A stretch of 64,000 nt of DNA from Odontocerum albicorne (Eukaryota; Arthropoda; Insecta; Trichoptera; Odontoceridae), in NCBI GenBank assembly GCA_949825065.1, contig OX463842.1, positions 8,705,539 through 8,769,538 of the forward strand, given 5' to 3'. Position numbers and translations under genes: made by a program. Each line of letters begins with the position of its first letter. Positions within the stretch are counted from its first letter, which is position 1. Below the pieces are notes generated by a model that was not told the DNA's origin, made no database searches, and worked only from the letters and a program-made list of their open reading frames with translations. This document shows positions 1 through 64,000 of this stretch, one piece after another.

Positions 1-22
1 TACAAATTATAGAATTATTTTC

Positions 23-105
23 AGTGGCCGTAGTCTAACAGTTAGCATATATTTTAAGCCAGCGTGTGCCACAGGTTTGATTCCTGGCGAATTCACTTCC
101 GGACT
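23..105 (+). repeat. tRNA-derived SINE head, degenerate
   Basis: An A-box-like stretch (TGGCCGTAGTCTAACAGTTAGC region) is followed about 40 nt later by a B-box-like AGGTTTGATTCC. The body after it is not like a mature tRNA, so this is read as a decayed Pol III SINE head rather than a tRNA gene. Confidence 0.4.
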
Positions 106-329
106 GGTTTTACACTTACATCTGAATTAATGTTTTTTTTCTGAAACTTATATGCTACCTGATGGCGCTATTGTAAGCGACTTTGGTGTCCCTCGACTTC
201 CCTTATTTTATGTTAAGCTAGTTAATAACCCCTCTAGGAGTGATTGTTATTATCTGAAAACAGCGTTTCACTAAAAAATAATGAATTAGTTATATATACT
301 TTAAGATAGAGAATTATTATTTTTTTTCA

Positions 330-545
330 TGTTAGAGGACAACCAAGAAAATTATGTTGAATCAAGTGAATGACATTTTTGAAAGAAGGAAAAATTAGGA
401 ATAAGAGAAACAGAAGGAACTGTTTGAAAGATATGTGAATATGGAATTTAGTATTTTTCCTAAATATGTATACGCAAATGCGGGTAAGTACCCAGTCCAA
501 AGGCCGCAGCCAACGCTTTCCTATCCTTACGTTTGACTTATTATA
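330..545 (+). pseudogene. LINE reverse transcriptase C-terminal remnant
   Basis: The plus strand reads a decayed form of the segment found after the polymerase domain in many LINEs, with residues like LNQVNDIFERRK followed by an L/F-E-R-Y-V-N-M block. Stops and frame changes interrupt it. The minus-strand 73-residue frame over it is a shadow. Confidence 0.5.
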
Positions 546-871
546 CATTCATATTCTTTGAGGAGAATCTGCTCTCGAAATGGCAATTAATTAATTATCC
601 TTTTATCATTATTATTAGAATATGTATAAACGTAATAGGAAAGTTTGGCGCTATGTCATCTGCCGACCCCAAAGTAGATAAAGGGCGTGATGGAATAAAT
701 GTATTTTTTCGGATATATCCAAAAGAGCAGGGTATTATAATAGAGTTTTTGCTGTTGCTAGTTTTGTAGAATGGAATGGACTGCCTCTAGGTGTTAGATA
801 TATATGTGGGGTGTACAGCTTTAGGAAGCACTTGGAGAAGAAAAAAAACGTTTTTTGTGAAGTCTTATGAA

Positions 872-1248
872 CACTTGCCACCCTGTGATGGATAGCGAGT
901 GACCAGGACTTATATTTTATTTAATTTCTCCAAATATACTGATTGCAGGGTCTTCATACTTTATGTATTCCTCATCCAAACCTCTATGATTTGAATGATG
1001 TCATTACGAAATAAAAACATTTATAAATATCAACAGAAATTATTATTTTCTTTCAATCGAGAAACGGCGTATGCATGTGTATATTGGATAAAGTCGCTGT
1101 GTGTGTTGTGTAAATAATTTGTATAGCTAATAGCAAAAATTAACCTAACATATTTTGCATAATTTTAATTTAAAACATACATTTTTAACTGGACACTTAG
1201 CGTCCAGCACAGTGGCTGGCGGATTTTTTTGACACAGTAAGGCAAATG
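872..1248 (-). mobile_element. TTAA MITE, family I, left copy
   Basis: This 377-bp element has the same termini as the element at 2066-2289 but in opposite orientation. The outer end is CACTTGCCACCCTGTGATGG. The other end runs into a GGCGGATTTTTTTGACACAG stretch next to TTAA (1249-1252). The left target site reads TGAA (868-871), one change from TTAA. A subterminal near-palindrome lies at 1189-1207 (one mismatch against CTGGACGCTAAGCGTCCAG). It has no coding capacity. Confidence 0.65.
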
Positions 1249-1432
1249 TTAATATACACTACATAGATACACACATAAAGCTGAATGTAATACTATCATA
1301 ATATATCGCAAAATCGTCATTTTAGGAATTTAATATTGATGTTTGAAATCCATAGTAAGTTGAATATTAAATTATTTTAAGAAGCGAACGGATTGATTTC
1401 AAAATGTTCTCTTTGTATTTAAGTTCCTTAAT

Positions 1433-1522
1433 GTGATATCTTTATTCCTTCTTTCCTACAGAGATGAGTAGAATTTTGTGATATCTTTATTCCTTCTTTC
1501 CTACAGAGAGCAGTAGAATTTC
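1433..1522 (+). repeat. Two-copy 45-bp tandem duplication
   Basis: Two adjacent copies of a unit containing TATTCCTTCTTTCCTACAGAG. Each copy has a pyrimidine tract followed by CAG and so resembles a splice acceptor, but no exon was recognised downstream. Confidence 0.75.
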
Positions 1523-1639
1523 GAGATCGATTTCGCCTCGATCGAATAAATTGATTATTCCGAATCGATCCAATACGGGTATTGTGACAAGACGTTTACT
1601 GTTGTTGGTTCTGTGACGTGGGTGTATATATAAAAACAA

Positions 1640-1978
1640 CACATATACACTATACTAAACCTAAAGTCGAATGTTTTACAATCACATATCGGAAGAACTT
1701 CAAAGATTTATTTGAAGTTTATTTTCCCTCGGGTATATTTTTCCTGCGGTTTTCTTACCAAATATATTTTTCTAGTGCAGATGTGGAGAAGTACTGAATC
1801 TTATGACCACAGCTACCACATTACTATCCTTACACTAAATTTATAAACCAAAATTTATTTTGTAATATTTTTATCTATTTTAGTAAATAATAGTGGTTCG
1901 AATCCCGAGTTAGAGCGCCCTTGAGGAGAGCCTAGTCTCTTAATGGGACTATAAAAATATCCTTTATTATTATTATGA
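1640..1978 (+). mobile_element. L2-like LINE 3' end
   Basis: It is closely similar to 40505-40838 and, inverted, to 46555-46720. All copies end in an (ATT)n microsatellite tail preceded by a short conserved stem region; the 40.8 kb copy keeps GGCGCTATATAAAT. Such a terminus is known from L2-clade LINEs, and that assignment is an inference. No coding sequence remains. Confidence 0.5.
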
Positions 1979-2065
1979 TATGTATGGATGTGTGCATTTT
2001 ATTTGTTGTATTTGGGTTAAATATGTATCAAATATAAAATAAAGTTTTTTTATTATTTTTGTTAA

Positions 2066-2289
2066 CACTTGTCTTAGGTACTGTGCTAAAAAAATCCGCC
2101 AACCACGGTGCTGGACGCTAAGCGTCCAGTAAAAAATGTATATTTAAAATTAAAATTATGCAAAATCTGCTAGGTTATTTTTTATAATTAGCTATAAAAA
2201 TCCTTTTATTGTGTATTAAAACGTCGAATAATGAAATAAAATAAAATATAAGTCCTGGTCACTCGCTATCTATCACAGGGAGGCAAGTG
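2066..2289 (+). mobile_element. TTAA MITE, family I, right copy
   Basis: A 224-bp element bounded by exact TTAA duplications (2062-2065 and 2290-2293). The ends are CACTTGTCTTAGG and, read inward from the right, CACTTGCCTCCC. From the left end it carries a run CTAAAAAAATCCGCC and then the perfect palindrome CTGGACGCTAAGCGTCCAG at 2111-2129. The TTAA target suggests mobilisation by a piggyBac-type transposase. It is non-coding. Confidence 0.75.
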
Positions 2290-2315
2290 TTAATCATATG
2301 TTTTTTTTTATATTA

Positions 2316-2690
2316 ATAGGCAATCCACCCAAACTAGGATGATTTGTGTCATCAAATTCAAGTAATTATGCAATTATATGAGTCAATGTAATAAAACATT
2401 ATTTTTTTAAATTACAATTTAAAATTTCAGCTAATTAAGCTTAAAAAATTTAAGCTTCAACCGTGGTCACGGTCACACCTAAGACGATTTAGGCTACACT
2501 ACAATCTTGGTGACAGATCAAATCCTAGATGAAGGAACTTCAACTAGTGTCATGTTTTATCGGAAGTACGAGACGTCTATTAACCCAAGAGGAATCTTAA
2601 TATGGAGTGGTATATTTAAACATTATTCTGTTATTTTTTTATAGGCAATGCACTCAAACTATGATGATTTGTGCCACCAAATTCGAGCCA
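2316..2690. repeat. Direct repeats about 325 bp apart
   Basis: The block at 2316-2368 (around AACTAGGATGATTTGTG) recurs with changes at 2640-2690 (around AACTATGATGATTTGTG). The stretch AAGCTTAAA-N3-TTTAAGCTT near 2437-2457 is a perfect short hairpin. Function unknown. Confidence 0.5.
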
Positions 2691-4640
2691 AAAAAAAGAA
2701 AATTTTAGACAATTAGTTGCAACTGATTAAGCTTCAAAAAATTTAAAATCATTATATAAGAGGAAAGTTCCTCGAAGAAAGAAGCAACGTAACATTCACT
2801 GGACGCGGTAAATATACGAATTTTAGTAAATCAAACCTGTGCTGCAGAGGCCAACCAAAAATACATGGTCTATAGTTTCATCATCCTGTAATGTATCCCT
2901 ACCAATGTTAATATGCTAATCTTATCGTATACTCTTACCCACTTCCAATAAATATTATAAGTTATCATGCAAACCAATGTTAAGCTTATCCATGTTAACC
3001 ATATCATGTTCTATGTTATCTACACCCAATAAATATTATAACTTATCACGTGTATGTCAAACTTAACTCAATGTACTATATTATGTTTAAATTTATTATC
3101 TTGGTGGCGGTTTCCTATCCAAATTCAATAAAGATTTGGTATCACTAAATGGAAGTAAACTGCGAACGAGATAAATCGCCTAATATCGATTTGACATTAA
3201 GGGCATCGATAACATACCCGAAAAATTCCTTTTTAATCTATCGAAGGGTCGTGCGTATGGTTATCTTTGCTTTAAATAGGACGTCATATCAGAGGCAGCA
3301 ATCATTATCCTTAAAGCCACTACGATGTTAACATCATCGTTATTATTACTTCTATAATACTGTTAATATTATACTTCAATGTAATCCAACGAATATACAA
3401 ATAAAATTATACAGTTGAAATTCTAAAAGTGTTTTCGTTGCAAAAGGCCATAATAATCCAGACCACACTCGAAGCCAGGATTCTCCACAATATCCGATCT
3501 GTATTGATGACTAGCCACTACGTAGTAGCCCGTCCGCAAAGGACACATAAAAGACACTTCCATCTTGTTCATTCTTATTATATCAAACCATGTTTGTTTG
3601 ATTGATTCATGTCTAGAGCATTAATTATATGTTATATTATATTACACTATTCTCATAGTATCCATTTCAAATGTTACATTTTTTACTTATATGTAAAAAA
3701 ATACTTCATAAATATAGTGCAATGACTGCATGCATTCATAATACCCATATCAATGCATCCACTTCGCTCGTAACCCTCGAATGCAGTCCTAAATTACCGA
3801 GGCGCATTCGGATTGTAAATTAACACCATTTACCCACAGCAAATAACTGGGCAGACCCTGTTCTTTGCCAGTCCGTGCTTCGCTCTTCCCACGGCAAGAG
3901 ATGGAGACGCATGCTGCATCGGGCTGCATGGAGAGTTGCCGGTTCGACGCCCTGTGGAGGATGCACTCCCAACGTGCGGCGCATAGCGCTAGGTCATTTG
4001 CAGCGAAACTCTTCCGTCCAGAAGAATCCAGTTTGTACGAGAATAGTCAAGTACAAACTAGAAACGGCTTTTCATAGAAAGATGAAACAAGACTCGAAGA
4101 CTTGTTATCTTATAGCGACAACTTCTTGTCAATTTCTTCTAGAAACCTCACAGCAAATACTTTTTATAACGTACCTACCTAAAATCGTGTACTTTATTGA
4201 TAGTAAAAATGTCACATTAAAAAATGTGTCATTTAAAATCTGACCCTTATTTATATAATTCTAGAAATATACTAACATTTTTGTAGAGCTTCTAAATAAT
4301 ACTTTTTTTTCTTCCGAAAAGGTCTTCTTATTTCAACCAATGAATAAAAATTGCTGATGTATTTATTTCTTCTTTTAATCATTCCATGTGAATAGTTCGT
4401 TGCTTTTGATAAAAATGCCTTTCCTTTGGTAATATTGTGAATCTCAATACGATTTTCCAGAAAAGTCTATTGCGTTCTTCGGTGGGCGGATTTTCTCGAC
4501 CTGTTTTGAACCAGTCTCGCGTTGTTGCATCGAATGCGTAAAACAGGGCCGCATTCGCACTACAATATTCGAATGATGATTTAAAATTAATTTAGAAAAA
4601 ACAGATTTAAAAAATTTGAGTAAATAGGGTTACTCACACA
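2691..4640. other. Unassigned AT-rich stretch
   Basis: No gene is supported. Two copies of a block containing CCAATAAATATTATAA lie about 80 bp apart near 2945 and 3028. A less AT-rich patch at 3770-4080 holds overlapping short open frames with no recognisable protein features. Confidence 0.4.
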
Positions 4641-4670
4641 CTAGTGGTAACATTTTTACGAAATAATACA

Positions 4671-4905
4671 AACATACCATTACGCCATATTCCTGTCAGA
4701 GTAGGTGGAGAGGACAGAGCGTCAGTATTTCCTATCAAGACACACATCCTTAGCCTCCTCCATATCCATACACCTTCTCATACAACGTCTATGATTTCTT
4801 ACACTTTCTACATTTCCTTCTTTTGAAAATATCGTTCAATTGATCCAACCACACTTTCCTTGTTCTTCCTCTCACGTCTCATCGCGGTCAATTCCGTCGC
4901 AAGAT
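4671..4905 (-). pseudogene. LINE RT C-terminal and 3' UTR remnant
   Basis: The minus strand reads a decayed RT tail (a KVWLDQLNDIF-like stretch), then a block related to LYEKVYGYGG, then the 3' end common to many copies here (plus strand CATACCATTACGCCATATTC). Frames are broken. Related 3' ends recur at about 18.0, 23.9, 28.0, 44.6 and 53.4 kb. Confidence 0.55.
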
Positions 4906-5092
4906 TAAATTCCATGATGACAACAGATCTGTTAATAGCATAATGAATAAAAATACACTTGAAAAAACACATTATGTGCAATATACTCAACTATGAATGA
5001 TTCATTTTTGAAAATATACATTTCCGAAAGATACGTCGGATTTAATGTATTTACTATATCCCATCGTAATTTTGTGGACAACACCAGACATA

Positions 5093-5766
5093 TGAGGAGG
5101 TAACATTAAAAAAGACCATGTCCATCGGGTACACAAAATGAGTTGATAAAGCAGATTTTTCTTATCGATGGTACGGAGCCGTTTAAAATTTTCATTTTAA
5201 TGAAAAAATCACATAAATCATTTTAAAATCATAATAAAAAAACCTGTATCTTTTCAAAAAGAATCTTGTCCAGGCTTCAAATCGATCAAAAAAGATCATG
5301 TCCGAATTGACCAATCATAGCTTTCCGATTGTGTATAACTTCATACCAGTTCACCAGCAACTGTCAGTTTTAAATCGTACGTGCAGTGTAATGCCTACAT
5401 ATATTTATAGTTTTATAGTACGAGTAATACTCGTATTTCTTCTTATTTTGTAACACTTGTATAATATAATATTTTTGAAATCGAACAAAAAAAACATTAT
5501 GTCCCAGACCTGTTCAATAAAAAAAGATTAAAGTAGAATTGTTCACTCAAAAAGGATCATGTCCATATTTTTAACTAGAATAACTATTTTCATTATTATG
5601 ATTCGATTTTAAACAACAAATCAAGTCGCCTTAAGCGATTTTAAGGATTTCAGATATTTTTACAATGAATTATTATCTCACATATTTTTCATACAAACAG
5701 TTTTTTTTGCGATTTTCCAACATTTTGATTTGGTGGACATGTTCTTTTTTTAATATTACCTCCTCA
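5093..5766. mobile_element. TA-flanked MITE with long inverted ends
   Basis: The inverted ends start TGAGGAGGTAA and stay alike for about 33 bp, into AAAAAAAG-N3-ATGTCCA. TA lies outside both ends (5091-5092, 5767-5768), as expected for a Tc1/mariner-type insertion. The 674-bp interior has no coding frame. It repeats the terminal motif AAAAAAGATCATGTCC in variant form near 5259, 5288, 5487 and 5547. The element also contains the paired TACGAGTA/TACTCGTA at 5419-5435. Confidence 0.7.
5419..5435. repeat. Paired TACGAGTA and TACTCGTA micro-insertions
   Basis: The 17-mer TACGAGTAATACTCGTA is a palindrome made of two copies of the octamer in opposite orientation. Removing the two 6-bp gains leaves TAATA, in which both TA dinucleotides would have been used. 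Confidence 0.55.
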
Positions 5767-5898
5767 TATGTGTATACTATATGCTATCAGCCCAGAAAGT
5801 TGCAACTGTGATGGCATTGGTACTTCCCTCTGCAGGTCTTCCGAGTAGTTCACGGGACACAATGGGCAAAACATCTGTTACTACAATAATTTAATCTC

Positions 5899-6201
5899 AT
5901 TGTAATTTATTTTTATCAATCACTGTTTATTCTACTTTTTTGTAACGGTATAACTCTACCGGTTTCAAGGCTTTCACCTCATCTTCAGGGGAGCACAAAC
6001 AAGACTCAACCGTTGAAGCGTGTATATCGGTACCAGTTCGAACAAAATTTAGTCTTATTTGTGCTCCCCTGAAGATGAGGGGAAAGCCTTGAAACCGGTA
6101 GGGTTATACCGTTACAAAAAAATGGAATAAACAGTGTTTGATAAAAATAAATTACAATGTCTTTAAACCTCCACAACGTTAATGCCTTAACTATAAACAA
6201 C
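5899..6201. mobile_element. Penelope-like element, inverted-arm (foldback) copy
   Basis: Two inverted arms of roughly 100-125 bp (about 5899-6015 and 6045-6165) each carry the 3' region of the Penelope-like family. That region includes the CTGAAGATGAGG...GAAACCGGTAG motif and the TATACCGTTACAAAAA block. AATTTAATCT flanks the insertion on both sides (5889-5898 and 6202-6211), a 10-bp target duplication. No endonuclease sequence is kept. Confidence 0.7.
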
Positions 6202-6211
6202 AATTTAATCT

Positions 6212-7133
6212 TACTATACGTGCATAGTGTTAGGTCGTCTATGATAATTCTTCATCTGAGGAGATTATCTTTTGATCTACCCACGAGGGTGCTTGGAAAT
6301 AAAGAGATCTTCATACGGTCTATGATAGGTGTCCTACAGATGTGTCCTTAAGATATCAGTTCTAGGTCTCCAGGAATCGACACGCTCATAGACACCCTTC
6401 AAGAGGGTTGTGGATGATCATAAAACTCCTGCATAATAATAATAATCCTGCATAATAATTGCAAATACAGTCTTAGCTGTGTTGATATTTGGTTATACAC
6501 AAGGTAGGTTAATTGCGTTGTTTGTGTTTCTCACTCCTACATGCCATATTACAGCGGATATTTTGAGGAAATATCGCAACAAAAGCATTAACCTTTTTTT
6601 AATGGGGTTGGTCTGAGACATCTAGTAACTAGGCCACATGTTTCGTTTAATCCAATATACGAGTATATCTGTTTTGCATGTGTATATATGTTCTATACTA
6701 GGCTGGCTTATTTTCCATCGTAGTAACCGAAAGCCAGCCCTGAGGTTTGCAGGCGGTTTGATTGTTCTTCTTTAACGCTCAAATAATTATCACTTACTAA
6801 GATTGTGAAAATTAGATTTAATATTGAAACAGTACCCAACTGAATTACATAATTTGTTATATCCCAATTTCCCCCTTTCTTTAGCCATGTTGATAATGCA
6901 ATTACTGCCTAAAGTACACGAATGCATGCCTTCATTGCATATCATATTTTAAACACTCTCATTTAGTGTAGACTTACCCCGGCTCAATTTATTAAATAAG
7001 TATAATTCCACGTCTAAGGTGTGTGAACTTTTCATTCGTAGGATAACTTATGTTATGTTAACTATACATTTGTGGATTTTGATCAATTTTCTCTAGCTTG
7101 AAATGTCATTAAAGAATTTGATACATTTAACAC
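6212..7133. other. Unassigned stretch
   Basis: No gene is supported. A TACGAGTA octamer lies at 6658-6665. Short frames around 6157-6351 mainly overlap the adjacent Penelope-like insertion and show no protein signature. Confidence 0.4.
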
Positions 7134-7144
7134 TTAATGTATAC

Positions 7145-7592
7145 TTTGTAATTTATTTTTATCAAACACTGTTTATTCCACTTTTTTGTGACGGTATAAC
7201 CCTACCGGTTTCAAAGCTTTCACCTCATCTTCAGGGGAGCACAAACAAGACTTAATTATGTTCGAACTGTTACCGATATACACGCTTCAACGGTTGGGAC
7301 TGAGGGGTAAGGGAAACATGGGACGATTTCGGCCAAGAGCGGAGAGATTTTTGGGATATAACTGTTCAACAGATGTTCGGATCGGTGTACTGACTTAGAA
7401 ATTTCTAGGGCCTCTAATCTATCCAATTTATTTCCGTTACTACTGATATGTAAGAATTTGGCATCATCGATAGAAAATGTATGGTTTTCACGGTGACAAT
7501 AATTAGCCATTTCAGAACAAATAAGAGGATTTGTTAAGGCGGGTTTGTGTTCACGAAATCTCTTTTCAAAAGATCTTCCTGTCTTTCCTATA
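7145..7592 (-). pseudogene. Penelope-like element, GIY-YIG endonuclease C-terminus
   Basis: The minus strand reads IGKTGRSFEKRFREH, then a stretch with ICSEMANYC and a KLDRLEALEISK segment. This matches the core and C-terminal glutamate region of the GIY-YIG endonuclease that ends many Penelope-like reverse transcriptases. The coding part is followed by the 3' UTR with the CTGAAGATGAGG...GAAACCGGTAGGG motif. The insertion is 5' truncated and flanked by an exact 11-bp duplication, TTAATGTATAC (7134-7144 and 7593-7603). The reverse transcriptase domain is absent, so the copy is dead. Confidence 0.75.
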
Positions 7593-7603
7593 TTAATGTA
7601 TAC

Positions 7604-7811
7604 TCTCTATAATGTATGAGTATCTCATATAAAATTCGTAGTCCTTTTCCATGTCCACGTTTGACTCCCATACATCAAATTTGGTACTTTAATTCTGTTG
7701 TGGACTATCATCTTTGGAGATTTTTATATTGTCCGGTTCAAGTATATATGATTTAGTATCCCATTGTTTCCTATCGCTACACGATATCGCTCGTAATTCT
7801 TCCACCATCTA
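7604..7811 (-). pseudogene. LINE RT fragment (family Y)
   Basis: The minus strand reads WWKNYERYRVAIGNNG and, after a break, a LMYGSQTWTW block, matching the plus-strand copies at 10981, 17180 and 24433. The LYGSETW-like motif is typical of the segment after the LINE polymerase core. It is interrupted by stops and abutted by the family-P LINE. Confidence 0.6.
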
Positions 7812-8640
7812 AAAATATATTTATTTATTTAACACTTTTATTGCAAATACAATCTGGCGAGTTTATTGACAGGCGGCAGTCTCTTCCAACCAACCAGACA
7901 AAAGTAAATTAAGCAAGTTACGTGGTCGCATAATCATTCAAATGACTATCCATCTCCACGAAATACATAAACACATACGTGAGCATATGCCCACGAACCC
8001 CACAAAAACGGACAATCACCCGAACGTTCTTTTTCATATAAAGTAAGATTTCATCAATCAAATGGAAAGTAAGGGATGGTGAAGTGGAAAGGAAAATAAA
8101 AATCAGGAATAAAACACGTTAACATATTTTACTGACTGTAAATTCAGAGTTTCTTCAGTAGCTTCTTAAAGTACGCCAAGGACGAAGCGAGTTTTATATT
8201 GGTTTGTAACTGATTCCAGAGTCTCACTGCATGGACAGTAAAGGACGACGTAAAAAAAGAGGAGCGGTGAACTGGAAAGGCCAATAGACAATCTCTGTTT
8301 GAGAGTGGCGCTAATCCATGATTAGAAATACGCTGAAAATTTTCGGCGAGATAATAGGGGGTAGCGGGACAGTGAAGTATATTATAAAATAGAGACAGTA
8401 TGTGAATTTGGTGTCTATTTCTAACATTCAACCAGTTCAATGCCTTCTGGTATGATGTTATATGATCGTACTTTCGTAGGTTGAAAATAAATCTTAGACA
8501 AACATTTTGAAGAGGCTGTAAATAATATCTAAGAAGCAGAATTCTTCAGCTTGCTCTAATCTTTCTATCTCGTAGCAAGTGGGCCGATGTCAACCATGTA
8601 AAGAAAACTAACAAGATCCTATGAAGTGGACATCACGTGA
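7812..8640 (-). pseudogene. LINE family P, RT C-terminus and 3' UTR (copy 1)
   Basis: The minus strand encodes a 98-residue frame (8144-8440) with NWLNVRNRHQIHIL, then FPVHRSSFFTSSFTVHAVRLWNQL and a final FKKLLKK. This is the usual C-terminus of CR1/Jockey-type reverse transcriptases, where F..S...AVRLWN.L..I...S...FK is conserved. The same frame continues upstream as LQPLQNVCLRFIFNLRKYDH. The 3' UTR ends GGAAGAGACTGCC...AATAAAAGTGTT and then a (TAAA)n tail. Copies 2 to 5 are at 15356, 19557, 23340 and 29430. It is 5' truncated. Confidence 0.75.
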
Positions 8641-8769
8641 CACTTGTGTATACTCCTTCATATATAGGAGCTCACTGCCATTATTTATTATTATAGATTT
8701 CACAACAATCATTTTCACATCTTTATCTTTAGATCTCATAAAATTTACTTACCAAATCTATAATTCATA

Positions 8770-9270
8770 CACATTCTCTACTAACACTACCATGACAGCA
8801 GCATACAGCAATCCGCACATGTTCCCGTTCGACATTAAGTATACCACCCATAGACATTGTAGTTTCTTCACAGATGAATCCATATAATTTATCCTCATTC
8901 TCTACTAACACTACTATGACAACAGCATACAGCAATCTGCACATACTACATTCCCATTCGACATTAAGTATACCACCCATAGACATTGTAGTTTCTTCAC
9001 AGATGAATCCATATAACTCATCCTCATTCTCTACTAACACTACCATGACAGCAGCAAACAGCAATCCGCTCATACTATATTCCCATTCGACATTAAGTAT
9101 ACCACCCATAGACATTGTAGTTTCTTCACAGATGAATCCATATAATTCATCCTCATTTCTACTAACACTACTATGACAGCAGCATACAGCAATCCGCACA
9201 TATTCCCGTTCGACATTAAGTTTACCACCCATAGACGTTTACCACCCATAGAAGTTTACCACCCATAGAC
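8770..9270. repeat. Four-copy minisatellite of about 124-129 bp
   Basis: Copies start near 8781, 8905, 9034 and 9162, counted from CTAACAC, and differ by small indels. The array ends in three short units of TTTACCACCCATAGA. Both strands are largely open (155 residues minus, 100 plus), as expected when a repeat unit happens to lack stops. No protein domain is seen. Confidence 0.8.
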
Positions 9271-9335
9271 ATATAAATATTTAACAACCAGAGTAATATA
9301 ACACAAAGGTAAGCAACACGCGAATTATAATAATA

Positions 9336-9360
9336 GGTTAGTCAAAAAGTTTTGAAAGCG
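9336..9360 (+). repeat. mariner left terminal inverted repeat
   Basis: 25 bp, identical to the reverse complement of 10599-10623. This is the expected transposase binding and cleavage site. Confidence 0.95.
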
Positions 9361-9511
9361 ACATCTATGGAGCAGTAGAAAAACCAAAATTTCTACGCCA
9401 TTTTAATATTTCATCTTTCATTAGAACGTACTCAAAATTTCATTTCGATCTGTCAATTCATTCTTTGTTTACAGGCCATTTGAAGTTGACGTGTCAGTGT
9501 ATTTTTTAACA

Positions 9512-10561
9512 ATGGAAAAATCCGAATATCGTGCAGTGATTAAATTCTTTGTTTTGGAAGGTTTATCGGCTACTGAGATCCATGCAAAGATGGTGAAAGT
9601 ATTAAAGGAGTCTTCTCCTTCATTTACAACCGTTCACCGATGGGTTTTGGAGTTTAAGCGTGGCCGTACAAGCGTTGAAGACGATCCACGCTCAGGACGT
9701 CCAAAAAGTGCATCAACACCAGAAATCATAGCGAAAATACAGGATATGGTTTTGGAAGATCATCGATCGACTGTGGATGTGTTAGCTGACACCATAGGCA
9801 TCTCACATGGAACAATATGGCATATTTTGGCTGAAGTTTTGGGTTTCAAAAAACTGTGTGCACAATGGGTGCCGCATTTGCTAACAATGCAACAAAAACA
9901 CGTTCGAATGCGACTTTCTGAGCAACATTTGGAGCAATTTCGAAAGGATAAAAAGGATTTTCTGCGTCGATTCATCACTATGGATGAGACTCGGGTCTAC
10001 CACCATGATCCTGAATCAAAACAAGAGGCTAAGGAGTGGTGTGAACCAGGCACTTTGGCTCCGAAGCGAGTTCGTGTCTAGAAATCGGCCAAGAAGGTGT
10101 TAACGTCAGTTTTTTGGGATGCAAAATGAATTTTATTGATAGATTATCTCCAAACTGGTAAGACAATCAACTCTGATTATTATTGTGACCTTTTGGACCA
10201 GTTGGATGAAAAAATTTGTGAAAAAAGACCCGGTTTGCAGAAGAAAAAAATCATTTTTCATCAAGACAATGCACCTGCTCACACAGCTCAAAAAACCATC
10301 GCGAAAATCAGTGAATTGGGGTACGAATTGTTGCAGCATCCACCCTATTCGCCAGATTTAGCTCCCTCTGACCTCTGGCTGTTCTCACACCTCAAAAAAT
10401 TCCTTCGTGGAAAGCATTTTTCATCAAACGAAGAGGTTATAGCCGTCGTAGAGGGATATTTTGCAGGCCTTCCAGAAAGTCACTTCCGTGATGGGACAAC
10501 AAAGTTAAAAGATCGTTGGACCAAGTGTATTGATCTTATGGGAGACTATACTGAGCAATAA
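9512..10561 (+). pseudogene. mariner transposase, two premature stops
   Basis: This is the enzyme that cuts and reinserts mariner ends in the nucleus. From ATG 9512 the frame holds 350 codons including the final stop, the usual size for the family. An earlier in-frame start at 9491 would add seven residues, but 9512 begins the family-typical N-terminus. Features in order: N-terminal helix-turn-helix (about residues 1-50), second HTH (about 85-110, LADTIGISHGTIWHIL), WVPHLL at 119-124, first catalytic Asp158 (ITMDET), second Asp252 (HQDNAPAH) and third Asp287 (YSPDLAPSDLW), giving D,D34D spacing. TAG at codon 190 (10079-10081) and TGA at codon 206 (10127-10129) interrupt the frame. Both look like single-base changes because the flanking protein stays in frame. 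Confidence 0.95.
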
Positions 10562-10598
10562 AAGTGATTTCCCCCCAAAAAAAATGTATTTTCATTTC

Positions 10599-10623
10599 CG
10601 CTTTCAAAACTTTTTGACTAACC
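10599..10623 (-). repeat. mariner right terminal inverted repeat
   Basis: Perfect inverted match to 9336-9360, followed by the TA target duplication. Confidence 0.95.
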
Positions 10624-10625
10624 TA

Positions 10626-10980
10626 GTAATTATTTAAAAAAATTCAATTTTATGAGCAACCCTGCAGTTTAAGGTGGCAGTCTCTCTCACAAATGTCCAC
10701 ACAAAAAAACTGTCACCCGTATCTAGTTTCAATAAGTATGTCATTGCTCTTGGAAGATACTCGTAGGTACATTCCAGTAGATACTCCCCGTATGTTGGTA
10801 ACGTTAAGGGCCACTTTCTAGGAAAAGTCCCGTTCGAGGATCTGGTCTCCTCGTTAACATATTTAAGCCACCGAGACACAAGACAAATCTTTACTTTGCA
10901 TCTCGTGAGTGGGACATGATGCTCAATTAAATATCAAAGGTTTGGTTTGCTTCTTGAATAAATACCCAGATTTCACTTTG
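10626..10980. other. Unassigned stretch
   Basis: No gene is recognised. A TACTCGTA octamer is at 10758-10765. The 81-residue minus-strand frame here shows no family signature. Confidence 0.4.
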
Positions 10981-11840
10981 ACGTTAAGTTATCATAATTA
11001 TATGATTATTTTCAAATAGTTTATGTATAACGTGTTAAACTAAAAATGACTCATCTTTGACATGATGAACACGACTGAACTCATTCTCAAACGGTGGAAG
11101 AATGACGAGGGATATCGAACAGCGTGAAGTGATAGGAAACAAAGTCAATGGGACTTTAAAACACATATACTCGAGCCAAATAGAATCAAAATCGGCTAGG
11201 ATGATAGTTCACAACAATATTTTAGTAACATCTCTAATGTATGGGAGAGGAACGTGGTAAAAAAATACTGAAAAGAGTCGAATAAATGCTATGGAAATAC
11301 GTGTACTTTGAAGAATGACAACGAAGGGGGTGACAATGTATAAAAAAATATGAAATGAAGGGATTAGCGTACTCGGAGATGGTTTGGGCCCGTGGAACGA
11401 ATGAATGAAGAAAGATTAACGAAACAAATATGCAGCGAAAATGTGAGAGGAAGACATAGTAGAGAAAGACTAAGGAAATTATGACCAAATGATAAATATT
11501 AATAAAAAATAAGAAGAAAGGGAAGTTGTTGGAGCTGTATGATAAGGTGTATGGATGTGGAATAGACGAAATATATGTGTCGAGATAGGAAAGTTTGGCA
11601 GTCTGCCTTATGCACCTACCCCCCCAGGGAAACGGTATAATGGTATGTATGTATTTATGTTAACATGACTTAATAAAATGGTATTTTTTCTAACTTTGCA
11701 TTTATGTACTATTTTCTTCAATTAGTTTCAAAGGATATCGACCGGCGTGTAACGATAGGAAAGAAGTCAATGGGATACTAAAACATAACTTGAAGTGACC
11801 TTGAATATGTGTGTGTATGTATGGTATGTGTGTATATTTC
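10981..11840 (+). pseudogene. LINE family Y, RT C-terminal region and 3' UTR (copy 1)
   Basis: Three plus-strand copies (here, 17180 and 24433) share most of their length. The translation shows a decayed VHNNILVTSLMYG block followed by a RINAMEIRVL-like block and a degraded L..FGH segment, the known pattern behind the LINE polymerase core. The 3' UTR contains a poly-C tract (7 C here) and GGGAAACGGTATAATGGTAT. Many stops and frame changes. Confidence 0.65.
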
Positions 11841-12538
11841 CTATCACTACACGCCATTCGATACCCCTCTTAACTCTTCCATTACCTGAGAAAATACTAC
11901 CCAAATAGCAGTTTCTCAACTTGATCCAATATTTTATTATCCACTCATATATTTCATGTTATACAAATTTGCAATATATATTTTCCTTGCTCATTTATGT
12001 ATCAAGTTGACTCAGACGTTATCTAAACACGCAATATTTTCGCAAATAAATTATAACTATGAGTAGACGTGTCAGAGTAAACAAAACACTTCAAGATAAA
12101 ATATTGTACTTGATAAAATATACCGATAAGTGCAATTTCATCTCGTCCAGTCATTTAAATGTATACCAAAAGAGTCACATTAAGGAACAATTGCCGTAGG
12201 CATGGAATTTTAAAAAACTGCTTTGTTGAGACTTCGAACGGAGGCATCACAATTAATAAAAACAGTATCGTTTAAAATAACTTAAAACTATAGGAGAATA
12301 ATCAATTTGGAAAGAGAAAATCACGTAGCAGTGTTGTGTCTGGTCTCCCTAAATTTGCCGATCGCTCTAGAAAAAATATATTTTTCTTTCTTTTGCAGCA
12401 CGGAATTCAACCGATTTTGTGTCGACCGTCGATTTGGCCCATCAATATTGATACTTTTAAGACCCAAACAAAATCATGGCAACCTTTCCAGTGCTCGGCG
12501 TGTTTTTGAGGAATTCTGATCTTTGTGAAGTGTTCACT
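11841..12538. other. Unassigned stretch
   Basis: Nothing beyond low-complexity TGTG tracts near 11810-11850 and LINE-like debris at its left end. The 70-residue frame at 12307-12519 has no recognisable features. Confidence 0.4.
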
Positions 12539-12556
12539 ACAATTGCTTATCTAAGT

Positions 12557-12884
12557 CTTCTTCTTCCTGGCACTGCCCCAACTCATTGCCTAGGTAGGCT
12601 GTTGGGGTCGGCTCTTCTCGTTCTCAGGCTGTATATTCTTCGGTTCTAGGTATCGCTTTCATCTAGGCCGTTTCTCTGCAGGGTTTTGGAGCATTGAGTC
12701 ATCCAGGAGTTCTTTGGTCTTCCTCTGGACGGCTATCGAGGGTCTCCGTCTTATGTGCCCTTACCATCTCAGCTGTCGCTCTTCTCGCTTACTATTTATG
12801 TCAGTGACCCCCAGGCTAACACGAATGCGTGAGCTCTTAATTTTATCTTTCAGTGATCCTCCTGCCGACCACCTAAGCATTCGC
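12557..12884 (-). pseudogene. LINE insertion with exact 18-bp target duplication
   Basis: ACAATTGCTTATCTAAGT occurs at 12539-12556 and 12885-12902, bounding a 328-bp 5'-truncated LINE. The minus strand reads VRMLRWSAGGSLKDKIKSSR followed by a RQLRW*GH motif, the conserved RT C-terminal block, and ends in a (GAA)n tail. The in-frame stop in the W.GH motif and later frame changes show decay. Confidence 0.8.
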
Positions 12885-12959
12885 ACAATTGCTTATCTAA
12901 GTAAATGTTAAAAATATTATGATCCCGAATATTGGTTTAAAATTCCTACTTGAATAACT

Positions 12960-12967
12960 TACTCGTA
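12960..12967 (-). repeat. TACGAGTA octamer (TACTCGTA on plus)
   Basis: Exact octamer just right of the LINE insertion. No paralogous empty site is available here. Confidence 0.4.
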
Positions 12968-13124
12968 GTTAAGTATGTTATGATAATTCAGCCAAAAAAT
13001 TTCTTTGTGAAAAGCTACATCACACTCTTTACATACATACCATATAAACCAGGTCTCACTTCTCGTCTTGTGCTTAGCACATATGTACCTTAAAAGTTCT
13101 GCAACGGGTTTTTTTTTCTTTTTC

Positions 13125-13453
13125 GTCAGTTGATGGAGTACATATCAACATGTGTTTAGACACGTTTTTTTGTCAGTTGATGGAGTACATATCAACATAT
13201 GTTTAGACACGTTTTTTTGTCAGTTGATGGAGTACATATCAACATGTGTTTAGACACGTTTTTTTGTCAGTTGATGGAGTACATATCAACATGTGTTTAG
13301 ACACGTTTTTTTGTCAGTTGATGGAGTACATATCAACATGTGTTTAGACACGTTTTTTTGTCAGTTGATGGAGTACATATTAACATGTGTTTAGACACGT
13401 TTTTTTGTCAGTTGATGGAGTACATATCAACATGTGTTTAGACACGTTTTTTT
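13125..13453. repeat. 47-bp tandem array, seven copies
   Basis: Starts at 13125, 13172, 13219, 13266, 13313, 13360 and 13407, nearly identical. Each unit contains GTTGAT-N9-ATCAAC, which can pair as a short hairpin, and a run of seven T. The low divergence suggests recent expansion or homogenisation. Confidence 0.95.
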
Positions 13454-13740
13454 GATAACCTGTTGGGAGATCCCTCAAATTGCTTATTCTATTTGGACCT
13501 AGATTCATATGTCAAAATCTTTAAGATCTGACACTTCACTGCATACCGATGACAGTATTCATAGTCTAGAGTATTTCCCATATTAGAAATGAGAGACTAT
13601 TAGGTGAAACTATTTACAAAAAATATTTGCTATGTGCCAATAATATGTCATTTTTTCAAGCGGTATTGATAACGTGAAAACACTGAAACGACACTCAACG
13701 TAAATCTAGTTTACCACATTACCAAACTTGGTTTTTATAT

Positions 13741-14318
13741 TTAAAGAAAGCTCGACCCAGAAACCGAAGTCAAGTGCAGAATTGAATCATCTCGTGCGAC
13801 TTTTAATAAACTGAGAAGCGTATTCAGCGATGATAATCTGAACTTGAAACTTCGACAACGGTTAGTCAAATGCTGCGTTTGGTCGGTGTTATTGCATGGA
13901 GTGGAATCATAGACCCTCAAAGTTGGTAGTATAAACCGACTGGAAGCATTCGAAATGTGGATGCACCGGAGAATGGTACGGATACCCTGGACGGATATGG
14001 TCAGCAACGCGAGGGTTCTTCAAAGAGTCAAAGTTGATGGAGAGCTGCTGACTAATATTAAAATCCAAAAGGTGTCCTACTTGGGGCATGTACTTAGAGA
14101 AGCAAAGTACAAATTACTGCACCTGATCATCCAAGGAAAAATAGAAGGCCAAAGAAGTGTTGGCAGGAGGCAAATCTCCTGGCTCCGCCATATACGTGAT
14201 TGGACTGGCATAAGGGGCGTCGGTGATTTTTTTCGGGCTGCCGGGGACAAAGATGTCTACACTCAGGTGATATTTAACGTTGGGGGAACCTGACATGACA
14301 CTGGGAAGAAGAAGAATA
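13741..14318 (+). pseudogene. LINE RT C-terminal domain with (GAA)n tail
   Basis: A nearly continuous frame reads DPETEVKCRIESSRATFNKL, then WSVLLHGVES, one in-frame TAG at 13910-13912, then LEAFEMWMHRRMVRIPWTD, a YLGHVLRE motif and GRRQISWLRHIRDWTGI. This is the well-known LINE segment behind the polymerase palm (LYG.E.., WC.R.., LGH). Only the last part of the protein is present. It ends in AAGAAGAAGAA like 12557-12884 and 44958-45085. The stop after VES replaces the position usually taken by W. Confidence 0.75.
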
Positions 14319-14557
14319 TCGGGATATAAAGTGTTAAGTTATAAAAATGGTACCTATCCCCTCTCAATATACGATCCAGATAGGCAATTCTTCGGCATTT
14401 TAAGGTACTTATGAGCTCTCATTCTACACTTGCTCGACGAATTACATCGGTATTTGAGATACGCTGATACTAAGAAATTCTACCGATAAATTCACATTTC
14501 AATTAGTTCCAGCTTATTTGGCGTACTAGTCTTAACGGTTTATTTTTCGACGTCATT

Positions 14558-15184
14558 AAGTAGAATAGACCATATATGGCACTATAATTCTTTGCAGTTT
14601 AAGTAGAATAGACCATATATGACACTACAATACTTTGTAGTTTAAGTAGAATAGACCATATATGGCACTATAATACTTTGTAGTTTTAGTAGAATAGACC
14701 ATATATAGCACTATAATACTTTGTAGTTTTAGTAGAATAGACCATATATAGCACTATAATAATTTGTAGTTTTAGTAGAATAGACCATATATAGCACTAT
14801 AATACTTTGTAGTTTAAGTAGAATAGACTATATATAGCACTATAATACTTTGTATTTTATGTAGAATATACCATATATAGCGCTATAATACTTTGTAGTT
14901 TAAGTAGAATAGACCATATATGGCACTACAATACTTTGTAGTTTAAGTAGGATAGACCATATGTAGCACTATAATAATTTGTAGTTTTAGTAAAATAGAC
15001 CATATATAGCACTATAATACTTTGTAGTTTAAGTAGAATAGACCATATATAGCACTATAATACTTTGTAGTTTATGTAGAATATACCATATATAGCACTA
15101 TAATACTTTGTAGTTTAAGTAGAATAGACTACATATGGCACTACAATACTTTGTAGTTTAAGTAGGATAGATCATATATAGCAC
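14558..15184. repeat. 43-bp satellite array, 15 copies (array 1)
   Basis: GACCATATAT-type anchors fall every 43 bp from 14568 to 15170 with exact period. Units read AAGTAGAATAGACC, ATATATGGCACTATAATAC and TTTGTAGTTT. The same satellite forms array 2 at 18790-19391. Both arrays end in the same flank (CACAAAAATCAATTAAGGCG). Confidence 0.95.
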
Positions 15185-15355
15185 AAAAATCAATTAAGGC
15201 GGCCTTGAATCCTGATAATGGTACAATATCTATCAATATTATTATTTGATGTTCGCAGAAATTATTACTTCTGTCGCTTATCAAAATCGCAGATATGATC
15301 AAAAGAATATTGACTAATACAGGCCCACACCTAGACGCTTGGATGCCCCTTATTT

Positions 15356-15990
15356 TATTTTATTTATCACTTTTATTGCAAATACAATCTGGCGGGCGTA
15401 TTGCTAGGCGGCACTCTCCTCCAACCAACCAGACAAAAGTAAATGAAGCAAGTCACGTGGTCGCATAAATCATTCGAATGACTATCCATCCCCACGAAAT
15501 CCATAAACATATACGTGAGCACATGCCCATGTACCCCAAAAAGACGGACAATCACCCGAACATTCTTTTTCATATAAAGTCAGATATCATCAATCAAAAG
15601 GAAAGGAAGGGAGGTGGAGAGGAAAGGAAAAGAAAAATCAAGAATGAAACACGTTATTTTACTGACTAGAAATTAAGAGGTTTTATCAGTCGCTTCTTAA
15701 AGCATGCCAAGGACGGAGCGAGTCTTATATTGGTTTATAACTGATTCCAGAGTCTCACTGCATGGACAGTTAAGGACGACGTAAAGAAAGAGCAGTGGTG
15801 AACTGGAAAGGCCAATAAACAATCTCTGTTTGAGCGTAGTGCTAATCCGTGATTGGAAAGACGCTGAAAATTCTCGGCGAGATAAGAGGGGGGGACAGTT
15901 AAGCGTATTATACAATAGAAACAGTATGTGAATTTGACGTCTATTTCTAACATTCAACCAGTTCAATGCCCCTTTGCGAGTTTTCAGATC
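15356..15990 (-). pseudogene. LINE family P, copy 2
   Basis: Same RT C-terminus as copy 1: LTVPPSYLAENFQRLSNHG and FPVHHCSFFTSSLTVHAV are visible on the minus strand, but in two overlapping frames because of an indel near the C-terminal motif. The 3' UTR ends in the CGCCAGATTGTATTTGCAAT block. It lies inside duplicated block A. Confidence 0.75.
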
Positions 15991-16877
15991 AATCGTGTAA
16001 TGCTAAGCTAGTAATTTCAAAAAGAATAATTAAAATAGCATCTCACTGGTATAATATTATTGTGCAGTATTTGCTACAGTAATGGAACGACGTCAGTAGT
16101 TGCTAAGAAACAAATATAAACAAATTCTACACTTTTTATTCCAAAAACTTAAACGCTGTAGAATTTACACTGGTGGAGTAAACACTCGTTTACTTTTTTG
16201 GCAAAGTTGTAAAAAATATATAAAGGTTATATTATTTTTTATATAACCGCCAATTTATTTTAATTTTTCATATTGCGGTTTGTATCTTGAGACAAATGTG
16301 CAATTTCGAAATGTATTTAAATAATAAACCTATATTTATATATTATTTATTTATTATATTATAACAGAATATGTATGAAAAACGAAACTTGAACGTCGTA
16401 GAATTAACGCTGGTGTAGTTAACTGTCTACTTTTCTGCAAATTGAAAAGTAAATAAAAAAATATCATTCTGGCCGAGCAGCGCCCCTTCTATTGTCCGCC
16501 TGCGTTCGGTGCGCACGTTACACGCCCTATAGGCGCGGACCTGGGCCTACAGACTACGTTGTAATCTACGAGAGGGCATAATGATTATTTATCTGGATTA
16601 ATTATCGATCAATTTAACATAGTCATATCAATGAAAATGTGATACCAATGAAAAAAAAAGTCGCCAATATGCGAGTAAGAACTAAGCTAGCCAAAAGAAA
16701 GTTTACTCGTATTATTCTTAGTCCTTGAGTTAACCACCAGCTGCCTTTAATGTACAGTACCCGGCGGTAATTAATACGCATAGTTTATAGATCGTCGTCT
16801 CTGTCGCACGATGCGCTAACAGTCCGGTCCGGTAACGACTGACAAATCACGACGGAACACGTGTACGAATAGTTTGC

Positions 16878-17175
16878 ATATATTTGAAATGAATATTTAT
16901 TTTGTTAATCTTTCATCATTCATTCGTTCCGTCTGCCCTAATCATCTCAGTAATAATCATTATTATGTGAAAATATTTGTGAACTTAAGCGAATCAAAGT
17001 AAATATTATGTAATGAAAAAAATAACGAACTGTTTTAATTCGAATGGAGAAACTGGAATATTTGGATTGATAGCGATTTATTAATTAAAAAAATCAACAT
17101 ATTTTTAACCTTCGACTAGTCGGTATCTTGATTGATTGATGTGTTCGAATCAAGTAACTGAGATAAATATTAAGA
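16878..17175 (-). repeat. Repeat X, copy 1 (contains LINE debris)
   Basis: About 300 bp closely similar to 24096-24431 and 25186-25515. One end holds minus-strand LINE RT 3' debris; the other ends GAGATAAATATTAAGAAG and abuts a plus-strand family-Y LINE in copies 1 and 2. Confidence 0.7.
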
Positions 17176-17179
17176 AGAA

Positions 17180-17890
17180 GAAGTTAAGTTATCGTAATTA
17201 TATGATTATTTTCAAATAGTTTATGTATAACGTGTTAAACTAAAAATTACTTATCTTTGATATGACTGAACTCATTCTCAAACGATGGAAGAATTACGAG
17301 GGATATCGAACAGCGTGCAGTGATAGGACACAAAGTCAATGGGACTCTAAAACACATATACTCGAACCAAATAGAATCAAAATCGGCTAAGATGATAGTT
17401 CACAACAATATTTTAATAACATCTCTAATGTATGGGAGAAGAACGTGGTAAAAAAATATTGAAAAGAGTCGAATAAATGCTATAGAAATACGTGTATTTT
17501 GAAGAATGACAATGAAGGGGGTGATAATGTATTGTATGAAAAAATACGAAATTAAGGGATTAGCGCACTCTGAGATGGTTTGGACACGTGGAACGAATGA
17601 ATGAAGAAAGACTAACGAAATAAATATGCAGCGAAAATGTGAGAGGAAGCTATAGTAGAGAAAGACTAAGGAAATTATGAACAAATGATAGATATTTAAA
17701 AAAAAATACAAAGAAGGGAAGTTGTTGGAGCTGTATTATAAGGTGTATGGATGTGAAATAGACGAAATATATGTGTCGAGATACGAAAGTTTGACACTCT
17801 GCCTTATACACCTACCCCCCCCCCCCCCCCCCCCAGGGAAACGGTATAATGGTATGTATGTATTTATGTTAACATGATTTAATAAAATGG
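17180..17890 (+). pseudogene. LINE family Y, copy 2
   Basis: Same segment as 10981-11840, with the SLMYG block and the same 3' UTR. All frames are broken. A 20-base C run lies in its 3' UTR. Confidence 0.65.
17815..17834 (+). repeat. Poly-C tract, 20 C
   Basis: Homopolymer in the family-Y 3' UTR. The equivalent positions in the other two copies have about 7 and 10 C, so the tract is length-unstable. Confidence 0.85.
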
Positions 17891-17904
17891 TATTTTTTCT
17901 AACT

Positions 17905-18010
17905 TAAATAATTCTGACTGATTGAGAGAGATTGCCACATAATAATAAGCCCGCCAGGGGAAAATAAAAAATAAACCAACCAGATTATACCGTATATAAT
18001 AAATGTGTAA
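17905..18010 (+). repeat. SINE 3' tail fragment
   Basis: GAGAGATTGCCACATAATAATAAGCCCGCCAGG matches the shared SINE/LINE-P 3' tail (positions 17922-17960). The tRNA head is missing. Confidence 0.5.
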
Positions 18011-18480
18011 TACATACTTACCATTACGCGATTTCCATGTCGGGATAAACAGAGAGGACATAATGTAATACTTTCCTATCTCAACATACACTTCGCCTTT
18101 TCTTCATCCATACGCTTTCTCATACAACTTATACAATTTCTATGACTTTCTATGTTTCCTTCTTTCAAAATATCATTCCCTTTATCCGACCATACTTTCC
18201 TTTGTCTTCTTCTCCCACATTTTCCACTCGCATCTGTACTGTGTATATTTATTTTCTCAGCGTGTTCTTCTTTATCTTACTTAATACATCACCCTTAAGT
18301 TCCCATTCATCCCTTATCAGTTCATTCAATAATCTGTCATACATTATCACTGCGTGTATTCTTCTTAATGCACGCATTTCTACAGCATTTATTCAGCTCC
18401 CCTTAGTTTTTTTACGTCCACGTTTCACTCCCTTGTATCAAAATTTGCACCAAAATATTGTGAACTATCATTTTAGTTAA
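18011..18480 (-). pseudogene. LINE RT C-terminal and 3' UTR remnant
   Basis: The minus strand shows the same decayed RT tail and 3' end as 4671-4905, with a longer 5' part extending toward the FGH block. Stops throughout. Confidence 0.55.
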
Positions 18481-18481
18481 T

Positions 18482-18785
18482 TTAAATAAATAAATAAATA
18501 AATAATAGGTTTATTGATGGCAACATAGTATGTACAGATTATATTTGAATAACACTTCTAAAACACATAAATTGCAGATAATACATTAAATACAGAAGCT
18601 ATCAAAAGGTCTGGGCTCATCTAATAGCATCCCCTCGGCCAAGATACACCCCACCAATATAGAGCGAACCCAGCCACGGGGACACCAGATGTTTTTCAGC
18701 CCACACCCTTGAACACGTAGAACAAGAATATATAAAAAAATAAACAGAAAATAAATAGATGACAAAAAAATACATTCAAGAGAGA
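18482..18785 (-). repeat. Retroposon family Q, copy 1
   Basis: In minus orientation it ends TTGCCATCAATAAACCTATT plus (ATTT)n, so it has a polyadenylation signal and simple tail. An upstream block ATGAGCCCAGACCTTTTGAT is shared with the plus-strand copies at 21210 and 22421. No coding part remains. Confidence 0.65.
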
Positions 18786-18789
18786 AGAC

Positions 18790-19391
18790 ACTAATACTTT
18801 GTAGTTTTAGTAGAATAGACCATATATAGCACTATAATAATTTGTAGCTTTAGTAGAATGGACCATATATAGCACTATAATACTTTGTAGCTTTAGTAGA
18901 ATGGACCATATATAGCACTATAATACTTTGTAGTTTAAGTAGAATAGACCACATATAGGACTATAATACTTTGTAGTTTATGTAGAATATACCATATATA
19001 GCACTATAATACTTTATAGTTTAAGTAGAATAGACCATATATGGCACTACAATACTTTGTAGTTTAAGTAGGATAGATCATATATAGCACTATAATACTT
19101 TGTAGTTAAAGTAGGATAGACCATATATAGCACTATAATACTTTGTAGTTTAAGTAGAATAGACCATATATAGCACTATAATACTTTGTAGTTTAAGTAG
19201 AATAGACCACATATGGCACTATGATAATTTGTAGTTTAAGTAGAATATACCATATATAGCACTATAATAATTTGTAGTTTTAGTAGAATAGACCGTATAT
19301 AGCACTATAATACTTTGTAGTTTAAGTAGAATAGACCACATATGGCACTACAATACTTTGTAGTTTAAGTAGGATAGACCATATATAGCAC
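18790..19391. repeat. 43-bp satellite array, 14 copies (array 2)
   Basis: Anchors run from 18818 to 19377 with 43-bp period. Same satellite and same right flank as array 1. The left flank differs because the array abuts retroposon Q. Confidence 0.95.
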
Positions 19392-19556
19392 AAAAATCAA
19401 TTAAGGCGGCCTTGAATACTGATAATGCTACAATATCTATCAATAATATTATTTGATGTTCGCAGAAATCATTCCTTCTGTCGCTTATCAAAATCGCAGA
19501 TATGATCAAAAGAATATTGACTAATACAGGCCCACACCTAGACGCTTGGATGCCCC

Positions 19557-20215
19557 TTATTTTATTTTATTTAACACTTTTATTGCAAATACAATCTGGC
19601 GGGCGTATTGCTAGGCGGCACTCTCTTCCAACCAACCAGACAAAAGTAAATGAAGCAAGTCACGTGGTCGCATAAATCATTCGAATGAATATCCATCCCC
19701 ACGAAATCCATAAACATATACGTGAGCACATGCCAACGAACCCCACAAAGACGGACAATCATCCGAACATTCTTTTTCATATAAAGTGAGATATCATCAA
19801 TCAAAAGGAAAGGAAGGGATGGTGGAGAGGAAAGGAAAAGAAAAATCAAGAATGAAACACGTTATTTTACTGACTAGAAATGAAGAGGTTTTTCCGTCGC
19901 TTCTTAAAGCATGCCAAGGACGGAGCGAGTCTTATATTGGTTTGTAACTGATTCCAGAGTCTCACTGCATGGACAGTTAAGGACGACGTAAAGAAAGAGG
20001 AGCGGTGAACTGGAAAGGCCAATAAACAATCTCTGTTTGAACGTAGTGCTAATCCGTGATTGGAAAGACGCTGAAAATTCTCGGTGAGATAAGAGGGGGT
20101 GGCGGGACAGTTAATGGTATTATACAATAGAGACAGTATGTGAATTTGGCGTCTATTTCTAACATTCAACCAGTTCAATGCCCCTTTGCGAGTTTTCAGA
20201 TCAAACGTCTAATAC
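19557..20215 (-). pseudogene. LINE family P, copy 3
   Basis: A 103-residue minus frame (19867-20178) keeps NWLNVRNRRQIHILSLLYN, FPVHRSSFFTSSLTVHAVRL, WNQLQTNIR and CFKKRRKNLF, the standard LINE RT C-terminus. It is better preserved than copy 2 but still only the last 100 residues. The 3' UTR ends in the shared tail and (AAATA)n. Confidence 0.8.
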
Positions 20216-20220
20216 TAAGC

Positions 20221-20922
20221 ATCACCATCCCTAGAGTTAATAATGTTCACTATCCCTAGAGTTAAAACCTCTTTTGCCCAAAGGCAATATGCTTATTTGG
20301 CTCCCATTACATACAATGGCGTGCCGACTTCAATAAAGGTAAAGATAGGAAAACCATTTAGACAGTCTATCGGAGCGTGATTGTTATTGCGACAGGATTT
20401 TGAGTACTTGGGCTTTCAGGATGAATGACGAGTGGAAGGGATTTATGTAAGCTCGTGAGTGAGGGTTTCTTCTTGTTGTTTTAATTTTGATTGTTTTTGT
20501 ATTTGTGTTTCTGTGTATTTTTTTTTTTTTGTGTTTTGATTTTAATTTTTATTCTTATGATTGTGTGCGGTATAGTGTGGGATGAATATTTTTGGTCTTT
20601 CTGGAGTGATGATGTGTGAGGAGTTGAATTTCGCAAGATGTTTCCAGTTGTAGTTGAGTGTCAATGTCAGGTTGATGAGAGCGTGCAACGGGGTTTTGTT
20701 TTTGTGTAATCAAAAATCGGAAAGAAGTATCGATTTATTTTTCTCATGCTAAATATCCTCAGTGAGATACAGGCAAAAGCCTAGTTTACTGGGGATACGA
20801 CAAATGAAAGGCAACAAACCCAGATCCATTAAAATTGTATGTCCATATCAAATTATCTGTTGTTTTTCTCAAATTGTGGTTATTTCTTGTCATGTGTAAT
20901 AATAAATAAATAAATAAATAAA
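20221..20922 (+). mobile_element. Retroposon R inserted in block B
   Basis: Copy A reads continuously through TAAGCTAG at the matching place. Copy B is split by 702 bp flanked by TAAGC (20216-20220 and 20923-20927) and ending in (AAAT)n. The 3' part (CAGTGAGATACAGGCAAAAG onward) is shared with about 29945-30105. No reading frame is conserved. Confidence 0.8.
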
Positions 20923-21209
20923 TAAGCTAGTAATTTCAAAAAAAAATATTAAAATAGCATCTCACTGGTATAATATGAGCAGTATTTGCTACAGTAATGG
21001 AACGACGTCCGTAGTTGCTAAGAAACAAATATAAACAAATTCTACACTTTTTATTCCAAAAACTTAAACGCTGTAGAATTTACACAGGTGGAGTAAATAC
21101 TCGTTTACTTTTTTGACAAAGTTGTAAAAAATTTATAAAGGTTATAGTATTTTTCATATAACCGATAATTTGTTTTAATTTTTCATATTGCGGTTTGTAT
21201 GAGTACGTA

Positions 21210-21546
21210 TGAACATAACTTTCCATTTGTGGTTTTATTTTGATAAAATTTGGACTCCTGTCGGATTTTCTCTTTTATCGCTGACAGTTAATCTGAGGTG
21301 GTATTTGTGGGCATACTTTGTTTATTTTTTCTGATATTTATTAATATTCAGTGTTTTTCTTAATCTGCACGTACAAGGGTGTTGGCTGAAAAATATTTGA
21401 TGTCCTCGCGGCTGAGCTCGTCCTGTATTAATGGGGTGTATCTCGGCTAGAGAAATGTTATGAGATGAGTCCAGACCTTTTAATAGCTTTTCTCTTAAAA
21501 GTATTCTTTATCTTGACATAAATGTACTGTTTCGAAATGTATTTAA
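21210..21546 (+). repeat. Retroposon family Q, copy 2
   Basis: Shares ATGAGTCCAGACCTTTTAAT and TTTCGAAATGTATTTAA with copy 3. Its 3' end (GTTGCTATCAATAAACC) lies at about 21815-21830 beyond the inserted MITE. Block A lacks about 310 bp of it. Confidence 0.6.
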
Positions 21547-21788
21547 CCTGTACACCGCGTAAAAAATCAAATTCCACGAATCCTGTGCGCGGCACAATTT
21601 CGGCGTTTTTTAATTTCTAAGTTTAAACACGTATTTTGTTTAGAACCACAGATATTTGATTACAACACCATGTAAACATGACATTCAAGTAATTTTCTGA
21701 TAATAAATAATAGTCATTACTCTTAAGGAGATTTGAAACTTGGATTGTCGTCAGATCACAGGCGTTTGTGCTTCCCGCGAGGAACACG
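21547..21788. mobile_element. TTAA MITE with a paralogous empty site
   Basis: A 242-bp insertion bounded by TTAA (21543-21546 and 21789-21792). Block A at 16317-16320 has a single TTAA in the same sequence, so the insertion is exact. Imperfect 13-bp ends (CCTGTACACCGCG; right end inward CGTGTTCCTCGCG, 9 of 13 matching). A subterminal hairpin TGTGC-GCG-GCACA lies at 21584-21596. Confidence 0.85.
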
Positions 21789-22218
21789 TTAAATAATATA
21801 TGTACATTCTATGTTGCTATCAATAAACCTATATTTATATATTATTCATTTATTATATTATAACAGAAGATGTATGAAAAACGATACTTGAACGTCGTAG
21901 AATTAACGCTGGTGTAGTAAGCTCATGTTTACTTTTCTGCAAGTTGAAAAGTAAATAACAAAATATCATTCTGGCCGAGCAGCGCCCCTTCTATTGTCCG
22001 CCTGCGTGCGGTGCGCGCGTTACACGCCCTATAGGCGCGGACCTGGGCCAATAGACTACGTTGTAATCTACGACAGGGCATAATGATTATTTATCTGGAT
22101 TAATAATCGATCAATTTAACATAGTCATATCAATGAAAATGTGATACCAATGAAAAAAAAGTCGCCAATATGCGAGTAAGAACTAAGCTAGCCAAAAGAT
22201 AGTCCTAGAGTTAACAAC

Positions 22219-22410
22219 CAGCTGCCTTTAATGTACAGAACCCGGCGGTAATTAATACGCATCGTTTATAGATCGTCGTATCTGTCGCACGATGCGCTAA
22301 CAGTCCGGTCCGATAACGACTGACAAATCGCGACGGAACACGTGTATGAATGACAGAGAAGACGCTCTACAAACGATGTGTATTACTAACCGCCGGGTAC
22401 TGTACAGCTG
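22219..22410. repeat. Inverted repeat with about 60-bp arms
   Basis: The left arm 22219-22286 (from CAGCTGCC through CCCGGCGGT to CTGTC) recurs inverted at 22352-22410 with small indels. Block A has only the left arm. This may be one end of an undescribed inverted-repeat element or a breakpoint duplication. Confidence 0.6.
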
Positions 22411-22420
22411 CCTACAATCT

Positions 22421-22640
22421 ACATGTACAAGGGTTTGTGCTGAAAAACATCTGACGACATTGCTACTGGGGTCGCCCTGTATTGGTGAAGTGAATCTTAG
22501 CCAGGGGGATGTTATGAGATGAGCCCAGACCTTTTGATAACTTCTCTCTTAAATGTATTTTCTGCTATTTATCTTGAGACATACGTGTGATTTCGAAATG
22601 TATTTATATACTCGTATGTTAATACAATGTTGCTATCAAT
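22421..22640 (+). repeat. Retroposon family Q, copy 3
   Basis: Reads ATGAGCCCAGACCTTTTGAT, then TTTCGAAATGTATTTATA, then GTTGCTATCAATAATCC. A TACTCGTA octamer at 22609-22616 interrupts the stretch that is continuous in copy 2. Confidence 0.65.
22609..22616 (-). repeat. TACGAGTA micro-insertion in retroposon Q
   Basis: Removing six bases restores TATATGT, as in copy 2 (about 21795-21802). The surrounding alignment has other differences, so support is moderate. Confidence 0.55.
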
Positions 22641-22672
22641 AATCCTATATGTATATATAATATATTCTATAG

Positions 22673-23169
22673 CAATGGTCCTCGAACTACGGTACGCGTA
22701 CCACTAGTGGTACGCAAGTTCCAGTCTAGTGGTGCGCGAACAAATAAACGTCAAAATACTGTAGTCCCACGAAACTTCAACATAATTTACTTCATGTCAA
22801 GGCCAGCTTGCACAAACTATATTTATTGAGATTACCTAGGGTTATCCAGTTAAAAGAATAAAATGCATTGAATTTAGTTAATGCATATACAATACATAGT
22901 TTCTTTAGGTTCCATTCTTAAATACGCAAATAATGTTTATTGAACCTTAAGAAGATATGTATTCGTTAATTTTTGTTCTAAACAAAAACTTTCTGGACTA
23001 AAATTCTAAGTCATATTAGTTGTTCAATAAGTTAAAAGGGTAGAGATATTTTTATTATAAATAAAAAATGCTTATTAAGGAGCAAGGGGGTTAGGGGATA
23101 CTGGTGAAACGCCACTTTTTGTTACTTTCATTAGGTGGTACAATTCAAAAAAAGTTTAAGAACAAAGAT
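22673..23169. mobile_element. hAT-like non-autonomous element, degraded
   Basis: The left end CAATGGTCCTCGAACTACGG and right end AAGTTTAAGAAC resemble the inverted ends of many hAT elements (CAGTGGTTCTCAAAC type). A perfect 20-bp palindrome GCGTACCACTAGTGGTACGC lies at 22696-22715. A clean 8-bp target duplication was not found. Confidence 0.45.
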
Positions 23170-23339
23170 ATTCAGATGACTTTTTTCAAAGTTCTTTTAA
23201 TATCGTGAATCATTTTTTTATTTATGAACACCTTGCTATATAACAATTTGGTTGAATCATTTTAAATTACATGGTCACAAAAAATATTTGTATTATCACT
23301 AATTATTATAAAATTCATGAATAATATAAATAACATAAT

Positions 23340-23690
23340 TAAAAGTGAGATATCATCAATTGTTGGAAGAATGAACTGATGATGGGTATGTTGGAAGAAT
23401 GAAGGGATGATGGGGATGAAGGGTAAATCGATAATTGAAATGCGTAACATTTCTGATTTGAAATTAAAAGTTTTTTATTTGCACTTTGAAATATTCTAAT
23501 GGCGGAGCGATTCTGATATTAGTCGGTAACTAGTTTCAGATTTTTACTGCATGAACAGTAAAAAAGGATTACGTAAAAAATTGAAGAGTGGTGAACTGAG
23601 AAAGCCAATAAACAATATCTGCTTGGTCCATGCTCTGAAAGATGCTCAATATTTTCGACGAGATTCGAGTTAATGTTTTCATCTATGATT
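23340..23690 (-). pseudogene. LINE family P, copy 4, strongly decayed
   Basis: The minus strand still aligns with the SFF..S...AV...N.L region and the 3' UTR (AGTGAGATATCATCAATTG), but no frame longer than about 60 codons is left. Confidence 0.55.
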
Positions 23691-23929
23691 TTTTTAACAT
23701 ATCACTGCGAATTTCAACACACAACATCAGTTAACTTACCTGAAGAGGCCACAGCACAGTGTGTAGAAATGCGAATAATAATTGTTAAAAAAATAAGTAG
23801 AAGTACCGGGTGTTTAGTTTATTCCACCATTTTAACATATTACTAGTAACTAATATATGTTATTAAAGGTTTCGAGACAGAAATAAAAATATTCATCAAA
23901 CAATTAAAAGAACACGATAATCGTAACAT

Positions 23930-24190
23930 CCGTAACATCACGCCGTTTCTCTCCAACGATAGGCAAAGAGGATAAAGCGCCAAGCTTTACTATGACGACA
24001 CAAATATTTCGCCTTTTCCACGTCTAATACAGCGCTTTCGTTTATTTTTTTTTATCACTTTTCCATCTTTCAAAATAACACTCGTATGATCCTACCATAC
24101 TTTCCTTGGTCTTCCTCTACCACGCATTCTTCTCACATTTGAACTGAATATTTATTTTGTTAATCTTTCATCATTCATTCCCTCCATCTG
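23930..24190 (-). pseudogene. LINE RT 3' remnant
   Basis: Plus strand CATCACGCCGTTTCTCTCC and a decayed C-terminal block, related to 4671-4905. It runs into repeat X copy 2. Confidence 0.5.
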
Positions 24191-24431
24191 CCCTAATCAT
24201 CTCATTGATAATCATTAATATTTAAAAATATTTGTGAACTTAAGCGAATCAAAATAAATATTATGTAATGAAAAAAATAACGAACTGTTTTAATTCGAAT
24301 GGAGAAACTGGAATATTTTATTGAAAATGATTTATTAATTTAAAAAAATCAACATATTTATTTATCTTGCGACTAGTCGGTATCTTGATTGATTGATGTG
24401 TTTGAATCAAGTAACTGAGATAAATATTAAG
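24096..24431 (-). repeat. Repeat X, copy 2
   Basis: Matches 16878-17175 and 25186-25515, including GCGACTAGTCGGTATCTTG. Confidence 0.7.
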
Positions 24432-24432
24432 A

Positions 24433-25185
24433 AGAAATTAAGTTATAATTATATGATTATTTTCAAATAGTTTATGTATAACGTGTTAAACTAAAAATGA
24501 CTCATATTTGACATGACGAATATGACTGAACTCATTCTCAAACGATGGAAGAATTACGAGGGATATCGAACAGCGTGTAGTGATAGGAAACAAAGTCAAT
24601 GGGACTCTAAAACACATATACTTGAACCAAATAGAATCAAAATCGGCTACGATGTAGTTCACAACAGTATTTTAATAACATCTCTAATGTATGGGACAGG
24701 AACGTGGTAAAAAAAATATTGAAAAGAGTCGAATAAATGCTATAGAAATACGTGTACTTTGAAGAATGACAACGAAGGGGGTGACAATGTACTGTATGAA
24801 AAAATGTGAAGTGAAGGGATTAGCGCACTCTGATATGGTTTGGGCACGTGGAACGAATGAATGAAAAAAGACTAACGAAACAAATATGCAGCGAAAATGT
24901 GAGAGGAAGACATAGTAGAGAAAGTTTGGCACTCTGCCTTATACACCTACCCCCCCCCCAGGGAAACGGTATAATGGTATGTATATAATTATGTTAACAT
25001 GACTTAAAAAAATAGTATTTTTTCTAACTTTGCATTTATGAACTATTTTCTTCAATTAGTTTCAAGGGATATCGAACGGCCTGTAACAATACGAAAGAAG
25101 TCAATGGGGTACTTAAACATAACTTGAAGTGAGCTTGAATATGTGTGTGTATGTTTGGTATGTGTGTATATATGTATGCATCCTA
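24433..25185 (+). pseudogene. LINE family Y, copy 3
   Basis: It keeps a 65-codon frame (24513-24710) reading MTELILKRWKNYEGYRTACS and SILITSLMYGTGTW, then stops. Poly-C is about 10 here. It is flanked by repeat X on both sides. Confidence 0.65.
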
Positions 25186-25515
25186 CCATACTTTCCTTGG
25201 TCTTCCTCTACCACGCATTCTTCTCACATTTGAACTGAATATTTATTTTGTTAATCTTTCATCATTCATTCGTTCCATATAATCATCTCAGTGATAATCA
25301 TTAATATTTGAAAATATTTGTGAACTTAAGCGAATCAAAGTAAATATTATGTAATGTAAAAAATAACGAACTGTTTTAATTCGAATGAAGAAAATGGAAT
25401 ATTTTATTGATAGTGATTTATTAATTTAAAAAAATCAACATATTTATTTATCTTGCGACTAGTCGGTATCTTGATTGATTGATGTGTTTGAATCAAGTAA
25501 CTGAGATAAATATTA
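25186..25515 (-). repeat. Repeat X, copy 3
   Basis: With copy 2 this gives an X-Y-X arrangement, as from unequal exchange or tandem duplication. Confidence 0.7.
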
Positions 25516-25870
25516 TAGTTCACTAAATACACCACAAACGTTGTTCGATAAAGAGAATAGTTCTGGAAAAAGCATTCACCGACTGACTTATTTGATTTGC
25601 ATCTCCTCAAATAACTTCCTTCTTAACTTTGCACTTTCAGTGTGTGCTGCAAGCATATACAGGGTGGAACAAACGTCACGAAGTAGTTTGAATTTTTAAT
25701 ATATATTTTCTATCCAGATTTTAAAAAGAAACCTTAGTAACCAGTTTAATCAAAATAAAATTCTCAACCGAACAACGAACTATGAAATTTCACTATTAAA
25801 ACCAAGGATCAACACTTCTGATCCAGCGAGTGTCGGTATCCATGGTAATATCTCATACTATTTTATTATT

Positions 25871-26036
25871 ATTATTATTTTCAGTGTGCGAGTTTATTGC
25901 CATTTGGCAATCTAATAGGCCCTAAGTGTTAACCAGATTGGAAACCTATTTTAAAAAATCTGGGTTCCAGCGGGGATCGAGCCCGCAACCTCCGGATCGG
26001 CATACAAGTGTCTTACCACCAGGCCACGGAGGTCGT
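25871..26036 (-). repeat. tRNA-derived SINE (family S)
   Basis: On the minus strand it begins CGACCTCCGTGGCCTGGTGG, with the B box in GCGGGCTCGATCCCCGC, then a body with AACCCAGATTTTTTAAAAT and the shared 3' tail ending TTGCCAAATGGCAATAAAC. Head and tail features fit a Pol III SINE using a LINE 3' end. Confidence 0.7.
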
Positions 26037-26044
26037 CATTATAG

Positions 26045-26119
26045 GTATTGTAATTTGTTAAGTCAAACACTGTTTATTACATTTTCTGTGATGATACAAC
26101 CCCACCGGTTTAGAGGTTT
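26045..26119 (-). repeat. Penelope-like 3' fragment
   Basis: Plus strand CAAACACTGTTTATTACATT and CCACCGGTTTAGAGGTTTCA match the 3' region of the family at 7145 and 50328, decayed and about 75 bp long. Confidence 0.5.
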
Positions 26120-26306
26120 CACCTCATATTTTGTTGTATACAGTTCGATCTGGCGAGCGTATTGCCATTTGCCAATCTCTTCCCACCAACCAGATTGGAA
26201 TCATTTTAAAAAAAATCTTGATTCCAACGGTAATCGAACTTGCCCCCCCCCCCCTCCCTCGGGCTGGAAGACAGGCGTTTTACCAACTAAGCCACAGAGT
26301 TTGTAC
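26120..26306 (-). repeat. tRNA-derived SINE (family S)
   Basis: The minus strand reads CTCTGTGGCTTAGTTGGTAA (A box), a B-box region disrupted by a G-run, and the 3' tail GGGAAGAGATTGGCAAATGG followed by CAATACGCTCGCCAGAT. That tail nearly matches the family-P LINE 3' end. Confidence 0.75.
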
Positions 26307-27004
26307 ATAAAATAATTGAAAAAATACAAAATTGAAATCTCTTTTAAGCATTTATATCTGTTGACCCTGTTCTATATATCCCGATAATTTTATTTTGTTG
26401 TGGCCTAATATCAGGATACGACCTAAAAATCTCAGAATAATGTATCTCGCACACTGATTATCTAGTGTAAAAATATAAATTTGACAAAACATCCGAGACG
26501 ATTACATCATATCAAGCCCCTCACAGGGACAAGAGTATTGACAATCGCAGCCGGTACCCAGGCCAGACTCCGCCCCGCTATCAGACTCCAGATACTGCTG
26601 ATTAGGCGACTCGTAAAAAATAATCAGCTCCAATATTTGTCATTGGCCAGGCCGTTGAGCTTGCCCTTGCAATGCATCGCGATATGCACATAAATGCAAT
26701 AAGTATTGGACAGCCGCCTGAATATATCATACAGAAAAGAAAACATACTCCAAATAATTTTTGAAATAATTGTAATTTGTTTCTTGAAATAATTGTAATT
26801 TGTTTCTTGAAATAATTGTAATTTGTTTCTTGAAATAATTGTAATTTGTTTCTTGAATCTTGGAAGATATGTTTATTTGACTTTGTGGTGTTACGTTTAT
26901 AATTTTTTTAATAATATAATTACTCGTAAAACATTTATTTTTGAAGTGAAACTTCTACGGCCGCGGTAGGGCTAATTGGCCTGAACGTCACGAAAAGTGA
27001 AACG
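26307..27004. other. Unassigned stretch with a short array
   Basis: It contains four 23-bp copies of TTGAAATAATTGTAATTTG plus TTTC at 26761-26852. The 70-residue frame at 26481-26693 has no recognisable features. Confidence 0.5.
26921..26928 (-). repeat. TACGAGTA octamer (TACTCGTA on plus)
   Basis: Exact octamer in AT-rich sequence; no paralog to compare. Confidence 0.4.
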
Positions 27005-27345
27005 CTCAATTTTAAAAATGAAATAATATTTAATAATTTAAATTTATTTATTTAGTAATATTATTTTATATTTAAATAAATAATTTATTTAAGTAAATAA
27101 CAAATTATTTAAATTTATTATTTTTATAAATATTATATAAATTTAATATAATATATATTATTTAATATAATATACATTATATCATATAATACGAGTATAT
27201 GTTGTTATTTATTATATAATATATATTAAAATATTTAAATTTATTAAATTTAATTTAAATAAATAAATATTAAATTAATATGTAATAAATAAATAAAATA
27301 TTTGATAAATAAATAAATTTTAATTATTTAACATTTAAACCATTT
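27005..27345. repeat. AT-rich low-complexity tract
   Basis: Almost pure A/T with irregular AAATAAATTTATT units, interrupted by TACGAGTA at 27190-27197. Confidence 0.7.
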
Positions 27346-27474
27346 CCTAATCCTAAAAAAAACGTTAACAAATAGAAAAAAAGCAATGCATAAAATCAAC
27401 ATTTTCTAGGAGCTAAGAAGTTTCACTTTTACCGCACGAGAGCCTCACGCATCTTTTTTTTAAATTTTGTATTC

Positions 27475-27845
27475 ACCACTGTTTTATTTGAGTTTACTAC
27501 CGGTTTCGAAGACCTCTGTCTTCCTCGTCAGGTGAAATTAAACTAAATTATGTCTTATATACACTTTTTTCTGATTGTAATATGTTAGGTACAAGAATAC
27601 CAATATTAAAATTAACTTGATTATTTATAATTTTGAGTCTTAATTTAACACTTTTTTTAATCTCCAGGATTTCTAAGTTGTCCAGCTGTAATCCCCTCGA
27701 CTCATGTGCAGAATCCGCAAACCACTATAGATATCAAACTAATGTTTTTTTTTTAGATATTTGGTTGACGAACTCCGAGAAATTATCGTTATTGATTGAG
27801 ACATTTCAAATGTTCCCTAACTCTTTTTTCAAAGTTTAAACTTGA
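27475..27845 (-). pseudogene. Second Penelope-like family, GIY-YIG remnant and 3' end
   Basis: The minus strand reads HESRGLQLDNLEILEIKKS, the same C-terminal pattern as LDRLEALEISK in the other family, preceded by degraded coding sequence with stops. It is followed by CCTGACGAGGAAGAC...TCTTCGAAACCGGTAG, a hammerhead-like core, and an AATAAAACAGTGGTGAATAC tail. Related to the plus-strand fragment at 58859-58935. Confidence 0.6.
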
Positions 27846-27929
27846 AAGTGGTTAATACAAAATAATGTATTAATTTATTTTACAATATTAAAAAAATAAC
27901 AATTGTAATTTAAGTTCATTGATTGGGAC

Positions 27930-28725
27930 TTATATACATGCACATACCATCACACCATTTTTCTGTTGGGATAGGCAGAAAGGACAAAGTATCGAATTTT
28001 CTTATTTCGACACACATCTTTCGCCTCTTCTACAACCATACACTTCTCATAAAACTCCTACGATTTCTATAACTTTTTACATTCCCTTATTTCTAAATAT
28101 CACAAATTATGTACATACATATTTATATACAATACCATCACATCGTTTCCTTACTGGGATAGGCAGAGAGGACGGAGGGCCAGACTTTCCTATCTCGATA
28201 CACATTTTTCGCCTTTCCTATATCCATACACCTTCTCATACAACTCTTACGATTTATTTGGTTTTTTAAGTTACTTCATTCAAAATATCATTCACTTGAT
28301 TCAACGATACTTTCCTTGCTCTTCCTCTACCACGACTTTCCCTCACTTTCTTAATTCATTGGTTCTACATGTTCAAACCATCTCAGAGTGCTCTTATGCA
28401 TTTTACTGAAGATTAAGTTCATATTCACTCCCATATCACTTAATTTTTTTATTTTGTCATACATTGTTAGCCCATGTATTATTTTCGGTGCACGCATTAC
28501 TACAACATTTGATCGCCTCCTTTCAATATTTTTCCATATCTACGTTTCACTCTCATAAATCAAAGTTGGAGCTATAATACTATTGTGCACCTTAGAAAAT
28601 TTTGATACTATCCGGTTCGAGTATCTATGTTCTAGTGTCCTATTGACTTACTTTCCTTTCGCTACATGCCATTTTATATCTTTGGCAACTCTTCCATCAC
28701 CTGAAAATAATACCCAAATAGCAGA
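27930..28725 (-). pseudogene. LINE RT remnant with two 3' ends
   Basis: Two versions of the 3' block (CACACCATTTTTCTGTTGGG near 27949 and CACATCGTTTCCTTACTGGG near 28139) show that two copies lie one after the other. The second continues into RT C-terminal debris up to the YRxAIG-like region near 28680. Numerous stops. Confidence 0.55.
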
Positions 28726-28888
28726 ATTCCTCATGTTTCTCTAATATTTCATTGTCCTATATTAATAATAAATTATTTAATTAATCCAACAACTCGTTGA
28801 ATCGTAAAGTTATTTTTTCTTAAATAGTACGATGTGGAACTCCCCAAAATTTAAACAGAAACCATTGATAAAATAAATATTTTAAATT

Positions 28889-29184
28889 AACACAACTATT
28901 CTATTCTGTAACACACTGTAAACACAACTATTCTATTCTGTAACACACTGTAAACACAACTATTATATTCTCTAACACAACGTAAACACAGCTATTCTAC
29001 GAGTATTCTGTAACATACAGTAAACACAACTATTCTATTCTGTAACACACTGTAAACACAACTATTCTATTCTGTAACACACTGTAAACACAACTATTCT
29101 ATTCTATAATACACTGTAAACACAACTATTATATTCTGTATCACACTGTCAACACAACTATTCTATTCTGCAACACACTGTAAA
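28889..29184. repeat. 32-bp tandem array, about nine copies
   Basis: Unit AACACAACTATTCTATTCTG plus TAACACACTGTA. One unit (about 28985-29022) is six bases longer because of TACGAGTA at 28998-29005. Confidence 0.9.
28998..29005 (+). repeat. TACGAGTA micro-insertion in 32-bp array
   Basis: Neighbouring units read ATTCTATTCTG; this one reads ATTCTACGAGTATTCTG. The TA has become TA-CGAG-TA with no other change. Confidence 0.85.
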
Positions 29185-29264
29185 TAAATGTGTGTAATGA
29201 CAGATGAAACCACATATTTTTTCCAAATTTCTAAATCTGACAGACTTCATAAAAAGACAAAACG

Positions 29265-29345
29265 CATACATACACACACACATCCATCACGCTGTTTCCT
29301 TGTCGGAGTAGACAGAAAAGGAAAGGACGACATACAGATATACAA
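29265..29345 (-). repeat. LINE 3' end fragment
   Basis: CCATCACGCTGTTTCCTTGT matches the LINE 3' block seen at 4671, 27949 and 53450. Confidence 0.45.
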
Positions 29346-29429
29346 AAGGCAGGGTGTTATAATGAATGCTAACTGCTTGCATTTCAGCAACTGAAAGAAG
29401 GATGCTACTAATTGACACAAGTGAGGACA

Positions 29430-29660
29430 AATCCTGAAACTTTCCTTTTCCTTTGATTGATGATATCTCACTTTTACTTTAATATGTTCATGTCCATAAA
29501 TTACATAAATATTAATAATCTTTTGGATATCTTTTACGACCGTATATCTTGCTTTATTTTACTTTTGTTTGGTTGGTTAGAAGAGATGGCCTCCTGGTAA
29601 TAATCCCGCCAGATTGTACAAGTATTTACAATAAAGTGTTAAATACTCGTAAATAAATAA
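29430..29660 (+). repeat. LINE family P 3' UTR (copy 5)
   Basis: The plus-strand copy of the P 3' UTR: TTGATTGATGATATCTCACT, then TTTTGTTTGGTTGGTTAGAAG, then CCGCCAGATTGTAC and the AATAAAGTGTTAAA tail. The tail is split by TACTCGTA. Confidence 0.65.
29644..29651 (-). repeat. TACGAGTA micro-insertion in LINE P tail
   Basis: Other P copies read GTGTTAAATAAATAAA; here GTGTTAAA-TACTCGTA-AATAAATAAA, a 6-bp gain at TA. Confidence 0.8.
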
Positions 29661-29705
29661 AACCCAATTGGATAAGGTCTTTCGGAGACCTTATCCAATT
29701 GGGTT
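29661..29705. repeat. Perfect 20-bp-stem hairpin
   Basis: AACCCAATTGGATAAGGTCT (29661-29680), loop TTCGG, then its exact complement (29686-29705). The sequence is related to ACCCGAAAGACCTTATCC at about 29883, so it is probably part of a foldback retroposon R copy. Confidence 0.85.
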
Positions 29706-29729
29706 ATATTTATTGTGAGTTGATTTGAC

Positions 29730-30105
29730 TTATAATGCCGACGTTTTGAAAACGTTGCTATTTTTGTCTTTAGAGCTTGTTCGTACTCAAATTCGCCAGC
29801 TGGCGCCATGGTGAAGTTGACTACGAAAAGTGCAACGTTTTCGAAACGTCGGCATCGTTAGCCAAATCACGCGATACAATAACCCGAAAGACCTTATCCA
29901 ACTAATACGAAAAACCGCGAAAGCCTCAAAACATATCATGTCATCAGTGAGATACAGGCAAAAGCCTAGTTTACTGGGCATACGACAAATAAAAGGCAAC
30001 AAACCCAGATCCATTAAAATTGTATATCCAAATTAAATTACCTGTTGTTTTTTCGCAAATTATGTATATTTCTTGTAATGTGTGAAATAAATAAAAAATA
30101 TTCAA
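29730..30105 (+). repeat. Retroposon R-related sequence with inverted arms
   Basis: GCCGACGTTTTGAAAACGTTGC near 29736 recurs inverted at about 29836-29860. The 3' part from CAGTGAGATACAGGCAAAAG (about 29946) is shared with 20221-20922. The 68-codon plus frame here (ending PRSIKIVYPN) is too decayed to place. Confidence 0.5.
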
Positions 30106-30666
30106 CAATAACCTACCTTGACGTTTCCTGACGACGAAGATGATAATATAAATTATATTTTTCCAACTTGTTCAAATATTTTTATCCGATGTCGCGTCTA
30201 GTGAAGGAATTCAGTCAATAATTGTATTATGTAGAAGTAAACGCTGCTTGGTGGCGGGCGGCGACAGAATGCGTCTGTTCTTGACGCAGCGAAAGGTCAT
30301 TGTACAAAATATTGCTCCGAATTTGTGCGCTATGCGTAACTGCATATGATTCTATATAGGAAACGTAATTTTTACAAAAATATAGAAGCCTAAATACGGC
30401 ATAAAAATCTCCACCTACAGGATTAGCAGGGAGGACCAAGGTCTGAGTGAATGTGATGGAATACAAGTAGCCTGAACGAATTGACACGTACTTACTAAAT
30501 AATTAGTTGTAAAAATTGTTATCTAGTTATAACTAGTATGAAGGTGTTAACTTTTTCTAAGAAATTATATTATATATTTTATTAAGATTATTAAAAATTA
30601 AATGACATGTAGGATATTAAAATTAAATTAGTTCATAATTATAATATATATAAATTAGATTCGTTC
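30106..30666. other. Unassigned left flank of piggyBac-like element
   Basis: An 86-residue minus-strand frame (30227-30487) has no recognised domain. Nothing else is supported. Confidence 0.4.
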
Positions 30667-30670
30667 TTAA

Positions 30671-30683
30671 CACGTTGAACGCC
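30671..30683 (+). repeat. piggyBac-like left terminal inverted repeat
   Basis: CACGTTGAACGCC, exact inverse of 33262-33274, directly after TTAA. Confidence 0.95.
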
Positions 30684-30687
30684 GTGT

Positions 30688-30703
30688 AGGTCACCGATGA
30701 CCT
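30688..30703. promoter_or_regulatory. Subterminal palindrome 1 (possible transposase site)
   Basis: AGGTCACCGATGACCT: AGGTCA and its complement separated by four bases, starting 17 bp from the element end. A second copy follows at 30731. Its position and repetition suggest protein binding; that is inference. Confidence 0.55.
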
Positions 30704-30730
30704 CATAATGTCCTGATCATTGCGCCGCGT

Positions 30731-30746
30731 AGGTCACCCGTGACCT
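30731..30746. promoter_or_regulatory. Subterminal palindrome 2
   Basis: AGGTCACCCGTGACCT, same half sites and spacing as palindrome 1. The preceding GCGCCGCGT resembles the CGCCGTGT before the first, so end plus palindrome look duplicated. Confidence 0.55.
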
Positions 30747-31158
30747 CACCTTAGAGATGTGTTTAAAAAGCATTCGAGCGCCAGCGCGTGATTTTCGCAT
30801 ACATTTGTAGTACTAGAATGACCGGAGCGGCGCTCAACAACAATACTCTCACGCGGGACTTGGATATTATAGTGCTTTCTCAATTTTTGAGAGGAAAAAT
30901 AAAAACAGTGAAATCTCTCAATGTCAACTTTTATTACAACTTAAATGAATTATAAAATTAACTATAAATGTATACTTTTTACTATCTCTAAAATGTGATA
31001 GTATTGTTTATATTAAAAAACAAGAAAAATAATCATAAAAAATGTAAATATGAAAATATTATGTATGTAACAAATCTTGTAAAAACCATATTTGTAAAAA
31101 ACATCCTTGAAATAAACGTCATGTTAATGAAGTAGGGTAATATCCAGTTTTATGTAGT

Positions 31159-32886
31159 TTATATGTATCTATGCTCCTTATTAAAGCAACGCAAACAGAA
31201 ATGTGGTTTGTTCACACATTGGTTACAATAGGTGCTAACTTTCAGACATTTATTTTTTGCAAGTTTACTGCCCCATTTTTTTGCACTTTCCTTATAACAA
31301 CTGACACAAAAGCGTCTTGTTAAACTCACTTTTCCTTCTTTTATTTTTAATTCGTGTTTTAGTCTTTTTGGTCTTTTGTCAACTACGTTTCTTTCATAAG
31401 AAGTGAGATGCTCAACTAGTAATTTTCTAAATTCTACTATCGATATATTTTTTTTCGTAACTTCACGATGCATTATAAATGCATTTACCACTGCTGTATT
31501 CAAAATTAGTTCCATGGCTAATTTTCGATACCACTTTACAGTCTTTCGAAGTGGCGATGAATAGGAGGTCATTTGATCGCTCATATCTACAGCAGCTTTG
31601 GCTTTGTTGTAATCAAAAACCACCTTTGGCTTTGTTACAGATTTCCCTTTTTTAGTGATAGTAGCAAAATCTGCTGAATGCTTCGTAGATAACATTAAAA
31701 CATCTCTCTTGTCTTTCCATTTTAAGACCAGTACACCATCTTCGTTTTCCTGGGCAATAAATTCGCCACGTCGAAGCTTTTTGTCTATAACATCTTTTGG
31801 CAAGCCTCTTCTATTTTTTCGAACTGTACCAAATAAATGTGTGTCATTTTTTAGCAATTCGTGTGCTAGTTGCAGACTGGTATACCAGTTATCCGTTGCA
31901 ATGCTGTGACCTTTGTTCAATAAATCTTCACAAAGAGACAAAACAATATGTGTAGGTGAATTATTCGTTGTTTCTGTATTTTTTCCACAATAAATTTGTA
32001 GCTTGTAAGTATATCCAGGTATTGTGCAGACTTTAAATACTTTAATTCCATATTTGTGTCTCTTTTGTTTGTTAAATTGTAAAATTATTAATCTTCCTCT
32101 AAAAGGTATCATACTTTCATCTACACATAAATACTCATTAGGTGTGTAGTATTTTTTAAAATTATCATTTAACTCGTTAACCAATTCTCGTATTTTGCCA
32201 ATTCGATCACAAGGGTCTATGCTTTCATTATTAGAAAAATGCAGATACTGTAATATCAATTCAAACCTGTTTCTGCTCATCACTGTGGGAGGAAAACTTT
32301 GTCCCATTATTTTATCTTTCCTCCAATAATAATATAGTTTTGGTAGACGTACTAGACCCATATATAAAACCAGCCCAAAAAATTTTTTCATTTCCTGTCT
32401 GTCAGTTGGTTTCCATTTATGTGACCGTGAACACTTTTTCTTACCTTTTGCAATCGATTGTGCGGCAAATAAATTTGTTTCTACAACAATTTTGTCGAAC
32501 AATTCGTCAGGAATCAATAATTCATAAAAGTCTTTTGGTTCACTTTGGGCTAGCGATCGATTGTAAGGAAACTTTACTCCCGATATTTCCGTAAACGGAA
32601 TGATGTTTTTTTGCCGATTCATTGGATCAAACCATTGCGATCCCGCATTCGTCACATTTGATATGTTGTGTTGTTCTCCATCACTTTCGCTATCAGAATT
32701 AATCGTAAAGCGCCTTCGTTTTCTTGCAAACCTTAATTGCTCATCACATTCACCATCCGAGCCAATAATTTCTTTTTCGATACTATCAATTGCATTTAGA
32801 TCTTCTTGAGAAAACATGTAATCGTCCATAATTACTTGTATTTCTTGAAAATCATTGTCTCCACTCAAATTTTTATTTGTTTCCAT
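31159..32886 (-). CDS. piggyBac-like transposase
   Basis: The predicted enzyme cuts element ends at TTAA and reinserts them without footprint. 575 residues, close to the known family size, with no stops. The N-terminus (1-80) is acidic with the basic patch RFARKRRRF at 52-60. The DDE-like core carries Asp256 (CVDESMIPFRGR), Asp332 (ATDNWYTS) and Asp434 (AAVDMSDQM), matching the three catalytic aspartates of the family in context and spacing. The C-terminal cysteine-rich domain (527-572) has Cys527, 530, 547, 554, 557, 564 and 567 plus His562 and 572, as in the zinc-binding tail that recognises the ends. The ATG at 32886 begins METNKN, close to the element's right end, and no better upstream start exists. 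Neighbours are only its own ends. Whether it is expressed cannot be seen here. Confidence 0.95.
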   Translation of the reverse strand: METNKNLSGDNDFQEIQVIMDDYMFSQEDLNAIDSIEKEIIGSDGECDEQLRFARKRRRFTINSDSESDGEQHNISNVTNAGSQWFDPMNRQKNIIPFTEISGVKFPYNRSLAQSEPKDFYELLIPDELFDKIVVETNLFAAQSIAKGKKKCSRSHKWKPTDRQEMKKFFGLVLYMGLVRLPKLYYYWRKDKIMGQSFPPTVMSRNRFELILQYLHFSNNESIDPCDRIGKIRELVNELNDNFKKYYTPNEYLCVDESMIPFRGRLIILQFNKQKRHKYGIKVFKVCTIPGYTYKLQIYCGKNTETTNNSPTHIVLSLCEDLLNKGHSIATDNWYTSLQLAHELLKNDTHLFGTVRKNRRGLPKDVIDKKLRRGEFIAQENEDGVLVLKWKDKRDVLMLSTKHSADFATITKKGKSVTKPKVVFDYNKAKAAVDMSDQMTSYSSPLRKTVKWYRKLAMELILNTAVVNAFIMHREVTKKNISIVEFRKLLVEHLTSYERNVVDKRPKRLKHELKIKEGKVSLTRRFCVSCYKESAKKWGSKLAKNKCLKVSTYCNQCVNKPHFCLRCFNKEHRYI

Positions 32887-33113
32887 ATTAAACGGTCAAT
32901 AAAAAATAATTTAGTAAGAAAAAACATAAAATTTAAAGAAATAATTCTTGAAATTAAATTAGAAGCAAAATAAAATCCGGTAACGCAGCGCGCAACAAAC
33001 GACACTGCTTACTCGCGCAATGACAAAAGTACACTGTCGAGATGAGTGACCGGTATCATGACCTCGCGGCGTGCGCAAATAAAAAATGTGTTTTTTGTCC
33101 CACAGCGCCACGG

Positions 33114-33129
33114 TGGTCATTGGTGACCG
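33114..33129. promoter_or_regulatory. Subterminal palindrome 3 (right side)
   Basis: TGGTCATTGGTGACCG keeps the GGTCA-N4-TGACC core. A further half-site region, GTGACCGGTATCATGACCTC, lies at about 33046-33065. This suggests asymmetric internal repeats on the two sides. Confidence 0.5.
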
Positions 33130-33261
33130 GAGTGAATTTTCTTTATTTTCCTGGAAAATTTCAATCCCAAATTAAAAAAGAAATATGTTTTAATGTTCAC
33201 TGATGTCATTAAAGGATTCTTTTTCATAAACAAAAAAATGTGTTTTTGTCATTTTTACAAT

Positions 33262-33274
33262 GGCGTTCAACGTG
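33262..33274 (-). repeat. piggyBac-like right terminal inverted repeat
   Basis: GGCGTTCAACGTG followed by TTAA; perfect partner of the left repeat. Confidence 0.95.
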
Positions 33275-33479
33275 TTAAGATATAAATTTGTATATAGGTA
33301 TAGCCTTTGGCAAATGTTTGTGCTATATACGAGTACATATTAGTTTATTAAATTAAAATAAAACATGAAAATCTAATTAATTCCAAATTTGTAGTGATGC
33401 AAGTATTCGATGTCATGACAGTGGGACAGAGTTTGATGTTGCCTAAAAATGCAAAATATTTTTTAGCAGTGATTTAAGA

Positions 33480-33575
33480 TTTTCAATCTACATGGACTAG
33501 TGAGTTGCGGGTTCGATTCCCGATTGCACCCAAGATACAATTAAAAAAAGGTTCCAGTCTGGCAAAAATTTCTTC
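33480..33575 (+). repeat. SINE fragment (family S, decayed head)
   Basis: GTTGCGGGTTCGATTCCCG contains a good B box and is followed by the family body AAAAAAAGGTTCCAGTCTGG. The A box is degenerate. Confidence 0.55.
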
Positions 33576-34190
33576 TAGTAACATCACCTACGTGCACGGA
33601 TTACGTATGTTAGTTGTATCGGACGTATGCGTCAAACAAAACATATGATTTATTTTGTTTTCCTGTTTTGTTTTATATGTAAAGATGTTTTGTTTGATAT
33701 GTAAAAATGTACTTGCTGTGTACCGATTGTAATGAATTGTTACTTATGCGTGGTCTTCGTAATAGCTACTATTAAAAGTCCGTCGGCCCATGCAAGCGAA
33801 AAACGTGCGAGATACGTAGTATCTCGCAAGCCATGACGGCATACACGAGCGAAAATAGGAGTTTACCGGAAAAGCATAACGTAAACCGAAATCTCCCAGT
33901 ATTGAGCGGCAGTCATCCACCTATTTTACAGTCCTTGTACCGGTGCTTTAGTAGTGTTGTCTCTACGTGTGGTAGTGTTGCTTATATGTGTTCTGACGAA
34001 ACGGAAGTTCCTAGCCTAGTTTAGTTGTTCTAAAATCTAACGCTCGATTACTACCACATCACAAATTCAAATATGTAGATTCATTTATTCATTTATTTGG
34101 TATCCAAACAAATTAATAAATGAAATACCTGACAGGACTCCTTAAAGTTAGTAATCACCAGAACGAAAACTTATTTGTTTTGAACCAGAT
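33576..34190. other. Unassigned stretch
   Basis: A perfect 9-bp-stem hairpin GCGAGATAC-GTA-GTATCTCGC at 33807-33827. The 63-residue frame at 33833-34024 shows no domain. Confidence 0.4.
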
Positions 34191-34197
34191 GAATTGA

Positions 34198-34380
34198 TTA
34201 CCTCCGTGGCCTAGTTGGTAAGACGTCCATCTTCCAGCCCGGAGGTTGTGGGTTCGATCACCGTCAAAGCTCAGATTTTTTTAAATGGGTTCTAGTCTGT
34301 TTTTAATTTAAGTCCTCTTTAATATATTTCTGGTCGGTCGGAAGAAATAACCACATAGCTCTTATCGTGTAATGTAAGTC
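34198..34380 (+). repeat. tRNA-derived SINE (family S)
   Basis: CCTCCGTGGCCTAGTTGGTAA (A box), GGTTGTGGGTTCGATCACC (B box), a body with CAGATTTTTTTAAATGGG, then GGTCGGAAGAAATAACCACATAGC, a decayed form of the shared tail. Confidence 0.7.
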
Positions 34381-34626
34381 ATTGTATCCGTTTTCTTTCA
34401 ACTCTCAAGTATATTCTCGACGATGTGGAGTAGGGGTCACCGATTCGGATACGTTGAAGGCCACCAAACGAGAGAAGACGATAGATTTTGGGACATTATG
34501 TAACCGAATATTGAATAGGCTATTTTTATGTTACAATTTTTACGATAGTTTGAATCAATATGCAGAGCACATTCTGTGGTACTGCGATGATAATCAAATC
34601 AGTGATATCCGAAGGAAACTCCGGTT

Positions 34627-35065
34627 TTGCCTTACATCAGATCATCTTCGGACCGATTATTACTCTTATCTAGCAGCGGCAAAGGATAGTTTTGTTGCAT
34701 TTTCCTTACATCAGCTCATCTTCGGACCGATTATTACTCTTATCTAGCAGCGGCAAAGGATAGTTTGGTTGCATTTTCCTTACATCAGCTCATCTTCGGA
34801 CCGATTATTACTCTTATCTAGCAGCGGCAAAGGATAGTTTTGTTGCATTTTCCTTACATCAGTTCATCTTCGGACCGATTATTACTCTTATCTAGCAGCG
34901 GCAAAGGATAGTTTTGTTGCATTTTCCTTACATCAGCTCATCTTCGGACCGATTATTACTCTTATCTAGCAGCGGCAAAGGATAATTTTGTTGCATTTTC
35001 CTTAGATCAGTTCATCTTCGGACCGATTATTACTCTTATCTAGCAGTGGCAAAGGATAGTTTTGT
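34627..35065. repeat. 74-bp tandem array, six copies
   Basis: CTTCGGACCG anchors at 34646, 34720, 34794, 34868, 34942 and 35016. Units are nearly identical. A 121-codon plus frame (34382-34747) runs into the first units by chance. Confidence 0.9.
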
Positions 35066-35373
35066 TATATTCAAAAATTTCTGTGAAAGTACTGGCAAAT
35101 TGCTGGGCTATTTGAACTCCAAGCCTTAAGCCACTTTATGCTGCGAGTAATTTTCCTTTTTCCTTGAATCTTTTCAAACTCAGGTGGGTCACCGCCGGAG
35201 AAGAAGACCCTTTTTAAGCAGTTCCTTCTTCGTCACTACGTGACACCGCGCTCATAAAAACGCGCTCATAATTCGATCTTCTAGTGTAGATCGCACTGGA
35301 TGGGGACTTATTTTGTCTCCCTCTCCAACAGGGTGAATGGTGGTGAAATCGAACTGAACAAGCTATTTTATTC
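35066..35373. other. Unassigned stretch
   Basis: Less AT-rich than its surroundings, with CCGCGCTCATAAAAACGCGCTC as a short direct repeat. No gene. Confidence 0.35.
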
Positions 35374-35377
35374 TTAA

Positions 35378-35605
35378 CACATTCGCTGCTAAAGACGCCC
35401 CTGGGGCGTCAACACATTCTTTGTAGAGACGCTGATGACGCCCGTTGCGCGTCATTCGATTCTCTTTGTTTGTATGGTATTATTTTTTTCAGTACCTCGA
35501 CACTATTAATAAACTATTTTTTTGGTAAGATTTTAAGGTTTCGAAAATATGATTTTTTTTCAGTACCTCTACACTATTCTATAAATACATATCGCAGTGA
35601 ATGTG
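35378..35605. mobile_element. TTAA MITE, family II
   Basis: A 228-bp element with TTAA on both sides (35374-35377 and 35606-35609). Ends CACATTCGCTGC and, inward from the right, CACATTCACTGC. A perfect palindrome GACGCCCCTGGGGCGTC at 35394-35410 is followed by a repeated end-like CACATTCTTTG and a second hairpin ATGACGC-N7-GCGTCAT at 35435-35455. The layout parallels the piggyBac-like element at 30671 with different sequence. Confidence 0.8.
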
Positions 35606-35609
35606 TTAA

Positions 35610-36285
35610 GGATGGTTTTACATACGATATTCTTTAAATGATTAAAAAAAAGTTTTTTTGTTTAAATATATATGAAACAATGTTATTTTGTTTATAATTA
35701 GTGGAATAACAAAGAAATTTTGTTTGAAATATTTTAAGATGGAGTTACATAAAGTCAACGTCGAAATCTTTGATAAAAATAAGAATTTATATAACCTAGT
35801 TATAATATCAGTTCGTCTAAAAACGCTACCAAAAAAGTCAATGCAATTACTAAGCAATGACAGTTGAATAGTACATTTATTTATAACTAAATTGGAAGGG
35901 AATTTACTGATAAATAAATTTGTGTAAAATTGTCCTTAAAACAAATTATTTATCGTTAACGTAAATTGATAAAATAAATTGTTAAGATAACTATTTGTTT
36001 AGTTGACATTTTATAAAATTGATAAATGAGCGTTCAGTATATATACTCGTAGGTACTATACATCGTTCTGCAGAGTGACAAAAAAAACGATAACAGACAG
36101 ATTACCTAGGTCACTGCACCTGCGTACAACTGCATTATTTGGGTACCCGAGTGCTACGAGTATATCAAGAACTCTGGTTTGCTTAAGATAAGAGCTCACT
36201 GAATCTGCCCCAATCATCACTGTTTATTCATGTATTTATGTACCATTATTTAGTTAATAACACGTCTAAGTTTATAATAATAATA
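35610..36285. other. Unassigned AT-rich stretch
   Basis: TACTCGTA at 36044-36051 and TACGAGTA at 36155-36162. The 71-residue minus frame at its start is hydrophobic low-complexity sequence with no family signature. Confidence 0.4.
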
Positions 36286-36343
36286 ATAAAAGGAAAATTT
36301 GTAAAACGCCATCTAGTGAGCAAACTTTCTTCAAGGACGCTCT

Positions 36344-36459
36344 AACTCAGGATTCGAACCCATTTATAAATTAACTCAGGATTCGAACTCACTTATAAAT
36401 TAACTCAAGATTTGAACCCACTTATAAATTAACACAAGATTCGAACCCACTTATAAAGA
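36344..36459. repeat. 29-bp tandem array, four copies
   Basis: Copies at 36344, 36373, 36402 and 36431 of AACTCAGGATTCGAACCCA plus TTTATAAATT. The GGATTCGAACCC core resembles the complement of a tRNA/SINE B box. Confidence 0.85.
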
Positions 36460-36889
36460 CCTTCCAAAAAACATTGTCTTTAAGTGCATCCTAAAGCTGC
36501 ACACGCCATAGATATCTCTGACACTATATGTTAGAGCAGACCATTCCTTTCTACAAGATCAGTGACAGCAAAATCTTTATCATAATACCACGCCCTATCG
36601 GATTGATTTGGAACAACCAATTTATGAGATGAAAAAAAAACGACCTCAAAGTTTTACTTCTCTCCGAAAGTACTTCCCTCAGACATGAATTTGGAAATAC
36701 AATGGAGATATTCCATTAAGGGACTTAAATACAGTGTCAAAGTTTGAAATCAAGCCGTTCGTGACACTTAGACTTTTTAGACTTTTTAAAGCGAACCAAT
36801 AGGGCAATATTTATTACTACCATATATCAACTTAGCAACTACATTAGATATATCATATAACATAGAATGTAGTCTAGAAATTTGTGAAT
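36460..36889. other. Unassigned stretch
   Basis: Possibly minus-strand LINE 3' sequence, because an (ATT)n tract at 36278-36290 lies left of it. No frame supports this. Confidence 0.3.
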
Positions 36890-37545
36890 TATCGTTAACT
36901 TACTATAACCTTTAACTTATTCTAATTAGAATTATCATTAACTTACTTACATTAATTTATTACAATTATAATTATAGTCAATTTATTATACCCATTAACT
37001 TTTTATAATTATCGTTAACGTATTAAAATAAGAGTTGTCATTGAGTTATTATAACCGTTAACTTATTATAATTAGAGTTATCATTAACTTACTTACGTTA
37101 TTTTTTTACAATTATAATTATTGTTCATTTATTATAACCGTTAACTTTTTATAATTATCGTTAACGTATTAAAATAACAGTTATCATTGACTTATTATCA
37201 CCGATAACTTATTACAATTAGAATTATCGTTAATTTATTACAATTATAATTATTGTTCATATATTATAACCGTTAACTTTTTATATGGTAATTTATGGTT
37301 AACGTATTAAAATAACAGTTATCATTAACTTATTATAGCCGTTAACTTAATATAATTAGAATTATCTTTAACTTACTTACATTAATTTATTACAATTATA
37401 ATTATAGTTCATTTATTATAACCGTTAACTTTTTATAATTATCTTTAACGTATTAAAATAACAGTTACCATTAACTTATTATAACTGATAACTTATTGTG
37501 ATTATAATTATCGTTAACTTACGAGTATTATAACCGTTGTTAGAT
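36890..37545. repeat. Nested GTTAAC array, 146-bp higher-order unit
   Basis: Short variants of TTATCATTAACTTATTATAA form larger units starting near 36936, 37082, 37228 and 37366 (146, 146 and 138 bp apart). TACGAGTA interrupts one subunit at 37520-37527. Confidence 0.8.
37520..37527 (+). repeat. TACGAGTA micro-insertion in GTTAAC array
   Basis: Other subunits read TTAACTTATTATAACCG; here TTAACT-TACGAGTA-TTATAACCG, an exact 6-bp gain at TA. Confidence 0.85.
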
Positions 37546-37705
37546 CCAGTGATTATATTATATTTATAAAAAAGATAACGTAAATTCTAGACAGGACGAA
37601 CTGATTTTGATCCCTGTGAATGCTTTATATGGTTAAACAATCAGGCTGGAGCCAGTTGGATTATTCTGCTATTTGAGTAGTGTTTTCTCAGATGAACGGA
37701 AGAGT

Positions 37706-37713
37706 TACTCGTA
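37706..37713 (-). repeat. TACGAGTA micro-insertion in LINE
   Basis: Here GAGT-TACTCGTA-CAAGAGAT; related LINE copies read GAAT-TA-CGAGGGAT, so six extra bases. Confidence 0.65.
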
Positions 37714-37975
37714 CAAGAGATGCCGAAATGCGTGGAGCGTTAAAATATAGTTATTGAGGCCCTTAGACTTACATACTCAAACCGGACAGCATTGAAATAT
37801 GCTAAGGTTATGGTACAGAACGATATTTTAGTAACAACTTAGATTTATGGAAGTGAAATGTGGACATAAAAAAAAGGCTGGAAGAAGCCAAATTTATGCT
37901 GTAAAATACGTGCACTGATAAAAATACACGGGATGACAATGTATGACAGAATACGGAAAAAAAGTGATTAAAGAT

Positions 37976-38208
37976 AGTTAAAGCATTAACATTTTGGAGG
38001 TTTCAAGACATTTACAATTTGTTTTATGAAATACTGTATATTTCATTTTTTTTAACGGTATAACCATACCGGTTTCAAGGCTTTCATCTCATCATCAGGG
38101 AGCACAAACAAGATTATGAGGTGAAAGCCTTGAAATCAGTAGTGTTATACCGTTACAAAAAGTGGAATAAACAGTGAAATATACAGTGTTTGATAAAACA
38201 GATAACAA
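37976..38208. mobile_element. Penelope-like element, second foldback copy
   Basis: Inverted arms around 38035-38100 and 38113-38190, with the CCGGTTTCAAGGCTTTCA motif and its complement. TGATTAAAGAT flanks it at 37965-37975 and 38209-38219, an exact 11-bp duplication inside a LINE. Confidence 0.8.
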
Positions 38209-38829
38209 TGATTAAAGATTAATGTAAACTTAAGGATGATATGTTGAGTAAGATACGGAAGAGTACTTCGAGAGGGTTTGGACAAGGGGAACGAATGTAT
38301 GAAGAAAGACTGACCTATCAAATATATAGTTTAAAGGTATGGCAGAGGAAGACGGAAGGAAGAAAATGAGCACCAATCAAAAGAGAAACTTTGAGTTGGT
38401 AGACATAAGTCATATCAACTAGGCTTAGTCATCGAAAAAAGGCAAAATAATGGCATTCCACTCAACATCAAAATAGGATGACCAATAATTAACAGCTTTT
38501 TTAGTTAACATTAATAACGTTGATTAATGGAGAATGGTAACAACAGGTATTCATTTATAAGAACCTTTCTAATATGCAACACTCACTCAAAATAGAGCAT
38601 AGCACCAGTGGCGTAACGAGGATATTCTGCGCCCGAGACACACTGCCCCCCTTTCACAAGGTATAAGCTTGTGACATATGGGAATAAGGCAGAAGCCCTG
38701 CTGTCCAAAATAAAGTCTGTATATGTATATGTTTTTTTACATTCATCATAAATTACAAAATATTATAATACGAGTATCTATTTTTATTTTATTTTTTAGC
38801 GTATTGCGTGTTCTTCATACCAGTGAATT

Positions 38830-39121
38830 AATTAATGTGAACTTACGACTGAAGATTAAGATGAAGATCAAGACGAAAAAACTAATTTTGAGATGATTTC
38901 GGCATGTGGAATAAATAATAAAAGTCTAACAAAGCAAAAAGACAGAGCAAATATTAGTAGAAGGCTGGTAGAGGAAGGCCACGGAAAGTATGGTTGGATA
39001 AAGTGAATGATATTTTGAAAAAAAGGATACATAAAAAGTCATAGAAGTCTTGAGAATATTATGAAAAGCAGTGTGGATTAAGAAGAGGCGAAGGATGTGT
39101 GCGATTTGAAGAATTTGAATT
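38830..39121 (+). pseudogene. LINE RT C-terminal remnant inside hAT-like element
   Basis: A decayed LR.FRHV..-like block and GRGRPRKVWLDKVNDIL are readable on the plus strand. The LINE 3' tail (GACGGCGTGATTGTATG) appears only after the 34-bp array, at about 39846. Confidence 0.55.
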
Positions 39122-39680
39122 AAAGGTGAGCATTTCTGCACTCTTATACAACATTATAGGTGAGTATGTCTGCATACTTATACTACAATATAGGTGAGTA
39201 TGTCTCCACACTTATACGTCATTATAGGTGAGTATGTCTGCACACTTATACTACATTAAAGGTGAGTATGTCTGCACACTTATACTACATTATAGGTGAG
39301 TATGTTTGTACACATATACTACATAATAGGTGAGTGTGTCTCCACACTTATACTACATTATAGGTGAGTATGTCTGCACACTTAAATTTCATAATAGGTA
39401 AGTATGTATGCACAACTATACTGCTTTATAGGTGAGTATGTCTGCACACTTATACTACATTATAGGTGAGTATGTCTGCACACTTATACTGCATTATAGG
39501 TGAGTATGTTTGCACACTTATACTACATATTAGGTGAGTATGTCCGCACTGTTATACTACATTAACGGTGGGCATGTCTGCACACTAATACACATTATAG
39601 GTGAGTATGTCTGCACACTTATACTACATTATAGGTGAGCATGTCTGCACACTTATGGTACATTATAGGTAAGTATGTCG
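39122..39680. repeat. 34-bp tandem array, about 16 copies
   Basis: Unit TAGGTGAGTATGTCTGCACA plus CTTATACTACATTA with point changes. It lies between the coding and 3' parts of a LINE, so it expanded inside that copy. Confidence 0.9.
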
Positions 39681-40215
39681 AAATAGATAAGAAAGTATGG
39701 CGTTTTGGCCACTCATTTTATTCCTAAGTAATAAGTAAGGTAAATATTGTATTTTTATGAGTAGGTGTAGGGGGTAGAAGAGGACTGATGTATGTCACGA
39801 TAGAAAAGCCTAGCGCACTCTCATCTCTTCTTATCCTAACAGCAAGACGGCGTGATTGTATGTTTATATTTTTTTATATACGAGTATAATAAAATGATAT
39901 CTAAATCAATTTAATTATAATATATATCAAAGCAGTAATTATTAAGCTGAAAAGTCTTTTCATTCTGTAAAATTAAATATCAGCATTGCCATTATTTCTG
40001 ATTTCAAGTAATATTCATATCTGAAGTACGAACAAAAGCTAAAACAACAGACATTGCTTCAAATTGTGCATAAAAATATCTGACGCCGACAGGGAATAGT
40101 AAAATGAAGTTTTTTTTAATATATTCACTTTGATCCCTGATTTACCCCCTTCTTAGCAATGGGCCCATGGACTAGATCCCTCGACCCTCCTGACCTACCC
40201 TCCACTACGCCACTG

Positions 40216-40504
40216 CACAGCAGCCTTGGTTAATAACCCGGATTACTTGTGAATGTTTTGACATTTTGAAAATACCTTCCCTTCTTCAATATGATTTCTT
40301 AATTATATGTAATTATATCTAACACTTAAATGTTCATTTTATTTTATTATTAAAAATATCAAACTCAACAATTATTATTTTGCCTTTCATAACAATAAAT
40401 AGTTGACTTATTTAACGCTGTTTTGTTATAAAACTGAAGTACTAGAGATATAGATGGCGTGTGCAGCTTCATACAGCACTTGAAGATAACCCTTTTTCGC
40501 AAGT
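40216..40504. other. Unassigned stretch
   Basis: No feature recognised. Confidence 0.3.
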
Positions 40505-40838
40505 CTTATCAAAATGTATATGAACACTACACCTAAAGCCGAATGTGTTACTATCACATATCGGAAGATCTACAATACAAAGGTTTCTTTGTAGTCCTTC
40601 TTCCCTTGTTAAGTTTTCTGCGGTTTTCTTACCAAATATATTTTTATAAACACATGCTGATGCGGGATAGTACTGCATCCACCACATTATTTTCCTTACA
40701 CTCAACTTATGTTCATTTATTTTGTAATAATTTAATCTTTCAGTAAAGGAGGGTTAGAATAACTAGTTAGAGCGCTCTTGAGGAGAGTCTGTTCTCTAAA
40801 CGGCGCTATATAAATTGTCATTTTATTATTATTATTAC
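40505..40838 (+). mobile_element. L2-like LINE 3' end
   Basis: Matches 1640-1978 along its length (TCACATATCGGAAGA, TGCGGTTTTCTTACCAAATA) and ends GGCGCTATATAAATTG with (ATT)n. Confidence 0.55.
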
Positions 40839-41268
40839 TTAAGTAGTCTACCAGGTTTAAAGAAACATACACCTCATCACTATGGTTCCACCCAAACCAT
40901 TGATTCACTGAAAATAAAGAGAACGTTACATATTTTTTTAAAACTCACAGATAAATAGGAACTAAGGTAAAAATAGTAAATTGCTCATCATAAAAGTCAG
41001 CATAATTCATTCCTAATCAGACTATGCCTCAAGATCGAGTATGATTGTCAACCAATTTGTGAATGGAAAACGCCTGTGCGTTAATACGTGTGTAGTGTGC
41101 GAACGGTTGCACTTCAGCAATCACACAGCATTGACAGATAAAATCCAAAGTTCCGATGAGAGCAATCTTCTAAAACAATCAGCAGATTAAATCTGCGGTA
41201 GCCTTTTACTAGGCAGTGTTTTATACAACGCTATCTATGTGTTGTTTTTTAACATCAATATAAAAAAA
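40839..41268. other. Unassigned stretch
   Basis: No feature recognised; short open frames only. Confidence 0.3.
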
Positions 41269-41834
41269 CTAGTTGCAACTCGTGAAATATTCACGGAAGT
41301 AAAACAAATTTTACATTTTTGAAATACCGAATGGAGCAAGATCAGCTTAAAGTTTTTAGGGTTCATTAATGTTTAAAGTTTAAAATAAAAAAAAGGTACA
41401 TCTTGATTGATGAATTATTTGATTCTCAAAAATCTCTTTATACACGATGTTTTGTGTATAAACATTACTGATGTTCAATTTAAATCGTTGATAAAGTTTT
41501 CCTTGAAGACTTGTTTCAGATATATTGACTTTAATGTTTTCGCGTTTCCGACATCTTGAAAAAGCCACGTATAATTGTCTGCATTAAAAAAAAGAGCATA
41601 AGATAAATAAACACAAGTAATTATAAGGTTCAATATAATAGGAAATAAATTAATTATTTAATGAATTACAATTCAAAATAAATTGGCATCGTCCCCTTTT
41701 ACACCGGTTCGTTTAGTATAATTTCAATCTGTTTCGAAGTATTCCTCTCTCGCTCTCTTGTATTCAAAATTCAATTCTCGTATTCTTTCTTTGACGACAA
41801 CCGTTGTACGGGCTTTGGCCTATTTATATTATGA
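41269..41834 (-). mobile_element. Short Helitron, copy 1
   Basis: On the minus strand it starts TCATAATATAAATAGG after an A and ends with the hairpin CGTGAA-TAT-TTCACG, eight bases, then CTAG followed by T. A 5' TC, a 3' CTRR with a hairpin just upstream and A-T insertion are the known marks of Helitrons. 566 bp. It carries the end of a helicase frame. Confidence 0.75.
41380..41577 (-). pseudogene. RepHel helicase C-terminal fragment
   Basis: Reads QLYVAFSRCRKRENIKVNIS, then YTQNIVYKEIFEN, extended by about 13 residues compared with copy 2. LYVAxSRxR and QNIVYKE are the last motifs of the Helitron Pif1-type helicase. Directly upstream is a T-rich tract ending in GCAG, which could be a former intron acceptor. 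The rest of the protein is missing. Confidence 0.75.
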
Positions 41835-42522
41835 TATGCTTGGCAGCATATAAGCTACTGAAAAACATAAATTCAAATGTTAAACGATTTTTTCCAAGTC
41901 AATAAATGTTAATATTATTCTATTTTTCAGTGAATTAGTATGGAAAGAATCTTTTAATTTATTTGTCTTGAAGGACATTTATCAATAATTAATGTAGACT
42001 ATTAATATTTAAATTCCATTTATTGATAAAATGGAAATATTACTTATGTATTTGACAAGAAAAAGACATTTTTAAATTTAATCTATTACCACATAATTAA
42101 TTGAATAATAAAAAATACAACATATTGTGATGGATGATGAAAAATTAAAATGTATAATAGTATTATTTGCTAGTTTCACACTGGAAATGGCAAGTCATGT
42201 TTTGCTGCAAATTATTTGCATAATAAGTTCATTGAACACTGTCATTTCAATGAATTATTCATATGAAGTTAATGCAAACACTGGTTTGCAATTTTAAATG
42301 CAATTTTACAGCATTAATTTCATTGCCGTACATTTATGAATATTAAAAGCCAGATATTTTAAAATTTGACATTTTTATCTAATTTCAATAAAATAAACGC
42401 TAGATAAGTTTTTTTTTGTTCGAGTTATTAAATCTACCTACAGGCGGTTGCAAGTCAAACTTGTTTAAATGTATTAGAATATTTAACAATAAATAACATT
42501 CTTATTCCACTAATAACTTTAA
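41835..42522. other. Unassigned AT-rich stretch
   Basis: No gene or clear repeat. Confidence 0.35.
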
Positions 42523-43128
42523 CCTTTCCCTTCCTGTGCTAAAAAAATCCGCGCGTTCCGGTGCTGTGTATTCAATACACATGTAAAAATGAGCGATTTC
42601 AAATAAAAAAATAAGAATATTCATAGCGAATCGCTTAAATTAATTAAATTTGAAGTCAAAAGTGACAGTAATTGAAATTTAATTGCTGAAAACCTGAAAA
42701 AAAACATCGGCCGACGTTCACAAAACGGGCGAAGCGACCACCTCAAACGAATGCCTGCGAGCTACTGAAGCGAGAGAAGCAAGCGAACTGAGATTCTATT
42801 TCTTGCGTTCCCATATACCGAAGTAGAGTGAGAGTGAGACGTAAATAGCGTCGCTTCCTCACCCATAGCCGTTTTTTAGAATGAATATACATACGACACA
42901 CACTGGCACACGTTTGATTGTATTTGTGAATTTATTCCCGATTTTCACAAAATATCTCTGATGTGGCCGATAAGTGCTAATTATTATTAATATTATTTTG
43001 TTCATTCAATACGTAAATGTATTACGGAGGAATACCTAAAATCTGAACCCAGTATTTATTATATTTATAGAGATATTAAAGTTTTTAGAAGCAATGTGTA
43101 CTAGTTACACATCACAGGAAAGGTAGGG
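42523..43128. mobile_element. TTAA MITE related to family I, 606 bp
   Basis: TTAA at 42519-42522 and 43129-43132. Ends CCTTTCCCTTCCTGTG and, inward from the right, CCCTACCTTTCCTGTG (13 of 16). The run CTAAAAAAATCCGCG and following CGGTGCTG align with 2066-2289. The hairpin at the same place is GTGTATTCAATACAC (42566-42580) instead of CTGGACGCTAAGCGTCCAG. The right side has TGTGTA-N5-TACACA. Confidence 0.75.
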
Positions 43129-43132
43129 TTAA

Positions 43133-44097
43133 TCTCCACTACACGTGTTTCTACCTCCTGTCTCGAAGCTCTTTTCCGGTGGGTGCTTTTATTATTTTCA
43201 TAAAGCTTACATACACAGGTTAAACTCAATTACATACAAAGCTCAAGAAAAATATATACAGCAACAAGAAAAAAAATTACGTACAAAGCTTTAAAATACA
43301 TTATATACGGAAAGAATATAAATATTAGTAACAAGATAACCGAATAGTTTAACAGAAACACTAACTATCATTACTAAGAAAGATAAAAATGCTTTTTTTA
43401 AACATTTTCGGAAATGAAGAAAAGGGACAGCCCGTGATATATAGGAAAAGCACATGGCAGATAAGTTCTACTTATTACCAGTCTAAATCGATCAATATTT
43501 CTGTACCTCGAATACTTGTCAGGAACATAAAACTTCATATTTTCCAACATAGTAGGATTTGATGAAGTGATCCCGGTTTGTTACAAGAGCAATATGCTTA
43601 GGCCATACTTCAAACACCAGTATTATATTTTAACGAATAAATTTACTGTATATTCCCGTTAAAATATTTTTCAATTTCGCAAATAAAATTTTAAAAACAA
43701 TATCTAAATAAAAAAAAACTGGTTCTTCAACTAACCCTTCAATACAAATTAATCATAATTTATTATATCCTGATATTGCCAACAGCTGTCTTAGAAATTA
43801 TTTCTTTCCCTGTTTCTAAAATAATCTTAACTTCCCAATATTCATGCTTAAAAGGAAGGGTTCTTAAGCCAGGGCTGCTCAAGGGTTTTTGTAAACTATT
43901 CAACTTCAAGGGTTGAACATTACAGGTTCGGTGCAGATCAAAAAGCAAGGTTTTACTAAATTAACTAAAAAGTTACTAAAAATACATTATTGAGATGTAA
44001 TATTTTCTTTACAATATGATTATTTCCGGCTTAATATCTAAATATATACTTCTATTAGGGAAGAAATAAAACACGTATTTTAGGGAGGAAACAAAAA
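43133..44097. other. Unassigned stretch
   Basis: CCAGGGCTGCTCAAGGG near 43870 resembles a hAT end but no partner was found. No gene. Confidence 0.35.
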
Positions 44098-44185
44098 AGC
44101 TCCCCTGATGATAAGGTGAAAGCCTTGAAACCGGTAGGGTTATACCGTTACAAAAAGTGGAATAAACAGCGTTTGATTAAACCAA
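44098..44185 (+). repeat. Penelope-like 3' fragment
   Basis: CTCCCCTGATGATAAGGTGA through GAAACCGGTAGGGTTATACC; the same 3' motif as the copies at 5899 and 7145, 5' truncated. Confidence 0.65.
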
Positions 44186-44399
44186 TATTAATGAATAAAT
44201 CGTCGATCGTTGCTGGGCTTCGTAATCGAGAATCCCCTCGCCATTACAAAGTCAATTCAATTGGAAAGCGAAGCTATGTCGTAGAATTTTTTTTAATAAG
44301 TGAGCCGCTGCACACCAGCAAACTGACCAATCACACAGCTTTACTGGATCCGATGGCACGAAGGGAGATGATCGGAGCACATCGGTATGTTTTTTTCCT

Positions 44400-44575
44400 G
44401 TTTTTGAAAGAATATATATGAACAAAGTCAAGGATATGCTTACACCCCCGAATACTAGGCATAAAAAATGCCTGCGTCATTCGAGGGGAGTAACATAGCG
44501 CGGGGTTCGAACCGACGACCTTCCGCACGGAAGTACAGTGCTTTACCGATCGGCCATGCACCTCGAATAATGAAT
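44400..44575 (-). repeat. tRNA-derived SINE, second family
   Basis: The minus strand reads GGTGCATGGCCGATCGGTAA (A box) and GTCGGTTCGAACCCCGC (B box), then CTCGAATGACGCAGGC. Different head and body from family S. A real tRNA is unlikely because the acceptor stem does not close. Confidence 0.6.
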
Positions 44576-44589
44576 AGAATAAACAAATG

Positions 44590-44800
44590 AACTTACATAC
44601 CATTACGACATATCTCTGATGAAGTAGGCCGAGAGAACAGAGTGGCATACTTTCCTATCTCGATACACACATTCTTTTACATTCATACAACTTCTCAAAC
44701 AACCCCTACGATGTATTCCTTCAAAATATCATTCACTTGATCCAACCTTAATTTTCTTGGTCTTCTTCTCTCACGCCTTTCACTCACATTTGCACTGTAT
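44590..44800 (-). pseudogene. LINE 3' remnant
   Basis: CATACCATTACGACATATCT and a decayed RT C-terminal block, the same family as 4671-4905. Confidence 0.5.
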
Positions 44801-44957
44801 ACTTGTATTTTTATTATTTCTTCATTAATTTTGTAACTTATTATTACTACTGCTTTTTGTGTCTCGATGTAAGTTTAAGACAAAATTTTGTATCTTTTGT
44901 CAATAATTTTAAGTACTTTTATGACTTCGCATATGTTCATTTGTATATAAAAGACAC

Positions 44958-45085
44958 TTCTTCTTCTTTCCAGTGTCTTGTCAGGTCCCCCTAACGTTGG
45001 ATATCACCTGGGAGTAGACATATTTGTCCCCGGCAGCCTGAAAAAGATATCCAACGCCCCTTATGCCAATCCAATCACGTATATT
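44958..45085 (-). pseudogene. LINE (GAA)n family, 3' piece
   Basis: The minus strand reads GGATTGGCATAAGGGGCGTT, then a GCTGCCGGGGACAAATATG block and the GAAGAAGAAG tail. It closely matches the last 130 bp of 13741-14318. Confidence 0.75.
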
Positions 45086-45091
45086 GGGTAT

Positions 45092-45147
45092 TATTTATTT
45101 ATTTAATTAACGACACTGTTGTGTCGTTAATTAAATGAATAAATAAA
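45092..45147. repeat. Long AT-rich hairpin
   Basis: ATTTAATTAACGACAC (45101-45116), loop TGTT, exact complement (45121-45136), continuing as an imperfect TTTA/TAAA stem. Confidence 0.8.
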
Positions 45148-45210
45148 TTAAATAAATAAATTTGTTCCACGCCACCACACTACCCTTTATCAATTAATTA
45201 CATAATGTGT

Positions 45211-45525
45211 CATACTTTGTCACCTCATGTATCACTTGATCCAACCATACTTTGTCACCTCATGTATCACTTGATCCAACCATACTTTGTCACCTCATGT
45301 ATCACTTGATCCAACCATACTTTGTCACCTCATGTATCACTTGATCCAACCATACTTTGTCACCTCATGTATCACTTGATCCAACATTAGTTTGTCACCT
45401 CATGTACCACTTGATCCAACCATACTTTGTCACCTCATGTATCACTTGATCCAACCATACTTTGTCACCTCATGTATCACTTGATCCAACCATATTTTGT
45501 CACCTCATGTATCACTTGATCCAAC
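45211..45525. repeat. 35-bp tandem array, nine copies
   Basis: CATACTTTGTCACCTCATGT plus ATCACTTGATCCAAC, with anchors every 35 bp from 45211 to 45491. Confidence 0.95.
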
Positions 45526-45529
45526 CATA

Positions 45530-46035
45530 CTTTTTTTGTCTTAATCTTTTACATTTACAACGAAACAAAATATTTACTAAATATTATGTTCCATCTTATG
45601 TATTCCTCGCAGCGCATGCATTGTCTCCTTCCAGTATACGTCTCACCCTATACATTGAAATTGAAACTAAATGGCGACGTTATTCTGGATCAAATATTAT
45701 TCTACCTACAAACATGTCTCCCTATCTCTCACCCGGGCCCTTGTTGGTCCCCCCTGGATCTACAGGGGCCGAGGATTGAGGGTCCGCGGTGCAGAGTTGC
45801 ATCGCGAAATGCTCTCATGCTCCTTGCGATTATTCCCGTGACCCGCATTTGCATATTGTGCATTACCCGTTCGGACATCGGCCGGCCACCTGTAGGGTGC
45901 CAAAGTGCCAATACTTCAATCTGGGACACTTGTTGAATCACTTCAATGAAAGTGTATTGAATTTTTTTAAACAAGTATTAATAATAAAATTAAAACAAAT
46001 TTTAAAACATTTAAAAAAGTTTTTTTTATATTCTT
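45530..46035. other. Unassigned, less AT-rich patch
   Basis: Overlapping open frames on both strands (45586-45936 plus, 45729-45974 minus, 45789-46040 plus). The last reads CDYSRDPHLHIVHYPFGHRP, with scattered Cys and His, but I cannot match it to a family. Confidence 0.4.
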
Positions 46036-46205
46036 TATAGTTAAGGCATTAACGTTGTGGAGGTTTAAAGATATTGTAATTTGTTTTTTCAAACACTGTT
46101 TATTCCACTTTTTGTAACGGTATAACCCTACCGGTTTCAAAGCTTTCACCTCATCTTCAGGGGAGCACAAACAAGACTGAATTCAGTTCGAACTGCCAGT
46201 ACATC
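46036..46205 (-). repeat. Penelope-like 3' end
   Basis: The plus strand begins ATAGTTAAGGCATTAACGTT and contains CCGGTTTCAAAGCTTTCACC and GGGGAGCACAAACAAGACT, as in 50328-50722. No endonuclease sequence. Confidence 0.7.
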
Positions 46206-46499
46206 GAGGCGAACGTCTGGTAAACACATATATCCCAAAAATCTCACTTTTGTTTTTAAAATCTTACTTTAATTTTTTTTGAACTTTTACTTAAATAAAA
46301 ATCCTCGTACTATTTGTCAGTATTCTTATACATATTTAATCTATACAAATATTTAACATTTTTGAAAGTCAAGTTTGCGAATATATAATTTAATTATTGC
46401 GAATTATTTCTCCGGTTCAGCGCACCAACGCACCTCGAGACCAGCCGCCGCTGGTCACAACGCATTCTACAAATACATATTACGGTTTTTTTACATAAA

Positions 46500-46720
46500 T
46501 ATATACCGTTTCCCTATCGGAGTAGGCAGATAATACAAGTCACCAAATTTTCCTTTCATAATAATAATGAAAAACATAATTTATGGCGCCGTTTAGAAAG
46601 CCAACTGTTCTCAAAAACATTCCTGCTCGGGACTCAAAACTACTATTTATTAACAGATTAAAAATATTACAAAATAAATATATAAGTTGAGTGTAAGGGT
46701 AGGAAGGTAGTGGTATATAT
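46500..46720 (-). repeat. LINE 3' scrap joined to L2-like 3' end
   Basis: TTTCCCTATCGGAGTAGGCA (about 46508) belongs to the common LINE 3' block. From 46555 the minus strand matches 40600-40838, ending in (ATT)n. Confidence 0.5.
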
Positions 46721-47764
46721 TTCACTTCATCCACATCCATACATATTCGGTTTCTCTGATATTTTAAAATATTTCTTTCTTTCAAAATTTCACGCACTAG
46801 TTTTTTATACGCAACAGTATTTCACGCTACAATATTTTTCTTGGATAGACCGAGTAAATTTTTTTAAATAATTTTGTTGTGTTAACTATTATTATTTTTT
46901 TATTCAAGAACTAAACTTCGTTTAATGTGAAATGAAATAGAATTAAAATCTACATATATCAGCTTTATTATATTTATTGAATTATCGTGAGTTTAAGAGC
47001 GTGGTCACCCTAAATTTGACACCGGACACTGCGAACTCTTAGTCATACTCCTATTTACCTTTTTAATGATCGCAATGCATTTCCTTTGTTCCATTCCTGG
47101 ACACAAAGGGTCCGCATGCAATATTAATCTGTTTGCATTAACTTCAGACAAAAACAACGTTCGGTGACGTGGCAAGGTTGAAGAATGGCGAACTAGAGTC
47201 GGTTCCTCCATAACTATTCACTAATCCTTTTCGGTCATACCTTGAAAATGTGCGACACAATACTTATGATTAATTTGTGTGTAACGTATTTAGCACTTTG
47301 GCTATTTGCTTTTATAACAAAACTGACCGTTGTTCCAATGCACCTGAAGTATTATAAAGCCACTAAAACCTGCGTTGAATTGTTTTCAAATTGACTCTTG
47401 AATGTTTGGTTAACTTAATTAATTTGCTGTTATGTTCGTTTATAAAGCTTCTTATCAAAAATAGTTTTTTTACTGCTAAAAATATTTAACGTGTGTATAT
47501 TAAGCAACAAACAAGCTAAACCCCACGCTTACTGTTCTCCACGTGGTGTCCGTTCGCAAAATCAATCAGTTTTGTCATTTTAAGTGTTAGCTTACTTCTT
47601 TGAAAGTTGTTAGATAAGACAATGTCTGGAAGCTAGTGATTTTGGTCTCTTTGTCGAAGATTTCACCTCAGTGAAATATGCATAAAGGAGATGCGAATGT
47701 AAATCTTACTGGTGACTAAGAAGGCAATACGTGACATAGATAATCATATATAGTATTGCATTAC
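46721..47764. other. Unassigned stretch
   Basis: The 68-residue minus frame at 47005-47211 has no recognised features. Nothing else is supported. Confidence 0.35.
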
Positions 47765-47935
47765 ATTTTCAGTGTATACAATATACCCTGGCGGGTTTAT
47801 TGTAATGTTGCGATCCATCCAGAAAGATATTAAAGAGGTCTGAAAAGAAAATCAGGCTGACACTCTTTTTTAAAAAATCAATACCACCTCCATATCAAAA
47901 TATAAGTGTCTTACCAACTAGGCAGTACATTTGAT
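47765..47935 (-). repeat. SINE family S, decayed
   Basis: The minus strand retains CCTAGTTGGTAAGACACTTA at the head and ACCCGCCAGGGTATATTG at the tail. Confidence 0.55.
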
Positions 47936-49934
47936 CGACTAAAATTTTAGTTCATTATAGTTTTTATACTCGTATCATTTTATGAAACAATTTTGATCAT
48001 ATATGAAAGATGGATAGATTGACATCTTCTATGTTATATTTACCATCAAAATTGTTTGGCTTGTCAAAATAATTCGTTTTCAATTTTAATATGCATAGAC
48101 ATGCGTATTTACAAAAAAATATTAAACCTGCGAATTAAATAATAAGCTAACCTAAATCCTACATTCGCAAGAAATATAAATATAGTTTAATATGTATATT
48201 TTTGTGTCAATTTCGTTTTGTACAATGTTATGAAGTCCATCGATATATTTCTTTAAAAATCTTAAAATATACGAGTATATTAGATTTGGGTTATATCTTT
48301 CTACAACTATGATATGTGTATTGAATTGTATAATACTTTCGATGTATACAACTTGGTGGGCTTATCGCCATGTGGCAATCTCTTTATTTACATATTTGAT
48401 AGAAAATGTAAGAAATGAGATTTTTCTTTGACGTCATTATACCTCTATTCAGAATTTGTTAAAAAAAAACATTTTGGTTTTACTAAAAAAACAGCACAAA
48501 TTCCAAAAACTTCGATCTCCAATTTGCTAGAAATTTAAATCGAAGATCTGTGAGAAAACTTATAATAAAAATAACTTAATTAACAATGTTATTAGGACAA
48601 ATACCTATATATGGTAAGATCGAACATTTTATAAAACCCAAATATTGTTCAAGAAAACATTAAAAGTAAAAAATTATCTTAATCCGAAATAACCATTTTT
48701 ATTTAATATTAAACTTATTTAATTCTAAAGAAGACACCAATATGCATAAAAGAATTTCTAATTTAAGTAATTTATTCGTTTAGTAACATTCAAAGTATTA
48801 TTTTTAACGGTATAAAATTATGTTGCTGAACATTTTTACCAAAATCTTTTCCATATGGTCAACAAAATTTGTTATCTGCATTCAAAATACACTATTTCCG
48901 CAAGGTCTTTCCTCTTAAAACCTGTCTCCGCATTATTGACAATGCAACATCGGATGTTAGTTAAATTTAACGGTCTTCTGACACAAATTTAGAAGAGTTG
49001 ATAATAATAATTCTTATAGTGAAATCTCTTTCGTTATGGTCAGTCACTTCTATTCGCAATATGAATTATACCCGATAGAAGTTCACACAGTTGGGTCATT
49101 CTCATGCGGAGTCTAGGGATCCTGTTTGGGTGTATCAGACCGGATTTTCAAAATCACCAGAGATCATAGGTCAGCGCATAGGGCCCTTTGGAACTGACCG
49201 GTGTTGGATTGCTAAAATGCAGAACTTTCTTTCATCCTTTTAATAATACATCGTGCATTTTATAAGAACTAACGATTTTTTAACGGTTACCGTTAATGCA
49301 TTAGTTATTCCGAGACAAGTTTGTAGAATTTTAGTTAGCAAGATCTTGCGAAACGAAAAAAATTCTTTCTATTTTAAGTGGTTTATTCAAATATAATAAT
49401 GTCTCTGGTGATATTTTATAACACAATTTTTAAAATGCATTTTATGTGAAAAAAAAACTATTCAACATACATATTTTACGAGTATTTATAAAATAGAATT
49501 AGTTACATTCGATTTATAAAATGAATTTACGTAACACTTTGACGTATAAACTAATTCTTGCTTTACATTTTTTAAATTAACTTTCAAATTGACTACATTT
49601 CCTTTACTATGTGAATCCGTATTAAACTGGGCATTTTTCAAGTAAATCAATATTGTAGATACTACTAAGGCCGGATATACACTCAAACATACATATACAC
49701 AAATAAATGCATCAGAATGTTGGAGTGACCAAAGTTGTACAATACTCATGACGGGCTGTATTCATATATTAATTTTATCATTGATTTTTTAAAATCTTTT
49801 ATCTCTAACTTGAATGGTTTTGAAAACAAATAAAAAATTCTTCTCTCTTTTCACATGTGAAGCTCATACTCGGCTTCATTTTTTAGCATTAAATATAACA
49901 TTTCTTGAAAACTATGTGCATTTATAAGATTACA
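47936..49934. other. Unassigned AT-rich stretch
   Basis: A SINE tail scrap at about 48340-48390, octamers at 47967-47974, 48270-48277 and 49477-49484, and a palindrome TTAACGGTTACCGTTAA at 49280-49296. No gene. Confidence 0.4.
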
Positions 49935-49935
49935 A

Positions 49936-50030
49936 CCTCCGTGGCCTAGTTGGTGAGGAACTTGACTTCCACTCGATGGTTTCGGTTTCAATTCCCAAAA
50001 AATAAAAAAGGGTCCCAGTTAAGTCGAGTT
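49936..50030 (+). repeat. SINE family S, 5' part
   Basis: ACCTCCGTGGCCTAGTTGGT with a decayed B box (GGTTTCAATTCCC) and the body GGGTCCCAGTT. The tail is missing. Confidence 0.6.
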
Positions 50031-50327
50031 CGTCTCGTTGTAATACTCGCATGCTAAAAGTGAACGAGTATTGTTTCGTCTTTACACGTGGTAGAATTAC
50101 CACGCATTACGATGACGAACTTCAACTTACGTGCATCTAAGCCCCAAAGTACGATTGAAGGAACCGAAAATAATGTATCCCGGCCACCATGCAAAAAAGT
50201 AATTATTTTATAAGGTATTTTTCAAGTTTAGCAATATAATCCGCAAAGCAAAATTATTACTTAAAAAGCATTTCCGGAAGTAGTTCATGGATGAAAAGAT
50301 TTAATTACGGATATAGTCTCATTTTTG

Positions 50328-50722
50328 TTGTTTATAGTTAAGGCATTAATGTTGTGGAGGTTTAAAGACATTGTAATTTATTTTTATGAAACACTGTTTA
50401 TTCCACTTTTTTGTAACGGTATAACCCTACCGGTTTCAAGGTTTTCACCTCATCTTCAGGGGAGCACAAACAAGACTAAATGCTGTTCGAACTGGTACCG
50501 ATATACACGCTTCAACGGCTGGGGGCTGAGGGGTGAGGGAGGCATGGGACGATTTCGGCCAAGAGCGGAGAGATTTTTGGGATATAACTGTTCAACAGAT
50601 GTTCGGATCGATGTACTGACTTAGAAATTTCTAGGGCCTCTAATCTGTCCAATTTATTTCCGTTACTACTGATATGTAAGAATTTAGCATCATCGATAGA
50701 AAAAGTATGGTTTTCACGGTGA
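50328..50722 (-). pseudogene. Penelope-like element, truncated copy
   Basis: A close relative of 7145-7592 that stops within the endonuclease C-terminus (KLDRLEALEISK region present, IGKTGR part absent). The flanks CTCATTTTTG (50318-50327) and CTTATTTTTG (50723-50732) fit a 10-bp duplication with one change. A plus-strand 99-codon frame over it is a shadow. Confidence 0.7.
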
Positions 50723-50744
50723 CTTATTTTTGCCTAAAACATTT

Positions 50745-51110
50745 ATCACAGTATTGTAGTACCAACATTCGTCTATGGAAGTGAAACGTGAACGTGGAAT
50801 AAGACTAAAATGAGCCGAATAAATGCTGTAGAAAAGTGTGCACTAAGGAGGATACATAGGGTGACAATGTATGACAGAATATGTGATCAGGAATGAATAT
50901 GAACTTGCTGGCTGATGTTTTAAGTAAGATTAAGAAGTAAGTAAGAAGTACTCTGAGATGGTTTGGGTATATAGAATAAATTAATGTAGAAAGACCAATA
51001 ACACAATATACACATACTCGTATAATGCAAGAGTAGAAGGCGTGATAGAGGATTGTAGCATGAATTGACATCCTCTGGATTAGAGGCTGACTGCTCACAA
51101 TGAAGACTTT
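50745..51110 (+). pseudogene. LINE RT C-terminal remnant
   Basis: FVYGSET-like and RINAVEKCALRRIHRV-like blocks, then a LRWFGY block, are readable on the plus strand with frame breaks. A TACTCGTA octamer lies at 51015-51022. Confidence 0.6.
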
Positions 51111-51177
51111 GAACTAACATTTTTTTCTACTAATTCGAGAATTCGCCATCGTAAAATAAACAACGAAAAGACCTAAA

Positions 51178-51640
51178 ACTTTAGGTGACGTCTAATAAAC
51201 TTTAGATGACGTCTAATAAACTTTAGGTGACATCTAATAAACTTTAGGTGACGTCTAATAAACTTTAAATGACGTCTTATAAACTTTAGATGACGTCTAA
51301 TAAACTTTAGGTGACGTCTAATAAACTTTAGATGACGTCTAATAAACTTTAGGTGATGTCTAATAAACTTTAGATGTCGTCTAATAAACTTTAGGTTACG
51401 TCTAATAAACTTTAGATGACGTCTTTTAAACTTTAGGTAACGTCTAATAAACTTTAGGTGACGTCTAATAAACTTTAGGTGACGTCTAATAAACTTTAGA
51501 TGACGTCTAATAAACTTTAGATGACGTCTATTAAACTTTAGGTGACGTCTAATAAACTTTAGGTGACGTCTAATAAACTTTAGGTGACGTCTAATAAAAT
51601 GTAGATGACGTCTAATAAGCTTTAGGTGACGTCTAATAAA
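51178..51640. repeat. 21-bp tandem array, 22 copies
   Basis: Unit ACTTTAGGTGACGTCTAATAA with point changes, a near-exact multiple of 21. It begins directly after LINE debris. Confidence 0.95.
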
Positions 51641-52214
51641 CCGAGCTTGTGGGGGAGAGAAAAGCCTAAAGAAGGGCTATTCATCAATCAGGTTTAAATA
51701 CTAATGGGGTTGTAATACAAGAAATGATTATGACATTGGCATACGTAGAGTGATTTTTGATCGCCAAATTACACTAGGGGGATAAATAAACGTAAATGCA
51801 AGTACATAGTGTATTAGTTCCATGAAGGAGCTTTTGATCGATATTAAATTAAAATTTCATTAATGATGGGCAGAAATTACGGCTGAAAATAGTCATAAAA
51901 TGTCCACATTACTAAGAAAATTGTCTCCAGTGACGTAACAAGTTAACCGTTTTATTGATTATTAAAAAAAACAGCAATAACGCGTCAAAAATTACGGAAG
52001 GTAGTAGCGCTTAGTGCCTTTCTTCATCTTTCACAACACATTAAGCCTTAAGTTCATATTCATCCCTAATCACTTCATTCCGTATTCTGTCATACATTTT
52101 TAATTAACCAATTATATACGTTTTTTGGTTGGATCATTTATATATACATGTATGCGATTAATTATATGTTTAATTGAATGCTCAATAAATTAATTGACTG
52201 TCACAATTTTTTTC
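51641..52214. other. Unassigned stretch with LINE scrap
   Basis: About 52025-52115 matches minus-strand LINE RT debris (CATATTCATCCCTAATCACT). Otherwise nothing. Confidence 0.4.
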
Positions 52215-53010
52215 TTCTTCTTATTTTAGGCCTGTTGGCCTGTTATGGTCCTGCATCATTGTTTGTCTCTTGTGACGTCGACTGCCAGCTGTCTTTCCAT
52301 ATTTTGGAAGGTCGTCCTGGAGGTCTACTTGCTTGGGGGATACTGTCCCTGGCCATTCTTACGGCTCTTGGTTCCGCCATTCTGGATACGTGTTCGTTTC
52401 AGAACCTTCTTCTCTGTCGTCCCCATCTGACAATATCTTCAACTTCGCACGTCCTTCGGATTTCTGTGTTTCGTACTCTATCACGAAGGGTTTTGCCAGC
52501 GATACTCCTGAGTACCTTAATTTCGCTGGTTCGAAGGAGATTTTTGGTTCTGACAGTGTCGGCTCTGGACTCTATGATGTATGTCATTATGGGGCGGACA
52601 CAGGTCTTGTATATCCTCACCTTGCTTTGGATGTTCATATACTTGTTATTCCAGATAGTGTTCTTTAGACATCCGGAAATATTGTAGCTGCGGCCTTTTG
52701 TGATTGTTCAAGCACTTCACCATAGAAGTCATTATTACACATTATGCTAAAACCCAAGTATTTAAATTTTGTTACTTGTTCAATTGGTGTGTCTTTGATC
52801 GCCACACTGCATCCAACTTGCTATCTGGCTAGAGTCATGCATTTAGTCTTGCTGATGGAGATAGACATGTTGTATTTTTTGGAAGCAGTGTGGAATCGAT
52901 GTAGCATTTGTTGCAGGTCTTCCTCTGATTCGCCTATGATGGTGGCATCGACAGCATAGCATATTATGTTTAGCACATTATCGCCCATCTTGTATCCCAG
53001 GTTAAGGTCG
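52215..53010 (-). pseudogene. LINE reverse transcriptase, palm to C-terminus
   Basis: The minus strand reads NIICYAVDATIIGESEEDLQ, where the catalytic YADD has become YAVD. It continues with NMSISISKTKCMTL, FKYLGF and, in another frame, MNIQSKVRIYKTCVRPIMTY and LLRTSEIKVLRSIAGKTLRD. The order is that of a LINE polymerase from the YADD motif onward. Frameshifts, stops and the changed catalytic residue make it non-functional. Three plus-strand frames of 61-169 codons over it are shadows. Confidence 0.85.
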
Positions 53011-53434
53011 GCAACTTATTTTATCAAATAATTTGTTAAATTCAAATGAAAATAATTTGCACAGCACTGCATGCAGGGTAAACAAAAATTTCTGAAGACA
53101 CGATAGGTTTTCTTTCATTCGTCAAATCGTTTGATATATTATTCGTCCTTTCGATTTATTCCTGTTTTTAAAGATAAACAAAATTGTAACATCATAAATA
53201 TTTCCTATTCATCTAGTGCGAGTATATCCTTTGAAACCCGTACCAAAAGACAAATAATATTTGTGAATTCAAAAATATCAAGGGTAGTTTAGTTTTCAGA
53301 TAAATTTTTTATTTTTTTTATTTAATTATTTTCACCAATTTGTGGAAAATAAAAACTGTTGAAAATGGTTTCGTAAAAAGATATAAATCCGTCACTTCAC
53401 CTATGTTTATGGTTCATGATTTTCGAATTTCAGT

Positions 53435-53815
53435 GAAAATACATACATATCATCACGCCGTATCTCTTGCGGCGTAGGCAGAGAGAACAAATCTTCAAAC
53501 TTTCGATCCAAGCACACAACAATCGCCTTCTCTACATTCATTCAACTCGTCTTGCACAATCTTCTTTTATTCATACTTCTCACTTTACCTTCTTTCAAAA
53601 TCTGGTCCTTTTGGTCTAACCACATTTTTTCGGTATTCCTCTTCCACGCACGTCTTGCACTTCTGACTTGTATTCTCGTTTATTCATTTCTTCATCATTC
53701 ATTCTCTCCACATGTCCAAACTATCTTAAAGCTCCTTTCTATATCTTACTTAAAACATCGTTTTTATCCATGCACTCATTTCTGATGTATTTATTCTAGT
53801 GAAAATGATGATGGT
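53435..53815 (-). pseudogene. LINE 3' remnant
   Basis: CATCACGCCGTATCTCTTGC block and decayed RT C-terminal coding, as at 4671-4905. A shorter related scrap follows at about 53845-53920. Confidence 0.5.
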
Positions 53816-53919
53816 AAAAAATGTAATTACGTATAGATATAACTTAACACCGTTTTTCTTTTAAGTTAGGCAAAAATAAGAGAGTGTAAGACTTTCCTAA
53901 CACAACAATACCTTCGATT

Positions 53920-54534
53920 GAAATATATGTTGATTAAATTCACTGAAAATAAAATTTGTCTAGATTTTAATTTAGTGAAAATAAAATGTGTTTTGATTTA
54001 TATTTACTGAAAATACTGTTTTGAGCGTCATCGTAATCTTAATCATAGAAATGTAGAAACTAACTAAAATATGAATTATAAAAATAATACTTCTAATTCC
54101 GTCTAGTGCCATTGCATGTGAGAACAGTTGAAACCTTAACACGAAACACTTGTCAAATGACCTTTAAATTTAAGCCATTAGTAAAGAAAAAAGCCAGTCT
54201 TTTCTAAGGAAAACTTAACTACCTTGGGCCCTTTCCTTAGCTGAAAAATAAACAGAATACAGCCTTTTCGCTTTTTGTCCAATTTGATATTTGCTCAAGA
54301 ATTCTCGCACGCTAACATTTCAGTTCGCTACTGTGGATTTTATAATATTTATTTAGTTCCATAAACAGTATTAATAAACTGCCCATACATTTTTTTATTT
54401 AAACATTTTGTTATTGTAAATAAATATTTTTATTCATAAACTTACATACGAAATAATAATCTATGTTGAATGTTCTCAGAATGTAGCGAAACAATGCATG
54501 CCGCTTTTTTAAATAAATTAGAAGAGGTGTTTAT
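53920..54534. other. Unassigned AT-rich stretch
   Basis: Short direct repeats of GATTTTAATTTAGTGAAAAT type near 53940-54010. No gene. Confidence 0.35.
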
Positions 54535-54542
54535 ATTTTAGG

Positions 54543-55187
54543 CAGCGCTTCCCAATCTAATTGAATCACGGGACCCTTTTACATTTTGTACGATATAACA
54601 GAACCCTTTTACATTTTGTACAATATAACGGAATCTCTTAAATATATCAGCGTGGAATTTGAAAAAGCGTCTTGATGTGGAACAAAAATCTTAATTCTAC
54701 ATTAAATAATTTTTTATATTTTTATTGGTATTTACATGTTTCAAAGGATAATGAAAACTATTTTTTTATAAAACAATGTGGTGAGCATATTGCCATGTGG
54801 AATCTCTTCCAGCCAACCACACAAACATCCTATAAATAAGTGCAGCCGTCCTGTATACGTGACTGTCTATTATAAGGTTTTACTTTTAATTAAATCATGA
54901 TTATGGTAAACTTGGTTTTCATTTAAACACTGAGCGTAACCAATCACAGGCGTTTCCTAGTATTTAGGTAGGTAGGTGCGGTAGTGTACAGTCTATGTAA
55001 TAAGCAAGATCTGGATTATAATATTAAGACTGTTTAGTACACAAACTGTATAGTAAAATCAATCTAATTCAAATATTATTTCGTCCGCCAAATATGACAC
55101 ATAACATATGTAACATATAGCATCTATAATGTGTATTTTTTCCCACGGAACCCAAGAAGTCCGCATAATCCCATTTGACAAACGCTG
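54543..55187. mobile_element. hAT-like MITE with exact 8-bp target duplication
   Basis: ATTTTAGG at 54535-54542 and 55188-55195. The ends CAGCGCTTCCCAA and (inward from the right) CAGCGTTTGTCAAA are alike, and GGGACCC / GGGTTCC motifs lie just inside, as in many hAT ends. 645 bp, no coding. A SINE tail scrap is at 54775-54840. Confidence 0.8.
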
Positions 55188-55195
55188 ATTTTAGG

Positions 55196-56639
55196 TGTTT
55201 CGACTCCAAATCTCTTAATTAAATGTCCAATCGTCAGAACTTGTCCACGAAGGAGTATATGATAGTGTCAAATTGTAGACGAGTTATTTAAATGCAAAAA
55301 ATACAATCAAGAGGCATAAATAATAATTTGAATTGTAGAGGAGTATTTTAAAGATTTTTCCCATAAATTTAAGAGCTGTTACAAAAAAAATTTTAAATAC
55401 GAGTATTAATATTAAAACTTATTTTCAGGCTTTTTAAGGTACTAAAATTTTAATTGCCTTTTATTGTTAAGATCAAGTATTTAATTGGTTAAATAAGTAA
55501 ACAATTTTCAAGAAATTAAGTAATTATGTCGTAGATTATTTTTTAAATTATCCAAATAGCAAAGATACATTATTCAACGAATATATTTACCATATTTAAT
55601 CCTAAACTTCAAGCCTTAACTTGTATCTTAACTCTCTACCCGTATATTCGCCATATAAGGCAATAAGTGCCCGAATCTCTCCTATCCCCCGCCGCTCTGC
55701 AGCATCCCTCTCCTCGCCCGAAGAACCTGTTCTGAACCGACACATTAAACAGAACAGGCCACAGTGGATTTTTTTTCTTATTTTCTCGTCTTATTTTCTT
55801 TCCAGGCGGTCTCAGCCAGTGTGTCAGTTAGCGCATGCATACGACCGCATACACTTGCAACGACATCCAGGGCCGTTCCAATGTTACAGTGTAATTCGTG
55901 TTGAGATATAGAGCGTTATTTTAAAAAGTTTTCGTTATTTTCCTATTTTATGGTATCACACTTATGCACAGGTCTAACAATATAAGATGATGCTAACATC
56001 GTAAATGTGAGTTTTCTAGGACGGAGTGGCATTTAAAACTATTGTATAATTAGTCGATGTTGTATAAACAAGGTCTCTAAACTACAAAAAGACATATTTT
56101 TTCCATTAATTTGATTAAATGGGTATACATGACACATCCGGTGGGTTTGTTTCTATACAGCAAACAGTATTCGTTTAAATTAAAATTAAAATAAACAAAT
56201 ATATGACCAATCTCTAAACAAAACTGATAGAAGCAGAAAAAATCTATTCGTTCTAGAATAAGGAAGGGGGAACGAAAGAAAATGAATATGAAAATATATT
56301 CTGAGAAATTGAATATTGTTTCAATTATTTCTTAAACGTAAATAAGGATGGTGCACATCATCTCTAGAAAGTTTTTTCCACAGATGCGCTGAGTGAACCA
56401 CAAATGAGGATATTTAAAATGACTTGTAGGGGGATGCTATGCCTGGGAGTCTCTCATCGTCTAGTCGAAGAGAACGTCCGTAATATAACAATCTAAAGTA
56501 TAAAACATATATAGGTATATTAAACAGGCTCGTAAAGCCAATCACTAAAATAAATGTATTTTTTTATTGTACGAGTATATGACATAATGACTAACTACCA
56601 TTTAATATTTAAACATAATTCCAGTTCAACTCTATTAAA
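55196..56639. other. Unassigned stretch
   Basis: Octamers at 55398-55405 and 56570-56577. A 96-codon plus frame at 55621-55911, in a less AT-rich patch, has no recognisable domain. Confidence 0.4.
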
Positions 56640-56890
56640 ATTATTTTATGGTAAGTGATATAAGTTTTTTAAGTATATTCGTAAGATAATTTTGTATGTA
56701 ATATTTTATGTTAAGTGGTATAAGATTTGAAGTATCTTTCTAAGATAATTTTGTAAGTAATACTCGTATTTTATCGCAATTGATATGAGTTTTTGAAGTA
56801 TCTTTCTAAGATAATTTTGTATGTAATATTTTATGGTAAGTGACATAAGTTTTTTTAGTATCTTTCTGAGATAATTTTGTATGTAATTGT
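56640..56890. repeat. Tandem array of about 61 bp, four copies
   Basis: TTTTATGGTAAGTGATATAAG and TCTAAGATAATTTTGTATG are the conserved parts. The third unit is longer because of TACTCGTA at 56761-56768. Confidence 0.85.
56761..56768 (-). repeat. TACGAGTA micro-insertion in 61-bp array
   Basis: Other units read GTAATATTTTATG; this one GTAA-TACTCGTA-TTTTATC, an exact 6-bp gain at TA. Confidence 0.85.
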
Positions 56891-57876
56891 TACTTGAATT
56901 TACTTTAACATTAATTTGAGTAATACATGTATTTTAATATAACCCTTTAATGCACGTGTGTTTAGTCTTATTATTTTTAAGTGTAATGCGTAAAATATAA
57001 TAAAAAATTATATTTTTTATGTTTACATATCGAATATTATTTATATTTATGTCTGAATAGTGCCGATAAATATTATTGATGGGGAAACGATAAAACACAA
57101 GATAAGATAAAAATAAGTTTTCAATTGGAAAAACTTGACCGGAAAACTATAGTATTATATCTGTTTAAAAACGTGAAACTGATACTGTCATTCGATTATG
57201 GTCATCTTAACTGCAGAATAAAGAAATTAGTGAAGTAGATTTTCAGATATATGGTAGATGTACCATCACACAGCATTGGCATCCTAATCCACAGTCATGA
57301 AGAAGGGAACTAGAGAAGACCTCGAGACATTTTTGATTCTCACAGGCGCAAAATCTTTCACGACGACCCTGCAAGTTTTAATGCAACTATTTTTTCACAG
57401 GGCTGAATCGTGGATATGTTAATTTTCACGTAAAATCGAATATTACTGTTGATTTTTAAATCTCATAAAATAAATTATCTCATAAATAGACAACTTTGAG
57501 TAGAACGTAAAACAATGTTAAATGGTATAAACGTAATATATGAAATATGACCATACACTCGTATTATGTGTATATTTCCTCTTTTCCATTGATCGTTACA
57601 TTTTTTCGAGTCCACAAAACTTTCATTTTTTTTGTTCGATTTCTAACATTTTCCCCTTTTACAATGTGTTTTTTTAGTTTATTTTTGTAAGAATCTTCAA
57701 ATATCACCATTTACTGCAACATTGGGCATTGCATACAAAAATAAAATAAGGGAAAGTAGATAACTGAAGAAATATTCAGCAACTTTGTATTAGCTTTAAT
57801 AAAAAAAAATTTAAGATGGAATTTTACATCAAATAACCCTTTTCACTAGATCGATATTTTAACACATATATATTGA
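56891..57876. other. Unassigned AT-rich stretch
   Basis: No gene, array or clear repeat. Confidence 0.35.
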
Positions 57877-58572
57877 TCATAATATAAATAGGTCAAAACC
57901 CGTACGGTTGTCGCCAAAGAAAGAATACGAGAATTGAATTTTGAATACAAGAGAGCGAGAGAGGAATACTTCGAAACAGATTGAAATTATACTAAACGAA
58001 CCGGTGTAAAAGGGGACGATGCCAATTTATTTTGAATTGTAATTCATTAAATAATTCATTTATTTCCTATTATATTGAACCTTATAATTACTTGTGTTTA
58101 CTTCTTCGAAACAGATTGAAATTATATTGAACGAACCGGTGTAAAAGGGGACGATGTCAATTTATTTTGAATTGTAATTCATGAAATAATTCATTTATTT
58201 CCTACTATATTGAACCTTATAGTTACTTGTGTTTATTTATCTTATGCTCTTTTTTTTAATGCAGACAATTATATGTGGCTTTTTCACGCTGTCGGAAACG
58301 CGAAAACATTAAAGTCAATATATCTGAAACAAGTCTTCAAGGAAAACTTTATCAACGATTTAAATTGAACAACAGTAATGTTTATACACAAAACATCGTG
58401 TATAAAGAGATTTTTGAGAATTAAATAATTCATCAATCAAGATGTACCTTTTTTATTTTAAACTTAAAACATTAATGAACCCAAAAAACTTTAAGCTGAT
58501 CTTGCTCCCTTCGGTATTTCAAAAATGTATAATTTGTTTTACTTCCGTGAATATTTCACGGGTTGCAACTAG
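57877..58572 (+). mobile_element. Short Helitron, copy 2
   Basis: Same ends as copy 1 in the other orientation: A, then TCATAATATAAATAGG; hairpin CCGTGAA-TAT-TTCACGG, then GTTGCAACTAG followed by T. The interior carries an extra tandem duplication of about 130 bp (near 57970-58100), which accounts for its greater length (696 bp). Confidence 0.8.
58266..58424 (+). pseudogene. RepHel helicase C-terminal fragment
   Basis: 52 codons from QLYVAFSRCRKREN to TQNIVYKEIFEN, then TAA. They are preceded by a T-rich tract and GCAG, as in copy 1. The frame is open in both copies although it is far too short to act. Confidence 0.75.
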
Positions 58573-58644
58573 TATATTGTTAATCATTGAAATAAACGAA
58601 AAATATGCATTTTGTGAGTTAAACCCTTTTTGCACTTATAATGG

Positions 58645-58855
58645 ACGACCTCCGTGGTGTAGTTGGTAAGACACCTACCTTCCGACCCGGGGATTGCGGG
58701 TTTGATTTCCATTTAATGCTAGATTTAAAAAAAAAGGACTCCAGTTTAGTTTTCTCTTAATACCTATTTGTTCGAAGAGATTGCTACGTGATAATAACTC
58801 CGTCAGGTTATACCATATACATAGAAAGTGTAAGACAGTACAATAATTGTAAGTT
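58645..58855 (+). repeat. SINE family S, near full length
   Basis: ACCTCCGTGGTGTAGTTGGTAA, GCGGGTTTGATTTCC, a body with AAAAGGACTCCAGTTTAG, and the tail GAAGAGATTGCTACGTGATA through CTCCGTCAGGTTATAC to GAAAGTGTAAGAC. Confidence 0.75.
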
Positions 58856-58858
58856 CAA

Positions 58859-58935
58859 CTTCACCTGACGAGGAAGACGGAGATCTTTGGAACCGGTAGT
58901 GAACCCAAATAAAACAGTGGTGAATACAAATAAAA
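58859..58935 (+). repeat. Second Penelope-like family, 3' end
   Basis: TTCACCTGACGAGGAAGACG, a degraded GGAACCGGTAG, and AATAAAACAGTGGTGAATAC; matches the minus-strand copy at 27475. Confidence 0.6.
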
Positions 58936-58945
58936 ATTAAGTGTT

Positions 58946-59017
58946 AATACTACAAAGTGATATAAACATAATACCACAAAGTGAAATAAACATAATACTA
59001 CAAAGTGAAATAAACAA
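58946..59017. repeat. 24-bp tandem array, three copies
   Basis: AATACTACAAAGTGAAATAA plus ACAT at 58946, 58970 and 58994. Confidence 0.85.
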
Positions 59018-59745
59018 ATTTTCTAAGATTCAATCAATAATTGTAATTTTATCATTGGTCAACTCAAGGTATATTAAAAATTTGGAACAAGGGTATTAAA
59101 ATACATTTTTATTTCTTAGATACAAATTTATTTAAAAAAAAACCTTGTTTGTTATAAATATGCAGCATTTTCAAAGGAAATTGACCACAAATAAAAGACA
59201 TTTAATTAATTAAAATTAGCAATCAATTCCAACGCTGGCTCTGTCAAGGATCTAAAAATAGTGACCCCTCTGATATGGTGGTGTTAGTGTGTGCAGTGTG
59301 CATCCATCCACAGTGCAGTTGCCCAATGCAGCCAGACACGCCCAGATAAACAGAAAAAATGCAACTCCACGGGAGATTAACCCTTTTCTGAATAGGCGAA
59401 TGCGCTATACTTTTACCTTTTTAATATCGTATCCTTTTTCTGGTCATCACGATTTTTTTTTGTTTAGCCAACACAATCTTTAGAAATCCGATCTGTATCT
59501 TGAAATTGACCTTTTTTACAATGGCGATAAATTTTCACTTTTCAATGGCCTCGGTCATAATGTTTCAAATTTTATTGATCTCAATAATTGGTCGAAAATC
59601 TTTAATTTGAAATCAGTTTCTTGACAAAGATATCTTTAATAACGTGTATTTTTTATTATATTTCATCTTGAGAATGCAACAATTTGGTAACTCCATGTCT
59701 AATTTTGTGGATATTTTTAATGTTCGGGTATCTCAAAAAAAGATT
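59018..59745. other. Unassigned stretch
   Basis: No gene or clear repeat. Confidence 0.35.
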
Positions 59746-59749
59746 GTAT

Positions 59750-59950
59750 TGTTTTACACTTTCGTTGTATACAGTACAACCTGGTGGGCTTATATGTGGC
59801 AATCTCTTCCAACCAATAGAAAGATTGGTTGGAAGAGATTGCCACATGACAATAAGCTCGCCAGGTTAAAAAATATGTTTAAAAGGTTTTTAAGTGAAAA
59901 CCAGACTGGAATCTTTTTTTTTAAAGCTGGGTTTCAACAGGAATTCGTAT
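59750..59950. repeat. SINE family S, foldback tail
   Basis: ATGTGGCAATCTCTTCCAAC through CAAT (59794-59817) pairs perfectly over 24 bp with 59824-59847 around a 6-base loop. Both arms are the SINE 3' tail. Minus-strand body sequence follows to about 59950. Confidence 0.8.
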
Positions 59951-60403
59951 TCAATACTATTTCTGCGTCCAATCTTTCAGCAATTTTTCATCAACATAGG
60001 CTCTCCCTTCGTGATGGTAGTAGGGGTTGAATCATCAAGCTGGAAATTAAAGTCCTCCTCATCCCTAAACTTTTCACAAATGCGTGGTATGACAAATTCC
60101 TGCAGCAAGTACAAGTAAAAGTGTGTGTACATTTTAATGTAGATGTTGTTGAGTTCATGAGGGTTTTTCTGCACTTACTCAATCTTGGAGACTATTTAAT
60201 TTTGTTTTTTTAAATTATGATTTGCTCAATGATTTTGCATTTTTACTACCCTTGACAAATATTTTATTTTTCACTACTTAAATATTGTATTGTTCATTAA
60301 ATTTAATAAATTGTATTTGATTATTTTTTTTAATTATGCGCTGTTTTATCATGGATATTTACATGCATTATATTTTGAAAGATATACGAGTAAGAAAAAA
60401 GAT

Positions 60404-60620
60404 GACCTCCGTGATCTAATTGGTAAGACGCCTGTCTCTCAACCCGGAAGTTGCGGGTTAAAAACCTACTGGAACCCAGATTTAAAAAGAAAATTTTGTC
60501 TGTTTTCATTAAATATCTCACTAACATATTTCATATTGGTTAAAAGAGATTGCTTCATGGCACTAAATTCGCCAGCTTGTACTGTATATAACAAAAGTAC
60601 AATACAATAAAAATATGTAA
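60404..60620 (+). repeat. SINE family S, near full length
   Basis: GACCTCCGTGATCTAATTGGTAA, GTTGCGGGTTAAAAACC (weakened B box), CTGGAACCCAGATTTAAAAA, and the tail AAAAGAGATTGCTTCATGGC with AAATTCGCCAGCTTGTACTG. Confidence 0.7.
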
Positions 60621-61299
60621 ACTGAATTGTTAGTTTAATTTGGAAGATGTTGATATGTTTTGTTTCGTTTTATAATTGTTACTTTAATATGTACAGGACT
60701 CTTAAGTGGCGTTTGTTGTATAAATAAATAAATAATATCGGTATTTTAACCATTTCCTTAAAAAGTTATTCGTAAATGCTTAAACAGAGCACAAAACCGT
60801 AAGAATTTTTATATATTGGTTTAAAAAAATGCAGCAAGAAAAACATAAGTAGGCACAATCAATTTATGGTTGAAATTGTTGATTTGTGGGTACATTTTAT
60901 ATTCACCATATTGACAATACTCCGTGTCACAATGCTCTAAATATATTTTGTTCAGTATTATTACAAAACGTTTTGTGGTGTCCAAGTATAGTGTGCCCTA
61001 TATAAGGAGCAAGTCATGTATCCGTTTTTGTTCCGCATTAAATAAACTTAACAGAAATTATTTAATTCTTTAAAAATATTTTGGTTGGAATATTTCATTA
61101 GGAAAGAAAAATCTTAAGAATTTAAAATATATTTTAAATATAAATTTACGAAAATTGTGAGGCTTTTAAATTAAACAAAATAGTTGCCAAATCATCAACT
61201 GAATGCATTTAAACTTTGGTCATATTTTATGACGTAGTATCAATTTATGAAAGAAGGCAAAATGAAGACTTTATTTATAAATGCACGGATAATATTGAT
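60621..61299. other. Unassigned AT-rich stretch
   Basis: No gene or clear repeat. Confidence 0.35.
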
Positions 61300-61610
61300 G
61301 TTTTAATTAGAAGAGCTTTAAGATAGTTTGGACATGTGGGGAGAATAAGTGACGAAAGAATAACTAAGCAAGTATACGAGTCAAAAGTGCAAGGTGTACG
61401 TGGAAATGGTAGACCGAGGAAACATGGCTGGATCATATGGATCAGATGTTAAAAGAAGGTAAAGTGAGAAGTATGAATAATAGAAGATTGTACGAGTACA
61501 TAACGAGATATATGAATGTACAGGAGGCGAAAGTTGTGTTATTGGATGTTTGGAAATGTGTTCTCTCTATCTACACCGCAAGGATCACAGTGGGATGATA
61601 TGTATGATAT
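61300..61610 (+). pseudogene. LINE RT C-terminal remnant
   Basis: LRRALR*FGHVGRISDERIT, KQVYESKVQGVRGNGRPRKH and, after a break, an RRLYEYITRYMNVQEAK block. The last block has two extra codons compared with the RRxCMxRCM pattern of related copies, exactly at TACGAGTA. Confidence 0.65.
61491..61498 (+). repeat. TACGAGTA micro-insertion in LINE coding remnant
   Basis: Removing six bases gives RRLYITRYMNV, which lines up residue for residue with RRACMRRCMDV-type relatives. Confidence 0.65.
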
Positions 61611-62014
61611 ATATGTACGATAATGTTATATATTTTCCTGTTAAAATCCAAAATTCTATAAAGTTTTGTTCCCACCATGATGAAATGTTCCTCTGTAAAA
61701 AATCAAAATTTGCCATCAAATACCCACAAGTATATTTTTTTAATCCAAAAAAATTATTTAAGATTAAAAACAAACGATATAAGATATAGAAGATGAATAG
61801 GACCGTGTTATTATCCATGTTTTTCTACCCACCTAGATTATGGTTACGCCCATCCGTAAAAGCTTCGCATGCCCACACGCAAGTTCAAGGGCAACCCCTA
61901 CAAAGCTTCCCATCGGAGCTTTGGACTCGGACCAACAGAGCTTATTGAGATGCTGTTTCGAATGATTACCGGTTATAAGCAGGGGCCTTGGTCAAAAAGA
62001 AGGCGAATATATTG
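61611..62014. other. Unassigned stretch
   Basis: The less AT-rich 61820-62010 part holds no recognised frame. Confidence 0.35.
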
Positions 62015-62395
62015 TTAAAAAAATAATTCGGTGTACATAAGATGGTAATTTCAAAATAGGTGACACTTATTACGAGCTGTATCTGTTTAATGAATTAACT
62101 AAACTTAATTGATGTTACAAAATTATGACTCGTTAAGCACTGTTATTTTAAAAAAAATTGTGTACATTGGATGGTAATTTCAGAATAAGTAACATTTATT
62201 ACGAGCTGTATCTGGTAAATGAATAAACTAAACTTGGTTGATGTTACAAAATGATGACTCGTAAAGACCTGTTATATTAAAAAAATATTTCAGTGTACAT
62301 AGGATGGTAATTTCAAAATATGTGTAAATGAAGTAACTAAACTTGATTGATGTTGTAAAATGATGACTCGTAAAGCGCTGTTATGTTAAAAAAAG
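62015..62395. repeat. Tandem array of about 129 bp, three copies
   Basis: GTGTACATAGGATGGTAATTT anchors near 62031, 62160 and 62293; ACTCGTAAAGCGCTGTTAT closes each unit. The third copy lacks an internal segment. Confidence 0.85.
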
Positions 62396-63089
62396 ATTAC
62401 TTCAAAAGCACTTTGTTTTCGTATTTATAAATCGTTGATTCATTTTCATTATATAGTATATGTTTTCCATGACCTAGTTGTACGACAGTCTGGCACTCTA
62501 TCCTTTCTATCTACCCCAGTAGCAGGGAACCGGCTGGACAGTGAATGTATTAATCATTTCACTGGGTTGATATTATTGCGTACTCAGGATTGAAGTATAA
62601 ACACTCGATATTTAATATAAAAAATAGATATTAATCGTGTTAGATTCCTTTTGTATGTATATACGACTAAATTATAGGCTTGGTGTATTCTTCAGCCAAT
62701 CAGAAATAAGACCGTTTATTTATAAGAGTTTATCTACACGGTACGTAATTATTTGCAAACGATATCCGTAGATAATATCAGATGTGCATCCATACGGTCC
62801 TCTCTGTCCCTCCCAATAGGATAGATAGGCCCTCTCTAGCACCCTCCTCTTCCAACGAGTTTCTTATACGATTCGCGAATGACGTTGCTTATCATTTTCC
62901 ACTGCTATTATCTTGGATGCTATTGGTGCATTTGTATACCGCGGAGCGAGAGGGGAAATATGGAGTGAAATTTGCATGCAGCAAAATAATGACGGGTTTA
63001 TATAAATATATCGTTTTTTTTTAAATTGTCTGCAAATTTTAAAAACTAACATCATATAAAAATAAGCATTGATAGACAAATTCTTTAAA
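62396..63089. other. Unassigned stretch with LINE scraps
   Basis: GGCACTCTATCCTTTCTATC (about 62492) and GTCCTCTCTGTCCCTCCCAA (about 62798) resemble LINE 3' block scraps. No gene. Confidence 0.35.
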
Positions 63090-63420
63090 TTTAACACTAA
63101 GTGATGAAAGTAAAATAGCGTTGCGTATAATGTAAGGAAAAACAATATATGATAGAATAAAGAAATTAAGAAAGAATAGGGATTAAAAAAAAGATTCAGT
63201 GCTTTAGATGAAGAAAAGAGTATTCAGATGGTTTGGCCACATAGATAGAAAATTAATTATGAAAAAAATAATCTATACATGTAGTGTAAAATATACGATA
63301 AGCTTACATGAAAAAGTTTATGGACTTGGCAGAAGCTAAAGATGTGTACCAGGAAAGAACGAAGTGAAGATATATTATCTCTGCTTACCTCGATTAAGGC
63401 ATGGCGTGATGGTGAAGAAG
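63090..63420 (+). pseudogene. LINE RT C-terminal remnant
   Basis: A YDRIKKLRKN-like block, then a KRVFRWFGHIDRKLI block with the FGH motif, then a scrap resembling the VYGLGRS/KDVYQER end. Frames broken. Confidence 0.55.
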
Positions 63421-63749
63421 GTGTGTGATTTAATTTTTTTGTGAATATTTGCAAGTTTCTACTTTTTATTGAAATCTTAAAGTTTCCGTCATCAAAGTTT
63501 CCCTTCAAGTATTACATATCACAATGTTAATATTATACATATAAACTCAAGTAATCTGGTTTAAAAATATTCACATTTGCAATTTTAACGGACTTATAGT
63601 TGAAATTAATTAACTTTAAAAAGTTAATTCTTCAAATTAAATAATTTAACTGTTTTACACAAATACTTCAAACTTTAAACAGTTTCGAAAATAATATATA
63701 TACTAATATAAAGCAAAACAAACTAACTTTTTACATTATTGGTATATAC

Positions 63750-64000
63750 AAGGACCTCCCAAACTACGGCTCACGGGCAGATCCGAGACGCGGAATGGGG
63801 TATTGCTGCCTCAGGACGTATTGACGAATTTTAATGACGAATGGCAAATGATAGTGCTGCTTGCTGTACAGAGTACATTAAATATGTATGTACCTACAAA
63901 TTAACCGACATATACAGCCAATGTATATCAGTCATTTTATAAAAAATATATAGAATAAATGCACAGTAGAGTGCCGATTATTCGAGGCTCAATTATATGC
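63750..64000. mobile_element. hAT-like element end, cut by window edge
   Basis: ACCTCCCAAACTACGGCTCA and CGGGCAGATCCG resemble the widespread hAT terminus with CCAAACTACGGC...GGGCC. The opposite end is not in the window. Confidence 0.4.

Follow-up and report, generated by a model that had tools for sequence, protein, structure and literature searches.

DNA-transposon excision is hard to see afterwards, and in rice it is messy: of 94 putative excision events 8 were perfect, while the rest carried deletions, filler or both (PMC4423477). Mariner excision is described as involving a 5' cut 2-3 nt inside the element (PMC2642840), and for the Tc1/mariner superfamily 2-4 bp is given (PMC7913693). 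In HeLa cells the footprints of the mariner Hsmar2, whose ends read CGAGGG, were irregular (PMC3770610). Minos excisions are reported in flies that gave back the wild-type sequence or were described as precise (PMC7466976, PMC4640092), so excision of a CGAG-ended element need not always leave a scar. We analysed a 64,000-nucleotide stretch of Odontocerum albicorne DNA (the window), for which an original prediction had proposed that recurrent 6-bp insertions turn TA into TA-CGAG-TA, either as footprints left by the excision of a Tc1/mariner-type element that targets TA or through a short-insertion process. The first reading fits nearly all of our findings, and a CGAG-ended family is present. 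We consider it quite probable that the octamers are repaired scars of a TA-targeting cut-and-paste transposon with 5'-CGAG ends, whose likely source is a mariner-type family with ends TA-CGAGGCGTATCCAGAAAGTAAG, together with its sister TA-CGAGGGTCATCCAGAAAGTAAG.

The octamer is exact at all 27 starts first reported for the window, 15 reading TACGAGTA and 12 TACTCGTA (Table 1), with those at 5419 and 5428 separated by a single base. Base composition had been said to predict two or three copies, and the order-0 expectation is indeed 2.4 on both strands; Markov models of orders 1-4 gave 1.7, 1.8, 1.5 and 4.0. The expectation rises to 13.7 and 21.8 for orders 5 and 6, models trained on words containing most of the octamer itself. 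Forty Markov-3 simulated sequences of 64 kb contained a mean of 1.55 octamers and a maximum of 5, and masking the 18 tandem arrays left 23 octamers in 57,673 bases, where 1.3-3.0 would be expected. The Markov expectations, the array masking and the simulation thus exclude chance or composition as the source.

Table 1. Octamers of the window, with strand and the evidence from related copies.
Sequence	Position	Strand	Observation
TACGAGTA	5419..5426	+	exact match
TACTCGTA	5428..5435	-	exact match; one base from 5419..5426 octamer
TACGAGTA	6658..6665	+	exact match
TACTCGTA	10758..10765	-	exact match
TACTCGTA	12960..12967	-	exact match
TACTCGTA	16704..16711	-	exact match; paralog differs by 20 bp, uninformative
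TACTCGTA	22609..22616	-	exact match; clean paralogs 0/6
TACTCGTA	26921..26928	-	exact match
TACGAGTA	27190..27197	+	AT-rich low-complexity DNA; paralogs 1/7, not usable
TACGAGTA	28998..29005	+	one tandem-array unit; 5 gap-free alignments to units without the 6 bp; stricter rule 3/3
TACTCGTA	29644..29651	-	exact match; no usable paralog, short AT-rich matches only
TACGAGTA	33328..33335	+	exact match; just outside piggyBac-like element
TACTCGTA	36044..36051	-	exact match
TACGAGTA	36155..36162	+	exact match
TACGAGTA	37520..37527	+	tandem-array end; 6 gap-free alignments to units without the 6 bp; stricter rule 0/1
TACTCGTA	37706..37713	-	2 gap-free alignments; 4/4 paralogs without the 6 bp by stricter rule
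TACGAGTA	38769..38776	+	exact match
TACGAGTA	39879..39886	+	exact match
TACTCGTA	47967..47974	-	exact match
TACGAGTA	48270..48277	+	exact match
TACGAGTA	49477..49484	+	exact match
TACTCGTA	51015..51022	-	weak; 2/4 diverged paralogs without the 6 bp, one with its own octamer nearby
TACGAGTA	55398..55405	+	exact match
TACGAGTA	56570..56577	+	exact match
TACTCGTA	56761..56768	-	one tandem-array unit; 2 gap-free alignments; 2/2 other units without the 6 bp
TACGAGTA	60385..60392	+	exact match
TACGAGTA	61491..61498	+	interspersed repeat; 1 gap-free alignment; 4/5 paralogs without the 6 bp

A genome-wide count, recommended as a check alongside the original prediction, found 381,502 octamers in 1.287 Gb, or about 0.3 per kb across the gigabase genome, whereas a reversed-pattern control occurs 30,151 times; part of the octamer total lies in tandem arrays, so its members are not all separate events, and some 7-8% of copies are attributed to chance. 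The near-equal orientation noted for the window is correct as a count and carries no evidential value, since CGAG and CTCG are one word on two strands: 15:12, like the genome-wide 190,753:190,749, is typical of any dispersed word, the control included (15,081 and 15,070). Fourteen further 10-kb stretches held 42 octamers in 140 kb, and in 204 kb this is the most over-represented octamer of all. Its 24 single-mismatch neighbours are not inflated in the same 204 kb (138 observed, 132 expected); the scars, if such they are, stand without a surplus of one-mismatch decay products. The flanks of 69 sampled octamers are essentially unrelated, 2 of the 69 having partner flanks that match at 20 of 30 bases, which rules out a dispersed repeat carrying the octamer.

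Related footprints showed no comparable excess. Neither the 3-nt mariner footprint TACGATA (27 observed, 26 expected) nor TACGTA (32 observed, 43 expected) was enriched, 5-nt scars were rejected because TACGAGGTA occurs at 4,522 sites against 7,218 in its control, and TACGCGTA, with 6,799 sites, does not rise above the roughly 8,300 scaled up from the sample expectation. The CATG footprint of Tc1-type elements was likewise discarded (TACATGTA, 7 observed, 7.4 expected). The 2-3 nt footprint described for mariners is not enriched here; a 4-nt product is.

Comparison with related copies argues that the 6 bp were gained at TA. A clean insertion is clear at four window loci (28998, 56761, 37706 and 61491) and weakly supported at two more (37520 and 51015), while 18 of the remaining octamers, 29644 included, have no paralog at the threshold of the stricter rule. 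Tandem arrays in which one unit has the octamer and the others differ by lacking six bases had been reported at 28998, 56761 and 37520; the first two hold up, and the third is weak, favoured by gap-free alignments but not by the stricter rule. Support from LINE or retroposon paralogs was borne out at 37706 and 61491, and not at 29644, which has no usable paralog, or at 22609 (none of six). In arrays and repeats whose paralogs can be compared, the copy with the octamer is in most cases the exception, contrary to the possibility that it is ancestral and was lost by the other units. A looser rule applied to the 140-kb sample added weak empty-site paralogs for L069:127, L069:6754, L071:6863 and L078:1788. 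One case is contrary: the octamer at L074:3597 aligns without a 6-bp gap to window positions 46249-46409, which read TCCTCGTA. A blind tabulation of indels, also recommended at the outset, did not make the effect visible alone, 6 bp being the length in 10 of 175 insertion events, and two of these ten fall at octamers (28997 and 61497).

A search for a TA-flanked transposon with ends starting CGAG, likewise recommended, located an abundant family in the same genome. Mariner-type ends TA-CGAGGCGTATCCAGAAAGTAAG number 23,022 genome-wide at up to 3 mismatches, a count that takes in exact sister ends, 3 mismatches away; the sister ends TA-CGAGGGTCATCCAGAAAGTAAG number 5,596 at up to 2 mismatches, and the controls gave 0 in both cases. 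The inserted CGAG equals the terminal bases of this TA-flanked element, whose ends read TA-CGAGGCGTATCC. Three of eight element loci showed a single end within the retrieved stretch. The five copies with two ends retrieved all have an outer TA on both sides and matching terminal inverted repeats of about 30 bp, with CGAG mutated at one end in two of them (CTAG in L071, CGAA in L068). Four copies are mutually 94-95% identical. Among four pieces taken from the copy in L071, one matches Pfam Transposase_1 (1e-20) and, in the PDB, Mos1 and SETMAR chains (2.5e-10 to 4.1e-9), while the sister piece from L068 matches HTH_Tnp_Tc3_2 alone (3.5e-4, below that family's cut-off). As for a DD34D catalytic triad, the motifs GDETW, HDNARPHTA and PSDYYLF are present, but spread over different frames of a broken element copy.

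Within the window or sample no convincing CGAG-ended inverted pair within 6 kb was found, and the window's own mariner (9331-10628) was rejected as the source, its ends being TACTAGG and TAATAGG instead. Both this mariner and the piggyBac-like element (30644-33301) are free of octamers, as had been observed; the suggestion that the events predate them is neither supported nor contradicted, because at the octamer density of the window the two elements, 4 kb in all, would be expected to contain fewer than two.

Target choice links the octamers to the CGAG-ended family. Octamer flanks show a palindromic preference over three positions on each side, with T at +1 in 89 of 138 (50 expected) and C or G at +3 in 15 of 138 (42 expected). 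Among 60 exact element ends, T makes up 55% at +1, A 68% at +2, and T 72% and G 0% at +3, with no significant signal from +4 outward. Element insertions and octamers thus both favour ATA-TA-TAT, with the same bases at the same three positions. They differ at +1 (C in 32% of ends versus 12% of octamers, A in 2% versus 14%; p = 0.001) and, to a small degree, at +2 (p = 0.047); chance octamers and further source families could account for some of this difference. Because ATATAT-like targets are common among Tc1/mariner elements, the match is only moderately specific. The element ZB is one example (PMC7913693).

The excision that we propose would begin with entry of the element into a TA, which is duplicated in the process, as the TA on both sides of five copies shows. 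The 5' strand would then be cut 4 nt inside each end, leaving a 3' CGAG overhang on both flanks. On annealing, the outer C:G and G:C would pair and the two middle bases would be mismatched; use of one strand as the copy template would give TACGAGTA, and use of the other TACTCGTA. Overhang annealing with one-strand copying would explain why 4 nt is the only length and, provided that the same strand serves to repair both mismatches, why mixed products are missing. Each hop would leave one 6-bp scar, and such scars, presumably neutral, would build up after the elements moved on. On balance we lean, with some reserve, towards a mariner branch with CGAG ends whose cut falls 4 nt within the element, in which pairing of the outer bases steers a single clean repair product from one strand, and which has stored about 350,000 scars, some 25-30 per surviving element, making scars, and not elements, the main record of DNA transposition in this genome.

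A Tc1 element resembling Minos that has since become rare or disappeared is an unlikely source of the scars, though it has points in its favour. The Minos ends are TA-CGAGCCCCAACC (primer TACGAGCCCCAACCACTATTAATTC; PMC3680223), a 4-nt CGAG scar would fit Minos without a change of mechanism, given its 6-bp footprint (PMC10992017), and the genome holds relatives of Tc1-like transposases (119 matches). However, the Minos end TACGAGCCCCAACC has no exact copy, the best 100 places starting at 1 mismatch. At up to 2 mismatches it occurs 3,433 times against 1,861 in the control, which is an excess. The most frequent 1-mismatch variant, TACGAGCCCAAACC, is not a transposon end, because the left flank is also conserved in 5 of 7 loci read. 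With 113 of 30,650 candidates scored, the best transposase match was 34% identical over query residues 34-278 of 361 (two thirds), with 42-43% over 145-150 residues. Six Tc1-like loci that were read had TACACT ends (three), ATAGTC ends (one) or no clear inverted ends (two), and CGAG in none; the TACACT- and ATAGTC-ended families were themselves dropped as sources (TACACTTA, 13 observed, 13.5 expected). The 59 stretches of viral contigs with a Minos end resemble the Minos primer at no more than 20 of 25 bases, three of them with TACGAGCC in opposite orientation, and are taken for chance matches; a search for Minos-like loci gave 0 pattern matches in viral contigs and 78 in prokaryote genomes, none of these confirmed. 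The missing exact end, the distance of the transposases scored and the conserved flank of TACGAGCCCAAACC led us to reject Minos as the likeliest source.

That the octamer is no scar at all, but a functional or sequence-biased motif such as a binding site, a repeat-borne word or the product of a mutation hotspot, appears highly improbable. Its rank as the most over-represented octamer, the amplification of some copies in tandem arrays and the near-identical word in the paralog of L074:3597 would suit such a motif, but the 6-bp presence or absence at TA in arrays and repeats would not, nor would the unrelated flanks, the lack of surplus near matches and the palindromic, transposase-like target. 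A transposon-free short-insertion process, for example templated end joining at TA, is scarcely credible: scar loci do show the 6 bp alone, but one length, one sequence and a transposase-like target leave it little to explain when a resident element has exactly such ends and a similar target.

Read as excision scars, the octamers most likely number several hundred thousand, far outnumber the surviving elements and form an unusually dense fossil record of excision. The phenomenon is real; the Tc1/mariner excision footprint is already known as a type, and the scale is striking. Among the open-licence full texts listed we found no report of a comparable genome-wide scar set, and among the titles listed for the octamer no transposon-scar paper; PMC9020824 has the octamer within a gene sequence. 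A single exact product makes it possible to measure from sequence how often excision occurred, how the break was repaired, which targets past insertions preferred and how many hops there were for each surviving copy, and provides a simple test for other genomes, namely TA plus terminal bases plus TA for each resident family. If our interpretation is true, a 4-nt stagger is added to the described behaviour of mariners.

Among known systems, Minos (Tc1 family, Drosophila hydei) shares the TA-CGAG start (PMC3680223) and the 6-bp footprint (PMC10992017), and to judge from its ends its octamer would be identical to the present one; it differs in that its exact end is absent here, with no close transposase among the 113 scored candidates. 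Hsmar2-type mariners (irritans subfamily; ends TACGAGGGGTCTTCAAAAAGTTCATGG) have the same TA-CGAGG ends, TA target and mariner transposase, but the footprints of Hsmar2 in HeLa cells were irregular (PMC3770610), in place of the one dominant exact 4-nt product seen here. Mos1 and other mariners similarly leave the element's terminal bases between two copies of TA, whereas their 5' cut lies 2-3 nt inside and the present scars retain four bases (PMC2642840). The rice study (PMC4423477) offers the same genome-wide view of excision, but the events there were mostly imperfect, whereas in this genome a single exact product recurs hundreds of thousands of times.

The 27 octamers (TACGAGTA or its reverse-strand reading TACTCGTA) that the original prediction had located in the window are all exact, 15 in the first form and 12 in the second, and the claimed excess over composition holds. 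Low-order Markov models (0-4) predict 1.5 to 4.0; at orders 5 and 6 the model words come close to holding the octamer itself, and the expectation rises to 13.7 and 21.8. Sequences simulated under the order-3 model (n = 40, 64 kb each) carried a mean of 1.55 octamers and a maximum of 5, and masking 18 tandem arrays left 23 octamers in 57,673 bases of the window, where 1.3 to 3.0 were expected. In a 204-kb sample comprising the window and 14 further 10-kb stretches, we found 69 exact copies against 4.8 expected (Markov-3), while the 24 one-mismatch neighbours summed to 138 against 132 expected; the octamer is therefore a sharply defined word. The abundance extends to the whole assembly containing the window (1,287,057,991 bases, 1,241 contigs), where TACGAGTA was counted 190,753 times on the forward strand and 190,749 times on the reverse, compared with 15,081 and 15,070 for a control with the octamer's letters in backward order; equal orientation is expected of any dispersed word. 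Scaling the sample expectation of 4.8 per 204 kb gives about 30,000 chance octamers genome-wide, and thus an excess of roughly 350,000. Part of the genome's octamers, as seen at the first places on contig C1, lie in tandem arrays and are not separate events; in the 204-kb sample only 2 of the 69 have a partner that matches them at 20 of 30 flanking bases. Three arrays on this contig (G000:C1:24114-24706, 71937-72794 and 55174-55449, with periods of 45, 50 and 67) carry the octamer in most units, apparently as scars (TA turned into TA-CGAG-TA) multiplied after their formation.

We collapsed octamers to TA and aligned them to paralogs, obtaining gap-free empty sites in this first test at 28998, 37520, 56761, 61491, 37706 and 51015. 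Under a stricter rule, which demands an alignment free of gaps near the collapsed site and, where the full site aligns too, a higher score than that one, the array units said to differ only by lacking six bases passed at 28998 (3 of 3 paralogs) and 56761 (2 of 2) but not at 37520 (0 of 1), and the support attributed to LINE or retroposon paralogs survived at 37706 (4 of 4) and 61491 (4 of 5) but was not reproduced at 22609 (0 of 6). Two further sites pass on weak alignments, 51015 (2 of 4) and 27190, which is AT-rich (1 of 7); 16704 fails (0 of 1), and no paralog is listed under this rule for the remaining 18 window octamers. Because in the arrays the 6 bp are present in one unit and missing from several, insertion is the derived state there. 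At testable sites the octamers are mostly derived insertions. Four octamers of the sample have weak empty-site paralogs. One octamer in a sampled stretch (L074:3597) aligns gap-free to a paralog that reads TCCTCGTA, which speaks against a scar at that place, or for a scar predating the repeat copies.

A TA-flanked element with CGAG ends, as the prediction had envisaged, was reached through the non-octamer TACGAG sites of the sample. Its ends, TA followed by CGAGGCGTATCCAGAAAGTAAGTGTACTGA, number 11,468 and 11,554 in a genome pattern search at up to 3 mismatches (control 0). When up to 2 mismatches are allowed, sister ends, TA followed by CGAGGGTCATCCAGAAAGTAAG, number 2,764 and 2,832 (control 0), the two counts overlapping since an exact sister end lies 3 mismatches from the main pattern. 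Eight element loci were read, of which five showed both ends and three a single end within the stretch fetched. TA stands at both ends in all five two-ended copies (four main, one sister), and CGAG is mutated at one end in two of them; the four main copies range from 871 to 956 bp in length, with mutual identities of 93.9 to 95.3%. In the main family the mariner transposase is broken: of four pieces, one hits Pfam Transposase_1 (1e-20), the PDB matches are to Mos1 and SETMAR chains, and the motifs GDETW, HDNARPHTA and PSDYYLF each lie in a separate frame. The sister piece has a sole match, HTH_Tnp_Tc3_2 (3.5e-4), below the cut-off of that family.

Reading outward from both TAs of the 69 sampled scars (138 flanks), we found that T occupies +1 in 89 (50 expected), that +2 is A in 68 (50 expected), and that +3 is T in 77 (49 expected) and C or G in only 15 (42 expected); the preference is the same on either side, and +4 to +8 of these flanks gave no significant signal. 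By this motif, the scars lie at transposase-like targets. Flanks of 60 exact element ends of a single type, the first 60 of 100 listed and all on C1, show a related pattern: +1 is T in 55% and C in 32%, +2 is A in 68%, +3 is T in 72% and never G, and from +4 onward there is no significant signal. The target motif of the element ends is close to that of the scars; the positions that differ are +1 (p = 0.001) and +2 (p = 0.047). At one locus (L145, G000:C1:13493466-13493509) the mariner end TACGAGGCG immediately adjoins a TACTCGTA scar; the element seems to have inserted next to a pre-existing scar, or the scar to have arisen next to the element.

Excision could proceed by cutting the 5' strand 4 nt inside each element end, which would leave a 3' overhang CGAG on both flanks. 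The facing overhangs would form two outer pairs, C:G and G:C, around a mismatched middle of two positions, and copying one strand would yield CGAG, the other CTCG. Heteroduplex repair of this kind has reportedly been described for Minos in Drosophila. Such a scheme predicts a single scar length, and also CGCG and CTAG if the mismatches were resolved separately. Neither the 3-nt product TACGATA (27 against 26 expected) nor the 2-nt product TACGTA (32 against 43) was enriched, and genome-wide TACGAGGTA was not enriched either (4,522 against a control of 7,218). The mixed product TACGCGTA was not enriched in the genome (6,799 sites, against 20,160 for the reversed-pattern control and about 8,300 scaled from a sample expectation of 1.3 per 204 kb), nor was TACTAGTA in the sample (2 against 3.8). 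On this scheme, therefore, one strand would settle both mismatches.

A rare Minos-like source would be expected to leave the identical scar, since the Minos end is given as TACGAGCCCCAACC (PMC3680223) and its excision is described as leaving 6 bp (PMC10992017). However, a genome pattern search found no exact copy of that end. Matches at up to 2 mismatches number 3,433 against a control of 1,861, but a recurring variant among them has a conserved left flank at five of the seven loci read and is therefore the interior of some repeat, and the best-scored relative of the Minos transposase, among 113 scored of 30,650 first-look candidates, is 34% identical across residues 34-278 (of 361). We consider a source of this kind unlikely.

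The window's own mariner was rejected as the CGAG-ended element, its ends starting otherwise. The inverted arms of the piggyBac-like element (30644-30683 and 33262-33301) measure 40 bp and are 75% complementary, and the proteins nearest to its transposase, which are unnamed, are 79% identical over 80% of it and 86% over 69%. Those transposase hits that do bear a name come from arthropods, and a short run of TTAGG was seen; each hints weakly at the host lineage. In three Tc1-like elements fetched from the genome, transposase matches are split in two, 84-111 bp apart, near query residue 274-291; the break is perhaps an intron.

Other elements and repeats in the window and in fetched loci (L numbers)
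Feature	Position or locus	Strand	Description
Window mariner	9331-10628		30-bp ends TAGGTTAGTCAAAAAGTTTTGAAAGCG; stop codons break transposase between 10081 and 10130
PiggyBac-type transposase	31159-32892	-	long open frame, 577 aa; DDE_Tnp_1_7, 2.4e-94
Tc1-like elements	L082, L083, L085		ends TACACT(A/G)GCGGTCATTGAAATG
Recurring block around AACGGTATAACCCTACCGGTTTCAAGGCTTTCACCTCAT, with variants	5945, 6105, 7191, 38055, 38146, 44141, 46117, 50416	both	
Tandem array	51176-51641		21-bp unit x 22; minus strand open in frame, FIRRHLK repeats

For the CGAG-ended mariners as source, the scar number would be the product of copies, excision rate and time. The some 23,000 to 28,000 CGAG-type ends (overlapping main and sister counts) correspond to about 11,500 to 14,000 elements, and thus to about 25 to 30 scars each. 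Copies about 94-95% identical are some 2.5-3% from their ancestor, and at an assumed mutation rate of 3e-9 per site and generation the count could be reached with a few excisions in every million copy-generations. Thus no extraordinary activity is required; the scar count demands just long residence and clean repair. Such clean repair differs from that reported in rice, where perfect excisions made up just 8 of 94 (PMC4423477). Among mariners, CGAGG ends are known from Hsmar2, whose end is given as TACGAGGGGTCTTC (PMC3770610), and are shared with the main family, whereas Hsmar2 footprints in HeLa cells are described as irregular (PMC3770610) and a single 4-nt product is seen here. In vivo, mariner excision is reported to cut 2 or 3 nt inside the element (PMC2642840), and footprints of 2 to 4 bp are given for Tc1/mariner elements (PMC7913693). 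Should the scars come from a mariner, its stagger of 4 nt would be a departure among mariners, yet inside the range of the superfamily.
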